Shown: positions 1 to 64,000 of the stretch, piece by piece
Numbering within the stretch: position 1 is the first letter of the stretch
Layout: every line of letters starts with the position of its first letter
NCBI GenBank assembly: GCA_022702545.1
Contig: JAHRBC010000007.1
Location: forward strand, 2,604,001-2,668,000
Source of the DNA: Phycomyces nitens
Lineage: Eukaryota; Mucoromycota; Mucoromycetes; Mucorales; Phycomycetaceae
Reading direction: 5' to 3'
Length of the DNA: 64,000 nt
Made by a program: the position numbers and the translations under genes
Notes under the pieces: generated by a model
Told to the model about the DNA's origin: nothing
Databases searched by the model: none
The model's input: only the letters and a program-made list of their open reading frames with translations

Positions 1-946
1 TACTTACCAAGTCTATGATGTCCTGGATCTTCGTGGGCATTCTGGTGCCATAGTTGGCAGAGATAGGGATAAGGCATCCCTTCCGGACTTCCGGTCTCAA
101 ATTCCACAAGAAGCAGAGAACCAACTGGACACCATCTTCAAGACCAGCCTGTCTACAAAATTTCTGAAATTTCGCTCCAAAGGAACGAGCAGACTCATCT
201 TTGCCCTGTTTCATGCACCAGACCCGGCCCATGTTCATAAACTTTCGGAAAGGAGTGTCGTAGTGATCCAATAGAAGGCTCTCAGCCTTCTTCCACTTGT
301 ACTGCTTACCCTTCAGTTTGTCTTCAAACCATGATCGCTCCTCTTTGTTCAAACAAGGAGGAAACAATCTCTCCCAGCTGTCGTCTAATGACAGGGAGTG
401 GGTTTCCAGAACCGTGGTGAATTCTTGGCAGAAGTCATACACCGAGTCAAACACATCTTTGTTGGCCTTGACCTGGAAAGACTCGGATTTCAGTTGTAGG
501 AACGGGAGGTTGTTGGGAACCAACGTGCTCTTCTTGTCCTGGGGAGCATCGGCGGGAGCGTTGGAGGCCTTGAGCACCTTCAAGATGTTGTCGGCCTCAA
601 GAAACAGTTCTTTGGCCTCCTTGCGGCTGGCTGAGGCGGCCTTAGTGGCCTCCGACGAGGGATCCGCCTTGGACGCGGCCAAGTAGTTGCCAAGAAGAGC
701 ATAGTAAGTGCTCTTCTTCCTTCTCAAATCTTCTTTGGCTGACTCCAGGAGGAACTCAGCAGTGGCTTCCATGTTGAAGTTGAAGAGAACGTCTGTCTCT
801 TTGCTAGTGGACAGGACAGAGGCAGGAGCGTTCTCACCCGAGATGGACATTTCTACGTCGGTATCCGGGTGGTCAACAGAGTTGGGGACCAGAGGAGAGA
901 CGAAACCAAATTCGGCGGGGGAGTTCTCGGCAGATTGGGAAGACAT
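1..946 (-). CDS. Gag polyprotein of Ty3-type retrotransposon R4 (partial)
   Basis: The minus-strand frame is open from an ATG at 944-946 to the window edge, about 315 codons. The protein has an acidic, serine-rich N-terminus, a lysine-rich helical stretch (KEAKELFLEADNILKVLK), then a capsid-like core with SWERLF and a segment ending GTRMPTKIQDIIDLVS. It resembles the R3 Gag at 42639-44011 in order and motifs: HWERLF against SWERLF, and QGPREQIRGYASKYQEAA against QGKDESARSFGAKFQKFC. Gag forms the particle around the retrotransposon RNA. The zinc knuckle and pol would lie beyond the left edge. It starts just inside the LTR at 1006-1316. No frameshift or stop is visible, so this copy may be young. 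Identification as Gag is by resemblance to R3 and position after an LTR. Confidence 0.75.
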   Translation of the reverse strand, partial: MSSQSAENSPAEFGFVSPLVPNSVDHPDTDVEMSISGENAPASVLSTSKETDVLFNFNMEATAEFLLESAKEDLRRKKSTYYALLGNYLAASKADPSSEATKAASASRKEAKELFLEADNILKVLKASNAPADAPQDKKSTLVPNNLPFLQLKSESFQVKANKDVFDSVYDFCQEFTTVLETHSLSLDDSWERLFPPCLNKEERSWFEDKLKGKQYKWKKAESLLLDHYDTPFRKFMNMGRVWCMKQGKDESARSFGAKFQKFCRQAGLEDGVQLVLCFLWNLRPEVRKGCLIPISANYGTRMPTKIQDIIDLVS

Positions 947-1005
947 GTTTTTAGAACGAATTCAAAGTAAAAAATGTTATAATTCACGGGGAAAAAATAA
1001 TGGAA

Positions 1006-1316
1006 TGGTAGAAAATAGACAGTAAGTAGATACTTTGAGACTGTATATAAGCTTGTCTTTATTAAGATACAAAATGTGCCGTTCTTTATATACTCTTTCA
1101 ATGTGCTGTTGCACTAACTCTTTGACTTCCTTATATATGTGGTCTTTTACCACATTAAGATATTATATATGATAAGCTTCTGAGCTCCACGTCTGTGTTA
1201 CTATTATTCTGATGCATTGCTATAATTCCTTTATCGTACTTTATTAGCTCTCAGCTAATCTGCACTTATAGCTTTTGTATATGTAAAATATACACTGATA
1301 AGGCTGGATCACCACA
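1006..1316 (-). repeat. 5' LTR of retrotransposon R4
   Basis: Reading on the minus strand, the repeat begins TGTGGTGATC at 1316, close to the R3 LTR start TGTGGTATAC, and runs to about 1006, just before the R4 gag leader. It shares the GTAGATACT-GAGA-TG block and the CTTTATTAA box with the R3 LTRs. It abuts the interrupted pol frame of R2, so R4 is inserted in R2. The inner boundary is uncertain by a few bases because the second LTR is outside the window. Confidence 0.6.
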
Positions 1317-3684
1317 GTTCCTTTTCGACAGTTGGATACTTGACTTCCACTGGTTGAAGCTTTCGTGACAAGAAACACACTGGTCTTTCCCCTTCTTGTT
1401 CCAATTGAGAGAGAACGGCCCCCAACCCAATGTCGGATGCATCCGTGTAAAGCAAGTATGGTGAGTTTGGGTCCGGAAAAGTAAGTGTAGCAGAAGAGGC
1501 TACCGCTTCCTTGAGGGTCTTGAATGATTTCTCGCACGCTTCAGTCCATATGAAAATATTTCTTTTCTTGAGTAGTTCGTTTAATGGCGCCGCAATGTCA
1601 CTGAATAGATGGACATGTCTACGGTAAAACCCACAAAGGTTTACAAACGCCCTTATTCCTGTTTCGTTGAATGGTCTTGGAAATTCCAGTATCTTCTGGA
1701 CCTTGGAGGGTAATGGTCTGATGCCTGTCGTTGAGACGCTGAACCCCAGTAGTTCGATTTCTTCTCGTGCTAAGAAGCACTTGTTGGAGTTGAGTTTCAT
1801 ATTCACTTCTTTCAGCCGCTGAAAGACTTGTTCCAGATGAGAGAGATGATCATCAAAGGACTTTGAATAAACTGTCACGTCGTCAATGTATGCCACTGCA
1901 AACTTCTCAAGAAAAGGTGCCATTGCGAGATGTATAGCACGAGAGAATGTGCTTGGACCGTTCTGTATACCAAAGGGCATTACCCTATACGAGTAGTTTC
2001 CCCAGGGTGTGGCAATGGTGAGTTTTGGAATAGACTTTTCTTTGACTGCAATTTGATGGAATCCCTTCAATAAATCCAGTGCAGAAAACATTGTGGAGTT
2101 CCCAAGTACTTCAAGGATGTCGGTGATGTTAGGGAGCGGCCAAGTATCTCGGATAGTTACTTTATTCAAATCTTGAAACTGGGTGACAAGTCAACGGTCT
2201 CCGGTCTTCTTTTTTACATACCGACACGGAAAACTCCATCCTCCAGACTGCGAGTTTCCTGGCACATACATGGACGGCACCAAAATTCCGTTGTTTACCA
2301 TCTCTTTGATATCATTTTTCAAATACTCTCTTTCTGAGTGTGACAACTGAGAATGAGGTCTTCGGTAAATTGGTTTCGCTTTGCCTGTGTCAATATGTAA
2401 TTTTACTAAATTGGTCTGGGAAAGGTGCTCATAACTTGTTCCAAAGCATTTGCTGTTACTCTTGATAAGTGATATGAGTGATTGCTTTTCTTCAGGGTTG
2501 AGAGTAGAGTTGTTCATAATGGAGGTCTCCAGTGAGCCCAGAGGGTTCGTTTCCCTAGTCATTGGTTCCTGTTCTCTTTCTTTGTCAGAGGTCAACATGA
2601 CCAAGAAAACATCTTGGTCCTCCTCAGACCCGTACTCTTCCTCAGAAGCAGAAGATTCCTTATCGGTGTCCTCATTCTGTCGAGACTCGTAATAGACTTC
2701 GCATGGGGTAATCCCTTCACTGGTTCTAGTGTACCAAGAGTGGGTAGACCAATCTGTGCTGAGTCTCAAGTAATGCAGACCAAGTCTTCCTATCAGGAAT
2801 TCATATTTATCCCCAACGTCCAAGCACAAGGCCTTGAACTTGATTGATATGCTGTCTCCTAGTCTGACTTCCAGGTCGTTGACTATTCCGCAGGCCTTGA
2901 CTGTTCGGCCGTCTCCAAGGGAAAGTTGTCTTGTGGTTTGCTCCAATTGAGTGATACCCAAACGTCTTACGAAATTCAGACTTATAATGCACGGAGTGCA
3001 CCCTCCGTCCAGTAGTATCTCACAAGGGACACTATTGACTGACCCTTTTGTTTGAGGCGCCCCATTTCCTTCAGGAATACCAGTACCCAGCGTATACTCG
3101 TTTACTTCCTCATCAACGAGAAAGTTTGAAGTAGTTTGGAGGATTTTGTTATTGACGAGAGGTTTTCGGTGAGGCTTGGTTAGGGCACCCTTAATTTGAG
3201 TACGAACATTTGAGGAGATGTCTGCTATTTGAGCCAATGATACTGAGAAAACTGGGCGGTTGACTAACTCTGTTACGTTGAATGGTTCCTTTGCTAACCC
3301 GGTTGAAACAACCCGTTCAGTGGGAACGTCAATATTGACTTTGGTATTCTTTTTGACTCTGCCAGACTCGTCAGGATAAATATCCATGGGCACCGGGACA
3401 TTAACCACAGCTTCAGGTAAGTCTTGATAAGTCTGTTGAGGTGGGACATTAACGTTGATGGGCTTGGACACCTGACTCTTGACTGCCGGTGTTACTCTTG
3501 AGGGAAGATGCTGGGTACCTGCTCTAGTTCCCAGGACTGTAACGGGGTCTAATCCAGATAGTGCTTGTTTCTTCTTTTTCCTCCCGATAGAGTCCTTTAC
3601 GACTTTGGCTTGGGTAGCGATCTTCTCGTTCAACATGCATTCTTCAACATTGTCCATAAGAAGGGCGGCTTCTGGGACCTTCTT
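1317..3684 (-). pseudogene. R2 pol: protease and reverse transcriptase, truncated by R4
   Basis: This is Ty3-type Pol on the minus strand, in the same frame as the R2 gag upstream. After a basic linker comes an aspartic protease region with LLDGGCTPCIISLNFV, where DGG replaces the usual DSG. An RT N-terminal block follows (GGWSFPCRYVKKKTGDR), then an in-frame TGA at 2191-2193, then the rest of RT with YIDDVTVYS as the catalytic YxDD box. The start of RNase H follows (LLYTDASDIGLGAVLSQ). The frame stops where the R4 LTR begins at 1316, so RNase H, integrase and the 3' LTR lie further left, outside the window. The TGA sits where related RTs carry arginine, which suggests a CGA to TGA change. 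The copy cannot make a full Pol without readthrough. Confidence 0.85.
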
Positions 3685-4701
3685 TCAAGGTTGATAGAGC
3701 TTGCATTGATAATGAATATGTTCGGGACTGTTGCACAATCCACACGGGTTCTTGCACTCGGAGACCGCATGATCAACCGACTTGCAATTGTAGCAACTGA
3801 ATCCCTTACGTGCCTTTGACGAAGAAGCACTGGCGACTGTCTTGGATATTTCTCCTAACATAAGGCTCATTTGCTTAAAGCCATTGACAAGTTGTTCCAT
3901 CTCCGAGGGTTCTTCCTTCTTGGGCTCCAGAGCCTGTTCTTTGGGTTTCTTATTTGTTCTTGTTCGCTTTTGATCAGCCCTTGAAATTTTGGACTTTCCC
4001 TTTTTTTTTGTAGTTATTTTTGGTGTGGTGATCTCGAGATCCGACTCGGAGCAAGTATCTTCTTCGGTTTCTTCAGAAGATTCCTCTTCCTCTTCGGTTC
4101 CACTTTCACTCTCGCTATCAGATTCGCAATTGAATTTGACGAGTTGATACGCTTCTTCGAGTGTTTCTGGCTCCTCTGACCTGAGGATTCTTCTCAATCC
4201 CCTTGAGGAAAGTCCCTTGATGAAGTGATACACGAAGCCTGCTTCTGAAATGAAAACGGCTGCTTCCAACTTGGGAGATTTTGGCTTAGTCCCATCTTCT
4301 GTAACCGTCTGGATTGCTTTCTTGGACGCACTGCCAGATGATACTCTGTTATTTTTTCGTTTTATTTCGTTTTCATATTGAATTCTCAGCCATTCAAAGC
4401 GGTCAATGTAGCAAGAAAAACTTTCTTTACGGTCCATACGCAGGTTAAGAATTTTCGTGATAAGTTTTGGAAGGCTCGTCTTCTTCCCCACTTTATCCCT
4501 GAATGCAGTTGTAAAGTCATCCCATTTTTTGAAGTGTCAATAGATGAACCATTCAAGCAGACTGCATTCGAGGGAATTTGCTACGTTCAACAGCCTTGCG
4601 CTGTCCTCCAACTTGTAGTAGAAAGTTATGCTCTCGTATCGAGCAAGCCAAATCTCAGGGTCGTCCCCTCTCTTGTATCTGGGATACTTAATATTACTCA
4701 T
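3685..4701 (-). pseudogene. R2 gag with two CCHC knuckles and an internal TGA
   Basis: The minus-strand Gag begins MSNIKYPRYKRGDDPEIW at 4701. It continues through a capsid-like stretch to an in-frame TGA at 4537-4539, then reads on in the same frame (HFKKWDDFTTAFRDKVGKK). After a long acidic Glu/Ser run and a lysine-rich run it reaches two zinc knuckles of CX2CX4HX4C type, CYNCKSVDHAVSEC and CGLCNSPEHIHYQC. It ends at a TGA at 3685-3687. Pol follows in the same frame with no shift, so Gag and Pol are separated only by that one TGA. This could be stop-codon readthrough or simply another mutation, since the other in-frame stops of R2 are also TGA. Confidence 0.8.
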
Positions 4702-4805
4702 TGTAATGTGAGACTTGAAGTTCCAGAGCTATCCAAGATGCTTTTGGTCGGTTTTACGGCTCAATTTCCTGATAGTTTCTGGCAGAAGGCACCACTTTGA
4801 TCCGT

Positions 4806-5010
4806 TGTTACTTGTATTTATTAATAAAAACCAACTTTTGAACTAGTTAGCAAGATTGAGATAAGTATGAAAAGATATAATGTACCGATTATGAGTCGTT
4901 GGTTGAAATAGACAAAGTAATGAGAATCGAAAGAATAGAGAAGAAAGGGGAAGAGAATAAGAAAGTAGACTAATTGGGAGTATTAACAATTGGGACGAAA
5001 TCATGTAACA
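4806..5010 (-). repeat. 5' LTR of retrotransposon R2
   Basis: The 205-bp segment is bounded by a TGTTAC / GTAACA inverted pair in the usual TG...CA form. It lies directly upstream of the R2 gag on the minus strand, with a leader of about 100 bp between. The flanking 5 bp at 5011-5015, CTATC, would be the target duplication, but its partner is outside the window. Confidence 0.6.
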
Positions 5011-5536
5011 CTATCTTGAAAGTTACAACCCTAAATGGATTAATACAATAGTCATGCTTGTCCACTTCAATCCAAAAGAATATGCCTGCCGTCATTTTCA
5101 TATCTTTGTAATTTATAGTTTATTAGGTTGAAAAAGATGTCTAGATATAGAACAAGAGTGTACACAATGCTGTTAAATAATAATAAAACTATAAGACAAT
5201 TCATTATCTTCAGTCAACTTATTTACTTGCAAGCATACTGGTCATATTTCTCTTCCTTCTTATGAGAATAAACATGATAATAATTGATTTGTTTATTATT
5301 TCTACTCCAATTAATTTAATGATATAGTTACAAGAAGTAGAAATAAATCACAAACAAATATGACATCTAAAAGGCTCTACTTTATTATTCTATCCAATAG
5401 AACATATTGAATAATATAATCACCATCAAAAATAAAAAAGTTTATTATGTTTAACTTCAGTCTACTAATGGTAAGATAATATAGTAGTTTGTTATGAATG
5501 AAACCACTCAATTTTTGTAGTGCAAGTAATACGTTT
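5011..5536. other. AT-rich stretch, no gene seen
   Basis: This sequence separates the R2 LTR from the minisatellite. I find no coding signature on either strand. By position it may be 3' noncoding sequence of the Helitron whose helicase lies at 6101-6919 on the minus strand. Confidence 0.5.
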
Positions 5537-5905
5537 ACTGGTTTGGCTCAGTCATAGACTTCGCATTTTATATGTTTCTACTGGTTTGGCTCAGTTGTAG
5601 ACTTCGCAGTTTAAATGTTTCAACCGGTTTGGCTCAGTTGTAGACTTCGCAACTTATACATTTCTACTGGCTGGGCTCAGTTGTAGACTTCGCAACTTAT
5701 ATGTTTTTGCTGGTTTGGCTCAGTCGTAGACTTTGCTACTTATACATTTTTACTGGTTTGGCTCAGTCATAGACTTTGCAACTTATATGTTTCTACCTGT
5801 TTGGCTCAGTCGTAGACTTCGCAACTTATACATTTCGACCAGTTTGGCTCAGTCATTGACTTCACTACTTATACGTTTCTACTGGTTTGATGCAGTTGTT
5901 GTCTT
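5537..5905. repeat. 43-bp minisatellite, about 8.5 copies
   Basis: A tandem repeat with unit about 43 bp, built on the core GGTTTGGCTCAG followed by TAGACTTCGCA and an AT-rich spacer ending TTTCTACT. Copies differ by a few substitutions (GGCTGGGCTCAG, GGTTTGATGCAG) and the array decays at its right edge. It lies downstream of the helicase on the minus strand. Tandem repeats near Helitron 3' ends are known in other genomes, so it may belong to the same element. Confidence 0.9.
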
Positions 5906-6100
5906 TACTCATATTTGTAATATTAGAAGTAGCATGGTCACCATATGTGTATAACTGGTAATAGCATAAATATATATATTAAATGGGTGAATGAGAAATA
6001 GAATCATAGGTGGCATAGGCTTGAATAAAAAATAGAAAATAGGTGTATGAGAGCATAGGTGTATAAGGGCATAAAGTGCTTAGAGTCAATTGCATAGTAG

Positions 6101-6919
6101 TTAATTTCTTGTAAACACTTCCTTATATACTACATTGGTTGTAAATGTAGTTGTTGGTGGCATATTGGGATCATAGGGGGTGTCAAGCATAATCTTTATC
6201 CCAGATGGGTTCCGCGCATGGGAAAGAGCAACATATAATTGGCCATGGCCAAAAACTGGAGAAGGAATGTATAAGCCAACACTGTCCAATGTTTGACCCT
6301 GGGACTTGTTGATGGTCATGGCAAAAGCAAGACGAACTGGAAACTGGTATCGTTGGAACTCGATCAAAGTGTTTGATCCGGATGGATTAAGCTTGATCTT
6401 TGGAATGAGTACCTGTTTTCCAGTGTGGGATCCTGTCACAATCATTGCTTTGATTACATATCTGCCAAGATGGCTGCATATAAGGCGGGTGCCATTGCAG
6501 AGCCCATTCTTAGGATCAAGGTTTCTGAGCAGCATGATAGGACAGCCCTTTTTGAGGCAAAGGTTGTGGGGTGGCAGGGATCCGGGATCAAGAGAGTTGA
6601 GGAGCTCAATTGGATATGCCAAGAGGTCATCTTCGTTGGTGCCTTGGTCAATACTTTTGTATTCATCTAGCTGTCCAGGAAACTGATCAAGAATCAAGTT
6701 GTTGAGTCTGGAGACGTCTGCATTTTTTGGTGTTAATATGGCGCAACCCATAAGGAATTGTGGTGTGGCAGAATTGGAGGGGAGGTTGGGGAATATAGCA
6801 CTGGCCAGGTGAGTGATGTTACGGCCTTGGATTAACATTGTCGGAGGGATGGGGACTGTGCCAGAACCACCTGTGGTGGGGACAACGCCACTGCCTACCT
6901 GCAAGAGAAATGCCGCAAA
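6101..6919 (-). pseudogene. Helitron-type PIF1 helicase, C-terminal part
   Basis: The minus-strand frame gives about 273 residues from the C-terminal half of a Helitron PIF1-like helicase. It starts FAAFLLQVGSGVVP at the junction with a CACTG terminus. Typical blocks follow: LMGCAILTPKNADVSRLNN, LCLKKGCPIMLLRNLDPKNG, LCNGTRL, then the helicase motifs AMTINKSQGQTLDSVGLYI and GQLYVALSHARN. It ends with a normal stop near 6101. The N-terminal Rep and Walker A parts are missing; the frame is cut at 6919/6920 by the CACTA terminal piece. In Helitrons this helicase unwinds DNA for rolling-circle transposition. A second copy fragment, covering the preceding region and overlapping by about 36 bp, lies at 38138-38404. 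Confidence 0.88.
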
Positions 6920-7148
6920 CACTGGGAAAACGGTAAAAGTAGATCATGTGTAAAACTGTAAATAAATATGTGAAAAGTCGCGAATTTTCTATGGTAAAAC
7001 ACAGATATGACAGATAGGAGAACCTAGGTTCCTATCAGGTTGTAAGACTCGAAATAAACATGGTAAAAGTTGTGACAGCAAACGGAACAAAGGTTTGTTA
7101 GCATTTTTGACATGCTTAACTGACTTGATATACTCAATTGTTACATCC
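6920..7148 (-). mobile_element. Displaced right-end fragment of CACTA element B
   Basis: The fragment begins with CACTGGGAAAACGGT, identical over 15 bp to the left terminus of B at 15962. It has no gene. At 7148 it is cut by the R1 LTR, and its last five bases, CATCC, equal the reverse complement of the five bases at 30576-30580 that abut the other R1 LTR. If R1 is removed and the inversion undone, 7148 joins 30575 and this becomes the missing right end of B. The assignment is inferred from these two matches. Confidence 0.7.
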
Positions 7149-7436
7149 TGTCAGAAACCACCAATCGGATTCCTGAAACAATACAATCAGATTCATATCT
7201 ATATATTGCTCTCAAAGAATCAATATCATTAATGAAACATAACTATGTTTCATTCTGCAACAACACCAATCTCTTCTTAATTGTCTCAAACATAGCTTGA
7301 ACTAAAAAGTATATAAATGACCTTAGAGCTTGATCAATAGAAAGATCAAGTGAACAACATCTTTAATAAAGGAATCTTTCTATAACTCTCTGCCTGTTTC
7401 TCCTGTCCTATTCCTGGTATAGACAGGTTCCTGACA
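7149..7436 (+). repeat. 5' LTR of retrotransposon R1
   Basis: The 288-bp repeat runs from TGTCAGAAACC to GGTTCCTGACA, with TG...CA ends. A near-identical 288-bp copy lies in reverse orientation at 30581-30868. The five flanking bases 7144-7148 are CATCC. Confidence 0.9.
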
Positions 7437-7466
7437 GTTTGTTTGCTTCCTACAATTTTTCTTGCT

Positions 7467-8489
7467 ATGTTCTCCTCAAAGTTGTTTATTGCCCCTTCGG
7501 ACTCCTCGGATTCCTCTACCGTCGAATCAGCATCTGATGATAGAAGAGATGAGCCTACTACTAGCACCCTCTTGCGACAAATAGAAGCCATGCAACAAGA
7601 GATCCTAGCACTTCGATCCCAAAACATAAACAACACTCAGCCTCCCCCACCCACGATGAATGTCACCACACATTCGCACTACAAACCAAAGATGGCTGAT
7701 CCAGAAGCCTTCCAAGGCGACCGCCGTTTTGCTAGCGACTTCATACTCCAATTACAGTTGGTATTCATGTCGCAGCCTCAGCGTTATGCTATGGAAAGTG
7801 CCAAAGTATCTTTTGCTGCCTCCCGTCTTTGTGGTCCTGCTTTTTCCTGGTTTGCACCATACTTACGACAAAACAACCAAAGCATTCTGAATGATTTTGC
7901 TGCCTTTGTTCGAGAATTCAACATTGCTTTTGGTGATCCCGATGCCGCTGGAAATGCAGAACGCAAGCTCATGACCATAGCACAAGGCCAACGATCTGTT
8001 GCTGTCTTAGCTGGGGAATTCCGTCGAATCGCTGCCGATGTCTCCTGGAACGAATCTGCTCTGTGTGCAGCCTTTTACCAATCATTGAATGACGAAATAA
8101 AAGACGAGCTGTGCAAAGTTCCTCAAAGACCAGCAACCATGAATGAGCTTGTCAAGATTAGTACCAGAATTGACAACCGATTCCAAGAACGTCGTCTGGA
8201 AAGATCGAGAGGTCCCCGCCAATTTTCTTCCTCCTTGTTTCACCCTGTTAGCACCAATCAATTTCCGACTCCGTCAACTTCTTCCCCATCTAATGGTCCT
8301 GTTCCAATGGAAATCGATGCTGTCCGAGCCACTCTAAGAGGTCCTCTGACACAGACTGAAAAGGACCGTCGCCAAAACCAAGGACTTTGTCTCTATTGTG
8401 GCCAGCCTGGCCATATGGTTTGGCAATGCCCTGCCAAGTCTGGTGTCACAACCAGCATCAATGCCATTTCGGAACAGGGAAAAGAGTTT
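7467..8489 (+). CDS. Gag of R1, interrupted by element A (part 1)
   Basis: I choose the ATG at 7467, just inside the LTR, over the in-frame TTG at 7443. The product has a Ser/Asp-rich start, a helix with LLRQIEAMQQEILALR, then a retrotransposon Gag core (KMADPEAFQGDRRFASDFI, FSWFAPYLR, FNIAFGDPDAAGNAERKL). Near the end is one CCHC knuckle, CLYCGQPGHMVWQC. Gag binds and packages the element RNA. The frame is cut after GKEF by element A at 8490. It resumes after the TTT duplication at 14845 and reaches a TAA at 14860-14862, giving about 346 residues in total. Pol follows in a different frame, so a -1 shift would be needed. Confidence 0.85.
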
Positions 8490-8731
8490 CACTGGAAAAA
8501 CTCCCAAATTTAGCATTGTATCAATGTGGCAAAAGGGTAGTAGAAATATAGAGCTTTTTTTCATCTCAAATATTTTTTTTACTTCAAATAAAAAGTGTAA
8601 TTCTAATCCATCCTATTGGTTCGGGCAAAGGATTAAAAAACAATAGCTTTTTTTTCATCTATAAAATGACAGCAAATTAAAATATGTAGCACTTGTTTCC
8701 TTTTTTATCTCACAATCGAATCATATAAACA

Positions 8732-11700
8732 ATGTCTTCTATTTCCGCTCTTAACAACACTGCCTGTTACTGCAACAAATGCAACAACAACCAGCAAGGA
8801 TTCTCTATTGTATCCAAGCGCACTTCCCAGCGTCATGCCAAGAGAGCAAGATTTGAAGAAGTCTTGGATTTTGAAAACAGTATGTTATTTTCAATATTAA
8901 TTTTATCTTTGCTGCGCAATAATAACCATTAGCCTTTAATTGAACTCAAGCACACAAAGTGCCATGATGGACGTTGATGTTGAGGGTAAAAAATATTTAT
9001 TTGAACACCAGTACAGGGCAATAAACTAATGTATTCTATATTTGTAGCAATCCCGACCTCTCAATCCAAATCCATGGAAACGGATGGTCAGGTCAGCCTA
9101 CCATTTTTGGATTCTGTCCCGATGTCTGACAATGATTCAGTTGACAATGAGGTCAATGGCGATGATGCTGAAATCACCGATGACTCTGACAATGACAGTG
9201 ATGATGAACACAATGTTGAAGAGATCGAAGTCGAGGAGTTTGATAGTGAAGGTCAGTATTGAATAGCTACAATACAAAAACAAGCAAAGATTGAGTATTA
9301 ATAATTTTCATTTTTAAATAATAGACCCTTTTGCTACTCCTGGTATGCCCGAAAACCCAGTGCACAGGGCAATTGCCATTTTCATTGTTCTGTTTGCATC
9401 CCGTTATGTGGTCGATAAGGGTGCTGTTGTCTTGATTGAGTTCATCAACAAACTCTTGACGATTTACGGACAGGACTTCCAATTGCCTTCAAGCCTTTCT
9501 GGTCTCCAAAGCATGACAGGTTTCACTGCCTTGACCAAGGGTGTAAAGAGATTCGTTGTGTGCCAGGATTGCCACACGGTTTATGAGGAAGCTGGGTCTG
9601 CTCCCCTTCAGTGCAGTTCCGCCAAGCTCGGTTCCGTTTCTCCATGTGGTTGCCAATTGATGAAGCAATCATCATCTGGTGCTTTAGTCCCCAAACGTCA
9701 ATACAGCTACCAGTCCGTCAAGCAGGCGTTGAGAGTCCTTTTCCTCTGCCCGGATTTCGAAAGCAAGATCAGACAATGGAACCAGGAGTTGAAGATTGTT
9801 GATACCATGTGTGACGTTTACGATGGTGCAATGTGGAAGGGGTTGAAGGACAAGAACGGCGTTCCCTTTGTTGAAGACTCTCGATCACTCATGTTGACTC
9901 TCAACATTGATTGGTTTCAGCCATTCGATGGTATCAGTCATTCCTCTGGAGCCATTTACCTGGCGATCAACAATTTGCCTCGAGAGGATAGGTTCAAGGC
10001 AGAAAACGTGATTCTTGTTGGTCTGATGCCTGGGCCAAAGGAACCAAGATCAGAGGAGATTAACAACTACCTCAAGCCCTTGGTCAACGAGTTGGAGCAG
10101 CTGTATGTTGGAATGTCTATTCCAAGTTATGAACACCCCACTGGAGTAACTGTTCATGCTGCGCTCTTAATGGTTGCATGTGATATCCCTGCTGCCAGAA
10201 AAACCAGTGGATTCACGTCCCACAACAGTACGCATGCATGCTACAAATGCAGCCATAGTTTCTCTCACTTGGAAGGCACAAGCCATGTAGACTTTCGTGG
10301 GTTTGAGTTTGCCAAGTGGAGGCTTGCAAATGGTGCTGAAAACCGGGTGCATGCTGAGGAGTGGAAGAGTGCAAGTACGCCCTCAGAAAGGCATCAGCTG
10401 GAGGTTGAAAATGGTGTTCGATGGTTGCAGTTGCATTGCCTTGGATACTTTGATCTAGTATGTGGAACGATCATTGATCCCATGCACAACATATTCCTGG
10501 GAACGGCAAAGAGGATGGTCGAGACGTGGACTACCAGTGGTCTGATCACAGACAACAATCTTCGTGAGATGCAGATGGTAGCAGAGACCATGGTGTTGCC
10601 TGCAGATTACGCAGTGTTGAAGACAAAGATTGGGAAGGGATTTCCCCATATGAAGGCTGACGAGTGGAAATCCTGGGTGCTCGTTTACTCCCCTGCTCTG
10701 TTGAAGACTGTTCTCCCTGCTGCCAAGTTCCAAAATTGGATCAGCTTTGTCGACGCCTGCCGCCTCCTTACCAAGCCAACCATCACTTTTGACAAACTTG
10801 ATGAAGCCCATAGTCACCTGGAAAAATTTGGTCAAGCCTGCGAACAACAATACCCACACACTGTCCTCATCTGCAATATGCACCTACACCTCCATCTTCG
10901 CGAGACCATTCGTGATTTTGGACCAGTGTATGGCTATTGGCTCTTTGGGTTTGAGAGATACAATGGGTTGTTGAAGAACATTGAGACAAACAGAAGAGAC
11001 GGGTTCGAGTCAACGTTTATGAAAACATTTGTCCAGAATTCGTACAAGGAGGACTATACAAATGCCATCCTCAAGTCTTCGATATCAGCTCCTTTCCTCC
11101 CACTCATTGCCAAGCTCTCTTCGTCCTTTGCCACCTTGTCTCCACCCGCACCTGCACCTGCACCAACACGACGCCCATTCCGAATTCAAAATTTTGTGGA
11201 TGCATCCCAAGATTCCGAATTCCCGATCAAGGGTAATGAGCCTCTTCCACCCTCTGCGTTTCCTCTGTTGCAAAAGTCTGCCACAAAAATGAGTGATGTT
11301 GACTATCCTCAATTGTTGGCTTACTATGTGGATACGTATGACATTGACACCCTCCAGCATTATCAACATGCCACTTCTTCTTCGTTGTTTGTTGACAATC
11401 AGATCATAAAGCTAAAATCAATAAATCTCCTTGGCCAAGTATATCGTGGGCACAATGGCTCTGGAAATGGTGGATCTCGTGTCCAAGCTTTGTTTGGCAA
11501 CAGCACTGGTGAGAACCAGACCGCATATACTGGCGAAATACAGTATATTTTTGTCCACCAGTTCACGCCACCTCTCTCTGCCTCTGTTCATCTAAATTGT
11601 CGTGCTCATCAAAGCCAGCATGTTTTCGCCTTTGTCAGATGGTATGATGTGTCCTATGATCATTCGCGTGAGGATGAAGGTGTTGACATCTGTTTGCCCG

Positions 11701-11837
11701 GCTTTTCTCCTGCTACCCATGAGTGCATCTTGCCAGTCCATCGCCTTCTCTTGGAAGTTGCGACTGCCACGCACACAAGCCGAAATGGTATAAAGAGGAT
11801 GCTGGTCATCCCTTTGCCAAAGAAACTTTACATATAA
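8732..11837 (+). CDS. Tnp2/CACTA-like transposase of element A
   Basis: Four exons: 8732-8879, 8951-8985, 9048-9251 and 9325-11837. Exon 1 encodes CYCNKC...TSQRH, a cysteine-histidine motif likely to bind zinc. Exons 2-3 are acidic (DDSDNDSDDEHNVEEIEVEE). Exon 4 is 830 codons open from its first ATG at 9345. It holds a second cysteine cluster (CQDCHTVY, PCGC), then LTLNIDWFQPFDG, LVGLMPGPKEP, ACDIPAARKTSGFTSHNS followed by CYKC, IIDPMHNIFLGTAKRM, HLHLHLRETIRDFGPVYGYW and a C-terminal FAFVRWYD / PVHRLLLEVA block ending VIPLPKK. The aspartates in NIDWF, CDIPA and IIDPMH are candidates for the catalytic acids. It would cut and join the CACTG ends. With standard sites the first intron (8880-8950) does not close in phase, unlike copies B and C, so this copy may be slightly damaged or use another site. 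Confidence 0.85.
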
Positions 11838-11963
11838 TAAATAAATAAATATCTTTTCTCTTTCATAAAAAAAACAAACAGAAATAGCATTGCCTTTATA
11901 AATGTTGTCAAAACGTAACGCGTGTCAAAAAAAATAGATGGATAGATAAAAAAAAATATTTTA

Positions 11964-13146
11964 TTAAAGCCCATGTCTAAGAGCCCACTGAGGAAGACTG
12001 GGATTAAAATTAGTCGGGACTGCCACGTCCACAGTTCTGGCATAAACCCTTGACAACATTTGATGAGCATTTGCTCCAAGTTGGAGACCAACAAATCTGT
12101 CAACGACTTGGATGAATCGGCTAAACTATCAATTGCGCATCAGTAATCTACAGTCATTCAATATACTATTTATAATCAGCTCAACAACTCACTTCATTGC
12201 TTCTCCAACTTGGGCGAATTGTGCGAACCACACGTCTTCTTCCTGCTTCAGAGACTTTGTCATCTGATTCTCCCTCGGACATTGCTCCCTTTTGGAGTGC
12301 ACCTATGCAGTTCCAACCCATCTCCTGGTTGATCTCAGCCCTGTTATTGTCATATGCTGCCAAACGACGAGCATAGTTCTACAAATATTATTATTAATAT
12401 GCGTTTAATGGATTTTTAATATATTGCAAACAACTTACTTCGTTTGCACGACCAGATCTTCATGAAAGTCTGTTCAATGCAGCCCTCACAGCAGGAGACT
12501 CTCTCACTTTTCGGCATCTACTAATGAAATTCTTGTGGAGCCTCTCACAAAGATCCTTTTGCCTCATTCCGTCGCCAGCAAACTTACGCCCCAGGTAGAC
12601 GAGCATTCGATCAACCAACTCCTTGTTAGGAGTCACGTTGAAGTGAACATCGGTGTTCCACCTGGGCTTATCATTGTTGGCCTCTACTTCTGCTGGGACA
12701 GTTGACCGAAACTTTGGATTCCACATGAATTTGCGGATCGCAGCCTAATAATATATAAAAGTTAACAAACTGATAGTATAGTCTTTACTCTTTAGTATAA
12801 TACTTACATAGACCTCTGTGGAAACTCTCTTGCTGGGGTTTGACAAAGCAATGGGATCCGCCACAACAACATTGCTAGTTGCACTGGTGGAGGCAGCAGG
12901 AGCAACAGGAGCAGCAGGAGCAGCAGGAGCAGCCTCAACGAAATTATCAATGGCAGTGATAGTCTCACGGTTTCCTACAATAATGACACCAAGTCTGGAA
13001 TCCATCGTTACAAGTCTGGCGTTTGATGTCACCATCTCACTTTCCATAATGGTCATCTTGTTCTCCATGGCAACAAGCTTTTCCAATATCAGATCCATGT
13101 CAGCAGTAGCAGGACGAGGAGCAATCGATCTTCTTTGGTTAACCAT
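11964..13146 (-). pseudogene. Partner protein of element A (four exons, one TGA)
   Basis: Exons on the minus strand are 13146-12808, 12744-12439, 12378-12193 and 12125-11964. All introns are phase 0, giving 331 codons including the stop. Exon 1 carries a helical stretch (LILEKLVAMENKMTIMES) and an Ala/Pro-rich tail. Exon 2 has a compact domain (KPRWNTDVHFNVTPNKELVD, LVYLGRKF, QKDLCERLHKNF). Exon 3 has the family signature AMSEGESDDK plus RPSWRSNE. Exon 4 ends with LPQWALRHGL. An in-frame TGA at 12460-12462 interrupts exon 2; CGA is the likely earlier codon. The gene ends 127 bp from the transposase end, tail to tail. I do not recognise the family. By analogy with plant TnpA it could bind subterminal DNA, but nothing in the sequence proves this. 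Confidence 0.75.
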
Positions 13147-13378
13147 TTTCTAGAATATGGTAAAGTATATTTCGATTATAATTATTAGTTTTTGTTCAAT
13201 TGAAATAAAAATAAATATAATATACATACAAAAACTGTTTGGGTGAGTGAGTAAGTAAGTGTGTGTGTGTGTGGGTTGGTGTAAAGGTAAGAGAGGTTGA
13301 ATACTATCAAAAAGGTCTTTATATATAGGCATTTTGAATGACTATAAAGATGTTCATCCATTGTCTTGAAGCACTGAG

Positions 13379-14370
13379 ATGCAAATCGGCCTTGATATTG
13401 TTTTTGGGCTCAATCCATCACACCTTCCACAGCATGTTTCAAAGGTGAAAAAATTTTCAGACTCTCTCCTTTTTCTTTGGTTCCCTTTATTTTTCCTTTT
13501 GTTTGCTTTTTTAATATTGGCGCCTTTCTCTGGTAAGACATTTTTTATACCTCTTTATACACACAAATTAACCTCTTTTTCATAGATGTGCGCTCCCATT
13601 CCAACTCATCCTTTCCACAATGGCCATCTAGACAAATACTCACTGGCAGCATTCACTGGTCCCGTCATCATGATAAAAATTATTTTCACTTTCTCTCTTA
13701 GATTGGCCAAACAACTTATGTAAGGATGCCATCGGCACCAGGTAAATTTTTTCTTTCAATCATACTTGTTCCCTCTCTGACTCTATTCCATTGTAGACTG
13801 CCCTTTCTATTCATGCCATCGGCCTCCTCCATCATTCGTGATTGTAATCATAAAGGTAATATTCTTTATAAATCTCTTTTTACTTATCTAAAATATTATT
13901 CAGACTATTTATTAATAATTATTATTATGTGTTTTATAGGCTACTTTGGTCTTTCTTTGCACACCATGCCCCCTACTTTGATAACCCATTTGACTCCTGG
14001 TATGTAAATTAAATATATCATCACTCTGTTCACCCATATTAATTTTTATTCCCTTTTTTATAGTAAAACCTGCCACACAGCCCATCCAGCCTTACAATTC
14101 AAGTCCCCTTTGCCCACTCTTGCCCATCTCTTGCAATGTAAGTATCTTTTGTCACACAAAAATTTCCTCTTTGTACCCCACATCATTAACACTTCTTTAT
14201 CTTTTACAGAACACTCCCGCAGCCCAAAAAATCACTGGATATTCATATTTTTGCAGGTATTTTTTATGTAGAAAAATATTCCATCCAAATAGCAGCAAGC
14301 AACTGGGTAGAAACGGCTAGGCATAGGAATAGGCGTAATAATAGACCCTAAACCTAGAAACATTCTATTC
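13379..14370 (+). other. Right-arm splice-bracketed unit of element A
   Basis: A series of short segments each lie between an acceptor-like T-rich tract ending in AG and a donor-like GT: 13447 (GTGAAA), 13534 (GTAAGA), acceptor near 13584, GTAAAT at 13742, acceptor at 13796, GTAATA at 13857, acceptor at 13939, GTATGT at 14000, acceptor at 14063 and GTAAGT at 14140. A tail with TAATAAAAATAAA follows near 14380. Their lengths are not multiples of three and no frame runs through. It looks like a spliced transcript, possibly noncoding or decayed coding, on the transposase strand. The same 3' segment recurs in B and C. Confidence 0.5.
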
Positions 14371-14841
14371 TTTCTAATAAAAATAAAAACGCAAAACATT
14401 ACCAATCAATTATAAACGGGAAATCAAATAATGGGTGATATATTATTGGTGAAGAAGAATAAAGAAGCTTTCAATCCATTCATTTAATTGGCTTTCATGA
14501 AGAGTATGCTCAATATTTTTGACAAATACACGACCATGTATTTTCATGAATATATGATTCTCCCAATATTTCCAGGTCCAAAAATACGGCACCAAAATAG
14601 AACTGTACTTTTAAATATTTCTTTTTGTTTTTCCAGATCAGATCAGTACACCAAAAGTGCTAACAGCCCTCACCTGCGGCACATTATTTCAAAAATCCAC
14701 TACTAGATAGCACGTCAACGAGATAGCTGACAAGGTAGCTTGTCTCATAGTCGAAAAAAAAACCACCCTATGTTAAAACATTGCTTTATAGTACAGTATT
14801 GCCACTTTTACGTTATTGGAATTTCTTTATTTTTTGCAGTG
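14371..14841. other. Right terminal sequence of A, no gene seen
   Basis: AT-rich sequence between the right-arm unit and the right terminus. No coding signature found. Confidence 0.5.
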
Positions 14842-15961
14842 TTTGTCCAGATGTCCCAGTAAGGGTAGACACTCTGGACAATAATCGTCTACCTCTCCCA
14901 GACCCTCCAGACCCTTATCCACTACTAACCTCCTCCGAAAATCACCTTGTCCTTCCTGTCTCTCTGTCCTTTGGTGATACAAAAATTTGTACACAAGCCC
15001 TCGTTGATTCTGGTGCTCACAGCAGCTTTATTAGCAAAGAACTAGTTAAAAAATATAAAATCCCCACAAAAAATAAAGCTACTCCTTTGCCTGTTTATGT
15101 TGTTGATGGCCGAGAACTTGATGGTGGTGCTGTTACCAAGGAAACTGAAACCATTATGTTAGCAGTTGGTAAAATTCCGGAAAATGCCAACTTTCATGTT
15201 TTACCAATAACAACCTATCCCATAATTCTCGGAACCAGTTGGTGTGCTTGCCATGACCCAATTACATTATCCTGGAAACACAAAACTGTTTCTTTCCCCA
15301 GCACCTCTAAATCTCCTTCGCCTGTTTCTGTTTGTAAGACATCTGCTCCTGTTTTTGACTCCTACCACTTATCATCCGTCTCTGTATCCCCAGTCCGTGC
15401 ACCCAGTCATACCAAAGTTCCTGCTCCTGTTTCTGTTTCTTTTGCCTCTAGCTCCAATTCTGTTGTTCCTGTCCCAGTCCTCGATTCTGTTCCCCCTGCC
15501 TCTGTTTCTGTTATCCCTGTTCCTGATTCCATTGTCCCCATTCCTACTCCAGCTCCTATTGCCTCACTCACTGCCAAGGTGGAAATTCCAGAAAAATATG
15601 CTGACTTGTCATCAGTATTCAGCAAAGCTAAAGCTGACATATTACCAGAACATCGCAAGTATGACATGGAAATCCAGCTTACGGAAGGTGCCACACCACC
15701 ATGGGGGCCAATTTATAACCTGAGTGAACTGGAACTCAAAGCCCTACAAGAATATCTGGATGAAAACCTTGCCAAAGGATTTATTCGACACTCCAAGTCT
15801 CTTGCCGGTGCTCCTATTCTTTTTGTAAAAAAGAAAGACAATTCTCTCCGCCTCTGTGCCGACTACCGAGGTCTTAACAAGATTACCATCAAGAACCGCT
15901 ACCCGCTACCACTAATAAATGAGCTATTGGATAGATTGGGTAATGCCAAGGTGTTCACCAA
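14842..15961 (+). CDS. R1 pol: protease and N-terminal reverse transcriptase (part)
   Basis: After the TTT duplication the pol frame (codon start 14844, one base ahead of the gag frame) reads [14 protein letters not shown]. The aspartic protease follows ([17 protein letters not shown], with IILGTSW), then a Pro/Val/Ser-rich linker made of repeated PVPVSV-like words. The RT N-terminus comes next ([51 protein letters not shown]). The frame is cut after AKVFT at 15961 by the left end of element B, so YxDD, RNase H and integrase do not continue here. The missing 3' part of the element is found inverted at 30581-31062. The linker is low-complexity and unusually long for this region of Pol. Confidence 0.88.
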
Positions 15962-16203
15962 CACTGGGAAAACGGTCCTGAAGTACAATGATAAGAAGTA
16001 ACCTTTTAACCTATGCAAAACTGGAGTGATTTTGTATCTCAGAAAGTTTTTCATATTCAGGTTAAAGATAAAGCTTTACTCTATCTTATTGGCTTAGACA
16101 CAATAGACATATGAATATCAATTTGTAAGATTATAAAGTTGTTGAGAATAAAGTAAATGTAACACTTGTTTCCTTATTATCTTAATATTCAAAAGCATAC
16201 AAT

Positions 16204-18457
16204 ATGTCTTCTATTACTCAACTTTGCAACGAGGCCTGTTATTGCACTAAATGCAATGGTAACGCCCAAGGTTACAGTCTGGTAACAAAGAGAACCTCTC
16301 AGCGTCATAATAAGAGAGCAAGAATTGACGAACTTGAAAGAATTGTGATGGGTATGATGATTTTGGTATTGTTTTTTGGCCCTTGTATAATAACACGGTT
16401 TTTTATTAAACACAGAAAGACAAAGAGAAATGGTGGAGATTGATATTGAACGTAAGGAATATTTATTTGAAGAGCAGCAGATAGTAACAAGCTATTGTAT
16501 TCTATATGTAGCTATCACAACCCATCAATCCGGTTCTATGGAAAGACAGAATGATTTTTCCCACTCACCCGTCATGGAATCTGAGCTGATGCTGGATGGC
16601 GATGATTCAGCTGCCAATGAGGTGAATGGCAATGACAGCAACAATGAAGAGGAGAGCAATGCCGAAGACAGTGATGGTGACGACGTCGAGGAGATTGAAG
16701 TCGAGGATCTTAGCAGTGAAGGCGAGTGTTGAATAAAGAAAAAAGAACCTGAAAAAATTGAGTGTTAATAATTATCATTTTAAAATAGACCCCTTTTCCT
16801 CCCCGAGATGCCAGAGAATCCAGTGCACAGGTCCATTGCCATATTCGTGGTCCTGTTTGCATCCCGATACGTGGTCAACAAGGGTGCTGTTGTCTTGATC
16901 GAGTTCATCAACGAGCTCTTGAAGATCTACGAGCAGGATTTCCAATTGCCCTCTAGCCTTCCTGGTCTCCAAAAGATGACGGGTTTCTCAGCCTTGACCA
17001 AAGGAATAAAGAAATCTGTTGTGTGCCAGGATTGCCACAAGGTGTACGAGGAAGCTGGGTCTGTTCCTGAGTTCTGTAACTCATCCAAGGTTGGTTCCCG
17101 CTCTTCCTGTGGGTGCAAGTTGATGAAGGCGTCCTCTTCTGGTACTTTGGTTCCAAGACGCCAATTCCACTATCAGTCCGTCAAGCAGGCGTTGAGTGTC
17201 CTTTTCCTCCGCCCGGATTTTGAGGCCAATATCCGCCATTGGAACAAAGAGCTTAAGGTCATGGACACCATGTGCGATGTGTACGATGGTGCCATGTGGA
17301 AGGACCTGAAGGATAAGGATGGTGTCTCCTTTGTCGCTGACCCACGTTCATTGATGCTGACATTGAACATCGATTGGTTTCAGCCATTCGATGGGGTGAC
17401 TTATTCCTGTGGAGCAATCTACTTGGCAATAAACAATCTTCCTAGGGCTGAGCGGTTCAAGCCCGAGAATATCATCCTTGTTGGCCTGATGCCTGGGCCA
17501 AAGGAGCCAAAATCAGACGAGATAAACAGCTACCTGGAGCCGCTGGTCAATGACCTGAACCAGCTGTACGTTGGTGTTTCCATCCCAACGTTTGAGTGCC
17601 CTTTTTCTGTGGTTGTCCGTGCTGCCTTGATGATGGTTGCCTGCGACATCCCTGCTGCCAGGAAGACTAGTGGCTTCACAGCCCATAACAGCACTCGGGC
17701 ATGCTATAAGTGCAGTCGCAGTTTCTCCCGTCTGGAAGGCACGAGCCATGTGGACTTTCGTGGGTTCGAGTTTGTCAAGTGGAGGCTTGCCAATGGTGAA
17801 GAAAACCGGGTGCATGCTGAGGAGTGGAAGAGTGCAAGTACGCCCTCAGAAAGGCACCAGCTGGAGGTCGAAAATGGTGTTCGATGGTCGCAGCTGCACC
17901 GCCTTGGATACTTTGATCTAGTACGTGGAACGATCATTGATCCCATGCACAACCTATTCCTGGGTACGGCCAAGAGGATGGTCGAGACATGGACCGCCAG
18001 TGGTCTGATCACAGACCGGGATCTTTGTCAGATGCAAAAGGTGACAGAGACAATGGTGTTGCCTGTGGGATATACCATGTTGAAGACGAAGATCGGAAAG
18101 GGGTTTCCCCGAATGAAAGCCGACGAGTGGAAGTCCTGGGTGTTGATTTACTCTCCTGTTCTGCTGCGGCCTGTTCTTTCTGGAACAAAGTTCAAGAATT
18201 GGATCAGCTTTGTTGATGCCTGCCGTCTCCTCACCAAGCCTACCATCACTTTTGACGAACTTGATGAGGCCCATAGTCACCTGGAGAAGTTCGGTCGGGA
18301 GTGTGAACAACAATACCCTAGTACCATCCTCACCTGCAACATGCACCTACACCTCCATCTTCGCGACACTGTTCGTGATTTTGGACCAGTGTATGGTTAT
18401 TGGCTCTTTGGGTTCGAGCGATATAATGGGTTGTTGAAGAATGTTGATACAAACAGG
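16204..18457 (+). pseudogene. Transposase of element B, part 1 (split by C)
   Basis: Exons are 16204-16351 (148 nt), 16416-16451, 16512-16721 and 16789 onwards; all introns are phase 1 and the frame closes. The third intron has a GC donor (GCGAGT). Exon 1 holds CYCTKC...TSQRHNKRAR and exon 3 is acidic (NNEEESNAEDSDGDD). Exon 4 carries LTLNIDWFQPFDGVTYS, LVGLMPGPKEPKSDE, ACDIPAARKTSGFTAHNS, IIDPMHNLFLGTAKRM and HLHLHLRDTVRDFGPVYGYW. The frame is cut after VDTNR by the left end of C at 18458. After the AGG duplication the same frame resumes at 27042 (RDGFESTYIKSF). Apart from this insertion I see no stop, so B was probably coding until C arrived. Confidence 0.88.
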
Positions 18458-18699
18458 CACTGGGAAAACGGTGGGCTATTCTACTGTGCACAGTTAACTG
18501 AGAACGTGGAGAAAGCTGAAGCAAATTTGCAACTCAACACGTTTTTTTGTGATCACCTTGAAAATATTGTTTTATTGTATTTAATTGGCTCGGATATAAA
18601 GAACAGGAGATAATATTTTTATACTCTTATAAAACCGTAGCAAATAAAGCATATGTAACACTTGTTTCCTTTTTGTTTAAACTTCAATACACAAATACC

Positions 18700-21600
18700 A
18701 TGTCTTCTACTTCTGATGTCTACAATGAGAAGTGCTTTTGCCCTAGATGCAGTACAAGCAAGAATGGTTACAGTCTTGTCCAGAAACTGACTGCTCAACG
18801 TCATGCAAAGAGAGCAAGATTAGAGCGTCTTGAAAATTGCGAAAGGGGCAAGTTACTTTTGTAAACACTCTATGAATTGTATCATAATATATTTTACTAG
18901 AAATCTCCTCTCAACGCAATATGATAGATGTTGATTTTGAACGTAAGGATTATTTATTGGCATAGCAATAGAAACTAAATAACTACTATATTCTATATCT
19001 GGCTACCTTGTTCCATAAAGTCGGGTCCTCAGATGTACTTGGTGATCAGGAGAACTTGCCGTTTTTGGAAGCCGATCCTTTTGCCGATCATGGCGAAATT
19101 GGTGCTGACAATGAGGCTAATGCCGATGCCGATGCTGATGCCGATGCCGATGAGAATGAGATGGACGGTGGTGATGATGACGACGAGGGCGATTTGGAAG
19201 AGATTGAAGTTGAGGAGTTGGATGGTGAAGGTCAGTGTTAAATAGAGAAAAAGCCTAAAAAATTGGGTGTTAATATTTTCCATTTTAAAATAGATCCTTT
19301 TGCCTCCCCCCAAATGCCTGAAAACCCAGTGCACAGGTTCATCGCCATTTCTGTTGTCCTGTTTGCATCCCGTTATGTGGTTGAGAAGGGCGCCGTTGTC
19401 TTGATCGAGTTTGTCAACAAGCTCTTGACAATCTATGATCAAGATTTCCAACTGCCCACAAGCCTGCTTGGTCTGCAGCGCATGACAGGATTTTCAGCCA
19501 TGTCCCAAGGAATAAGGAAATCTGTTGTGTGCCAGGATTGTCACAAGGTGTACGAGGAAGCTGGGTCTGTTCCCCTTCGGTGCGATTTCCAGAAGCCAGG
19601 AGCACGTTCCTCTTGCGATTCCCAGTTGATGAAGGTGTCATCATCAGGTGCTTTGGTAGCCAGACGCCAATACAACTACCATTCTGTCAAGCAGGCGTTG
19701 AGAGTGTTTTTCCTCCGCCCAGATTTCGAAGCAAGAATCCGCCATTGGAACAAGGAGCTGAAGGTCGAAGACACGATGTGCGATGTGTATGACGGCGCCA
19801 TGTGGAAGGAGCTCAAGGACTCGAATGGTGTTTCTTTCGTCCAAGACCCACGTTCTCTCATGCTGACATTGAACGTTGACTGGTTCCAGCCGTTCGATGG
19901 GGTGACCTATTCCTGTGGTGCGATCTACTTGGCTGTCAACAATCTTCCTAGGGCTGAGCGATTCAAGGCAGAGAACATCATTCTTGTTGGACTTATGCCT
20001 GGGCCCAAGGAACCAAAATCTGACGAGATCAACCACTATCTCAAGCCGTTGGTGGACGATTTGGAAGAGCTGTACGTTGGTGTGAAGATGCGAACTGCCG
20101 AGTGTTCATCAGGTGTTACCGTCCGTGCTGCGTTGTTTATGGTGGCGTGCGACATTCCAGCTGCCAGAAAGACGAGTGGGTTTACTTCCCACAACAGCAC
20201 CCATGCATGCTTCAAGTGTAGTCGTGGTTTCTCTCGTTTGGACGGAACAAACAGCGTTGACTTTCGTGGCTTCGACTCTGCACAGTGGTCCCTTCGCAGT
20301 GGTGTCGAAAATCAGTTGCATGCTGAGGTGTGGAAGAGTGCCAGTACGCCCTCAGAAAGGCATCAGCTGGAAATCGAAAATGGCGTTCGATGGTCCCAGT
20401 TGCATCGCCTTGGATACTTTGACGTTATTCGCTGCACGATCATTGATCCCATGCACAATCTCTTCTTGGGTACGGCCAAGCGAATGGTCGAGAGGTGGAT
20501 TGACGATGGCCTGATCACAGACTGTGATCTTGCTGCCATGCAAAAGACTGCCGAGTCTATGGTTCTGCCGGCCGATTATGCTGTCCTCAAAGGCAAGATC
20601 GGAAAAGGCTTTTCCTACATGAAAGCAGACGAGTGGAAGTTCTGGGTCCTCGTATACTCTCCAGTCCTGTTGAAAGGTGTGCTCCCTCCTGACAACTTCA
20701 ACAACTGGATCAGCTTCGTTGATGCCTGCCGCCTTTTGGTCAAGCCAGCAATCTCGTTTTCCGAGGCAACCGATGCCCACGATTTCCTGGAAACGTTCGG
20801 TCGAAGATGTCAGTCCCTATATCCTGCGAATCTTCTCACTTGTAACATGCACCTACACCTTCATCTTCATACCATTATTCGTGATTTTGGACCAGTGTAC
20901 GGTTATTGGCTGTTTTCATTTGAGAGATACAATGGATTGTTAAAAAACATCAAGACCAACAGACGAGACGGCTTTGAGTCCACCTACATGAAGAACTTTA
21001 TTAATGATGCATACAAGGGCGATTATGTATCTTCTGTTCTTCAATGTCCCAGTCAAACCCCCTTCCGCCCCTTTATGTCCAAGCTTACCTCCTCCTCCTA
21101 TGCCCCATCCTATGCCCCATCCCATGCCTCCTCCCATGCCTCCTCCTATGCCCCCTCCTATGCCATGTCTCAAGGCCCTTTCCGGTTGAGAGCATTTATG
21201 CAATCCTCTATGAATCCACTCTCTATCAAAGGCAACGAACCTCTCCCTCCTTCTGCGTTGCCACTCTCTATGAAACCGTATGAATCAATGAACGACCTTG
21301 AATATCCCTATCTCTTGGAACACTATAAGCTCGTATATGCAAAGCCAGATTTAGTGGATTACCGACATGCCTAATCTTCGCCGTATTTTGTTGACAACCA
21401 AATATGCAAGATCGCGTCTATCGATCTCCTTGGCCAGTCATACAAAGGCAAGAAGGGTACTGTCGGTCATGGTTCTTATGTTCAAGCTCTGTTCTCTGGA
21501 AATGATGACGAAAATCCGACTGCGTACACAGGCGAGATTCAATATATGTTTGTCCATTCCCAGTCTATGCCCCCTATGTCTCATGGCCGACTAAATCGTC

Positions 21601-21833
21601 ATCACAATAAGCAACATGTTTTCGCGTACGTTCGCTGGTTTGTCTTTGATTCCGAGCGTACAAGAGAACATGAAAGTGTTGACATTTGTAGGCCACAATT
21701 TTCTCCAGCCAACTACCACAGTATTGTGCCTGTACATCGCATTCTGTTAGAAGTAGCACTGGCTGAACATATGACCCAAAATAATGTAAAGAAGATACTG
21801 GTTATCCCTTTACCTAAAAAAATATATGCTTAA
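18700..21833 (+). pseudogene. Transposase of element C (one in-frame TAA)
   Basis: Exon 1 is 18700-18847 (148 nt, followed by a GCAAGT donor), exon 2 18901-18942, exon 3 ends at 19230 and exon 4 is 19294-21833. Exon 1 has CFCPRC...TAQRHAKRAR; exon 3 has a run of alternating Asp-Ala (DADADADADENE) encoded by a GATGCC repeat. Exon 4 carries LTLNVDWFQPFDGVTYS, LVGLMPGPKEPKSDE, ACDIPAARKTSGFTSHNS, IIDPMHNLFLGTAKRM and HLHLHTIIRDFGPVYGYW. A short tandem repeat near 21100-21170 encodes SYAPSHASS-like words. TAA at 21372-21374 replaces an expected serine codon; the same frame then continues to VIPLPKKIYA and the normal end at 21833. One base change therefore separates this copy from an open frame. 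Confidence 0.85.
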
Positions 21834-21978
21834 GTTTTAATAAAATATGTCTTTACTCATTTTTAAACAAGATTGCATACCAGAATAAAATAAACAAGTA
21901 TAGGATTTGAATGAGTCTTTAGGATTGAGTGCATGAGAGGAGCAAAGATGAGGTTTTTTTTATTTTTTTTAAATTTTT

Positions 21979-23129
21979 TTAATTTCTAACGGCCCATTCA
22001 GGCGGGGGAGGGACCATTCCCTCCGGGACTGCTACTTCGTCAATGCGGCCAAACTTTCGACGAAGCATCTGACGATGTCTTGTTCCCAAGCCGGCAAGCA
22101 CATAGTCATCGACGAGTTCAAGGAAATGATTGAACTAAAATATTCATTAGTATTCTATAAAAATAATAAACAATATTCTTTGCGAATTTATTTACCTCGT
22201 CGCTTCGCCAGCTTGGGCGCGCAGTGAGGATGCGACGCCCGAACGAAGCATCGCTCCCCTCATCGTCAGACTCACCCTCAGACATTGCTGCCTTTTGGAT
22301 GAGATTGCTGCAGTCCCGGTCCATTTCTTGGTCAATCGCCACCTTGTTATTGGAGTATGCCTCCCGGCGGCGAGTGAGATGCTGATGAAATATATGATTG
22401 TCAATTGAGTTAATAGGAATCCTTTTCATAATAAAAATAATAACTCACGTCCGCCTGACGGCCATTTCTTCTTGAGCGAGCATTCGCTTCTGCTCGCTTC
22501 TCAAAAGACTTCTTCTCCTGAGTCCGCCTTCCATTGAAGTTGGTGTATATATACCGGCGGAGGTCAGGGTACCTCAACCCAGACTCGAGAAACCTTGGCT
22601 GGAGATAGGCCATTATCTCGAGTACCAACTCTTTGTTGGGACTCTCGTTAAAGGCCACGTCCGTTCTCCAGCTAGGCTTTTGGTTGTTAGCCTCAACCAA
22701 GTCTGGGTTGTTGGACCTGAAGTTTTGGGTCTTCAGGTAGCGTCTGATGAAGCCCTAATATATTTTTAGAAGGTATTAGACTAGCAATATATTTCAATAG
22801 TATATACTCACATACGCGCGGTTGGTTTCCTGCATTTGAGGAGCTTCAAACGCAGCAAGTGCAACCACAGTGGGGGAGAGAGGAGCAGCAGCAACGGGGG
22901 CAGAAGAAGTTGCCCCAGGGACATTTCCAAAACCATCTAAGATGGCAATGGTACTGGCACCATCTTGGATGATAACACCAAGCCTGGTGTCCATAGTGGC
23001 TAGCCTGGTGCCAACAGAACGCACCTCTCCAGTCACATTGGACAAACCAGCCTCCACACTGGTCAATCTGTCCATCAACTCCCTGAACTCGTCGGTTGTT
23101 CGAGGAGCAATTGCACGTCTGTTTGCCAT
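21979..23129 (-). CDS. Partner protein of element C
   Basis: Four exons on the minus strand, phase 0, starting at 23129 (MANRRAIAPRTTDEFRELMD). Exon 1 (to 22812) has a helix-rich middle and an Ala/Pro/Val tail. Exon 2 (about 22755-22450) has KPSWRTDVAFNESPNKELVLE, MAYLQPRFLESGLRYPDLRR and an Arg-rich end. Exon 3 (about 22384-22195) has KAAMSEGESDDEGSD and LTARPSWRSDEV. Exon 4 starts FNHFLELVDDYVLAGLG and ends PPPPEWAVRN. I see no stop inside the exons. It converges on the transposase, with 146 bp between the two ends. Function unknown; possible DNA-binding accessory protein of the transposon. Confidence 0.75.
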
Positions 23130-23544
23130 AATCTACAAAATATCAAATAATAATTTTCAATTGTTAATTGTCTTTATTTCATGGGATCTCATATAAAATA
23201 TGTAATGTCTTATACATACAATTGATATTTGTTTTATTGAAAGGTTTTGGGAAGCAGAAGGGTGTGTTGTGTGTGAACAGGCCTTTGAGAATATAAAATA
23301 CAGAGTATTTATAAAAAAAGAGTTTGATGAGCGGATCCAAACACTTCTTGTACACACTAATGAATGGCTCCATTTGTTTTTAGATTCTATCCATTACACC
23401 TATTCTGTCTCTGTTTCAAATTATATATCCTTGTATTCTTTTCTTTTTTGCTCTTTTTTCCTTTCCCTCGTTTCCTATATCCGGGCCCATTTTTTCTTTC
23501 TTTTTTACACCTCTTTACACTAAAAAATCGGCAGCTTCTTTATA
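23130..23544. other. Upstream region of the C partner gene
   Basis: AT-rich sequence with pyrimidine tracts, between the partner start and the right-arm unit. It must hold the promoters of both, but I cannot point to a specific site. Confidence 0.4.
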
Positions 23545-25300
23545 AACATGCGCTCATTCCAATACATCGTGCCTGCATTGCTCATCCAAACAATCTGTGG
23601 TCAGTTGAATGTGCCTTTAGCATCTTGCAAATTATCCTGACTCTCTTTTTTTTTATTTTATAGACCTCCTCAACTCACACAGCTTTATTATATGGTTCAA
23701 TCATCAATATTGGGCTAAAAAAATCTTTTTGTGTCAAACGATTTTCTATTCTAACGTTGCTTATTTTATTGTAGACCACACCACCAATCACCCCATCTAC
23801 CTCTTCCTTCATGTACGATTGTAATCATAATGGTAATATCTTTTTTTGGTCTTTATATTTTTTATAATATTATTCTGATCCTCTCTTTTTATCTTATAGC
23901 CTTCCGCCACTCACACAGTCTATTATATTGGTATCGTCATCAGTGTCATGGTAAAAAAGAACCTTTTGGTGTCAAACTTTTTTCTCTAATGTTGTTTATT
24001 CTACTTGGGTCACCCCCATCACACCCTGTCCGTCTCTTCCATCATCTACAACTGGTTATCATAATGGTAATGCCATTTCTTGGTCTATACTTTTCTATAA
24101 TATTATTGTTATTCTCTCTTTTTATTTTATAGACATATTCCGTTCACACGCCTATTATATGGTATGGTCATCAGTGGCATGGTAAAAAATCGTGTCAAAT
24201 AATTTTCCCCTTTAACATTTCTTATTCTACTATAGACCGCCGCCATCAATCACCCCATCTGGCTCCCCCATCATCCTCAACTGTTATCATAATGGTAATG
24301 CTGTCTCTTAGTCTTTCTACTTTCCATAACACTATTCTGATTCTCTCTTTTTATATTATAGATCTCCTCTACTCAAACGGTCTATTATATGGTATCGTCA
24401 TTGGTGGCTTGGTAAAAAATATTTTCGTGTCAAACTATTTTATCCTCTAACGTTTCTTATTCTACTATAGACCGCCGCCATCAATCACCCCATCTGGCTT
24501 CCCCATCATCCTCAACTGTTATCATAACGGTAATGCTGTCTCTTAGTCTTTATACTTTCCATAACACTATTCTGATTCTCTCTTTTTATCTTATAGACCT
24601 CCTCTACTCAAACGGTCTATTATATGGTATCGTCATTGGTGGCTTGGTAAAAACTCTTCGTGTCAAACTATTTTCTCCTTTAACATTTCTTATTCTACTA
24701 TAGACCGCCGCCATCACTGTCCACCCCATCTGGCCCCTTCATCATCTACGACTGGTTATCATAATGGTAATGCCTTTTCTTGGTCTTTATCTCTTTCCAT
24801 AATATTATTCTGGCTATTTACTAATATTGTTCTATACTCTTAATAAGAATCTATTGTTGGTCATCACGTAACATCCCTCTACTTAATTGTCAACTCTGTT
24901 TCTGGTATGTAAATCGATTATTCTATTACCCAATTCACCCATACTAATTTACTTTACCCCATCTCTAGTCAATCTAATCATACAAGATGCCATGCCATGC
25001 CGCACAACTCAGCCCCACTTTGTCTGTTCTTATCCATCCCTTACAATGTAAGTATAAAATACCTCGCATCTTGAACAACACCCGCACTCTTGAATATATG
25101 TCACTAATATAACTTTTATTGTATTAGAATACTGCCGCAACCACCCAAATCGCCGTCGGTCCCTATTTTCAGGTATTGTTCAGTAGTGAAGCACCCGATC
25201 CAAGTAGTATCAAGTAGGCCGGTAGAAGCGGCAAGGATAAACAGTAATAGTATTAGAGCTTGTGTACAGAGCCATTCTATTCTTTCCAATAAACACAAAT
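23545..25300 (+). other. Right-arm splice-bracketed unit of element C
   Basis: A long run of short segments between acceptor-like (TTTTATAG, CTACTATAG) and donor-like (GTAATG, GTAAAA, GTATGT, GTAAGT) sites on the plus strand. The last segment, after the acceptor at about 25127, reads NTAATTQIAVGPYFQVLFSS and then a stop. A conserved TTCCAATAAACACAAATATAAACC-type tail follows, with AATAAA near 25290. Segments are 50, 58, 59 or 63 nt, so no single frame is kept. This could be a spliced noncoding RNA or a decayed gene. Confidence 0.5.
23664..24783 (+). repeat. Tandem array of a ~232-bp two-exon unit
   Basis: About 4.7 copies of a unit made of an exon-like 50-nt piece (ACCTCCTCTACTCAAACGG...), a donor GTAAAA, an intron-like spacer ending CTACTATAG, a 59-nt piece (ACCGCCGCCATCAATCACC...) and a donor GTAATG with a spacer ending CTTATAG. 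The 50-nt pieces start near 23664, 23901, 24133, 24361 and 24597. Splice-like borders are kept in most copies; one acceptor near 24000 is lost. B has a single unit at 29659-29830. Confidence 0.85.
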
Positions 25301-26621
25301 ATAAACCATAAACCTAATAAGTACGGGGTATAAAACAATGGGGGGGATCATTCTATGCTTGATTGCACAGTAATAGTATTCGATGATTGGTTAATTGCTT
25401 GAGGATATCCTTGATACCATGGAGAAAGCCAGCTTCTCCCCAACTTTATTTGCTGTGTGTAATCGTCTTTTCAATTTATAAACACATAATCTATTACACT
25501 AAAAACATAGTTTTAAGCACAAAAATCTGGTAAACACCAAAAATCTATATGCAGAAAAAGCTAACGAACCCTACACACCCAGGGAGTTTTGTTTCCTTTT
25601 ATAGTAAAAATGTCTCTCCCAGCCAATGATACAGCTCAAAATGGTGGATATTCAATTTGTTTCTTTTAAACCGGTGTTTTAAACATCAAAATGGTTTGTT
25701 TTTGGACATCTTTTTGCGATTTGTATGAAGCATTTGTTTTTGGACAGTTTGTGACCAATTTACAATACAATTTTTAACTGCAGACGTCTTTCCAGCAGGC
25801 CCTTTACTTATTTTTTATTTATTTTTTGTTCTTTTCTTTTCTTTCCCCTTCTCTAAAATTTTTCATGGTAAGTGATTTTTGCTTGACCCCTACTTTGTAA
25901 CAAATTATATAATAAAGCTTTCTTTTTGCACTCTGTTAAATAGACTACGTGAATCTACTTTATTTTGCTGTAAGATATTCAAGTTTTCACTGTGTTTAAC
26001 TAAAAACTAAATGAGTTTTTTCTTTTATAATAGGCATTTAGATTACAGTTTGAAATAGCAGTATCTCTTTCAATGCATCAGACACATGTATTGCCCATCC
26101 TCTTTGGTTAAGGTGTGTATAAGACTCGCATATATCTAGCAACAAACATAATAATAACGCGTTTTTAAAGAGCTGTTGTATAAAATATGAGACATAAAAT
26201 TAAGCGCTTTATCCTCCATATATTTTTGTTGATTATTAACTTTCATACTTCTTTTCTTAGATATAATCAACCATAAACAATAGACATAGTAAGGTAATAT
26301 GTGCATTATCATCTATCTATTCAAGCTTCACTTACTGATTAGCATTATTATTTAGGTTTGTATATACTATCTTGTCTAGACACTCTATCGAATACTGTGT
26401 GCCGCACTCTAGTCTTTTGGGTCAGGCTTATTTGACTCTGCATTCGCTCACACTGTCCTGAAAGAACTTCAAGTGGCTGGCAAGGTAGGATTCACTTATT
26501 CCATCATGTTATGAAAGAATGCCCTGCCTTAAAGCTTTAAGAATTTTACCCAATAAAAATCATTGGTAAACTTGTAACTTCTGCATTTTGGTTGGCAATT
26601 TGGATTTATTTGGAAAAAATA
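25301..26621. other. C right arm, no gene seen
   Basis: AT-rich sequence between the right-arm unit and the subterminal repeats. I find no open frame with a coding signature. Confidence 0.45.
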
Positions 26622-26880
26622 GCTCTCCCGATAATTACTATATTAAGGATATTCAAAAAATACAAGTTTTGAAAACCCGAAAATAATCCTCTTTTTGTGA
26701 AATTCTATCCAATGAGAGCTGTTATAAACCGTTTTATTAAGGCTTTATTTATGCATTGTTATTGGCTGTCGGGATTGAATAGGTGCAAAAAACTCTCCCG
26801 AAAATTACTATATATGGATGTCCAAAAAGAATTGCGCTTTTAAAACCCGAAATACTCCTTGGGTGTGTACTCTCCCAAAA
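26622..26880 (+). repeat. Subterminal repeats of element C
   Basis: Two direct repeats of about 62 bp start with CTCTCCCGATAATTACTATA at 26622 and CTCTCCCGAAAATTACTATA at 26793 and end with AAAACCCGAAAATA-like sequence. A third partial copy (CTCTCCCAAAAG) is near 26869. They lie 150-420 bp from the right terminus, where CACTA elements commonly carry binding sites for their own proteins. Confidence 0.7.
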
Positions 26881-27041
26881 GTTTTCAACTTTGCACCTGT
26901 ATGAGATTCGACTTTGAGCCCAGGAGAAACCTTGCTTACTCCCATACTCGTAGTATTCTGTTCTCCCCTGAAAACCTAAACTTTTCCCCTATTTATTTCT
27001 GGTTATATACATGGTTTTACCCCACAGTTTTTGCAGTAAGG

Positions 27042-27878
27042 AGAGATGGGTTTGAATCAACATACATAAAAAGTTTTACTGAAAATATGTATAAGGGTGA
27101 TCTTGTACAAAGACTTACATGTCAGAGCCAAGTCCCCTTCAAAGTACTATTGAAAAAACTCACCTCCTTGTCCAATACTTTTATAGTAGCCCCAGCCCCA
27201 GCACCAGCACCTCAACGCCATTTCCGTCTTGACGCATTCCTGCAAGCCTCATTGGATGTCAGTCTTACGATTAAGGGTAACGAAGCTCTCCCTCCGTCAG
27301 CATTACCTTTACCAACAGCAACAGCAACAACACAGATGGGTGATATCGACTATCCCCATCTCCTAGAATATTACAAGAGAGCATATGACAATGAGCACCT
27401 TGTTGACTACCTCCATGCATCTTCATCACCATTCTTTGTCAATGACCGAATCACAAAGATCAAGGCCATTGATCTTCTTGGTCAGACATACAAGGGCAAA
27501 GGTGGATCTGGCAGTTGCGGGTCATATATCCAAGCTCTTTTTCTGGATTTCGAGGGTAGAAAGACAAACGCGTACACAGGAGAAATCCAATACCTGTTCG
27601 CCCACAACTTCGTTCCTCCTCCCAGCCCCTCCAACAGCCGCCCTCATTTCCACCACAAGCAACATGTGTTTGCATTCGTCCACTGGCTTGTTCCAGATCC
27701 TGACAATCTCAGACCAGTTGAGCAAGTTGACGTCTGCCTCCCTGGTTTTGCGCCAAACACGTTCGACAGCATCTTGCCAGTGCACAGGATTCTCTTGGAA
27801 GTGGCTACGGCCGAATTAAAAATTGAAAACAACGCAAGGATGCTGGTCATTCCACTGCCAAAAAAAATATATGCATAA
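27042..27878 (+). pseudogene. Transposase of element B, part 2
   Basis: This continues the frame broken at 18457. It begins RDGFESTYIKSFTENMYKGD and runs through a Pro/Ala-rich linker (APAPAPAPQRHFRLD), IKGNEALPPSALPLP, IDLLGQTYKGKG, YTGEIQYLFAH, KQHVFAFVHW and PVHRILLEVA to MLVIPLPKKIYA and a TAA. This is the non-catalytic C-terminal third of the family. The open sequence reading into it from the left (from 26859) is terminal DNA of C and not part of the gene. Confidence 0.88.
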
Positions 27879-28015
27879 ATACAAATAAAACTTTTCTCTC
27901 TCTCTCTCTCCCTTTTAAAGAAGCAAAAAACAAAACAAAGCCAAGTAAAATATACATATAGTCCAAATAGCGCATATGTGAAACAGGGTGAAAATTAAGA
28001 GAAAAAGAAAACGTT

Positions 28016-29202
28016 TTATTGTCTCAGTGACCATTGAGGAAGGGAGGAAGAAAGCCCCTCAGGGACTGCTAAATCCGCAACGCGGCCAAATACTCTTGGG
28101 AGCATTTGGCGCACGTTGACACCCAAGCCAAGGAGCGAGTATGAGTCCAACAACTCAATCAACTGATTGAACTAATATACATTCATTAGAATATTATTTT
28201 ATGATTCAAAAGCAATAAAAAAATTTATTTAAATAATATGTTACCTCATCGCTCCTCCAGCCTGGGCGTACTGTGCGGATCATCCACCGGCCAGGAACTC
28301 CAGGAAACTCATCCTCAGACTCACCCTCAGACATTGCTGCCTTTTGGATGAGTGCTGAGCAATCATTGCCTATCGCATTGTCAATGGCATCCTTGTTGGA
28401 GAGGTATGCCATTCGACGGCGATGGAAATGCTAATCAAACATATGTTTAATATTGTTTTTCAATCTCAAGTCTTTTAGATGCTATACTATTACATACATC
28501 AGCTTCCCGGCCGGCTTTTCTGGCACGAGCATTTGCGGCTACCCGTGCCTCAGGAGACGCCCTCTCCTGGCGACGCCTTCCGCAAAAGTTCCGGTAGACA
28601 CTGTCCCGAAGATCCCTTTGGCGCAAGCCAGTGTTGATGAACGTTGGGCCCAGGTAGGCAAGGAGTTCAAGAACCAACTCCTTGTTGGGAGATTCATTGA
28701 AATGAACCTCCGTTCTCCACCTGGGCCTGTTGTTGTTGGCTTGCACCATAGCCGGGTTGTTTGACCTGAAATTGGGCCTCCACAGATAGTCTCGTATATG
28801 TCGCTATTAAATTTTTATAAGCCAATGAATTGGTAAGCTATTGAGAATATTAATACTTACAAACGCTTCTGTGGCGGCACCAGGGTTATACTCCACCACA
28901 GCCGGGATGATGGGAGCTGGGCCAGTGGCAGGGATGGCAACAGGACCAGGAGCAGGGCCAACAATGGTGAATAGCTCCTCACCAAAGGCAGAAGCAAGCT
29001 CGGCGGCAGGAACTGCACTGTTGTTGGCAGCCACCAACTCAGCCAAACTGTCAATAGCCTCGACAGTACTGGCGTTGCCTTTGATGCTGGTGCCAATGCG
29101 AGAATCTACCCTGACAAGGATGTTTTGAATATCCCGCAAGGTCTCCAACAATTGGAGTTGCTCATCGGTTGAGTGAGAAGTGGGAGTGGATCTTGGTGCC
29201 AT
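28016..29202 (-). CDS. Partner protein of element B
   Basis: Minus-strand gene of four exons starting at 29202 (MAPRSTPTSHSTDEQLQLLE). Exon 1 has a leucine-rich helix and an Ala/Pro/Val-rich tail (VGPAPGPVAIPATGPAP). Exon 2 (about 28807-28495) has RPRWRTEVHFNESPNKELVLE, LLAYLGPTFINTGLRQRDLR and an Arg/Ala-rich end. Exon 3 (about 28430-28247) has KAAMSEGESEDEFPG and RTVRPGWRSDEV. Exon 4 starts FNQLIELLDSYSLLGLG and ends LPQWSLRQ. No internal stop is visible. The gap to the transposase stop is 138 bp, as in the other copies. Unknown function; family as in A and C. Confidence 0.75.
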
Positions 29203-29518
29203 GGTCTATAGAATATCATATGTTTTCAAAATTAGCTTTATATTCTCTTTATAAATTATAGACTCTACTCTTTACATACAAAATACATGGTTTGCGAGTG
29301 CAGGAGGGTCGATTCAATTGTAAATAGATGGTCTTTATATACACAGATGAGTTTAATAAACAGATTCCTAATTACCCTTTGTATACTCTGTATAAATTAA
29401 TAAAAAAATAATTTTGGATCTCTGCTTGAAATTAAATATCATTTCTTTCTTTCTTTTTGTTCTATCTTCTTATCTCTGTTGTTTTATCTCTACGTGGGTT
29501 TCTAATAAGACATTCTTT
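29203..29518. other. Upstream region of the B partner gene
   Basis: AT-rich; no gene seen. Promoter sequence of the partner is expected here. Confidence 0.4.
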
Positions 29519-30370
29519 ATACTAACAAATTAATGGCTTCTTTATAAATGTATACTCATCCCAATACATTCTCTCTACATTGCCCATCTAGACTAATCAT
29601 GGTCAGTTACATGTGCCGGTGCCATCTTGCAAGTTATTCTGATTGTCTCTTTCTATCCTGTAGACCTCTTCCACTTGTACAGCCTATTATATGGTGCCAT
29701 CATCAGTGCCAGGGTAAATAAAATCTTTTCGTGTCCAATTTCTTTTTTCTCAACGTTTGTTATTCTACAATAGGCCGCCGCCATCACTGTCTACCCCATC
29801 TGCCTCCTTCATCATCTACAACTGGTTATCATAATGGTAATGCCGTTTCTTGGTCTTTGTGCTTTTCCCTAATATTATTCTGGCTATTTACTAATACTTT
29901 TCTATATTCTTAAAAAGTTATTGTTGGCCGCCATATACCATCCCTCTACTATAATTGCCAACTCTGTTTTTGGTATGTAAATCGATTTTTCTATCACTCA
30001 ATTCACCCATATTAATTTATTTTATCCCATCTCTAGTCAATCTAATCATACAAGATGCCATGCCGCACAACTCTGCCCCTCTTTGCCCATTCTTATCCAA
30101 TCCTTGCAATGTAAGTATAATATCCCTTGCATCTTGAATAGCACCTGCACTTTTGAATATATGTCACTAATATAACTTTTATTATATCAGAATACTACTG
30201 CAACCACCCAAATTGCTGCCGGACCCTATTTTCAGGTATTGTTCAGTAGAGAAGTATCCGATCCAAGTAATATCAAATAGGCTGGTAGAAGCGGCAAGGA
30301 TAGACAGTAATAGTATTAGAGCTTGTGTATAGAACCATTCTATTCTTTCCAATAAACACAAATATAAACC
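29519..30370 (+). other. Right-arm splice-bracketed unit of element B
   Basis: The shortest version of the unit seen in C. It has one 50-nt and one 63-nt exon-like piece, then pieces ending at GTATGT (29972) and GTAAGT (30112), and a last piece after an acceptor at 30190. This last piece reads NTTATTQIAAGPYFQVLFSR, close to C, with the same tail containing AATAAA near 30353. The high similarity of this 3' part to C suggests retained function or recent common origin. Confidence 0.5.
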
Positions 30371-30580
30371 ATAAACCTTTTAAGTACGGGGTATAAAATG
30401 ATGGAAAGAGTAATTATTGCTTGATTATACAATAATGAGTTTCAAAGAGTGGTCAATACTGGCAGTTTGAATGGGTAAACAATAATAAACCCTCACTATT
30501 AGCGTATGAAAAACAACAATAAGATCGCCCTTTCAAGATGTAAACACAATACCTGTACACCAAAAACATAATGTCGGATG

Positions 30581-30868
30581 TGTCAGGAACCTGTCTATAC
30601 CAGGAATAGGACAGGAGAAACAGGCAGAGAGTTATAGAAAGATTCCTTTATTAAAGATGTTGTTTGCTTGATCTTTCTATTGATCAAGCTCTAAGGTCAT
30701 TTATATACTTTTTAGTTCTAGCTATGTTTGAGACAATTAAGAAGAGATTGGTGTTGTTGCAGAATGAAACATAGTTATGTTTCATTAATGATATTGGTTC
30801 TTTGAGAGCAATATATAGATATGAATCTGATTGTATTGTTTCAGGAATCTGATTGGTGGTTTCTGACA
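30581..30868 (-). repeat. 3' LTR of retrotransposon R1, inverted
   Basis: The 288-bp reverse complement of the LTR at 7149-7436. A purine tract (GAGAGGAAGG, minus strand) lies next to its inner edge at about 30870-30885, as expected for the polypurine primer of a 3' LTR. The outer flank at 30576-30580 is GGATG, the reverse complement of the CATCC flank of the 5' LTR. Confidence 0.9.
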
Positions 30869-31062
30869 TTACCTTCCTCTCAAGGGTCTTGCTGTGGAAG
30901 TGCTTTGGGATGTTTCATAATCTTAGATTTTGGCTGTGGCGTTTTCCAGATTTTCCAAATGTTCCCAAGTTCTTTCTTCAGGGCCATAGCCTTTCCAATC
31001 TACTAAGTATTGTACCTTTCGATAGTGTAGGCGTTTGTCGAGTATCTCTTGTACTTCGTACT
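30869..31062 (-). pseudogene. R1 integrase C-terminus with chromodomain
   Basis: The minus-strand frame reads [20 protein letters not shown], then [20 protein letters not shown] and ends NATAKI with further residues toward the LTR. This is a typical chromodomain (aromatic Y/W positions and WEHLENL helix), as found at the C-terminus of chromovirus integrases, where it guides integration to chromatin. It is cut at 31062/31063 by the left end of E. RT, RNase H and the integrase core between here and 15961 are missing from the window. Confidence 0.85.
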
Positions 31063-31699
31063 CACTGCAAAAGAAGGGCCATTTTAGTATACTGATATTT
31101 ATAAAATTCTTGACTGAATGATAAAGATTTGATATAATATTTGCCAAATTTTTTAATATTAAATTTTTAGGATTCGTTGTCTGAATGATTCCAATCAGTA
31201 TACTGAAACGTCAAAGCGCAAAAAGCAAAAGGTGGGTTATTTTTTTTGTGCTTTTTTTTGTCACGAACATTGGGGGGTTTCTTTTTTTTTCGTCCCATAT
31301 TTTCTAGCCCCGAAGGATTCAGTTCTTTAAATTACTTTATATAGGTTGCTCTCTTCAATATTAAAGCAGTGTCCTCATAGGATTCAGTATGAATTCGGTA
31401 TGAATTCATGGCAGATACAGGCCAAAGATGTAGTTTATAATAGTTTTTATTGGATAAAAAAGTTTTCCTAATGATTTCTATTCGTTCTCATCTCTACTCA
31501 TTCCTACTTTTATTGCCTAATATGCTAGCCTTGCCCTTTTCTCAATTGGATGGGTATTCTATTACTCATCCGGAGAATATATGGGTTACCCTGGTCTACT
31601 AGACCCCCTACCTTTCTTTGTTACTTGCTGCGGCACTGCTTACGTGGGTGTTTGTTTTCTTTTGAAAAAAAAAAGAGGGTGGCTAGATAATTTTCATGG

Positions 31700-32430
31700 G
31701 TGTATTTTAGCAGACTGTAAAATAATTTGAATGGAACAACAATACTTACATTGGTATTTATATCGAGAAAACTTGAATACTTTGATAAATGGTATAGAAA
31801 ATTTCGGTAATATCTATTAAGAATATGTCAGGAAAATAATATAAACGTTGAGTGGTTATATACTTACTTGGTCATCAGTGTAATGGGCGCAATGGGCGCA
31901 ATGGCCGACCAGATGAAGAATATTTCAATTACATCTATTAGATAATAGATTAGTAAAGTGATATAAGGGCTGAAAGGTTGTATACTTACTTGGTAATGGG
32001 TATAACGGACACAATTACTGACCAGATGACATGGAATCGGCACATACCAGATAACCGAAAAAATTCTAATGAATGGAACGAATGTTAATAAAGCATGTCT
32101 AGTGTATAAAGGAGTGTCATCATACCATAATATACAGCAAAGTGCTCCTCTGTATTTGTTTGTAATGGAAGGCCGTGAATTACTAAGCAGAGCAATGAGC
32201 TTGTGGAAACTGAATGGGATAATAAAAAAGAACATTACCAGTATACCAGAGTTATTGACATAAACCAGCAGCCCTTGTATGGATATAGAAAAGAATATCT
32301 GGACAAATATAAAGTCATGATGAGTAAAAAAAAAAATTAAAGGAGAATGATGCTTACCATGCCGAAAAGTAAAGGAAAGGAAAAGAAAAGAAAAGAACAA
32401 AGGTTGAAAGCAAAAATCCAATAGAGATCA
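31700..32430 (-). other. Right-arm splice-bracketed unit of element E
   Basis: On the minus strand, exon-like pieces end at donors GTAAGC, GTAATG, GTATGA, GTATGT and repeated CCAAGTAAGTATA sites, with acceptors such as TCTAATAG. A 185-codon frame (32421-31864) rich in Phe/Ile/Leu spans several of these sites. The E' copy keeps that frame, but most differences between the copies change the amino acid, so I do not call it a protein gene. Confidence 0.45.
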
Positions 32431-32771
32431 ACGGCGATATTGAGTGTCCCGAATGTGACGTGGAACTAATAAGCCCACTTAATAAAACGATTTGTATTTT
32501 TGAAACAGAGCCCAAATATTACAAATGGATTAGTCAGTGCAAGCAAATTAAATGGATTAGCCAGTTGAAGCAGATTACTAAGTATACCTGACAGCATAAT
32601 GTAAGCAAAGATCAAAATACTATAAAACCTCTTTAGAAAGAAGTATACTTTTTAATTACTTTTAATTACTTTCTCATGTATGTATTATTTACGGAATATT
32701 TCAAAATCTATTGGAAAATAGATATTCATAATCAACGAACCTCACACTTTAATATATTTTTCTAGTATTCA
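32431..32771. other. Upstream region of the E partner gene
   Basis: AT-rich, no gene seen; 341 bp between the right-arm unit and the partner start. Confidence 0.4.
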
Positions 32772-33868
32772 ATGTCTCAATTTATATCATCAAGCTCTAA
32801 AAGACCTACAAGTTGACTACCAAGAAGTCGATTGGTAAGACTAGTGGCACTAGACCAGCAGGAACCGTGATGCAGACGATCCTTCCTGCTCCAAGCAACA
32901 ATGCTGAACAGGATGGCGCAGTGTTGTCAAACCTGTCGGCTCTTCAGACAAGACTGAATGAGTCGCATGTCCTGTTGCAGCAGGTCCATCAAGGGATGGA
33001 ATCCCTCAAGAACTTGAATGGCAACAGTAGCCAAGTTTCCCCCATCAAGCTCCACCACCACAGATGTATATGAAGTATCGACTTCCATTGGTCTCGGTAG
33101 GATATCTATATATAAATATTAATTTTATATCGATGAATTACTTACCCTATATCATATAGCGCCTCATACGATCAGAGACAAGGAATGTCTTGGTGTCTAC
33201 ACCATTGACAATGAATGAGGGGGCGCTCTCTTCGTCCAACCGGCCTATTGCAGACAAGGTCCGGATGTATATCCATCAACAGCCCGAAGGACAGCCTCTT
33301 GCGTCTGCAGTCATAGAGGAAAAAACAAGACGGCACATCTCGTACAAGCTAAACAGAGCTAACACCTCGCCAGAAAAGTTAGCTAAGCGAAACCAGTCTT
33401 CTCGTAGACGTACGAGAAAAACAAGAGTTAGTATAATATAATATTTGTTTTCATACTTCTAATACTTGATTTTGAAATAGATCCTCGAAGCCTACAAGAG
33501 GCTGCATTTGGCAGACAAGGCAAACTTGGAGTCCAAGTATGGAGAGACTGTCGAGGATCTCTTGGACAAAGAGATGTTGTCCGACATTGAGTCTGATGAT
33601 GAGCAACGGGAGTATACCATTTATACTCCCAGCAATAGACATCCTTTGGTAAGATATTGTTCAGGCAAATTTGATGTGCTTAATATAATTAATTAATTCA
33701 ATTATGATATAGGTCGAGGAGTACTTGGGCGAGTTGAAAGCCCAGAGGAGCAAGGAAAAGAAGATGAAGGTCATTGACTTTTCTTCTTGTCCTGTTGAAA
33801 GTAGACATATTGAATTGTCAAAAGAGCAGAAGGCGCATGTTGCCAAGTGGATTGCAACACGGCAATAA
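32772..33868 (+). pseudogene. Partner protein of element E (frameshifted)
   Basis: Four exons: about 32772-33098, 33161-33426, 33481-33651 and 33714-33868. Exon 1 starts MSQFISSSSK. It loses frame after an A-run that is one base shorter than in E' and again in a C-run that is one base shorter. Exon 2 has RMYIHQQPEGQPLASAVIEE and an Arg-rich end; exon 3 has LDKEMLSDIESDDEQREY, the counterpart of the MSEGESDDE signature; exon 4 ends KAHVAKWIATRQ. The RPSWRSDEV signature of the other copies is not kept (PSNRHPLVEE instead), so E/E' form a divergent branch. Confidence 0.7.
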
Positions 33869-34399
33869 AAATATTTGTATTTGGTTGTCTTGATATAATG
33901 GTCTTTATTGAATAAGTTGAAACAAGTTGTTGGGCTGGAAGATGATGGTGGTAGGATTGGCATTACTCGTTTTTGTATTGTTGAAGCATCAAAAAATAAA
34001 GAAAGACAAGATGGTGAGAAACAATGTTATTTTTAATGGTTATTTTATTTTAGTCGTAATTATTGCAAAACAAATATTTAATAGCAAAATAAAATATTTT
34101 CATCGGCTTTATAAACTTGGAATTTGAATGAAAATTTTTAGTATATTATGTAGTATAAACTTTAAAATATAGCTGATCATCGGATATTAAATAAACAACT
34201 ACTTGGCTTATCGCATAATGAGCTGGAGAAAATAAATATTTGTTTTGATATCTGTTTTAAAGGACATAACTTGTATATATCAATTTACTATTTTAATCAA
34301 TCTTAAAAATATATTGATAAAAGAGCAGATAGTAAAGTAAAACAAGAAAAATAAGCATTACGTGGCTGATGTTTGTGGTCAAAAACGCAATTTTTTTTA
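33869..34399. other. Convergent intergenic region of element E
   Basis: 531 bp between the tail-to-tail ends of partner and transposase, about four times longer than in the other copies. AT-rich, no gene seen. Confidence 0.45.
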
Positions 34400-37300
34400 T
34401 TAAGTGACGACTTTTCTAGGTAATGGAATAATCAAGCGTTTTTGAGACCCTTGTTGGAGATTGTGAGTTGTCAATGCAAAGCAAGAATGCAGACGATGTA
34501 CTGGAATAATACACTCAACGGTCTCCTCTAAAAACCCCTTCTCCCACAGCTCCAGACCTTGGTTGATCAACGGTTGATATCTGCCAGCATTATACGTCGG
34601 AAACCATTTGACGAAAGCAAAAGTAGAAACTCTTTTGATTCCACCAATCTTGATAACATGAGTAAATAAATACTCAATCTGGCCGGGAAATGCAACAAAT
34701 TCACTTGTGGAATTGTCCAGAAACAAGACTTGTACAAAAGAACCGCGCATTTTCTTTTCACCACTCCAATACTCTTGTCCTAGCAACGAAATCTTCTTCA
34801 TCTTGCGAATCCGGTCGTTGATATAGACATGCCCTCCAAGTGGGATGCTATCCGTGGCACAGAAGGAAATGCCGGTGTCTTGGTAAGCCTTGTTATAGAA
34901 TTCGACCAAGTACTTATAATGATTGCCAGTCATTATAGATAAAGGCGACAATTTCAATGGCAACGAGGTCAATGGCAGGGCTTCACTTCCTGTGACATTA
35001 AACCATGGATTGGTGGCGGCTTGGAGAAACATATTGAGGCTGAATTGCAGATGTGGAGGGTGGCCGTACTCAGAATTCACCAAGGATCTGACAGGCGTCG
35101 GTGCTATTTGAGCAACTTCTTGGAGAAATTCTACCATGGGCGGTGAAAGTTTGGCAGTATAAAACTGAAGAAAGTTGCTGATAAACGCCTTTTCCAAGAA
35201 GACCTTCATGAAAGTAATCTCAAAGCCAGTGCGGCGATTTGTCTTGATGTTCTTGAGCTTGCCATTGTATCGTTCAAAGCTATACAACCAGAATGCATAG
35301 ACAGGGCCAAAGTCAAGCATAGACTCACGTAAGTGCATATGCAGATGCATGTTTGGTGTGATGCTGACAGTTCCATACAAAATCTCGCACTTTTCGCCAA
35401 AATTGCCAAGGAGCTGGTGTGCCTCGTCTATACTCTGAGTCGTGACAGATGGTCCTGTCAATAGACGGCATGCATCAACGAATACTAGCCAGTTATTGTA
35501 GTCTGTTTCTGGCAAAGCATTCTCCAGGACAACCAGCAAATACACAAGACACCACGATCGCCACTCGTCTGCCTTCATGTATGGGAACCCAGAAGCAATT
35601 TTGTTGGACAATACAGCATATCCAGGAGGAACAAGGATTGAATCTGCCAGATGCTGCATGCGGGCAAGAGTGGTACTGGGAAAATAGCCAAGGTCTCTCC
35701 AAATGTTGACCATCCGTTTGGCTGTGCCAAGAAACAAGTTGTGCATAGGATCCACAATTGTGCACCGAACAGGATCAAAGTAATGTAGGCGGTGCAATTC
35801 TGAATACCGGGTACCATTGTGCTTCTCCAACTCTGCTCGCTCGACGTCTGATTCTGCATTGAACCACATTTCGGCATGCACAGCATTGGTTGCCTGTTCT
35901 CTTGGTGTCCAATTCTCAACGTCAAATCCAGAGTAATCAATCTTGCTTGATCCATCGATCACTGAAAACTGACGTGCACACTTGTGACAGGCGTTGGTGC
36001 TTGCATGTCCTGTAAATCCCGCGGTTTTTCTTGCAGCAGGTATATCACAGGCAACACACATGAGAGCAGCACGAACACGAACACCACCAGGGAACATAGC
36101 CGTCTTGATTGTCATTCCAGTGTAAAATTCAACCAATTCGTCAACAAGAGGCTCAAGAAAGTTGTTCATCTGATCGGTCTTTGCTTCCTTTGGCCCTGGC
36201 ATGACACCAACAAGAATGATATTTTCTGGCTTCATCCTTTCTTCCCTGGGCAAGTTGTTGATTGACAGATACAACGCACCACTGGCATGAGTGCGCCCAT
36301 CGAATGGCTGAAACCAATCCACATTCAATGTCAACATGAGGGAATGGTTATCATCAACAAATGGCATATCGTTATCATCCAGCAACTCATTCCACATTGC
36401 ACCATTGTATATATCAAGGAAGGTGTTCTACACGGTCTCTCTTGATCTCCATTGCAATATCTTGTCCTCAAATCCAGGCTTACAGAGATACTGTGTCAAA
36501 GTGTTCTTGAGCGAATTGTATGGGAACACCATGAACGGAATAGGATCTCTGGCAGATTGATCGTGGAAAAGAGGATTGTTGCAAATTTGGGCTTGTGTGG
36601 TCGAGTACTTCTTGAAGGTGCATGCTGGCTGGTGATTGTCTGGCAAGTAAATTGCAAAGCACTTGTTGCAAACGGTGTACTTTACAATGCCTTTGGTCAT
36701 GGTATCAAATCCGGTCATTGCTTTCAAGGCGTTGACAGTAATAGGCAGGTCAGCATCCTTCTCAAAGGCAACAAGAAGATGGCAGAAGAATTTGAGCATG
36801 GCCGATCCTCCCGTTTGCACCAAGTAGAATGCTTGGAAGATAACACCAAAGATGGCCATGAACTGGCTAGTTTGGGACATGTCATGAATCTTCAAGGATC
36901 CAACTACAAAGGAAAGTATATGATAAATAACTTGTATACAATTAAATATGTTTGTATTTTATGTATACATACTTGAAGCCATCATTTGTTCAAAACCATT
37001 GCCGCCATCAATCTCAGTCTCATCTTCATTGCTAGATTCATCATTTGAATTGGAATCCTCATTGTCAGCTGCAATGAGTGATGACTCAACATCTGATTCC
37101 TCCTCAACGTCAAAAACATCGTCTTCTCTCAAGAAAGGTATCTGTTGTCCAGTAGTTTTGACTGACATGATAGAAAAGTTGTCTTCATCTATAATAAAAT
37201 AAAAGTTAGTACCTGTAATTGATAACCAAAATATATCGCACTTACAATCAATAAACTCATTAGAAACATCAGGCATTATGATATCTGACTCTTCTTCAAC

Positions 37301-37534
37301 TGTGCTTCTGACATTGGCTGTAATAATTAACAACAAACATTATTAGATTATGAATAACGATATACAATTTCACTTACAATCATCTCTATCCTTGGGACCA
37401 ATGCTTGACACATTATCAGAATTCTTATGGCGCATGAATGTCTGTGCATTCTGCAATATTCCATCGGCTGTATATTTGGTACAGGCCGAACATTTGCACA
37501 GGAGGTTGTATGTTTCGTTTTTAATGTTATTCAT
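34400..37534 (-). pseudogene. Transposase of element E (one TAG)
   Basis: Four exons on the minus strand starting at 37534 (MNNIKNETYNLLCKCSACTK). Exon 1 has CKCSAC...FMRH; exons 2-3 are acidic (DVEEESDVESSLIAADNEDS). The last exon begins near 36901. TAG at 36428-36430 replaces a Glu codon that E' keeps. Downstream the frame is open to 34400, with LTLNVDWFQPFDG, LVGVMPGPKEAKTD, ACDIPAARKTAGFTGHAS, IVDPMHNLFLGTAKRM, HLHMHLRESMLDFGPVYAFW and IPLPRKVVT. All three candidate catalytic aspartates are present. A single change separates this copy from an open frame. Confidence 0.85.
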
Positions 37535-38137
37535 AATAAAGATTATATGAGCAAGAGGTATTATATTTGGCTCTTTTTTATATGAATCATATTTCAGAGC
37601 GAGACGATATATATTATTAATCCTATCATCAAACACACCATTTATTCATCATCGTCTTTTGATATCTGGGCTTTGAATCAATCTCCCTTAATATTTATAA
37701 GCATTACAAACCCAATCTCTGTTAAATTCAAAAAAATTGATGGATTACTAATGGTGCCGAAATTATTAATTATCCTTGAATATTATTTTTTTATTTTAAA
37801 ATATTGGTCATTATTATTATGTACACATTGATTCATCTTAAATATATTGAATGTTTTGTCTATAAAATCAATAAAAAAGCAAGAATCGTAAAAATTTATA
37901 TAGTTTATAAAAATGAAAAAAATAGTACCAATTTTATTTATTTGTTTTGCAAAGTCATTTAAAATGTGTGCTATTTTGCGTCAAATCTGCGATTTAGAGC
38001 TCATATATGAAATAAAATGCGAAATTAGGTCTCATCATTAAAAAATCATCAAAATGATGGAGTTAGAATTCATTTTTAAAAATTCGTAATAATTCAAAAT
38101 CTCTAATTCTGGCTAATACAACCCTTCTTTTGCAGTG
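37535..38137. other. 5' terminal region of element E
   Basis: AT-rich sequence between the transposase start and the CACTG terminus, with long A/T runs. It should hold the transposase promoter and subterminal binding sites; none can be named. Confidence 0.4.
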
Positions 38138-38404
38138 AAGGCTGTGGACCCCTTGCTTGAGCATGTCCCATTTGGTGGGAAACTATTTGTCTTTGGTGGT
38201 GACTTTCGTCAGGTTCTTCCTGTCATCCCCAGAGCGTCCAGGTCCCAGATCGTGTCCCAGTGCATCAGTAGAGCCAGTGCATGGAGACATGTAAAGACAC
38301 TGAAGCTGAGGAGAAACATGAGAATTGCCCAGGCAAACACTTCTGAAGATGCAATGCAGCTCAAGAATTTTGCGGCATTTCTCTTGCAAGTAGGCAGTGG
38401 CGTT
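38138..38404 (+). pseudogene. Helitron-type PIF1 helicase, internal fragment
   Basis: The plus-strand frame reads KAVDPLLEHVPFGGKLFVFG, then GDFRQVLPVIPRASRSQIVS, LKLRRNMRI and NFAAFLLQVGSGV. GGDFRQVLPV is the Walker B-side motif II region of PIF1-like Helitron helicases. It is cut on the left by the right end of E and on the right by a CACTACGG terminus at 38405. Its last 36 bp repeat the first 36 bp of the other helicase fragment (6919 downward, opposite strand), with one base different, so these are two copies of one Helitron family. Confidence 0.85.
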
Positions 38405-38814
38405 CACTACGGCGGAAGGACCGGTAGCTGTGCCAAAAACGGTAGCATAACTACTGTTTTTTATGATTTTAGAGCACTTTATCTCCGCAGATTGTGGTTG
38501 AAAGGTAATGTCATCGATCCCGAATCATAAAAGTTGCATGGAATGTCTTTTCATCAGGCAATGAGGTAGTTGTAGTACCATAAAAAGGGCTCGTAAGTTT
38601 TTAGGCAACCTTGTTTATTGAAATGAGCATTTTATTTGGTGTTAAAGATGTTGCGCATTTTTGAGAAAAATAATTTTTCGCATGTGTGAACAAAACGGTA
38701 GTTATGCTACCGTTTTTTTGAAACAATTTTTTTGTTTTTGACATTATTAGCCATTTTATTTTATTTTATTTGGTATTGATATTTATAAGGAAAGAAAAAA
38801 GAAAAAGAAAATTT
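38405..38814. mobile_element. Terminus of a different CACTA element, J
   Basis: The helicase frame breaks at GGCGTT followed by CACTACGGCGGAAGGACCGG. This has the CACTA start but differs from the CACTG ends elsewhere in the window. Two inverted copies of a motif lie inside: AAAACGGTAGCATAACTAC near 38433 and AAAACGGTAGTTATGCTACC near 38692. The motif is itself nearly palindromic. No second terminus of this type is visible, so the far end lies elsewhere or is lost. Confidence 0.6.
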
Positions 38815-39037
38815 TTATAAAGTGGCAAGGTTCCCCATGGTCACACGCAGATTATCATTAAACACGTAATATGGTGCAATGATAAAGAACTGATTACTAC
38901 TCAGAGGGTACTGGATGAGCCCAACTTGATGCTGAATGTCATCCACATTAACAGCATATTTTGGCTGGGTTGTTTGTCCAGTTGAGCTGTGTGACCGCCA
39001 TATTACGATTGGCACAGATGAGTCTTGGGCTGCTGTA
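38815..39037 (-). pseudogene. C-terminal exon of element J gene (part, split by R3)
   Basis: The minus-strand frame reads VPIVIWRSHSSTGQTTQPKY, then VNVDDIQHQVGLIQYPLSSN and ends RVTMGNLATL. It is cut by the R3 insertion at 39038-39042 (CCATG) and continues upstream in frame at 44335 (FVEVMKEHG joined to TAAQDSS). The block order, a FAFV-like strand followed by a C-terminal hydrophobic end, recalls the C-termini of the main transposases here, but identity is low. I take it as the C-terminus of a related but distinct transposase. Confidence 0.5.
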
Positions 39038-39042
39038 CCATG

Positions 39043-39320
39043 TGAGGTAGATTAGGGTTTTTAGGGAACTAGTAGATACTGTGAGAGTGTTCTTTATTAA
39101 AGAAAGAATATTATGGTGGTTTATATACTTATTATTCTAATTCCCTTTTAATGTAACGTCTATTGTGTAATGGTCGGTTATAACTGTTGAAGTGTGAAGT
39201 GTACGTGTGCCTGGTGTGTAACTGCTCCTGAGATGTTAACCTGCCAGGGTCATTAGCAAAGAGGAACCGGAGATCGGTTGTGGAGTCTGTATTTCACTCA
39301 GCTGTGGTGTGTATACCACA
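39043..39320 (-). repeat. 3' LTR of R3
   Basis: 278 bp; matches 44052-44329 throughout by eye. Contains the CTTTATTAA box shared with R4 (plus-strand reading). Bounded by CCATG on the left and the polypurine tract on the right. Confidence 0.93.
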
Positions 39321-39385
39321 TTACCCCCTTCCAGGTTGAATAACCGTTTCGCAGAGGTTGAGATACTTTGACTGAAAGGACCGTG

Positions 39386-42300
39386 TTAGCGTCTTGTGCG
39401 TTTGCTTTGGCGTGTAGGTGTATGCTGCGTGTTGCGGCGCTTGCTAATGTACGTTGCATTGACTGTGCGTGTCTGATTTAATAGTGTCTTGTCTGTTGGT
39501 GTTGCACCAAGTCGATCCCAATAATCCGCGATAGGTTTAGGGCTGCTAAAGGATTCTGGGTCTTGCCATGTGTCATCCTTTTCTTCATAGCCTTCCCATC
39601 TAACTCTATATTCATATTTTCCTTTTGATAGTTCTCTGTGAGCTACGACTGCTCTGACTGTAAAGTACTCTTTGCCGATTTTCTGGACTTCCTCGAGTGA
39701 GACGAGTTTGTCCTGTGAGATTAATTTGAGTTGTGACGGTGGATATTCTCTGGGCATCAGCAGTCCTTGTTCATCCATGAGGACGTAAGAACCTCCCTGT
39801 TTCTCTCTGACTACAGTGTATGGACCTTGGTATGCTGGTTCCAATTTTCCGTGTTGCAGTTCTTTAATCATTACTTGGCTGTTAGCAGGGAATTGTATCA
39901 TCCTGTACTTATTGTCAAACTTGCCCTTTTGTGCATTAGTCATTGCTTTTGCTCTTTCAGCGATTGCCGGAAATACAATGTCTGCCATGTCTTTGATGCG
40001 TCGTTGTAATTCATCTTCTGTGAGCGATGGAACTGCTGGATCATTGTTGTAGCTTTTAAAACCGTTCATTGTCCTGGCGAACATGAGGTTGTAAGGCGCC
40101 GTTCCATTACGCTTTGTCACTTTGGCATTCATTGCTAGTTGTATACTAGGCACATAGAGGTCCCAGTCTCGAGTCGCTCCTTGTATGCATTTCTTTATAG
40201 CATTCGTTGATATCTGTACCCAGCGTTCGGCGACGCCGTTTGCTCTAGGGTGATAGGGCGTAGCTAATCTGTGGTCAAATCCAGATGCTTCAGCTAGTTT
40301 CTTCATAAGTGAGTTGACGAACTCTTTGCCATTGTCTGATTGTAGGTATCTAGGGAATCCGAAATTACAAAAGACGTTGATTACAGTGTTCACTACGGTG
40401 TCCTGTGTCTTATCAGGTATTGCACGTAATACACAAAATCTTGTGCAAATGTCTACCATTACGAGTAAATAGTTGTTATTGTTGTGAGAGGTCGTGAAAG
40501 GGCCTGCGAGGTCGATAGCCCAATGGTCGCATGGTAAGTATGCATGAATTGGTCGTAGAGGGTGATAGCCTTTCTTCGCTATGTTATACTTTTGGCACTC
40601 TATACAGCTTTGTACTACCTTGACGGCGTCTCTATGTATGTTTGTCCAGTGTATACCTTCATTATGAAGTGAGTTTGTTATGGCGTCTGCTCCAAAGTGT
40701 CCGAAAGCATGTGCTTTGGTGAGAAGGTCTTCTCTTTCGTTATCCGGTGGTGTTAACATTTCATCGTAGTTCTTGTTGACTAGAGTTTGTTGTCTGTTAA
40801 TGACTATTTTTCGTCCGTTGAGAGTTTCTGCGGAGTCATTACCCCCTTCCAGCTCTTTATCCGTAGGAAAAAGGCGTGATAATTGGTCGGGTAGGATGTT
40901 GCTGAGACCAGGTAGATGGAGTACCTCAAATGTATATTCGAGTATAGTGTCGAGCCAGTTTATCATCATAGCATTGGCGATTTTTTGTGTATGAATATAT
41001 GTGAGCGCTTTGTGATCTGTATACAGGGTGAATGGGTTACCCCAGAGATATTTGTGAAATTTGTTTAGTGCGTATATGACTGCCAGCAACTCGCGTTTGG
41101 TTGTAGAATAGTTTCGTTCACTCTTGGATAAGGCGCGTGCCATGAATCCGATGTGTCTTGTCTCTCCATTGATGACTTGGTAGAGTACGGCACCTATGCC
41201 TACGTTGGAAGCATCAGTGGCCACACTGAAAGGGTATTTCAAGTTTGGGTAACACAGGATTGGTAATTTGAGTAATATAGCCTTGAGGCTTGTGAAACTA
41301 TTGATGTGTTTGTCATTCCATATATGTTCGAGAGAACCTTCATTGCGAAGTTGGTCCAGTGGTGCCGTGAGTTGGGCTACGTTAGGGATATGTTCTCTGA
41401 AGTAGTTTATGACGCCCAGGAAGCGTTGTATGTCTTTTCCGGTTGACGGAAGTGGCCATTCTTGTATGTTGCTTACCTTGCGTGTGTCTAATGATATACC
41501 TTTCTCTGATACGCAGAAGCCTAGTAGAAAGACCGCTCTTTGTGCGAAATGGCACTTCTTTGGATTTAATATGAGGTTGACTTTAGTGAGTTGACTTATT
41601 GCTGCGTTAACATGCTTTGCGTGCTCTTCCATGTTATGTGAAAACACGACAATATCATCCACGAAGGTGGTGACAAATGGCATGTCTTGAAAGACGATGT
41701 TCATCACTCGTTGGAACTTAGATGAGATGGGCTTTAATCCGAAAGGACAACCGCGGAACATATACTGTCTTCCTTTAAAGGTAAATGCTGTCTTTGGTCT
41801 ATCTGGCTTGTATACTTCGAAGCGGTGGAAGGCACTTGTCAAGTCCAGTGTCGTGAATATCACTGCGTCTTTGAGTGTGTGGAAGATGTCCCTTATGAGA
41901 GGTAAAGGGTATCGATCTTCTTTGAGGAGTTTGTTGATATGTCTAGGGTCGAGACATGGTCTTCGGTCAGTATAGTTTCCGAACATATCTTTTTTCGGAG
42001 CTAGTGTAATTGGGCTGTTCCAAGCTGTATCGTTGGATGCTACTTCAATTGTACCATCAGCTAACCAAGTGTTCACAGTTTCTTGTATTCTTGATTCATA
42101 TACTATAGGTAGAGGGTATTGCCGTCTGTAAGATGTAACTCCCTCTGGAGTGTCGATATGAATGACTGATTCAGGTATTGTGCAAAATGATGTTTTGGGA
42201 ATAAGTTTGTTTTCTTCTATCGACGCTTCAATCGCTCTCATAAACTGTTTGTATTCATCGGTTGTACCTGCAGGGGAATTATTAGGTTCTGGAACATCGT

Positions 42301-42657
42301 TGGGTATGTCTTTTTGTTTAGAGTTGACATGTTGATCGTCCCACGTAGTGGCTAGGTTTGTGATGGCCATACCCAGTTTTTGCATTAAGTCTGTGCCAAT
42401 ACTTATCTGGGTATCCAAGGATAAACTCATGACGATAAAGCTGTGCTGAATTGTTTTGTTATTATATGATAGTGTGACATTGTCTATTGTTCCTAAATGT
42501 TCTACTACACTGCCTTGGGAGGCTAAATATATTTTTTGATGTAAAATCTTTTTATTTGCACGAAGAGAGAGTGATTGCATTAAATGCGGCGAGATGAAGG
42601 AGGCGTTGGCTCCAGAGTCCACCAGGGCCCAGACACGTCTACTCTTGTGCTTGGAGG
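39386..42657 (-). CDS. Pol of R3: protease, RT, RNase H, integrase, chromodomain
   Basis: One open minus-strand frame of about 1,090 codons. Order: aspartic protease (ALVDSGANASFISPHLM), RT (RRPCLDPRHINKLL, FRGCPFGLKPISSKFQR, TTFVDDIVVFS with FVDD as the catalytic box), RNase H (FSVATDASNVGIGAVLYQ, LYTDHKALTYI), integrase zinc finger (HFGADAITNSLHNEGIHW, CIECQKYN), integrase core (WAIDLAGPF, YLQSDNGKEFVN, HPRANGVAERW for the D-D-E triad) and a C-terminal chromodomain (YEYRVRWEGYEEKDDTWQDP). Together these enzymes copy the RNA and insert the DNA. The frame overlaps the end of the gag frame by about 20 bp and needs a +1 shift from it. There is no internal stop. Confidence 0.93.
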
Positions 42658-44011
42658 TTCAGCTGGCTGAGGTCCACGTCAATGTTGTCATTGGCTGGTT
42701 CATTGACGTGGGCCATGCGGGCGCTACGGTTGGCAAAGACCGGGGTCTTGTTCTTTGCCAAGTGGTATTCTTGGCACTTATGCCCGGGGACATAAGGTGC
42801 CTTGTGGCAAAAGCGGCACAGTGTTGGTGCTCTTGGGGCACTTACCGGTGTGGAGAACTTGTTCTCTTTAGGAACCAAGTTTCTCAGTACCTGACACTCC
42901 TGTAAGGAGTGTCGTCCCTTGGGGTGGACTGGGCAGGACCCATTGGTGGTGGCACGTCCGACCCGGGAGAAACCTTGCCCTTCTTGAAGGAGTCCTGGTC
43001 CTCGTGGTGGTGGTGGTGGTCTTCTTGTCGGCGCTTGCTGCCAGTAGCCCAGCGTTCCTCTTGAGGTCTGACCTCGTTTTCTTCGCCACAGGTGGCTATC
43101 ACCAACGGGATGACCTGGTTGATATCCTTTGGCGTGGTCAGGCCAAAGTGTTGGGCAATAGTTTGCCAGGCCTTCTCTCTGACCGTCTTTGTCAACGAGG
43201 TGACAAAGAGCCAAACCAGTTCTTCACCGTTGGGCAGTGCTGCGGCGTGGGCAGCCTCTTGGTACTTACTGGCGTACCCACGGATCTGCTCTCTTGGCCC
43301 TTGGGTGAGAGCTCTCATCTCCTGTCTCTTCATCCACAGATGGTAAGGGTTACCATGTTCTTGTTCCATCTGTCGACGGAATTCGCCCCAGGTGTACCCC
43401 TTTCCGGCCTTGGTGTACTGGAACGAGATTCTCTGGCTTTCGTCACAGGTGAGCCAGAAGAGACGTTCCCAGTGCTTGTCGAATGTCAAGTTGTGGGCAC
43501 GGAGCTGCACCTCAAATTCGTTCAAGAACGACCGAATGGACTCATGTACCATCTTGCTTGGCTGCCGGATGGGTCCACCTTGGAGCTGGAAGGCTGGCAG
43601 GTTGGGGGGAACGAACGAGTCGAGCTTGTTGGCGTGGTCCCTGCCTTCCTTCTTTTTATGGATCTTCTCCAAGACCTCTGCTGCCGAGGCGTCGGCCAGC
43701 ACTTCCTGGGCGGACAGGAAGGCTTTCCAGCGCACCATCGTATTGTCGACGGCAGCTTGGGCCAGGGCGACTTCTTCGGGAGAAGCGCTGGGGTTAGCCA
43801 GAACCTTCATCAGGTCGGCCGATGCGTTCTTGCGACGCTTGTCTAGGTCGGCTCCAATTGCCATGGTGTCAATGGCTACGGGCTCCTCGGTGATGTCGAT
43901 GATTTCACCCATGACTTGGTCTTCACCGATGTGCTGGTGTACATCACTGATGTCGGTCTGGATGCTCTCGTTCGAGCTGGTAATGGAAGCGTTTGCGATA
44001 TAATCGGACAT
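42639..44011 (-). CDS. Gag of R3 (internal frame change)
   Basis: The frame starts MSDYIANASITSSNESIQTD at 44011 and carries the capsid-like core (HWERLFWLTCDESQRISFQY, MRALTQGPREQIRGYASKY, GEELVWLFVTSLTKTVREKA). It stops at 42884. The rest, CPVHPKGRHSLQECQVLRNL followed by a cysteine-histidine motif (CRFCHKAPYVPGHKC), is in a second frame running to a TAG at 42639. So a -1 (or +2) shift near 42950 is needed to make the whole Gag. This is either a mutation in an otherwise intact element or a feature of the family. The core resembles the R4 Gag at 1-946. Confidence 0.8.
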
Positions 44012-44051
44012 AGTTGAAAGAATTATAAAAAATACAATTCACAGTAAAAAA

Positions 44052-44329
44052 TGAGGTAGATTAGGGTTTTTAGGGAACTAGTAGATACTGTGAGAGTGTT
44101 CTTTATTAAAGAAAGAATATTATGGTGGTTTATATACTTATTATTCTAATTCCCTTTTAATGTAACGTCTATTGTGTAATGGTCGGTTATAACTGTTGAA
44201 GTGTGAAGTGTACGTGTGCCTGGTGTGTAACTGCTCCTGAGATGTTAACCTGCCAGGGTCATTAGCAAAGAGGAACCGGAGATCGGTTGTGGAGTCTGTA
44301 TTTCACTCAGCTGTGGTGTGTATACCACA
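44052..44329 (-). repeat. 5' LTR of R3
   Basis: 278 bp, same as the 3' LTR at 39043-39320. Followed on the right by the CCATG duplication at 44330-44334 and preceded on the left by the gag leader. Confidence 0.93.
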
Positions 44330-44334
44330 CCATG

Positions 44335-45190
44335 CTCTTTCATCACTTCAACGAATGCCAGAAAATGCAGTGTGCCATCAACCTCTTTATGCTCAAAATA
44401 AAATTCCACGGTGCCAACAAACCAGCTTTGAATAGTTATATTGCAACAGCTAGATAAAAATATAAAAAATGCGAGTGATCTCTATTTTGTATTTTGACTA
44501 ATACCAATACTCACTTTCTGTATGGAAAGGTAAACATCACATGATGATTGCCACGTCTGGTCTCGTTTTTTATTCTTCGGTACATACATGAAGAATGTAC
44601 GGTTGAATTTTTCCAAAGACGAGAAGCAACAACAATCGTCAGGTCATCAAGTTCAATACTGTTCATACCACTGTTTCACACATAGTACTTTGCCAAAGTA
44701 TTCTTGACAACAGGGCTGCTGACACCTTCCAAGTCATCATCATTCAAGCTGGCATGTCAGTTGAATGGCTCCCATAGCTGGGGAGCACTTACACCATCTG
44801 GAAGATCTAAGAAACTTGCTTCATTATATGTGGACGGCTGACTTGTACTAGGATAATTCTGAGAGCTGTTTGCTGAACTGACAAAGCTATGAACAGCAAA
44901 GCGCTCAACAAGCAAACTGGCATTTCTACCGCCCTTCAAGTTTGACGTGATAAGCTTGGAGTATACTCTAATTACTTTTTCCATGGGTAGGTAAGAGATT
45001 ATTTGACTAATAATAGCAATAGCAGCAAAGACACTTCTTGGTCAATGATGACAAAATCAATGTACCTGTCATCAATGATTGTGGCCAGTGAGGCACGGCT
45101 AGGACAATAGCACTCCACATTTACAAGTCCAAAAGAATGTGGTGTGCCAAGAATCTTCTTCAAGACACCTTTAAGAGTGCAAACCAGACT
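44335..45190 (-). pseudogene. Decayed gene of element J, upstream exons
   Basis: Coding-like stretches on the minus strand, from upstream to downstream: VLKKILGTPHSFGLVNVECY and ATIIDDRYIDFVIIDQE (about 45180-45040); KVIRVYSKLITSNLKGGRNA (from 44999) through VSAPQLWEPFN; then LNDDDLEGVSSPVVKNTLAK, IELDDLTIVVASRLWKNSTV, CMYRRIKNETRRGNHHVMF and, after an intron-like gap, WFVGTVEFYFEHKEVDG. Two in-frame TGA codons interrupt it (after EPFN and after AKYYV). It joins the C-terminal piece at 38815-39037 once R3 is removed. The family is not certain; the layout suggests a transposon protein. Confidence 0.5.
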
Positions 45191-45500
45191 CGTAAGAGAA
45201 AAATAGCAGAGAATAGCCAGGCAAGTTTATTAATTAACAAACATTTGAATATACATTATAATTAATACAATATTTTTATTATGTTATAGCAGGAAAGAGC
45301 AAGCAGTTCTTTTCTTTTGGAAGATGAGATATTTCAAACGGATGATGAGGCTGAATCCCCAATCATGACAGATGTACTATAAGTTAGAGCTTTTTTGTTG
45401 CTCATCTATTCTCAATTTAATATTAATATAATATTTCTACTGTTTGATATAGGTTTACACCACTAGGAATGAGCAATGAGCCTTCATCTAAGAGAAACAG
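45191..45500 (+). pseudogene. Possible fragment of a partner-type gene
   Basis: The plus strand has a basic stretch (NQTRKRKIAENS), an intron-like gap to an acceptor near 45289, then QERASSSLLLEDEIFQTDDE and AESPIMTDVL before a stop. The basic-then-acidic order recalls exons 2-3 of the partner genes (LLDKEMLSDIESDDE in E). The match is short and could be chance. Confidence 0.25.
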
Positions 45501-46179
45501 ACTAAGTCTTTAATATTCTTTAGGCTGCTCTTATTGGTTCTTTCATATTTTTAGTATATGTTTTAGCACACTTTTTCTTTTCCTCTTTTCCTTTAGCTGT
45601 TTTATCTTTGCTTTGGTCCTCTCCTTTGAAATAAAATCGAATAACTCTCTATCACGTAAGATTGCCACCTTAATAAATGCCCGATTGGCATCTTGTATAC
45701 CACATCTTCAGCTCTGTTGTTTTTAATCTAGGAATGAAACACTCATCTCATAATTTTTCAGACACTAAAAAAAGGTGAAAATTTTTTACAGCTATATTAC
45801 ACTAAAGTTTGTTGTTCCCCACCTCCCCACCTGGGAATCTCTGTAGAATATGCATATTGTTTTCTTAATGATGTACTCATTCTGCCAACTACCATTATAT
45901 TCAAATTAGTTTTAAATCTTATGAGCTGACTTTACAGTAATATATTTTCTATGGTAAGAATATTATAATATGTTTACACTCTTTAATTAATCATATTGTG
46001 CATTCTCTATTCTCCTTCTACTGCATCTAGTATTTACATCTGTACGTTTCATATAGTGGCATTAATTCAAGAGATGCTTAGTATACCGATTAACAAGCAC
46101 AATATATACTGGTATGCTATCCAAAACAATATGCTCGGTTTATTTGATTGCTTCATTCTCTGACCACGATATCTTTATA
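45501..46179. other. AT-rich stretch, no gene seen
   Basis: Lies between the J remnants and the left end of H. No coding signature or repeat recognised. Confidence 0.45.
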
Positions 46180-46411
46180 CACTGCAAAAATGGTGTTAAA
46201 TCAATGATTAATTGTGGGGTGTTATTATCAATAACAGTATATGAAAAATTGCAACTCAGGGAAAATCCTTTGGTTAGTATCATTGACACATATAAGCATG
46301 TCTTATTGGTTAGATAGATTACGGAGTACCTGAAAGTAATAATAAAACTATAAAGGAACGGGCAATAAACTACTGCTATTATATATTCTCTTTTGATATA
46401 AACCCTAAAAA

Positions 46412-47270
46412 ATGTTTGCCATTCCCAATGCTAATGAAGTTGAATGCCAATGCTCGAAATGCGTTTGCAATCCTGCTGGCTACATGATCACTGCCAAAAG
46501 AACTGCCAAGTGTCATGCTCAGAGTGACAAAGACAGAGAATTGGATAGAAATATCAATTGTAAATAAAATGGCTATTATATAGTGTGGGCTGTAATATTA
46601 ATAATATTTTAAATAGTCTTGCCCGTCCATCAAAGCAGTGTTGATGTGGACATGGAAGCAATTAAATTTGAAGAGGACATTGAATGTACATAGTATTTTA
46701 TTTTTTATACTCAATATACACTTTACTTATGCTTGGTTTCAATTGATGACAGTTACTCTAATGATGTACCGTCATCCATGGAATATCCCGATGGGTTCTT
46801 ACCTTTTTCAGCCGAAGATTTTCTTTTTGGAACAGATGAGCTCATTGAAGAATATTCATCTGAGCATGAATCGTCTGATGAAGATGCCAAGGAAGAAGAG
46901 GCCGAGCAGGGTGAAGGTCAGCAATAAACAAGTGTTGCTAGTGCTTTTGGATAAAAGATATTAATATTTAATTATCATTAATACTCACAGAGAATTCAGC
47001 CAATCTTCCTGAAGATCCATGGCATAGATTGATAGCCATTTTTCTTGTCATGTTTATTTCTTCCTTTGTTGTTGATGAGGGTGCCGTGATATTGATTTCA
47101 TTCATTAATGCAATCTTGGAGCACTATGGGGAAAGTTTCAGACTCCCAACAAGTATCCCCGGTTTAAAGAAGATGACTGGATACATTGCTATGACAAGTG
47201 GTGTGTCAACATTTGTTGCATGCAGTGATTGTCACACTCTGTATAAAAACAATAGTGAAGTACCTACTTG
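46412..47270 (+). pseudogene. Transposase of element H, part 1 (split by E')
   Basis: Exon 1 is 46412-46559 (148 nt, as in A, B and C) and has CQCSKC...TAKCH. Exon 2 is 46617-46685, exon 3 ends 46916 and is acidic (SSEHESSDEDAKEEEAEQGE). Exon 4 starts 46991 with NSANLPEDPWHRLIAIFLVM and a cysteine pair (CSDCHTLY). The frame is cut after EVPTC by the left end of E'. Removing E' and one TTG copy joins it in frame to the part at 60523, where KKLGRQNECGNSLFKSG matches the second cysteine cluster of the other copies. Confidence 0.88.
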
Positions 47271-47875
47271 CACTGCAAAAGAAGGGTTGTATTAGCCAGA
47301 ATTAGAGATTTTGAATTATTATGAATTTTTAAAAATGAATTCTAACTCCATCATTTTGACAATTTTTTAATGATGAGACCTAATTTCGCATTTTATTTCA
47401 TATATGAGCTCTAAATCGCATATTTGACGCAAAATAGCACACATTTTAATTGACTTTGCAAAATAAATAAATTAAATTGGCATTATTTTTTTTCATTTTT
47501 ATAAACTATATCGATTTTTACAATTATTGCTTTTTTATTGATTGTATAGACAAAACATTCAATATATTTAAGATGAATCAATGTGTACGTAATAATAATG
47601 ACCAATATTTTAAAATAAAAAAATAATATTCAAGGATAATTAATAATTTCGGCACCATTAGTAATCCATCAATTTTTTTTGAATTTAACAGAGATTGGGT
47701 TTGTAATGCTTATAAATATTAAGGGAGATTGATTCAAAGCCCAGATATCAAAAGACGATGATGAATAAATGGTGTGTTTGATGATAGGATTAATAATATA
47801 TATCGTCTTGCTCTGAAATATGATTCATATAAAAAAGAGCCAAATATAATACCTCTTGCTCATATAATCTTTATT
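47271..47875. other. 5' terminal region of element E'
   Basis: Counterpart of 37535-38137 in E, with a few differences. No gene; promoter and subterminal sites expected. Confidence 0.4.
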
Positions 47876-50800
47876 ATGAATAACATTAAAAACGAAACAT
47901 ACAACCTCCTGTGCAAATGTTCGGCCTGTACCAAATATACAGCCGATGGAGTATTGCAGAATGCACAGACATTCATGCGCCATAAGAATTCTGATAATGT
48001 GTCAAGCATTGGTCCCAAGGATAGAGATGATTGTAAGTGAAATTGTATATCGTTATTCATAATCTAATAATGTTTGTTGTTAATTATTACAGCCAATGTC
48101 AGAAGCACAGTTGAAGAAGAGTCAGATATCATAATGCCTGATGTTTCTAATGAGTTTATTGATTGTAAGTGCGATATATTTTGGTTATCAATTACAGGTA
48201 CTAACTTTTATTTTATTATAGATGAAGACAGCTTTTCTATCATGTCAGTCGAAACTACTGGACAACAGATACCTTTCTTGAGAGAAGATGATGTTTTTGA
48301 CGTTGAGGAGGAATCAGATGTTGAGTCATCACTCATTGCAGCTGACAATGAGGATTCCAATTCAAATGATAAATCTAGTAATGAAGATGAGACTGAGATT
48401 GATGGCGGCAATGGTTTTGAACAAATGATGGCATCAAGTATGTATACATAAAATACAAACATATTTAATTGTATACAAGTTATTTATCATATACTTTCCT
48501 TTGTAGTTGGATCCTTGAAGATTCATAACATGTCCCAAACCAGCCAGTTCATGGCTATCTTTGGCGTTATCTTCCAAGCATTCTACTTGGTTCAAACGGG
48601 AGGATCGGCCATGCTCAAATTCTTTCACCATCTTCTTGTTGTCTTTGAGAAGGATGCTGACCTGCCACTTACTGTCAATGCCTTGAAAGCAATGACCGGA
48701 TTTGACATAATGACCAAAGGCATTGTAAAGTACACCGTTTGCAACAAGTGCTTTGCAATCTACTTGCCAGACAATCATCAGCCAACATGCACTTTCAAGA
48801 AATACTCCAGCACGCATACCCAAATTTGCAACAATACAATTTTCACCGATCCATCTGCCAGAGATCCAATCCCGTTCATGGTATTCCCATACAGCTCACT
48901 CAAGAATACTTTGACACAGTATCTCTGTAAGCCTGGATTTGAGGACAAGCTGTTCCAATGGAGATCAAGAGAGACCGTGGAGAACACCTTCCTTGACATA
49001 TATGATGGTGCAATGTGGAATGAGTTGCTCGATGATAATGATATGTCATTTGTTGACGATGACTATTCCCTCATGTTGACATTGAACGTGGATTAGTTTC
49101 AGCCATTCGATGGGCGCACTCATGCCAGTGGTGCTTTATATCTGTCGATTAATAACTTGCCCAGAGAAGAAAGGATGAAGCCAGAAAACATCATTCTTGT
49201 TGGTGTCATGCCAGGGCCAAAGGAAGCAAAAACCGATCAGATGAACAACTTTCTTGAGCCTCTTGTTGATGAGTTGGCTGACTTTTACACTGGAATGACA
49301 ATCAAGACAGCCATGTTCCCTGGTGGTGTTCGTGTTCATGCTGCTCTCATGTGTGTTGCCTGCGATATACCAGCTGCAAGAAAAACCGCGGGATTTACAG
49401 GGCATGCAAGCACCAACGCTTGTCACAAGTGTGCACGTCAGTTTTCGGTGATCGATGGATCAAGCAAGATCGATTACTCTGGGTTTGACGTTGAGAATTG
49501 GACACCAAGAGAAAAGGCAGCCAATGCTGTGCATGCCGAAATGTGGTTCAATGCAGAATCAGACGTCGAATGGGCAGAGTTGGAGAAAAACAATGGTACC
49601 CAATATTCTGAATTGCATCGCCTACACTACTTTGATCCTGTCCAGTGTACGATCGTAGATCCTATGCACAACTTGTTTCTTGGTACAGCCAAACGGATGA
49701 TCAGCATTTGGAGAGACCTCGGTTATTTTCCCAGCACCACTCTTGCCCGCATGCAACATCTGGCAGATTCCATTCTTGTTCCTCCTGGATATGCTGTATT
49801 GTCCAACAAAATTGCTTCTGGGTTCCCATATATGAAGGCAGACGAGTGGCAATCGTGGTGTCTTGTGTATTTGCTGGTTGTCCTGGAGAATGCTTTGCCA
49901 GAAACAGACTACAATAACTGGCTAGTATTTGTTGATGCATGCCGTCTATTGACAGGACCATCTGTCACGACTCAGAGTATAGACGAGGCACACCAGCTCC
50001 TTGGCAATTTTGGTGAAAAGTGCGAGATTTTGTATGGAACTGTCAGTATCACACCAAACATGCATCTGCATATGCATTTATGTGAGTCCATGCTTGACTT
50101 TGGTCCTGTCTATGCATTCTGGTTGTATAGCTTTGAACGATACAATGGCAAGCTCAAGAATATCAAGACAAATTGCTGCAATGGATTCGAGGTCACTTTC
50201 ATGAAGGTCTTCTTGGAAAAGGGATTCATCAGCAACTTTCTTCAGTTCTATTCTGCCAAACTTTCACCACCCATGGTAGAATTTCTCCAAGAAGTTGCTC
50301 AAATAGCACCAACGCCTGTAAGATCCTTGGTGAACTCTGAGTACGGCCACCCTCCATATATGCAATTCAATCTCAACATGTTCCTCCAAGCTGCCACCAA
50401 TCCATGGTTTAATGTCACTGGAAGTGAAGCCCTGCCATTGACCTCGTTGCCATTGAAATTGTCACCTTTATCTATAATGACTGGCAATCATTATAAGTAC
50501 TTGGTCGAATTCTATAAGAAGGCTTACCAAGACACTGGGATTTCCTTCTGTGCCACGGATAGCATCCCACTTGGAGGGCATGTCTATATCAATGACCGGA
50601 TTCACAAGATGAAGAAGATTTCGTTGCTAGGACAAGAGTATTGGAGTGGTGAAAAGAAAAAGCACGGTTCTTTTGTACAAGTCTTGTTTCTGGACAATTC
50701 GACAAGTGAATTCGTTGCATTTCCCGGCCAGATTGAGTATTTATTTACTCATGTTATCAAGATTGGTGGAATCAAAAGAGTTTCTACTTTTGCTTTCGTC

Positions 50801-51010
50801 AAATGGTTTCCGACGTATAATGCTGGCAGATATCAACCGTTGATCAACCAAAGTCTGGAGCTGTGGGAAAAGGGGTTTTTAGAGGAGACCATTGAGTGTA
50901 TTATTCCAGTACATCGTCTGCATTCTTGCTTTGCATTGACAACTCACAATCTCTAACAAGGGTCTCAAAAACGCCTGATTATTCCATTACCTAGAAAAGT
51001 CGTCACTTAA
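47876..51010 (+). pseudogene. Transposase of element E' (two nonsense codons)
   Basis: Exons: 47876-48032, 48093-48164, 48222-48437 and 48507-51010. The N-terminus is the same as in E (CKCSAC...FMRH). Exon 4 has a TAG at 49094-49096 in place of the Trp of LNVDWFQPFDG, next to the first candidate catalytic aspartate. A TAA at 50954-50956 replaces a Gln near the C-terminus. It keeps the Glu codon that is a stop in E. The frame is otherwise open: LVGVMPGPKEAKTD, ACDIPAARKTAGFTGHAS, IVDPMHNLFLGTAKRM, HLHMHLCESMLDFGPVYAFW. Confidence 0.87.
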
Positions 51011-51543
51011 TAAAAAAAATTGTGTTTTTGACCACAAACATCAGCCACGTAATGCTTATTTTTCTTGTTTTACTTTACCATCTGTTATTTTATTAATACA
51101 TTTTTAAGATTGATTAAAATATTAGATTGATATATACAAGTTTTATGTTCTTTAAAACAGATATCAAAACAAATATTTATTTTCTTCAGCTCATTATGCG
51201 ATAAGCCAAGTAGCTGTTTATTTAATACCCGATAATCAGCTATATTTTAAAGTTTATACTACATAATATACTAAAAATTTTCATTTAAATTCCAAGTTTA
51301 TAAAGCCGATGAAAATATTTTATTTTACTATTAAATATTTGTTTTGCAATAATTATGACTAAAATAAAATAACCATTAAAAATAATATTGTTTCTCACCA
51401 TCTTGTCTTTCTTTATTTTTTAATGCTTCAACAATACAAAAACGAGTAATGCCAATCCTACCACCATCATCTTCCAGCCCAACAACTTGTTTCAACTTAT
51501 TCAATAAAGACCATTATATCAAGACAACCAAATACAAATATTT
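51011..51543. other. Convergent intergenic region of element E'
   Basis: 533 bp between transposase and partner ends; counterpart of 33869-34399. No gene seen. Confidence 0.45.
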
Positions 51544-52409
51544 TTATTGCCGTGTTGCAATCCACTTGGCAGCACGCGCCTTCTGCTCTTTTGACAATTC
51601 AATATGTCTACTTTCAACAGGACAAGAAGAAAAGTCAATGACCTTCATCTTCTTTTCCTTGCTCCTCTGGGCTTTCAACTCGCCCAAGTACTCCTCGACC
51701 TATATCATAATCAAATTAATTAATTATATGAAGCACATCAAATTTGCCCGAACAATATCTTACCAAAGGATGTCTGTTACTGGGAGTATAAACGGTATAC
51801 TCCCGTTGCTCATCATCAGACTCAATGTCAGACAACATCTCTTTGTCTAAGAGATCCTCGACTGTCTCTCCATACTTGGACTCCAAGTTCGCCCTGTCTG
51901 CCAAATGCAGCCTCTTGTAGGCGGCGAGGACCTATTTCAAAATCAAGTATTAGAAGTATGAAAACAAATATTATATTATACTAACTCTTGTTTTTCTTGT
52001 ACGTCTACGAGAAGACTGGTTTCGCTTAGCTAACTTTTCTGGCGAGGTGTTAGCTCTGTTTAGCTTGTACGAGATATGCCGTCTTGTTTTTTCCTCTATG
52101 ACTGCAGATGCAAGAGGCTGTCCTTCGGGCTGTTGATGGATATACATCCGGACCTTACACTGCAAAAATACCCCCGATTCCCATATGTGTAGTTGATACA
52201 GTTGGTATGGGATATAAAGGTCAATTTTCTAGCTCAGGCCATTTTTTGTGAGTTAAGAGAAAAAACCATATTTTTGATAGATTTTATTGGTTGTAGAGAA
52301 TAGTGTAGCATGAAAAATAAATATTAAACTCAAAGCATATCAAATAAACTGTACCTGAGTATATCTTCTTTACTGTTAAACCAAAACATTTTAAATTATT
52401 TATTAAACA

Positions 52410-55400
52410 ATGGCTCCTATCCGTAAATCTACAAGAACAAAAGAATGCAGATGTTCTATTTGCAAGAACAAAGAGGGAGGATTTGATTTTCTCACAGCTC
52501 AAACATTTAAGCGTCATATGCTTAAAGAAGATGCCAAAAACAGTTTTTTTGGTGGTAGATGTAAGATATATTTTATATTTGGATTTGTAAATTATTTAAT
52601 TAATAATAAATATGTTTTTGAATTAAATAGCAATGGAAATTGTTGATGATGAAGAGCAATACTTTGAGGCCGTAGACAATGTAGAGGCCATGGATTTTGA
52701 GTCTGGTGGTAAGGATTTTTTAAAATTTTATTGTTTTTTTATTAAACCAATGTTGTTACACTTGGGCAGACTTGGAAAACGATATTGAAGGACATGAGGG
52801 GGTACAAGAACCCATTAGAAACCTATCTCTTTCTGAATCTGACGCCATTTTTGGTGCAGAGGATGAATGCAGCTCGTTTGGTGACTCTGACTCTGACTCT
52901 GATAACGAAAGTGAAGATGAGATGCTTGATAATGAAGGTTTGTGTAGTACCTGAAATGCTAATCCACCCATCTATATAGATTGTATATTAATGAGGTGTT
53001 TTGTGTTGATATTTTTCAGAATTCAACTCAGAATTGAGTTTCATTCATGGCTTTGTGGTCAAGGCTCTTGCCCTGTTCATTTCCTTTTACGTTGTCAATG
53101 AAGGCGCAATTATCTTGATTGCAATCGTAAACAAGATCTTGGATTTTTTTGGCGATTCTTTCCGAGTCCCATCAAGTGTTTCTGGTCTAAAAAGCATGGC
53201 AGGAATGGATACATTGACAAAGGGCATCAAGAAATATGTTGCATGTGGTGAATGCCACAGTATTTATGAGAACGATGGTGCACCTCTTTTCTGTACCTTT
53301 GACAAGTTTGGAAATAGCGCCTTGTGTGGCCATAGCTTGTTCAAGTCCAGTTCGTCCACAATCCCAAAGAAGTCGTATGTGTACCAGTCAATCAAACACT
53401 CTCTGCAAACTCTCTTTTCTCAGCCCGATTTCGAAACCCAAATCAACTCTTGGAATCGTGGTCCCAAAGTGGAAAAGACGATGTTTGATGTGTATGATGG
53501 TGCGATGTGGAACAGTGTTAAAGACATCAATGGCAACCTCTTTGTTGATGACAGCCGCTCTCTAATGTTGACACTGAATATTGACTGGTTCCAGCCATTT
53601 GATGGTGTCTCATATTCGTGTGGTGCCATTTACTTGGCAGTAAACAATCTTCCTCGTGATGTCAGGTTTAAAAAGGAGAACGTCATCCTCGTTGGATTAA
53701 TGCCAGGCCCCAAAGAAGCAAAGACGTCTGAAATCAATAACTATCTTAGACCTCTTGTTGATGAATTGGAAGAACTGTACCAGGGAATTATACTCAAGAC
53801 CCACCAATGTCCATCTGGTGTGAGAATCCGCACTGCTCTCTTTGTTGTTGCTTGTGACATCCCTGCCGCAAGAAAAGTATGTGGGTTCACATCCCATACA
53901 AGCACAAACGCCTGTCATAAATGCAATCGTCAGTTCACTCGGTTAGCTGGCACAAGCTCTGTTGATTATTCTGGATTTGACTTCTCAAAGTGGCTCCTTC
54001 GCACTAGAGATGATAATCGTAAGGATGCTGAGGTCTGGAGAAATGCAGCCACTCAAACTGAGAGGCAGCGCCTTGAAGTTGCCAGTGGTGTTCGCTGGTC
54101 CGAACTGCATCGTCTCCAGTACTTTGACGTTGTCCGCTGCACGATCATCGATCCAATGCATAATCTTTTCTTAGGCACTGCCAAGAGGATGATGGAGAGA
54201 TGGGTTGCAGATGGAGTAATCAATGATAAGAGTTTTGTTGCCATGCAGAAGATGGTAGAGAAGATGGTGTTGCCTGCAGATTACACAACATTAAGGACGA
54301 AGATTGGAAAGGGATTCCCCTTTATGAAAGCTGATGAGTGGAAATTGTGGTGCTTGGTGTACTCTCCCGTGGTGTTAAAAAACGTGCTGCCAATGCCAAA
54401 ATTCAAGAACTGGATGTTTTTGTCAATGCTTGCCGTTGTCTGACAAAGCCAAGTATCTCTGAGGACGATATTGAGGAAGCGCATCATAATCTAGAGCAGT
54501 TTGGTAAAGGTTGTGAGCAACTGTATGAGCCTGACCTCCTCTCTCCAAACATGCACCTACATCTTCACCTTCGTGAAACCATTCTGGACTTTGGGCCAGC
54601 TTACAGTTACTGGCTTTTTGGTTTCGAGAGGTACAATAGTATACTCAAGAACATCAACACCAACAGGAGAAGTGGTTTTGAGGCCACGTATATGAGAAGT
54701 TTCATTGAGGATACAAGAAAGGGAGATTTTGTTCGCGGTTTCCTAGACACACCAAGTGGACAATACTTCTCAGACGTATTTAGCAAGTTGACCATCCATC
54801 AAGACATCACCTCAACCCAAATTCCGTACCTTGATTTGTCTGCCTTCTCATTGCCAGAATTCCTTGAATTTGCAGAGAACCCATTGTTAACAGTCCACGG
54901 TAACGAGCCTTTGCCACCATCAACTCTGCCATTGAAAAAGAAACCAATGAGCATAATGCCTAGACTGGAATACAATTGTCTAGTGGAGTATTACCAGGTT
55001 GTCCATGGGGACAAAAACATTAACAGCTGCAAAGACACCATGGCCTCGACCGCTTTTGTCAATGACTGGATTGAAATGCTTGCGTCAATCAACATCATGG
55101 GCCAAATATTCAAAGGAAGGAGTGGTAAACGTCGAAATGGGTCATACATCCAAGCATTATTTGTTGAGGAAAAGACCGAGGCAGTGTACGCGTATGTTGG
55201 AGAGATTCAGTATCTATTTGTTCACACATTTAGTCCTGCTGTTTCTTCTTCGCATTGTGGAAATGCCTACGACAGTCAACACACTTTTGCTTTTGTAAAT
55301 TGGTTCAAGACCACATCAGACACCACCAGAGAGGCTGAAGGAATTGAGGTTCACAAGGATGAATTTTCGGCTCTTGACTTTCAAAGCATTCTTCCTGTCC

Positions 55401-55498
55401 ATCGGATTCTCCTGCCTGTTGCAATTGTGGATTATAAATCTAGTAGTAACATTAACAAAAAACTAGTTGTCCCTTTGCCTAGAAAGGTTTCCGCCTAA
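52410..55498 (+). pseudogene. Transposase of element G (one frameshift)
   Basis: Exons: 52410-52560, 52631-52708, 52770-52937 and 53020-55498, all phase-1 introns. Exon 1 has CRCSIC...TFKRH; exon 3 is Ser/Asp/Glu-rich. Exon 4 has CGECHSIY and ALCGHSLFKSS, then LTLNIDWFQPFDGVSYS, LVGLMPGPKEAKTSE, ACDIPAARKVCGFTSHTS, IIDPMHNLFLGTAKRM. The frame is lost at about 54412-54420 after FKNW, where one base appears to be missing. It continues in the next frame as VFVNACRCLTKPSISEDD through HLHLHLRETILDFGPAYSYW to VVPLPRKVSA at 55498. No other damage is visible, so this copy is one indel away from an open frame. Confidence 0.87.
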
Positions 55499-55593
55499 AT
55501 ATATTTATCTTATCTCTCTTGTTCTTAATCATAACTTCATAGTTTGTTTTGCGAATCATGTGTTTAAAAAGTAAAAAAGACAAAAACAAAGAT

Positions 55594-56825
55594 TTATTCA
55601 TTTTTGAATACCCAGGCAGGCAAATTCAAAGTCAGGTGACTTGGGGCAGGAATCTCCTTGATCGTTTTTTGCTGTCTGGGCATTCTTGTCTTTGTCTTTG
55701 TTGATGACCGTCTCAGGTCATCCTCTCTTGCAAGATGGTCAATGACCTCCAGAAGCCGGTTCAACTATATTAAATTTATCAGTCTTTTCTCATCAATCAG
55801 CACATCACTCTACGAAATATTAATTACCTCATCGCTTCTCCAACTGGGACGAGCAACACAGAGAACACGCATGCTAATACCAGGCGCAATGTCTTCCATG
55901 TCTGATTCACCATCAGACATCACATCCTTCTGGAGGACATGGAGATAGGCCATCTCATCAGGGTTTTCAGGCTTATGGCCCATCTCCTCATCGATTGCCC
56001 TCCAGTGACGTTTGTAGGCCTCCACCCTGCGCAAGTGGATCTATAAAAATTTTCAGATTAAATTAAAAATATCAAATCGTCTTTATACTAACCTCGACAA
56101 GCCTGGTATTAGCCCAAACCTTTCTCTTCTTGGCAGAAGCTTGCTCTTCACTCATGTTTGAAGTGAGATGGTAGTACTTGTAATTGTTTTTAATTTTTTG
56201 CACTACCATGCCAGGCCAAAAACCAGCAGCACGAGGCTGCGAGAGAATGTAGTCTCTCAAGTAGTTGATGACCCTGACATTGTCTGGGTGATTAATCTTC
56301 TTGTCCTTATTCCATTTCTGTTTGCCTTCATTCTTGGCAATCAGAGCAGGATCGTTAGACGTGAAGTTCTTCTTCCACATCTTCTCATTAATGAATTCCT
56401 AGATATAATTTATTAGAAAATATTTTTTAACAAAATAATAATAATATTCATACCAAGACAATCGCACTCATATCACTGGTACCAAGTGAGCTGGAGGGGC
56501 CAACAGAAGGAGCCATTCCAACGGGACCAGCTTGGCCAAGAGGGAGCTGGCTCTGGACACCACTGGCATGGGCTTCCATGAACGTACTCATGGTCTGGTT
56601 GGTCTTGCCAGCGATGTCATAGACCATTCCCATTCTGGACTTGAGGAACCTCAAGTCTTCAAGGACAGTGGCCATTTCTGTCTGTCCTTGACTACTTTCC
56701 TCACTGCAACTGGGGGCCCTTGGAAGGATTTCATGCTGGCTAATACGGCCAGCAGCAACACGGTGAATGGGAGCAGTTGGGTTTGCTCTGGCTTTGCATC
56801 CTGAGTTTCTCTGATTTGAAGACAT
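55594..56825 (-). CDS. Partner protein of element G
   Basis: Four exons on the minus strand from 56825 (MSSNQRNSGCKARANPTAPI). Exon 1 has a helical segment (EMATVLEDLRFLKSRMGMVY) and a Gly/Pro/Ser-rich end. Exon 2 (from about 56399) has KQKWNKDKKINHPDNVRVIN, LRDYILSQPRAAGF and KIKNNYKYYH. Exon 3 (about 56042-55831) has QKDVMSDGESDMED and VARPSWRSDEV. Exon 4 starts LNRLLEVIDHLAREDDL and ends LPAWVFKNE. No internal stop is seen. The gap to the transposase end is 95 bp. The two-part signature MSDGESD / RPSWRSDEV ties it to A, B, C and H despite low overall similarity. Confidence 0.78.
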
Positions 56826-57119
56826 TTTCTAAATATTTTTTTTAAAATAAAATAAAATAATAAGCATAAATAAATCCATATATATTAACATATATTTCTT
56901 TGAATACATAAACATACATTATAATTTGCAGTATAAGGTATAGTGTCAAATAAGAACAATAGTATTATATATATATATAAAAGACTGTATTTATATCTTT
57001 AAAAAATATATCTGGAGTACAGTAAAAAAAAAGAGTCTTGGGTACACAGTTTTCATAATCCCTTTATTCTCATAATTTATTAGGGCTTACTATAATCTAA
57101 AAATGCATATGGATTCTTT
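56826..57119. other. Upstream region of the G partner gene
   Basis: AT-rich, with a run of AT dinucleotides near 56966. No gene seen. Confidence 0.4.
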
Positions 57120-57560
57120 TTTCCCGATTTTCCCTTTTTCTCTCTCTTTTTACTTTTTGCTTCCTTTATACTCTCTGGTAAGTACTTGAAAATTTTTCAC
57201 GCAATTAAAGATAATCTTTAACATCTTTTCAATTATCTAAAAGGTGTCCTATAGTCACTTTTATTCAAGCTTGCACAAGAAAAAGGTAAATGGGCGCACT
57301 ATTTTTTATTGCTGTTGCTAATCAGTAATCTTCATCTTGTAGATTCAAAACAACTCCTTTCAATCGCAATGGCCAAAGATGACAATGATGAAGTCGAATG
57401 GACGGAATGTACTTGGTATGTTCGAATATTTTATCACTATTAATACTAATATATTCTGTCTTTACTATCAGCCTTTTTATCAAAGAAAATTGCCGCGTTT
57501 TAACAAAGACATGGAATATCCAACAAACCAGTTTGTCTTGGTAAGTAATCAGTCATTCCT
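57120..57560 (+). other. Right-arm splice-bracketed unit of element G
   Basis: Exon-like pieces on the plus strand end at GTAAGT (57179), GTAAAT (57285), GTATGT (57417) and GTAAGT (57541), with acceptors at about 57243, 57342 and 57470. One piece holds a short frame MAKDDNDEVEWTECTW. It is unlike the C and B units in sequence but has the same layout and position. Confidence 0.4.
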
Positions 57561-58323
57561 ATTGCTTTTCTAACAGAAAAATATAGATATCTTTTCTATT
57601 ACGCGTACACCTTTTTTGATTGTTATATCATTATCTATCTTGAGATACTGTTTGGTATACCTGAAAATTCGGTCTCAAAGTCTTAGTTGTCTACTCTGTT
57701 TGAGCAACTACTTTTCCAGTTATTCAAGATGATAGTCAATGAATCAGTCATTCTCTCTACCCGTGTTTCAAAAGGTAAAAAAAAATTAGTATCAATATAG
57801 CTATAGCCATGAATCTAGACCAAATTACTAGGCTGTATATTATGAGAAAAATATTTTATCAATAAAAATCTATTCGTAAACTATTTTCCATGGCCTATTT
57901 ATAAAGAAGTATAAAATAAACCCCCAATTGAAAGTGTTTAAAGTGTCAAACGGATTAAACAACCAATAAATATACGTCCTTTAGAAAATAGGTGAATAGT
58001 TTGCAGAAAATAGTCGAAAAGTTTGCATCTTGATCTATTAAAAAATAGATTTTTTTATTGATATTGAAAAAATAATTCATGTAACGTTTGACTAAAAAGA
58101 AATAAGATAACACTTTCAGTTATAGTTCTGTACACTCTTGAGTTTAACAAGCCTACACGTCCAAAAGCAGAGCTTTATATCCACCGAATTACTTCATTAT
58201 CTTATATGTGTTGTTTTTTATATATGCAAGATAACATTTCAATTTAATTCTAGAATTTGTTTTTTATTTCACTCGGAATTTTACATACTATCACATATGG
58301 GAATCGGGGGTATTTTTGCAGTG
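57561..58323. other. G right terminal region, no gene seen
   Basis: AT-rich sequence up to the right inverted repeat. Confidence 0.4.
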
Positions 58324-58811
58324 TTATCTGCAATAGGCCGGTTGGATGAAGAGAGTGCCCCCTCATTCATTGTCAATGGTGTAGACACCAAGACATTCCT
58401 TGTCTCTGATCGTATGAGGCGCTATATGACATAGGGTAAGTAATTCATCAATATAAAATTAATATTTATATATAGATATCCTACCGAGACCGATGGAAGT
58501 CGATACTTCATATACATCTGTGGTGGTGGAGCTTGATGGGGGGAAACTTGGCTACTGTTGCCATTCGAGTTCTTGAGGGATTCCATCCCTTGATGGACCT
58601 GCTGCAACAGGACATGCGACTCATTCAGTCATGTCTGAAGAGCCGACAGGTTTGACAACACTGCGCCATCCTGTTCAGCGTTGTTGCTTGGAGCAGGAAG
58701 GATCGTCTGCATCACGGTTCCTGCTGGTCTAGTGCCACTAGTCTTACCAATCGACTTCTTGGTAGTCAACTTGTAGGTCTTTTTAGAGCTTGATGATATA
58801 AATTGAGACAT

Positions 58812-59159
58812 TGAATACTAGAAAAATATATTAAAGTGTGAGGTTCGTTGATTATGAATATCTATTTTCCAATAGATTTTGAAATATTCCATAAATAATA
58901 CATACATGAGAAAGTAATTAAAAGTAATTAAAAAGTATACTTCTTTCTAAAGAGGTTTTATAGTATTTTGATCTTTGCTTACATTATGCTGTCAGGTATA
59001 CTTAGTAATCTGCTTCAACTGGCTAATCCATTTAATTTGCTTGCACTGACTAATCCATTTGTAATATTTGGGCTCTGTTTCAAAAATACAAATCGTTTTA
59101 TTAAGTGGGCTTATTAGTTCCACGTCACGTTCGGGACACTCAATATCACCATTGATCTC
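58812..59159. other. Upstream region of the E' partner gene
   Basis: Counterpart of 32431-32771; no gene seen. Confidence 0.4.
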
Positions 59160-59930
59160 TATTGGATTATTGCTTTCAACCTTTGTTTTTTTCTTTTCTT
59201 TTCCTTTCCTTTACTTTTCGGCATGGTAAGCATCATTCTCTTTTAAAAATTTTTTTTACTCATCATGACTTTATATTTGTCCAGATATTCTTTTCTATAT
59301 CCATACAAGGGCTGCTGGTTTATGTCAATAACTCTGGTATACTGGTAATGTTCTTTTTTATTATCTCATTCAGTTTCCACAAGCTCATTGCTCTGCTTAG
59401 TAATTCACAGCCTCCCATTACAAACAAATACAGAGGAGCACTTTGCTGTATATTATGGTATGATGACACTCCTTTATACACTAGACATGCTTTATTAACA
59501 TTCGTTCCATTCATTAGAATTTTTTCAGTTATCTGGTATGTGCCGATTCCATGTCATCTGGTCAGTAATTGTATCCACTATACCCATTACCAAGTAAGTA
59601 TACAACCTTTCAGCCCTTATATTACTTTACTAATCTCTTATCTAATAGATGTAATCGAAATATTCTTCATCTGGTTGGCCATTGCGCCCATTGCGCCCAT
59701 TACACTGATGACCAAGTAAGTATATAACCACTCAACGTTTATATTATTTTCCTGACATATTCTTAATAGATATTACCAAAATTTTTTATACAATTTATCA
59801 AAGTATTCAAGTTTTCTTGATATAAATACCAATGTAAGTATTGTTGTTCCATTCAAATTATTTTACAGTCTGCTAAAATACACCCATGAAAATTATCTAG
59901 CCACCCTTTTTTTTTCAAAAGAAAACAAAC
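59160..59930 (+). other. Right-arm splice-bracketed unit of element E'
   Basis: Counterpart of 31700-32430. Donor-like sites: GTAAGC (59225), GTAATG (59344), GTATGA, GTATGT, CCAAGTAAGTATA twice (59592 and 59718) and GTAAGT (59833). Acceptors include TGTCCAG, TTTTTCAG, CTAATAG and TTAATAG. A Phe/Ile-rich frame of 185 codons (59162-59719) crosses these sites, as in E. Confidence 0.45.
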
Positions 59931-60519
59931 ACCCATGTAAGCAGTGCCGCAGCAAGTAACAAAGGAAGGTAGGGGGGGTCTAGTAGACCAGGGTAACCCA
60001 TATATTCTCCAGATGAGTAAAAGAATACCCATCCAATTGAGAAAAGGGCAAGGCTAGCATATTAGGCAATAAAATTAGGAGGGAGTAGAAATGAGAACGA
60101 ATAGAAAACATTAGAAAAGCTTTTTTTATCCAATAAAAACTATTATAAACTACATCTTTGGCCTGTATCTGCCATGAATTCATACCGAATTCATAATGAA
60201 TCCTATGAGGACACTGCTTTAATATTGAAAAGAGCAACCTATATAAAGTAATTTAAAGAACTGAATCCTTTGGGGCTAGAAAATATGGGACAAAAAAAAA
60301 GAAACCCCCCAATTTTCGTGACAAAAAAAAGCACAAAAAAAATAACCCACCTTTTGCTTTTTGCGCTTTGACGTTTCAGTATACTGATTGGAATCATTCA
60401 GACAACGAATCCTAAAAATTTAATATTAAAAAATTTGGCAAATTTTATATCAAATCTTTATCATTCAGTCAAGAATTTTATAAATATCAGTATACTAAAA
60501 TGGCCCTTCTTTTGCAGCG
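59931..60519. other. E' right terminal region, no gene seen
   Basis: Counterpart of 31063-31699 in E. Contains A-runs and the right terminus. Confidence 0.4.
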
Positions 60520-60522
60520 TTG

Positions 60523-62701
60523 TTGTACTGGAAAGAAACTTGGCCGCCAGAATGAATGTGGAAACAGTCTGTTCAAGTCTGGAATTAGTAATGGATTGAC
60601 TGCAAAGCGCACTTTTGTATACAACTCGCTGAAAACTGCCTTTGCAAAGCTTTTCAAGCGTCCTTCATTTGAAACAGCCATCAACATGTGGAATCGTGGT
60701 CCAAAGGTTCCTGGCACCATGTTTGATGTTTATGATGGAGAGATGTGGAAAGAGTTTGTGGCCAAAGAAAGATCATTGCTGTTAACACTCAACATCGATT
60801 GGTTCCAGCCTTTTGATGGGGTAACTTATTCTTGCAGTGCAATATATCTTACCATCAACAATTTGCCAAGAGATGAACGTAATAAGATGGAGAATGTGAT
60901 TCTCATTGGGCTCATGCCAGGTCCCAAAGAAGCAAGCACTGCTAAGATCAACAACTACCTGCGCCCCCTTGTTGATGAGCTCAAGGATCTGTACACTGGT
61001 ATCAGTATTGATACGTATAGTCGTTCTGGTGCTTTGGTTTGTGCTGCTCTGCTGATGGTTTCATGTGATATACCTGCTGCAAGAAAGACATGCGGATTCA
61101 CTTCTCACAACAGCAGAAACGCATGCCATAAGTGCAATCGGCACTTTTTCTGTTTTGAAGGCACATCCATTGTTGACTATTCTGGATTCAACTCTTCAGA
61201 GTGGATTGGCCGCACAAAAGAAGAGAACTGCCAGCATGCCATCATGTGGAAAAACGCAGCAAGCTTGACAGAGAGAAAGCAATTGGAAGTTGAGAATGGA
61301 GTGCGGTGGTCTGAGCTTCACCGTCTTTCATACTTTGAGCCAGTCAGGGCAACCATTGTGAACCTGATGCACAACCTCTTCCTTGGAACGGCCAAGCGCA
61401 TGATGGAAAAGTGGATCCTGTGTGGTCATCTTGATGATAACGACCTTTGTGAGATGCAGGTTGAGGCAAACACGATTACATTGCCCATGGAATATGCCAC
61501 TCTCACCACCAAGATCGCAAAGGGATTTCCATTCATGAAGGCAGATAAATGGAAATCATGGTGCTTGATTTACTTGCCTGTTGTGCTGAAGGGACGGTTG
61601 GAAGATAATCTGTTTGCCAACTGGATTGAGTTTGTTGATGCCTGCCGATTATTGACAAAGCCAACAATCAGTGAAGAAGAGGTTGAGCTTGCTCATGATA
61701 GTCTTGAGAGATTCTGTAGTGGGTGTGAAGAATTGTACGAGCATGACGTCCTGTCTCCAAACATGCACCTTCACCTCCATTTGAAAGAGACAATCCAAGA
61801 TTTCAGGCCCATTTATGGATATTGGCTGTTCAGCTTTGAACGCTACAATGGGCTTATCAAAGGCTTTAATACCAATCGTAAAGCCAGTTTTGAGAAGACG
61901 TACATGAATAAGTTTGTCCAAAGTGGTTCAAAAGGTGACTTTTACCAAGCTCATCTCGCCACCATCACCAGCCCAAGTCATCTTGCTCTGTTCAACAGAC
62001 TGTCTCCCACCACTGTGTTTGCACCTCAGCAAAATAGGCTGTCGATTTTTTCTCTCCCTGCCTTTTTGGAATCAGCAATGGATCCAACAAAGCAAACGTT
62101 TGGCAATGAGCCCCTTCTGTCATCTGCCCTGCCATTGGTCCTGAAAACACCAACAACAATGAGGAAAATTGAGTACAAATGCCTGCTGAAGTATTACAAG
62201 ATGGAATATGCCGATGATGATCTTTGCAGTGCAAAGAACATCATTAGAAGCACAAACTTTGTCAATGACAGAATCCAGAAGTTTACCTCGATAAATCTTC
62301 TTGGACAAGTCTATAAAGGCAGCGAGGGGGCAAACGGAAGAGGTTCATATATCCAGGCAATGTATATTGAGAAAAATGGTGATTCTGGGGAGATATACGC
62401 TGGTCATATTAAATATCTTTTCGTTCACAATTTTTTGCCAACCCCTACTCCAGCCAACTTTCTTGTGCACCTGAATCCTCAGCATGTTTTTGCTTTTGTT
62501 GAGTGGTATGAAATCCCTTACCATCAACCAAGAATCAACCAGGGTATTGAGCTGTATAAGCCAACTTTTCAAAAGTACAACTATGATAATATTTTGCCTG
62601 TCCATCGCATCCTTTCGCCAATTGCGATAGGCAATCATATTTCTGGTCGTGGTGCAGCCAAAGTTCTTGTCATTCCCTTGCCTAGAAAGCTTTATGCTTA
62701 G
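60523..62701 (+). pseudogene. Transposase of element H, part 2
   Basis: This continues the frame cut at 47270: KKLGRQNECGNSLFKSG, LTLNIDWFQPFDGVTYS, LIGLMPGPKEASTAK, SCDIPAARKTCGFTSHNS with CHKC, HLHLHLKETIQDFRPIYGYW, FAFVEWYEIP and VIPLPRKLYA. The motif that reads IIDPMHNLFLG in A, B, C and G (IVDPMHN in E and E') is IVNLMHNLFLG here (AAC at 61361-61363). The third candidate catalytic aspartate is therefore Asn and the next Pro is Leu. The frame is otherwise open to 62701. H was probably inactive, or became so before or after E' entered. Confidence 0.87.
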
Positions 62702-62823
62702 ACTTCTTTTTCTTTTTTATTATTATTATTATTATCTTTCACTATCTTATATAAAACATACAATACTTGTGTATTCAAAACAATATTGATGAAAGTATAG
62801 GAATGAGAGATGCAAGTAATTGT

Positions 62824-63960
62824 TTATTCACGTTTTGTCCACGCGGGCATTTTGGCTACTAAGCCACGAGGAATTGCTTTTGATACAACTATGTGATGGC
62901 GAGCCTTCAGCTGGCCTGCTCTCTTTCCCAAATCACTTATTGCAAGAGTATCGAGAAAGTCAAAGAACTCATTCAACTATCCAAATATTTTCTTTGTTAA
63001 ACATATAATAAAAGTGGAAATATATGTTATAGCTACCTCATCACTTCGCCAGCTTGGGCGAAGCACTGTTACAGTTGTGTCTGTATCACTTTCGTCATCA
63101 GACATGACATCTCTATAAAAGACGCCACTGTAGTCTCTCCCAAACTTTTCGATGGAGACGGCCTTGTGTTTGGCAAATGTTCTCTTCCGTCTCTTGAAGA
63201 GCTAAAAAATATAATGATAAATATATTTATGTTTCTCTTATTTTTTATAGAGCCACCTACGTCTGTCTTGCAATTGCCTCTTCTGTTTGCCTTTTTTTTG
63301 GCTTCTTTGCCCTCCAGTAAGAGCTTGCTGTTGGCCATGCAGTTGTAATAGTTGTTTACTATCATACCACATAATGCTTTTGTTGGAACAAAGGCAGACT
63401 CACTCTGGCCATGCAGATACACCAACAAGTCATCTGCTACATTCTTGTTGACCTCATCAGACAACCCAACACTGACATCCCAAGTCATCTTTGCGTCATT
63501 CTCACTTATTGTTTGGGGATCATCAGTGTTGAGATTCATGTTTCTGAGGCGATCACGAATGAGTTTCTAGTTTATATTGATTAATAATGATTCAAGCAGT
63601 GTTTACTTTTAATATTTACTGAGATCTTTGGGTTTCTGCTATTGCCAACAACATCTCGCAGTTGGATCTCAAAATTACTACTCTGAATAGCCTGTGGACC
63701 AGCCAACTGAGGAGCTTCTTGTCTCTTCATTGCATCAAAGACAAGACCATCCACGGAAGTCATCATTTTGCTTCCACTATCCTTGAGTGTGCCGACATCA
63801 TTGCACATAGTTGTCATTTTTTGTCCAAGGTGGACAAGAGGTTGACTATGTTATCAAATTCCTCTCTAGAAACCCCAACAACATCTTGTCTAGGAACAAG
63901 AGAAGGACGAACAGGTCCTACACGGCCATTGGTGACAGTATTGATCAATGGTCTGGACAT
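62824..63960 (-). pseudogene. Partner protein of element H (possible frameshift)
   Basis: On the minus strand from about 63960 (MSRPLINTVTNGRVGPVRPS), although the frame is also open further to the window edge. Exon 1 reads REEFDNIVNLLSTLDKK, then a stop; the sequence after it continues in another frame (MTTMCNDVGTLKDSGSKMM, LVFDAMKRQEAP), so one base is probably gained or lost near 63815. Exon 2 has KMTWDVSVGLSDEVNKNVAD and LLEGKEAKKKANRRG. Exon 3 has YRDVMSDDESDTDTTV and LRPSWRSDEV. Exon 4 starts LNEFFDFLDTLAISDLGKRA and ends KMPAWTKRE. The gap to the transposase end is 122 bp. Confidence 0.7.
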
Positions 63961-64000
63961 TGATCCATTTGCAGATGCATTTCTGGCGGTATTGATTCTT

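Follow-up and report, generated by a model that had tools for sequence, protein, structure and literature searches.

We found that a single LTR retrotransposon, R1, inserted in a CACTA transposon of Phycomyces nitens, is split into two oppositely oriented halves, each broken exactly at the outermost base of a transposon. The 5′ part is capped by the left end of alpha, the transposon that carries R1, and the 3′ part by the left end of another element, gamma1. We consider it moderately likely that this arrangement arose by ordinary insertions of alpha and gamma copies into R1 followed by recombination between copies, and not by one unusual transposition.

The window, i.e., the whole stretch of 64,000 nucleotides that was analyzed (C9:2604001-2668000), lies within a 49-Mb genome of 11 contigs and contains no N. 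Fourteen of the 20 window open reading frames scanned with Pfam matched transposase, retrotransposon or PIF1-helicase families, and the other six had no match. The pieces follow one another in the order helicase gene copy 1, alpha right end, 5′ part of R1, alpha from its left end onward, 3′ part of R1, gamma1 left end, gamma1 right end and helicase gene copy 2 (Table 1). The elements alpha, beta, gamma and A belong to the CACTA/EnSpm group, with inverted termini that start with CACT and 3-bp target-site duplications (TSDs); a Transposase_21 (tnp2) gene (Pfam PF02992) is present in each of alpha, beta, gamma1 and A. They share this gene, the inverted CACTG termini and the 3-bp duplications with CACTA/EnSpm transposons at large and show nothing unusual in these respects.

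The initial annotation had already described R1 as split into oppositely oriented halves, and its coordinates (plus half ending at 15961, minus half at 31062-30581) hold to within a base or two. To that description we add element A, a CACTG element nested in the plus half of R1, beta within alpha (the element then called B) and gamma1 at the end of the minus half.

Table 1. Features of the rearranged locus, in window coordinates
Feature	Position	Strand	Basis
Helicase copy 1, flank of the alpha right end, last bases GCAAA	6080..6919	+	Pfam Pif1_2B_dom
Alpha right end, alpha positions 6258-6030	6920..7148	-	99.1-99.6% to two intact copies
CATCC, R1 target duplication, 5′ side	7144..7148	+	Flank comparison
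R1 5′ LTR, 288 bp	7149..7436	+	
R1 gag, broken off at 8489 by element A	7443..8489	+	Pfam Retrotrans_gag
Element A, CACTG element nested in R1; carries a Transposase_21 gene, TSD TTT	8490..14841	+	
R1 protease and first part of reverse transcriptase (RT), cut at ..TTCACCAA	14842..15961	+	RT by position; Pfam RT hit absent here
Alpha positions 1-2496, including left terminus	15962..18457	+	Match to intact copies
Beta, CACTG element within the alpha transposase gene, TSD AGG	18458..27038	+	
Alpha positions 2494/2495-6034	27039..30580	+	Match to intact copies
GGATG, R1 target duplication, 3′ side	30576..30580	+	
R1 3′ LTR	30581..30868	-	
R1 chromodomain end of pol	30869..31062	-	Pfam Chromo; 96.7% to the C5 R1 copy
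Gamma1, 7,075-bp CACTG element, both ends present, flanks ACT / AAG	31063..38137	+	
Helicase copy 2, crosses the alpha site without alpha	38138..38404	-	Family alignment

The alpha copy and the R1 insertion

Two intact alpha copies fetched from the genome measure 6,258 bp and have both 15-bp termini. The window pieces are 98.8 to 99.6% identical to them and pair as follows: 15962-18457 with alpha 1-2496/7, 27039-30581 with alpha 2494/5-6035, and 7148-6920 with alpha 6030-6258. The pieces overlap by the three bases AGG and the five bases GGATG, which are the target duplications of beta and R1; these elements interrupt alpha at 2494-2496 and 6030-6034, respectively, R1 lying in minus orientation. 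Window positions 15962-30580 and the reverse complement of 6920-7148 are a single alpha copy. Several proposals of the initial annotation were borne out here: the segment at 6920-7148 is the displaced right end of alpha, R1 was inserted in the right arm, since intact alpha runs through the insertion site, and the plus half of R1 stops exactly where the left terminus of alpha begins (CACTGGGAAAACGGT starts at 15962). The uninterrupted right arm that it proposed to search for was present in all 16 readable other copies, counted among 20 fetched loci after leaving out the window itself and three loci without the exact terminus string.

The exact terminus CACTGGGAAAACGGT occurs at 6920, 15962 and 18458, in each case on the plus strand; on the opposite strand, the window matches it only with 3 or 4 mismatches. 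These 15 bp occur 109 times in the genome and their reversed control not once, and the match is therefore not due to chance. At 30 fetched places, the letters beside the terminus were of two left-end types and one right-end type, and they identify 15962 as the alpha left end, 6920 as the alpha right end and 18458 as the beta left end. The left termini of alpha and beta are identical over the 15 bp although the two transposases share only 77% of their residues. At C1:492646-492885, a beta end likewise directly follows an alpha left end. The window alpha differs from two other copies by 0.64 and 0.96%, the divergence between those two being 1.05%. Alpha copies are roughly equidistant from one another. 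Among its named relatives, the alpha transposase scored highest against those in Mucor saturninus (78%) and Phycomyces blakesleeanus (59%).

R1 is a Ty3-type LTR retrotransposon with a chromodomain, and the end of its RT and its integrase region are absent from the window. Its recognizable features are gag, protease, a C-terminal chromodomain (Pfam Chromo, E 1.5e-12, in frame 30926-31210), LTRs of the form TG...CA and a 5-bp TSD. As annotated before, both LTRs represent one insertion: they abut the same alpha site and are bordered on the outside by CATCC and GGATG. Identical 5-bp flanks were found at five of five other R1 insertions examined (four single LTRs and a copy on C5). Two separate R1 insertions facing each other by chance were ruled out because the two LTRs share the CATCC duplication and the alpha site, which is uninterrupted in intact alpha. 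The alpha-R1 junction is found only once in the 49-Mb genome in a search allowing up to 3 mismatches.

The comparison of the two R1 LTRs, suggested in the initial annotation as a measure of age, gave 5 differences over 288 sites (1.7%), more than the window alpha differs from either of the two other copies. At sites 72 and 203, the 5′ LTR agrees with an unlinked solo LTR on C8 in states that are absent from the 3′ LTR; among the 8 LTRs compared, a third differing state, that of the 3′ LTR, recurs in a solo LTR on C4. The two states shared with the C8 LTR would hardly be expected from one insertion without conversion or exchange. As conversion or exchange may have touched these LTRs, we did not use their age for dating.

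Relative to the C5 copy, the left break of R1 lies directly after TTCACCAA and the right break directly before AGTACGAAG. That copy has continuous sequence without element A at the corresponding site, is continuous across both break points and carries a CACTG element of its own (TSD CTT). In its coordinates, this last element left aside, about 2.35 kb of R1 is lost between the breaks. The initial annotation had suggested looking for this RT-integrase piece next to a CACTG end elsewhere; genome-wide searches with its two edges gave 17 and 19 matches and did not reveal the displaced piece. Apart from the R1 end in the window itself, only two matches had at least 90% identity. Both were ruled out as the missing piece, the C5 copy being whole across both break points and C4:837270-839627 (92-93%) running across the left break; the latter match stops about 17 bp short of the right break.

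The gamma1 junction and the helicase gene copies

At the second breakpoint, the 3′ half of R1 adjoins the exact terminus of gamma1 and not the old flank of alpha. Gamma1 has both ends, with R1 on its left (ACT) and helicase gene copy 2 on its right (AAG). Dozens of places in the genome match its end stretches at 97-100% identity; the best 40 of 58 candidates for one end and of 68 for the other were scored, and all had at least 97% identity. The alpha and gamma transposases are 57% identical over 388 amino acids.

Helicase copy 1 has a Pif1_2B_dom in the open reading frame 6101-6922 on the minus strand. It has 35 genome matches including itself, the full-length ones at most 90% identical, and is 89-90% identical to all 11 aligned family members. 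For copy 2, identity is 98.1-99.6% with 7 of these members and 85-91% with the other 4. Judged by this alignment, copy 2 belongs to a different subfamily from copy 1 and has an empty alpha site. It is the only match in the window, beyond gamma1, to the helicase region flanking alpha; as the lost flank of alpha it was ruled out, since it spans the empty site and has the identity of the other subfamily. Search patterns for the old flanks were built from the flanks of other helicase copies, with 3 mismatches allowed, and genome-wide they detected neither an alpha nor a gamma left end beside its expected old flank. A 43-bp tandem repeat (5522-5889, about 8.6 copies) lies next to the helicase gene and is also found beside other helicase copies.

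Along gamma1, identity to other copies is uneven. Compared with gamma2, a second copy in the window, gamma1 has 4 to 37 differences per 500 bp (P 6e-12 for unevenness, the last 86 columns left out). Bit-score estimates against the copy at C4:2376184 put the differences at about 16 over the left 800 bp and about 3 over the right 800 (P 0.004); since this copy was chosen for having the best-matching right end, both the contrast and the P value are flattering. Counted on the letters, the left value was 15 in the first 800 columns. These patterns point to exchange within the gamma family, although they do not thereby prove that gamma1 is the hybrid of this particular event. The uneven identity, seen with more than one copy, may partly reflect constraint.

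Origin of the rearrangement

The target duplications distinguish the two broken sites from their neighbors. Six CACTG elements are delimited in the window; alpha (CAA/TTT) and gamma1 (ACT/AAG) have unmatched flanks, whereas all four others have matching TSDs (A, TTT; beta, AGG; gamma2, TTG; the element at 52158-58323, TTA). Read in the sense of R1, the junction triplets are CAA at alpha and AGT at gamma1. Outside the window, TSDs match in seven of eight alpha copies with both ends in hand, the eighth, on C7, being one base off (AAT and CAT). A ninth pair of alpha ends, 42 kb apart with an unmatched TSD, was set aside as probably two elements. In work on maize inversions, non-identical TSDs are given as the usual sign that elements have recombined, and matching ones as the sign of reversed-ends transposition (PMC8225341); the maize reversed-ends cases keep matching TSDs (PMC8225341, PMC9910405). 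As TSDs are unmatched at alpha and gamma1 and matched at the other delimited elements of the window, insertions followed by recombination between copies are favored.

One alpha copy would have inserted normally into R1 at CAA in the RT region, and one gamma copy at AGT, before the chromodomain. The host alpha and the oppositely oriented alpha borne by R1 would have exchanged, flipping the segment between them; alternatively, an alpha-R1 composite may have inserted into the R1 of a sister composite, which would give the same letters with no inversion. The gamma in R1 would have recombined with a gamma of the same orientation in helicase copy 2, and the resulting deletion would have removed the rest of R1, the old left flank of alpha and all sequence as far as helicase copy 2; gamma1 would then be a hybrid whose two flanks come from different places. 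We infer these steps; the exact junctions, the mismatched duplications and the missing R1 piece are read from the assembly.

The abundance of long, near-identical copies (37 other genome matches to the alpha right end, gamma ends with at least 97% identity) counts in favor of recombination, and the failure to find the missing R1 piece and the old flanks is as expected if they were deleted. Neither an intermediate, in which R1 would carry alpha at CAA or gamma at AGT, nor a reciprocal product or ancestral arrangement was found in this genome; of the latter two, a deletion would leave none. The sister-composite version is weakened because no second alpha-R1 composite is present in the assembly. 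The recombination account also requires several steps where a transposase model requires one, which counts against it.

Such a model is reversed-ends transposition, in which the facing left ends of alpha (15962) and gamma1 (31063) would have been cut together and have attacked R1 inside alpha, with loss of the DNA between them (the helicase flank of alpha and the flank of gamma) and inversion of the main part of alpha with the 3′ half of R1. It accounts exactly for the order and orientation of all pieces, for the two facing element ends at the breakpoints, for the precision of the R1 breaks and for the old flanks not being found beside the two left ends. We nevertheless regard it as unlikely: it predicts one shared 3-bp duplication, whereas the junctions read CAA and AGT, it predicts no loss of target, whereas 2.35 kb of R1 is gone, and it needs one transposase to act on the termini CACTGGGAAAACGGT and CACTGCAAAAGAAGG of families whose transposases have diverged to 57% identity. 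A pairing across families in which alpha and gamma ends were used together, each attacking its own R1 site 2.35 kb apart and turning alpha inside out, appears decidedly doubtful. If true, it would widen the range of rearrangements attributable to CACTA transposases. The initial annotation proposed that one CACTA end attacked the R1 RT and inverted the segment, by reversed-end or single-end transposition; in the single-end form, the left end of alpha alone would have attacked, the loose ends being rejoined. Its single R1 insertion in alpha, displaced alpha end and break at the alpha left end all stand, and the precise junction there suits the single-end form, but this mechanism is not supported: the 3′ half of R1 should then meet the old helicase flank of alpha, probably raggedly, and it meets the exact gamma1 terminus, the sole match to that helicase region found in the window being copy 2, beyond gamma1, with its other subfamily and empty site. 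Only a later arrival of gamma1 by further rearrangement would rescue this explanation, which we consider very improbable.

An assembly artefact, in which the gamma (7 kb) or alpha (6 kb) repeats would have bridged reads of different loci and so produced hybrid elements with unmatched duplications, also seems improbable. A misjoin within gamma1 would mimic recombination, given the dozens of places that its end stretches match. Against this, the 49 Mb are assembled in 11 contigs, the window contains no N, the four other CACTG elements of the same window keep intact TSDs, and the junction between the alpha left end and R1 does not lie within a repeat common to both sides.

Recombination between copies has a parallel in the Galileo inversion 2z3 of Drosophila buzzatii, where breakpoint elements likewise have unmatched, exchanged duplications and the inversion is read as recombination between oppositely oriented copies (PMC2775673). 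For 2z3, the uninverted chromosome is known along with both breakpoints, and the elements were shown to be chimeric; at the present locus, a deletion would have removed the second breakpoint, and uneven identity is seen in gamma alone. Products of reversed-ends transposition resemble this locus in having facing ends of two elements at the breakpoints, a lost spacer and an inverted segment, but the comparison case has matching 8-bp duplications, in contrast to CAA and AGT, the loss of target and the two element families seen here. Alternative transposition has been proposed for VANDAL21 elements (PMC12312487). The nesting of insertions makes the present locus a clean case, with the order of events readable to the base, and the locus illustrates how target duplications separate recombination between copies from aberrant transposition. 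Present evidence suggests that such an outcome is nothing out of the ordinary where a genome contains many young copies that are nearly identical.

Other repeats in the window

The right terminus of beta starts with TACTG, and at 23650-24812 this element contains a 235-bp unit repeated about five times, with related stretches in alpha at about 4967-5911. Gamma2 is inverted relative to gamma1 (47271-60519, TSD TTG) and its last bases are CAGCG instead of CAGTG; a 6.2-kb CACTG element (52158-58323, TSD TTA) is nested in it. A repeat with a CACTACGGCGG end occupies 38405-39042 and continues from 44332 on (the best 40 or so of 421 candidate places were scored); it is interrupted by an LTR retrotransposon with two identical 278-bp LTRs.
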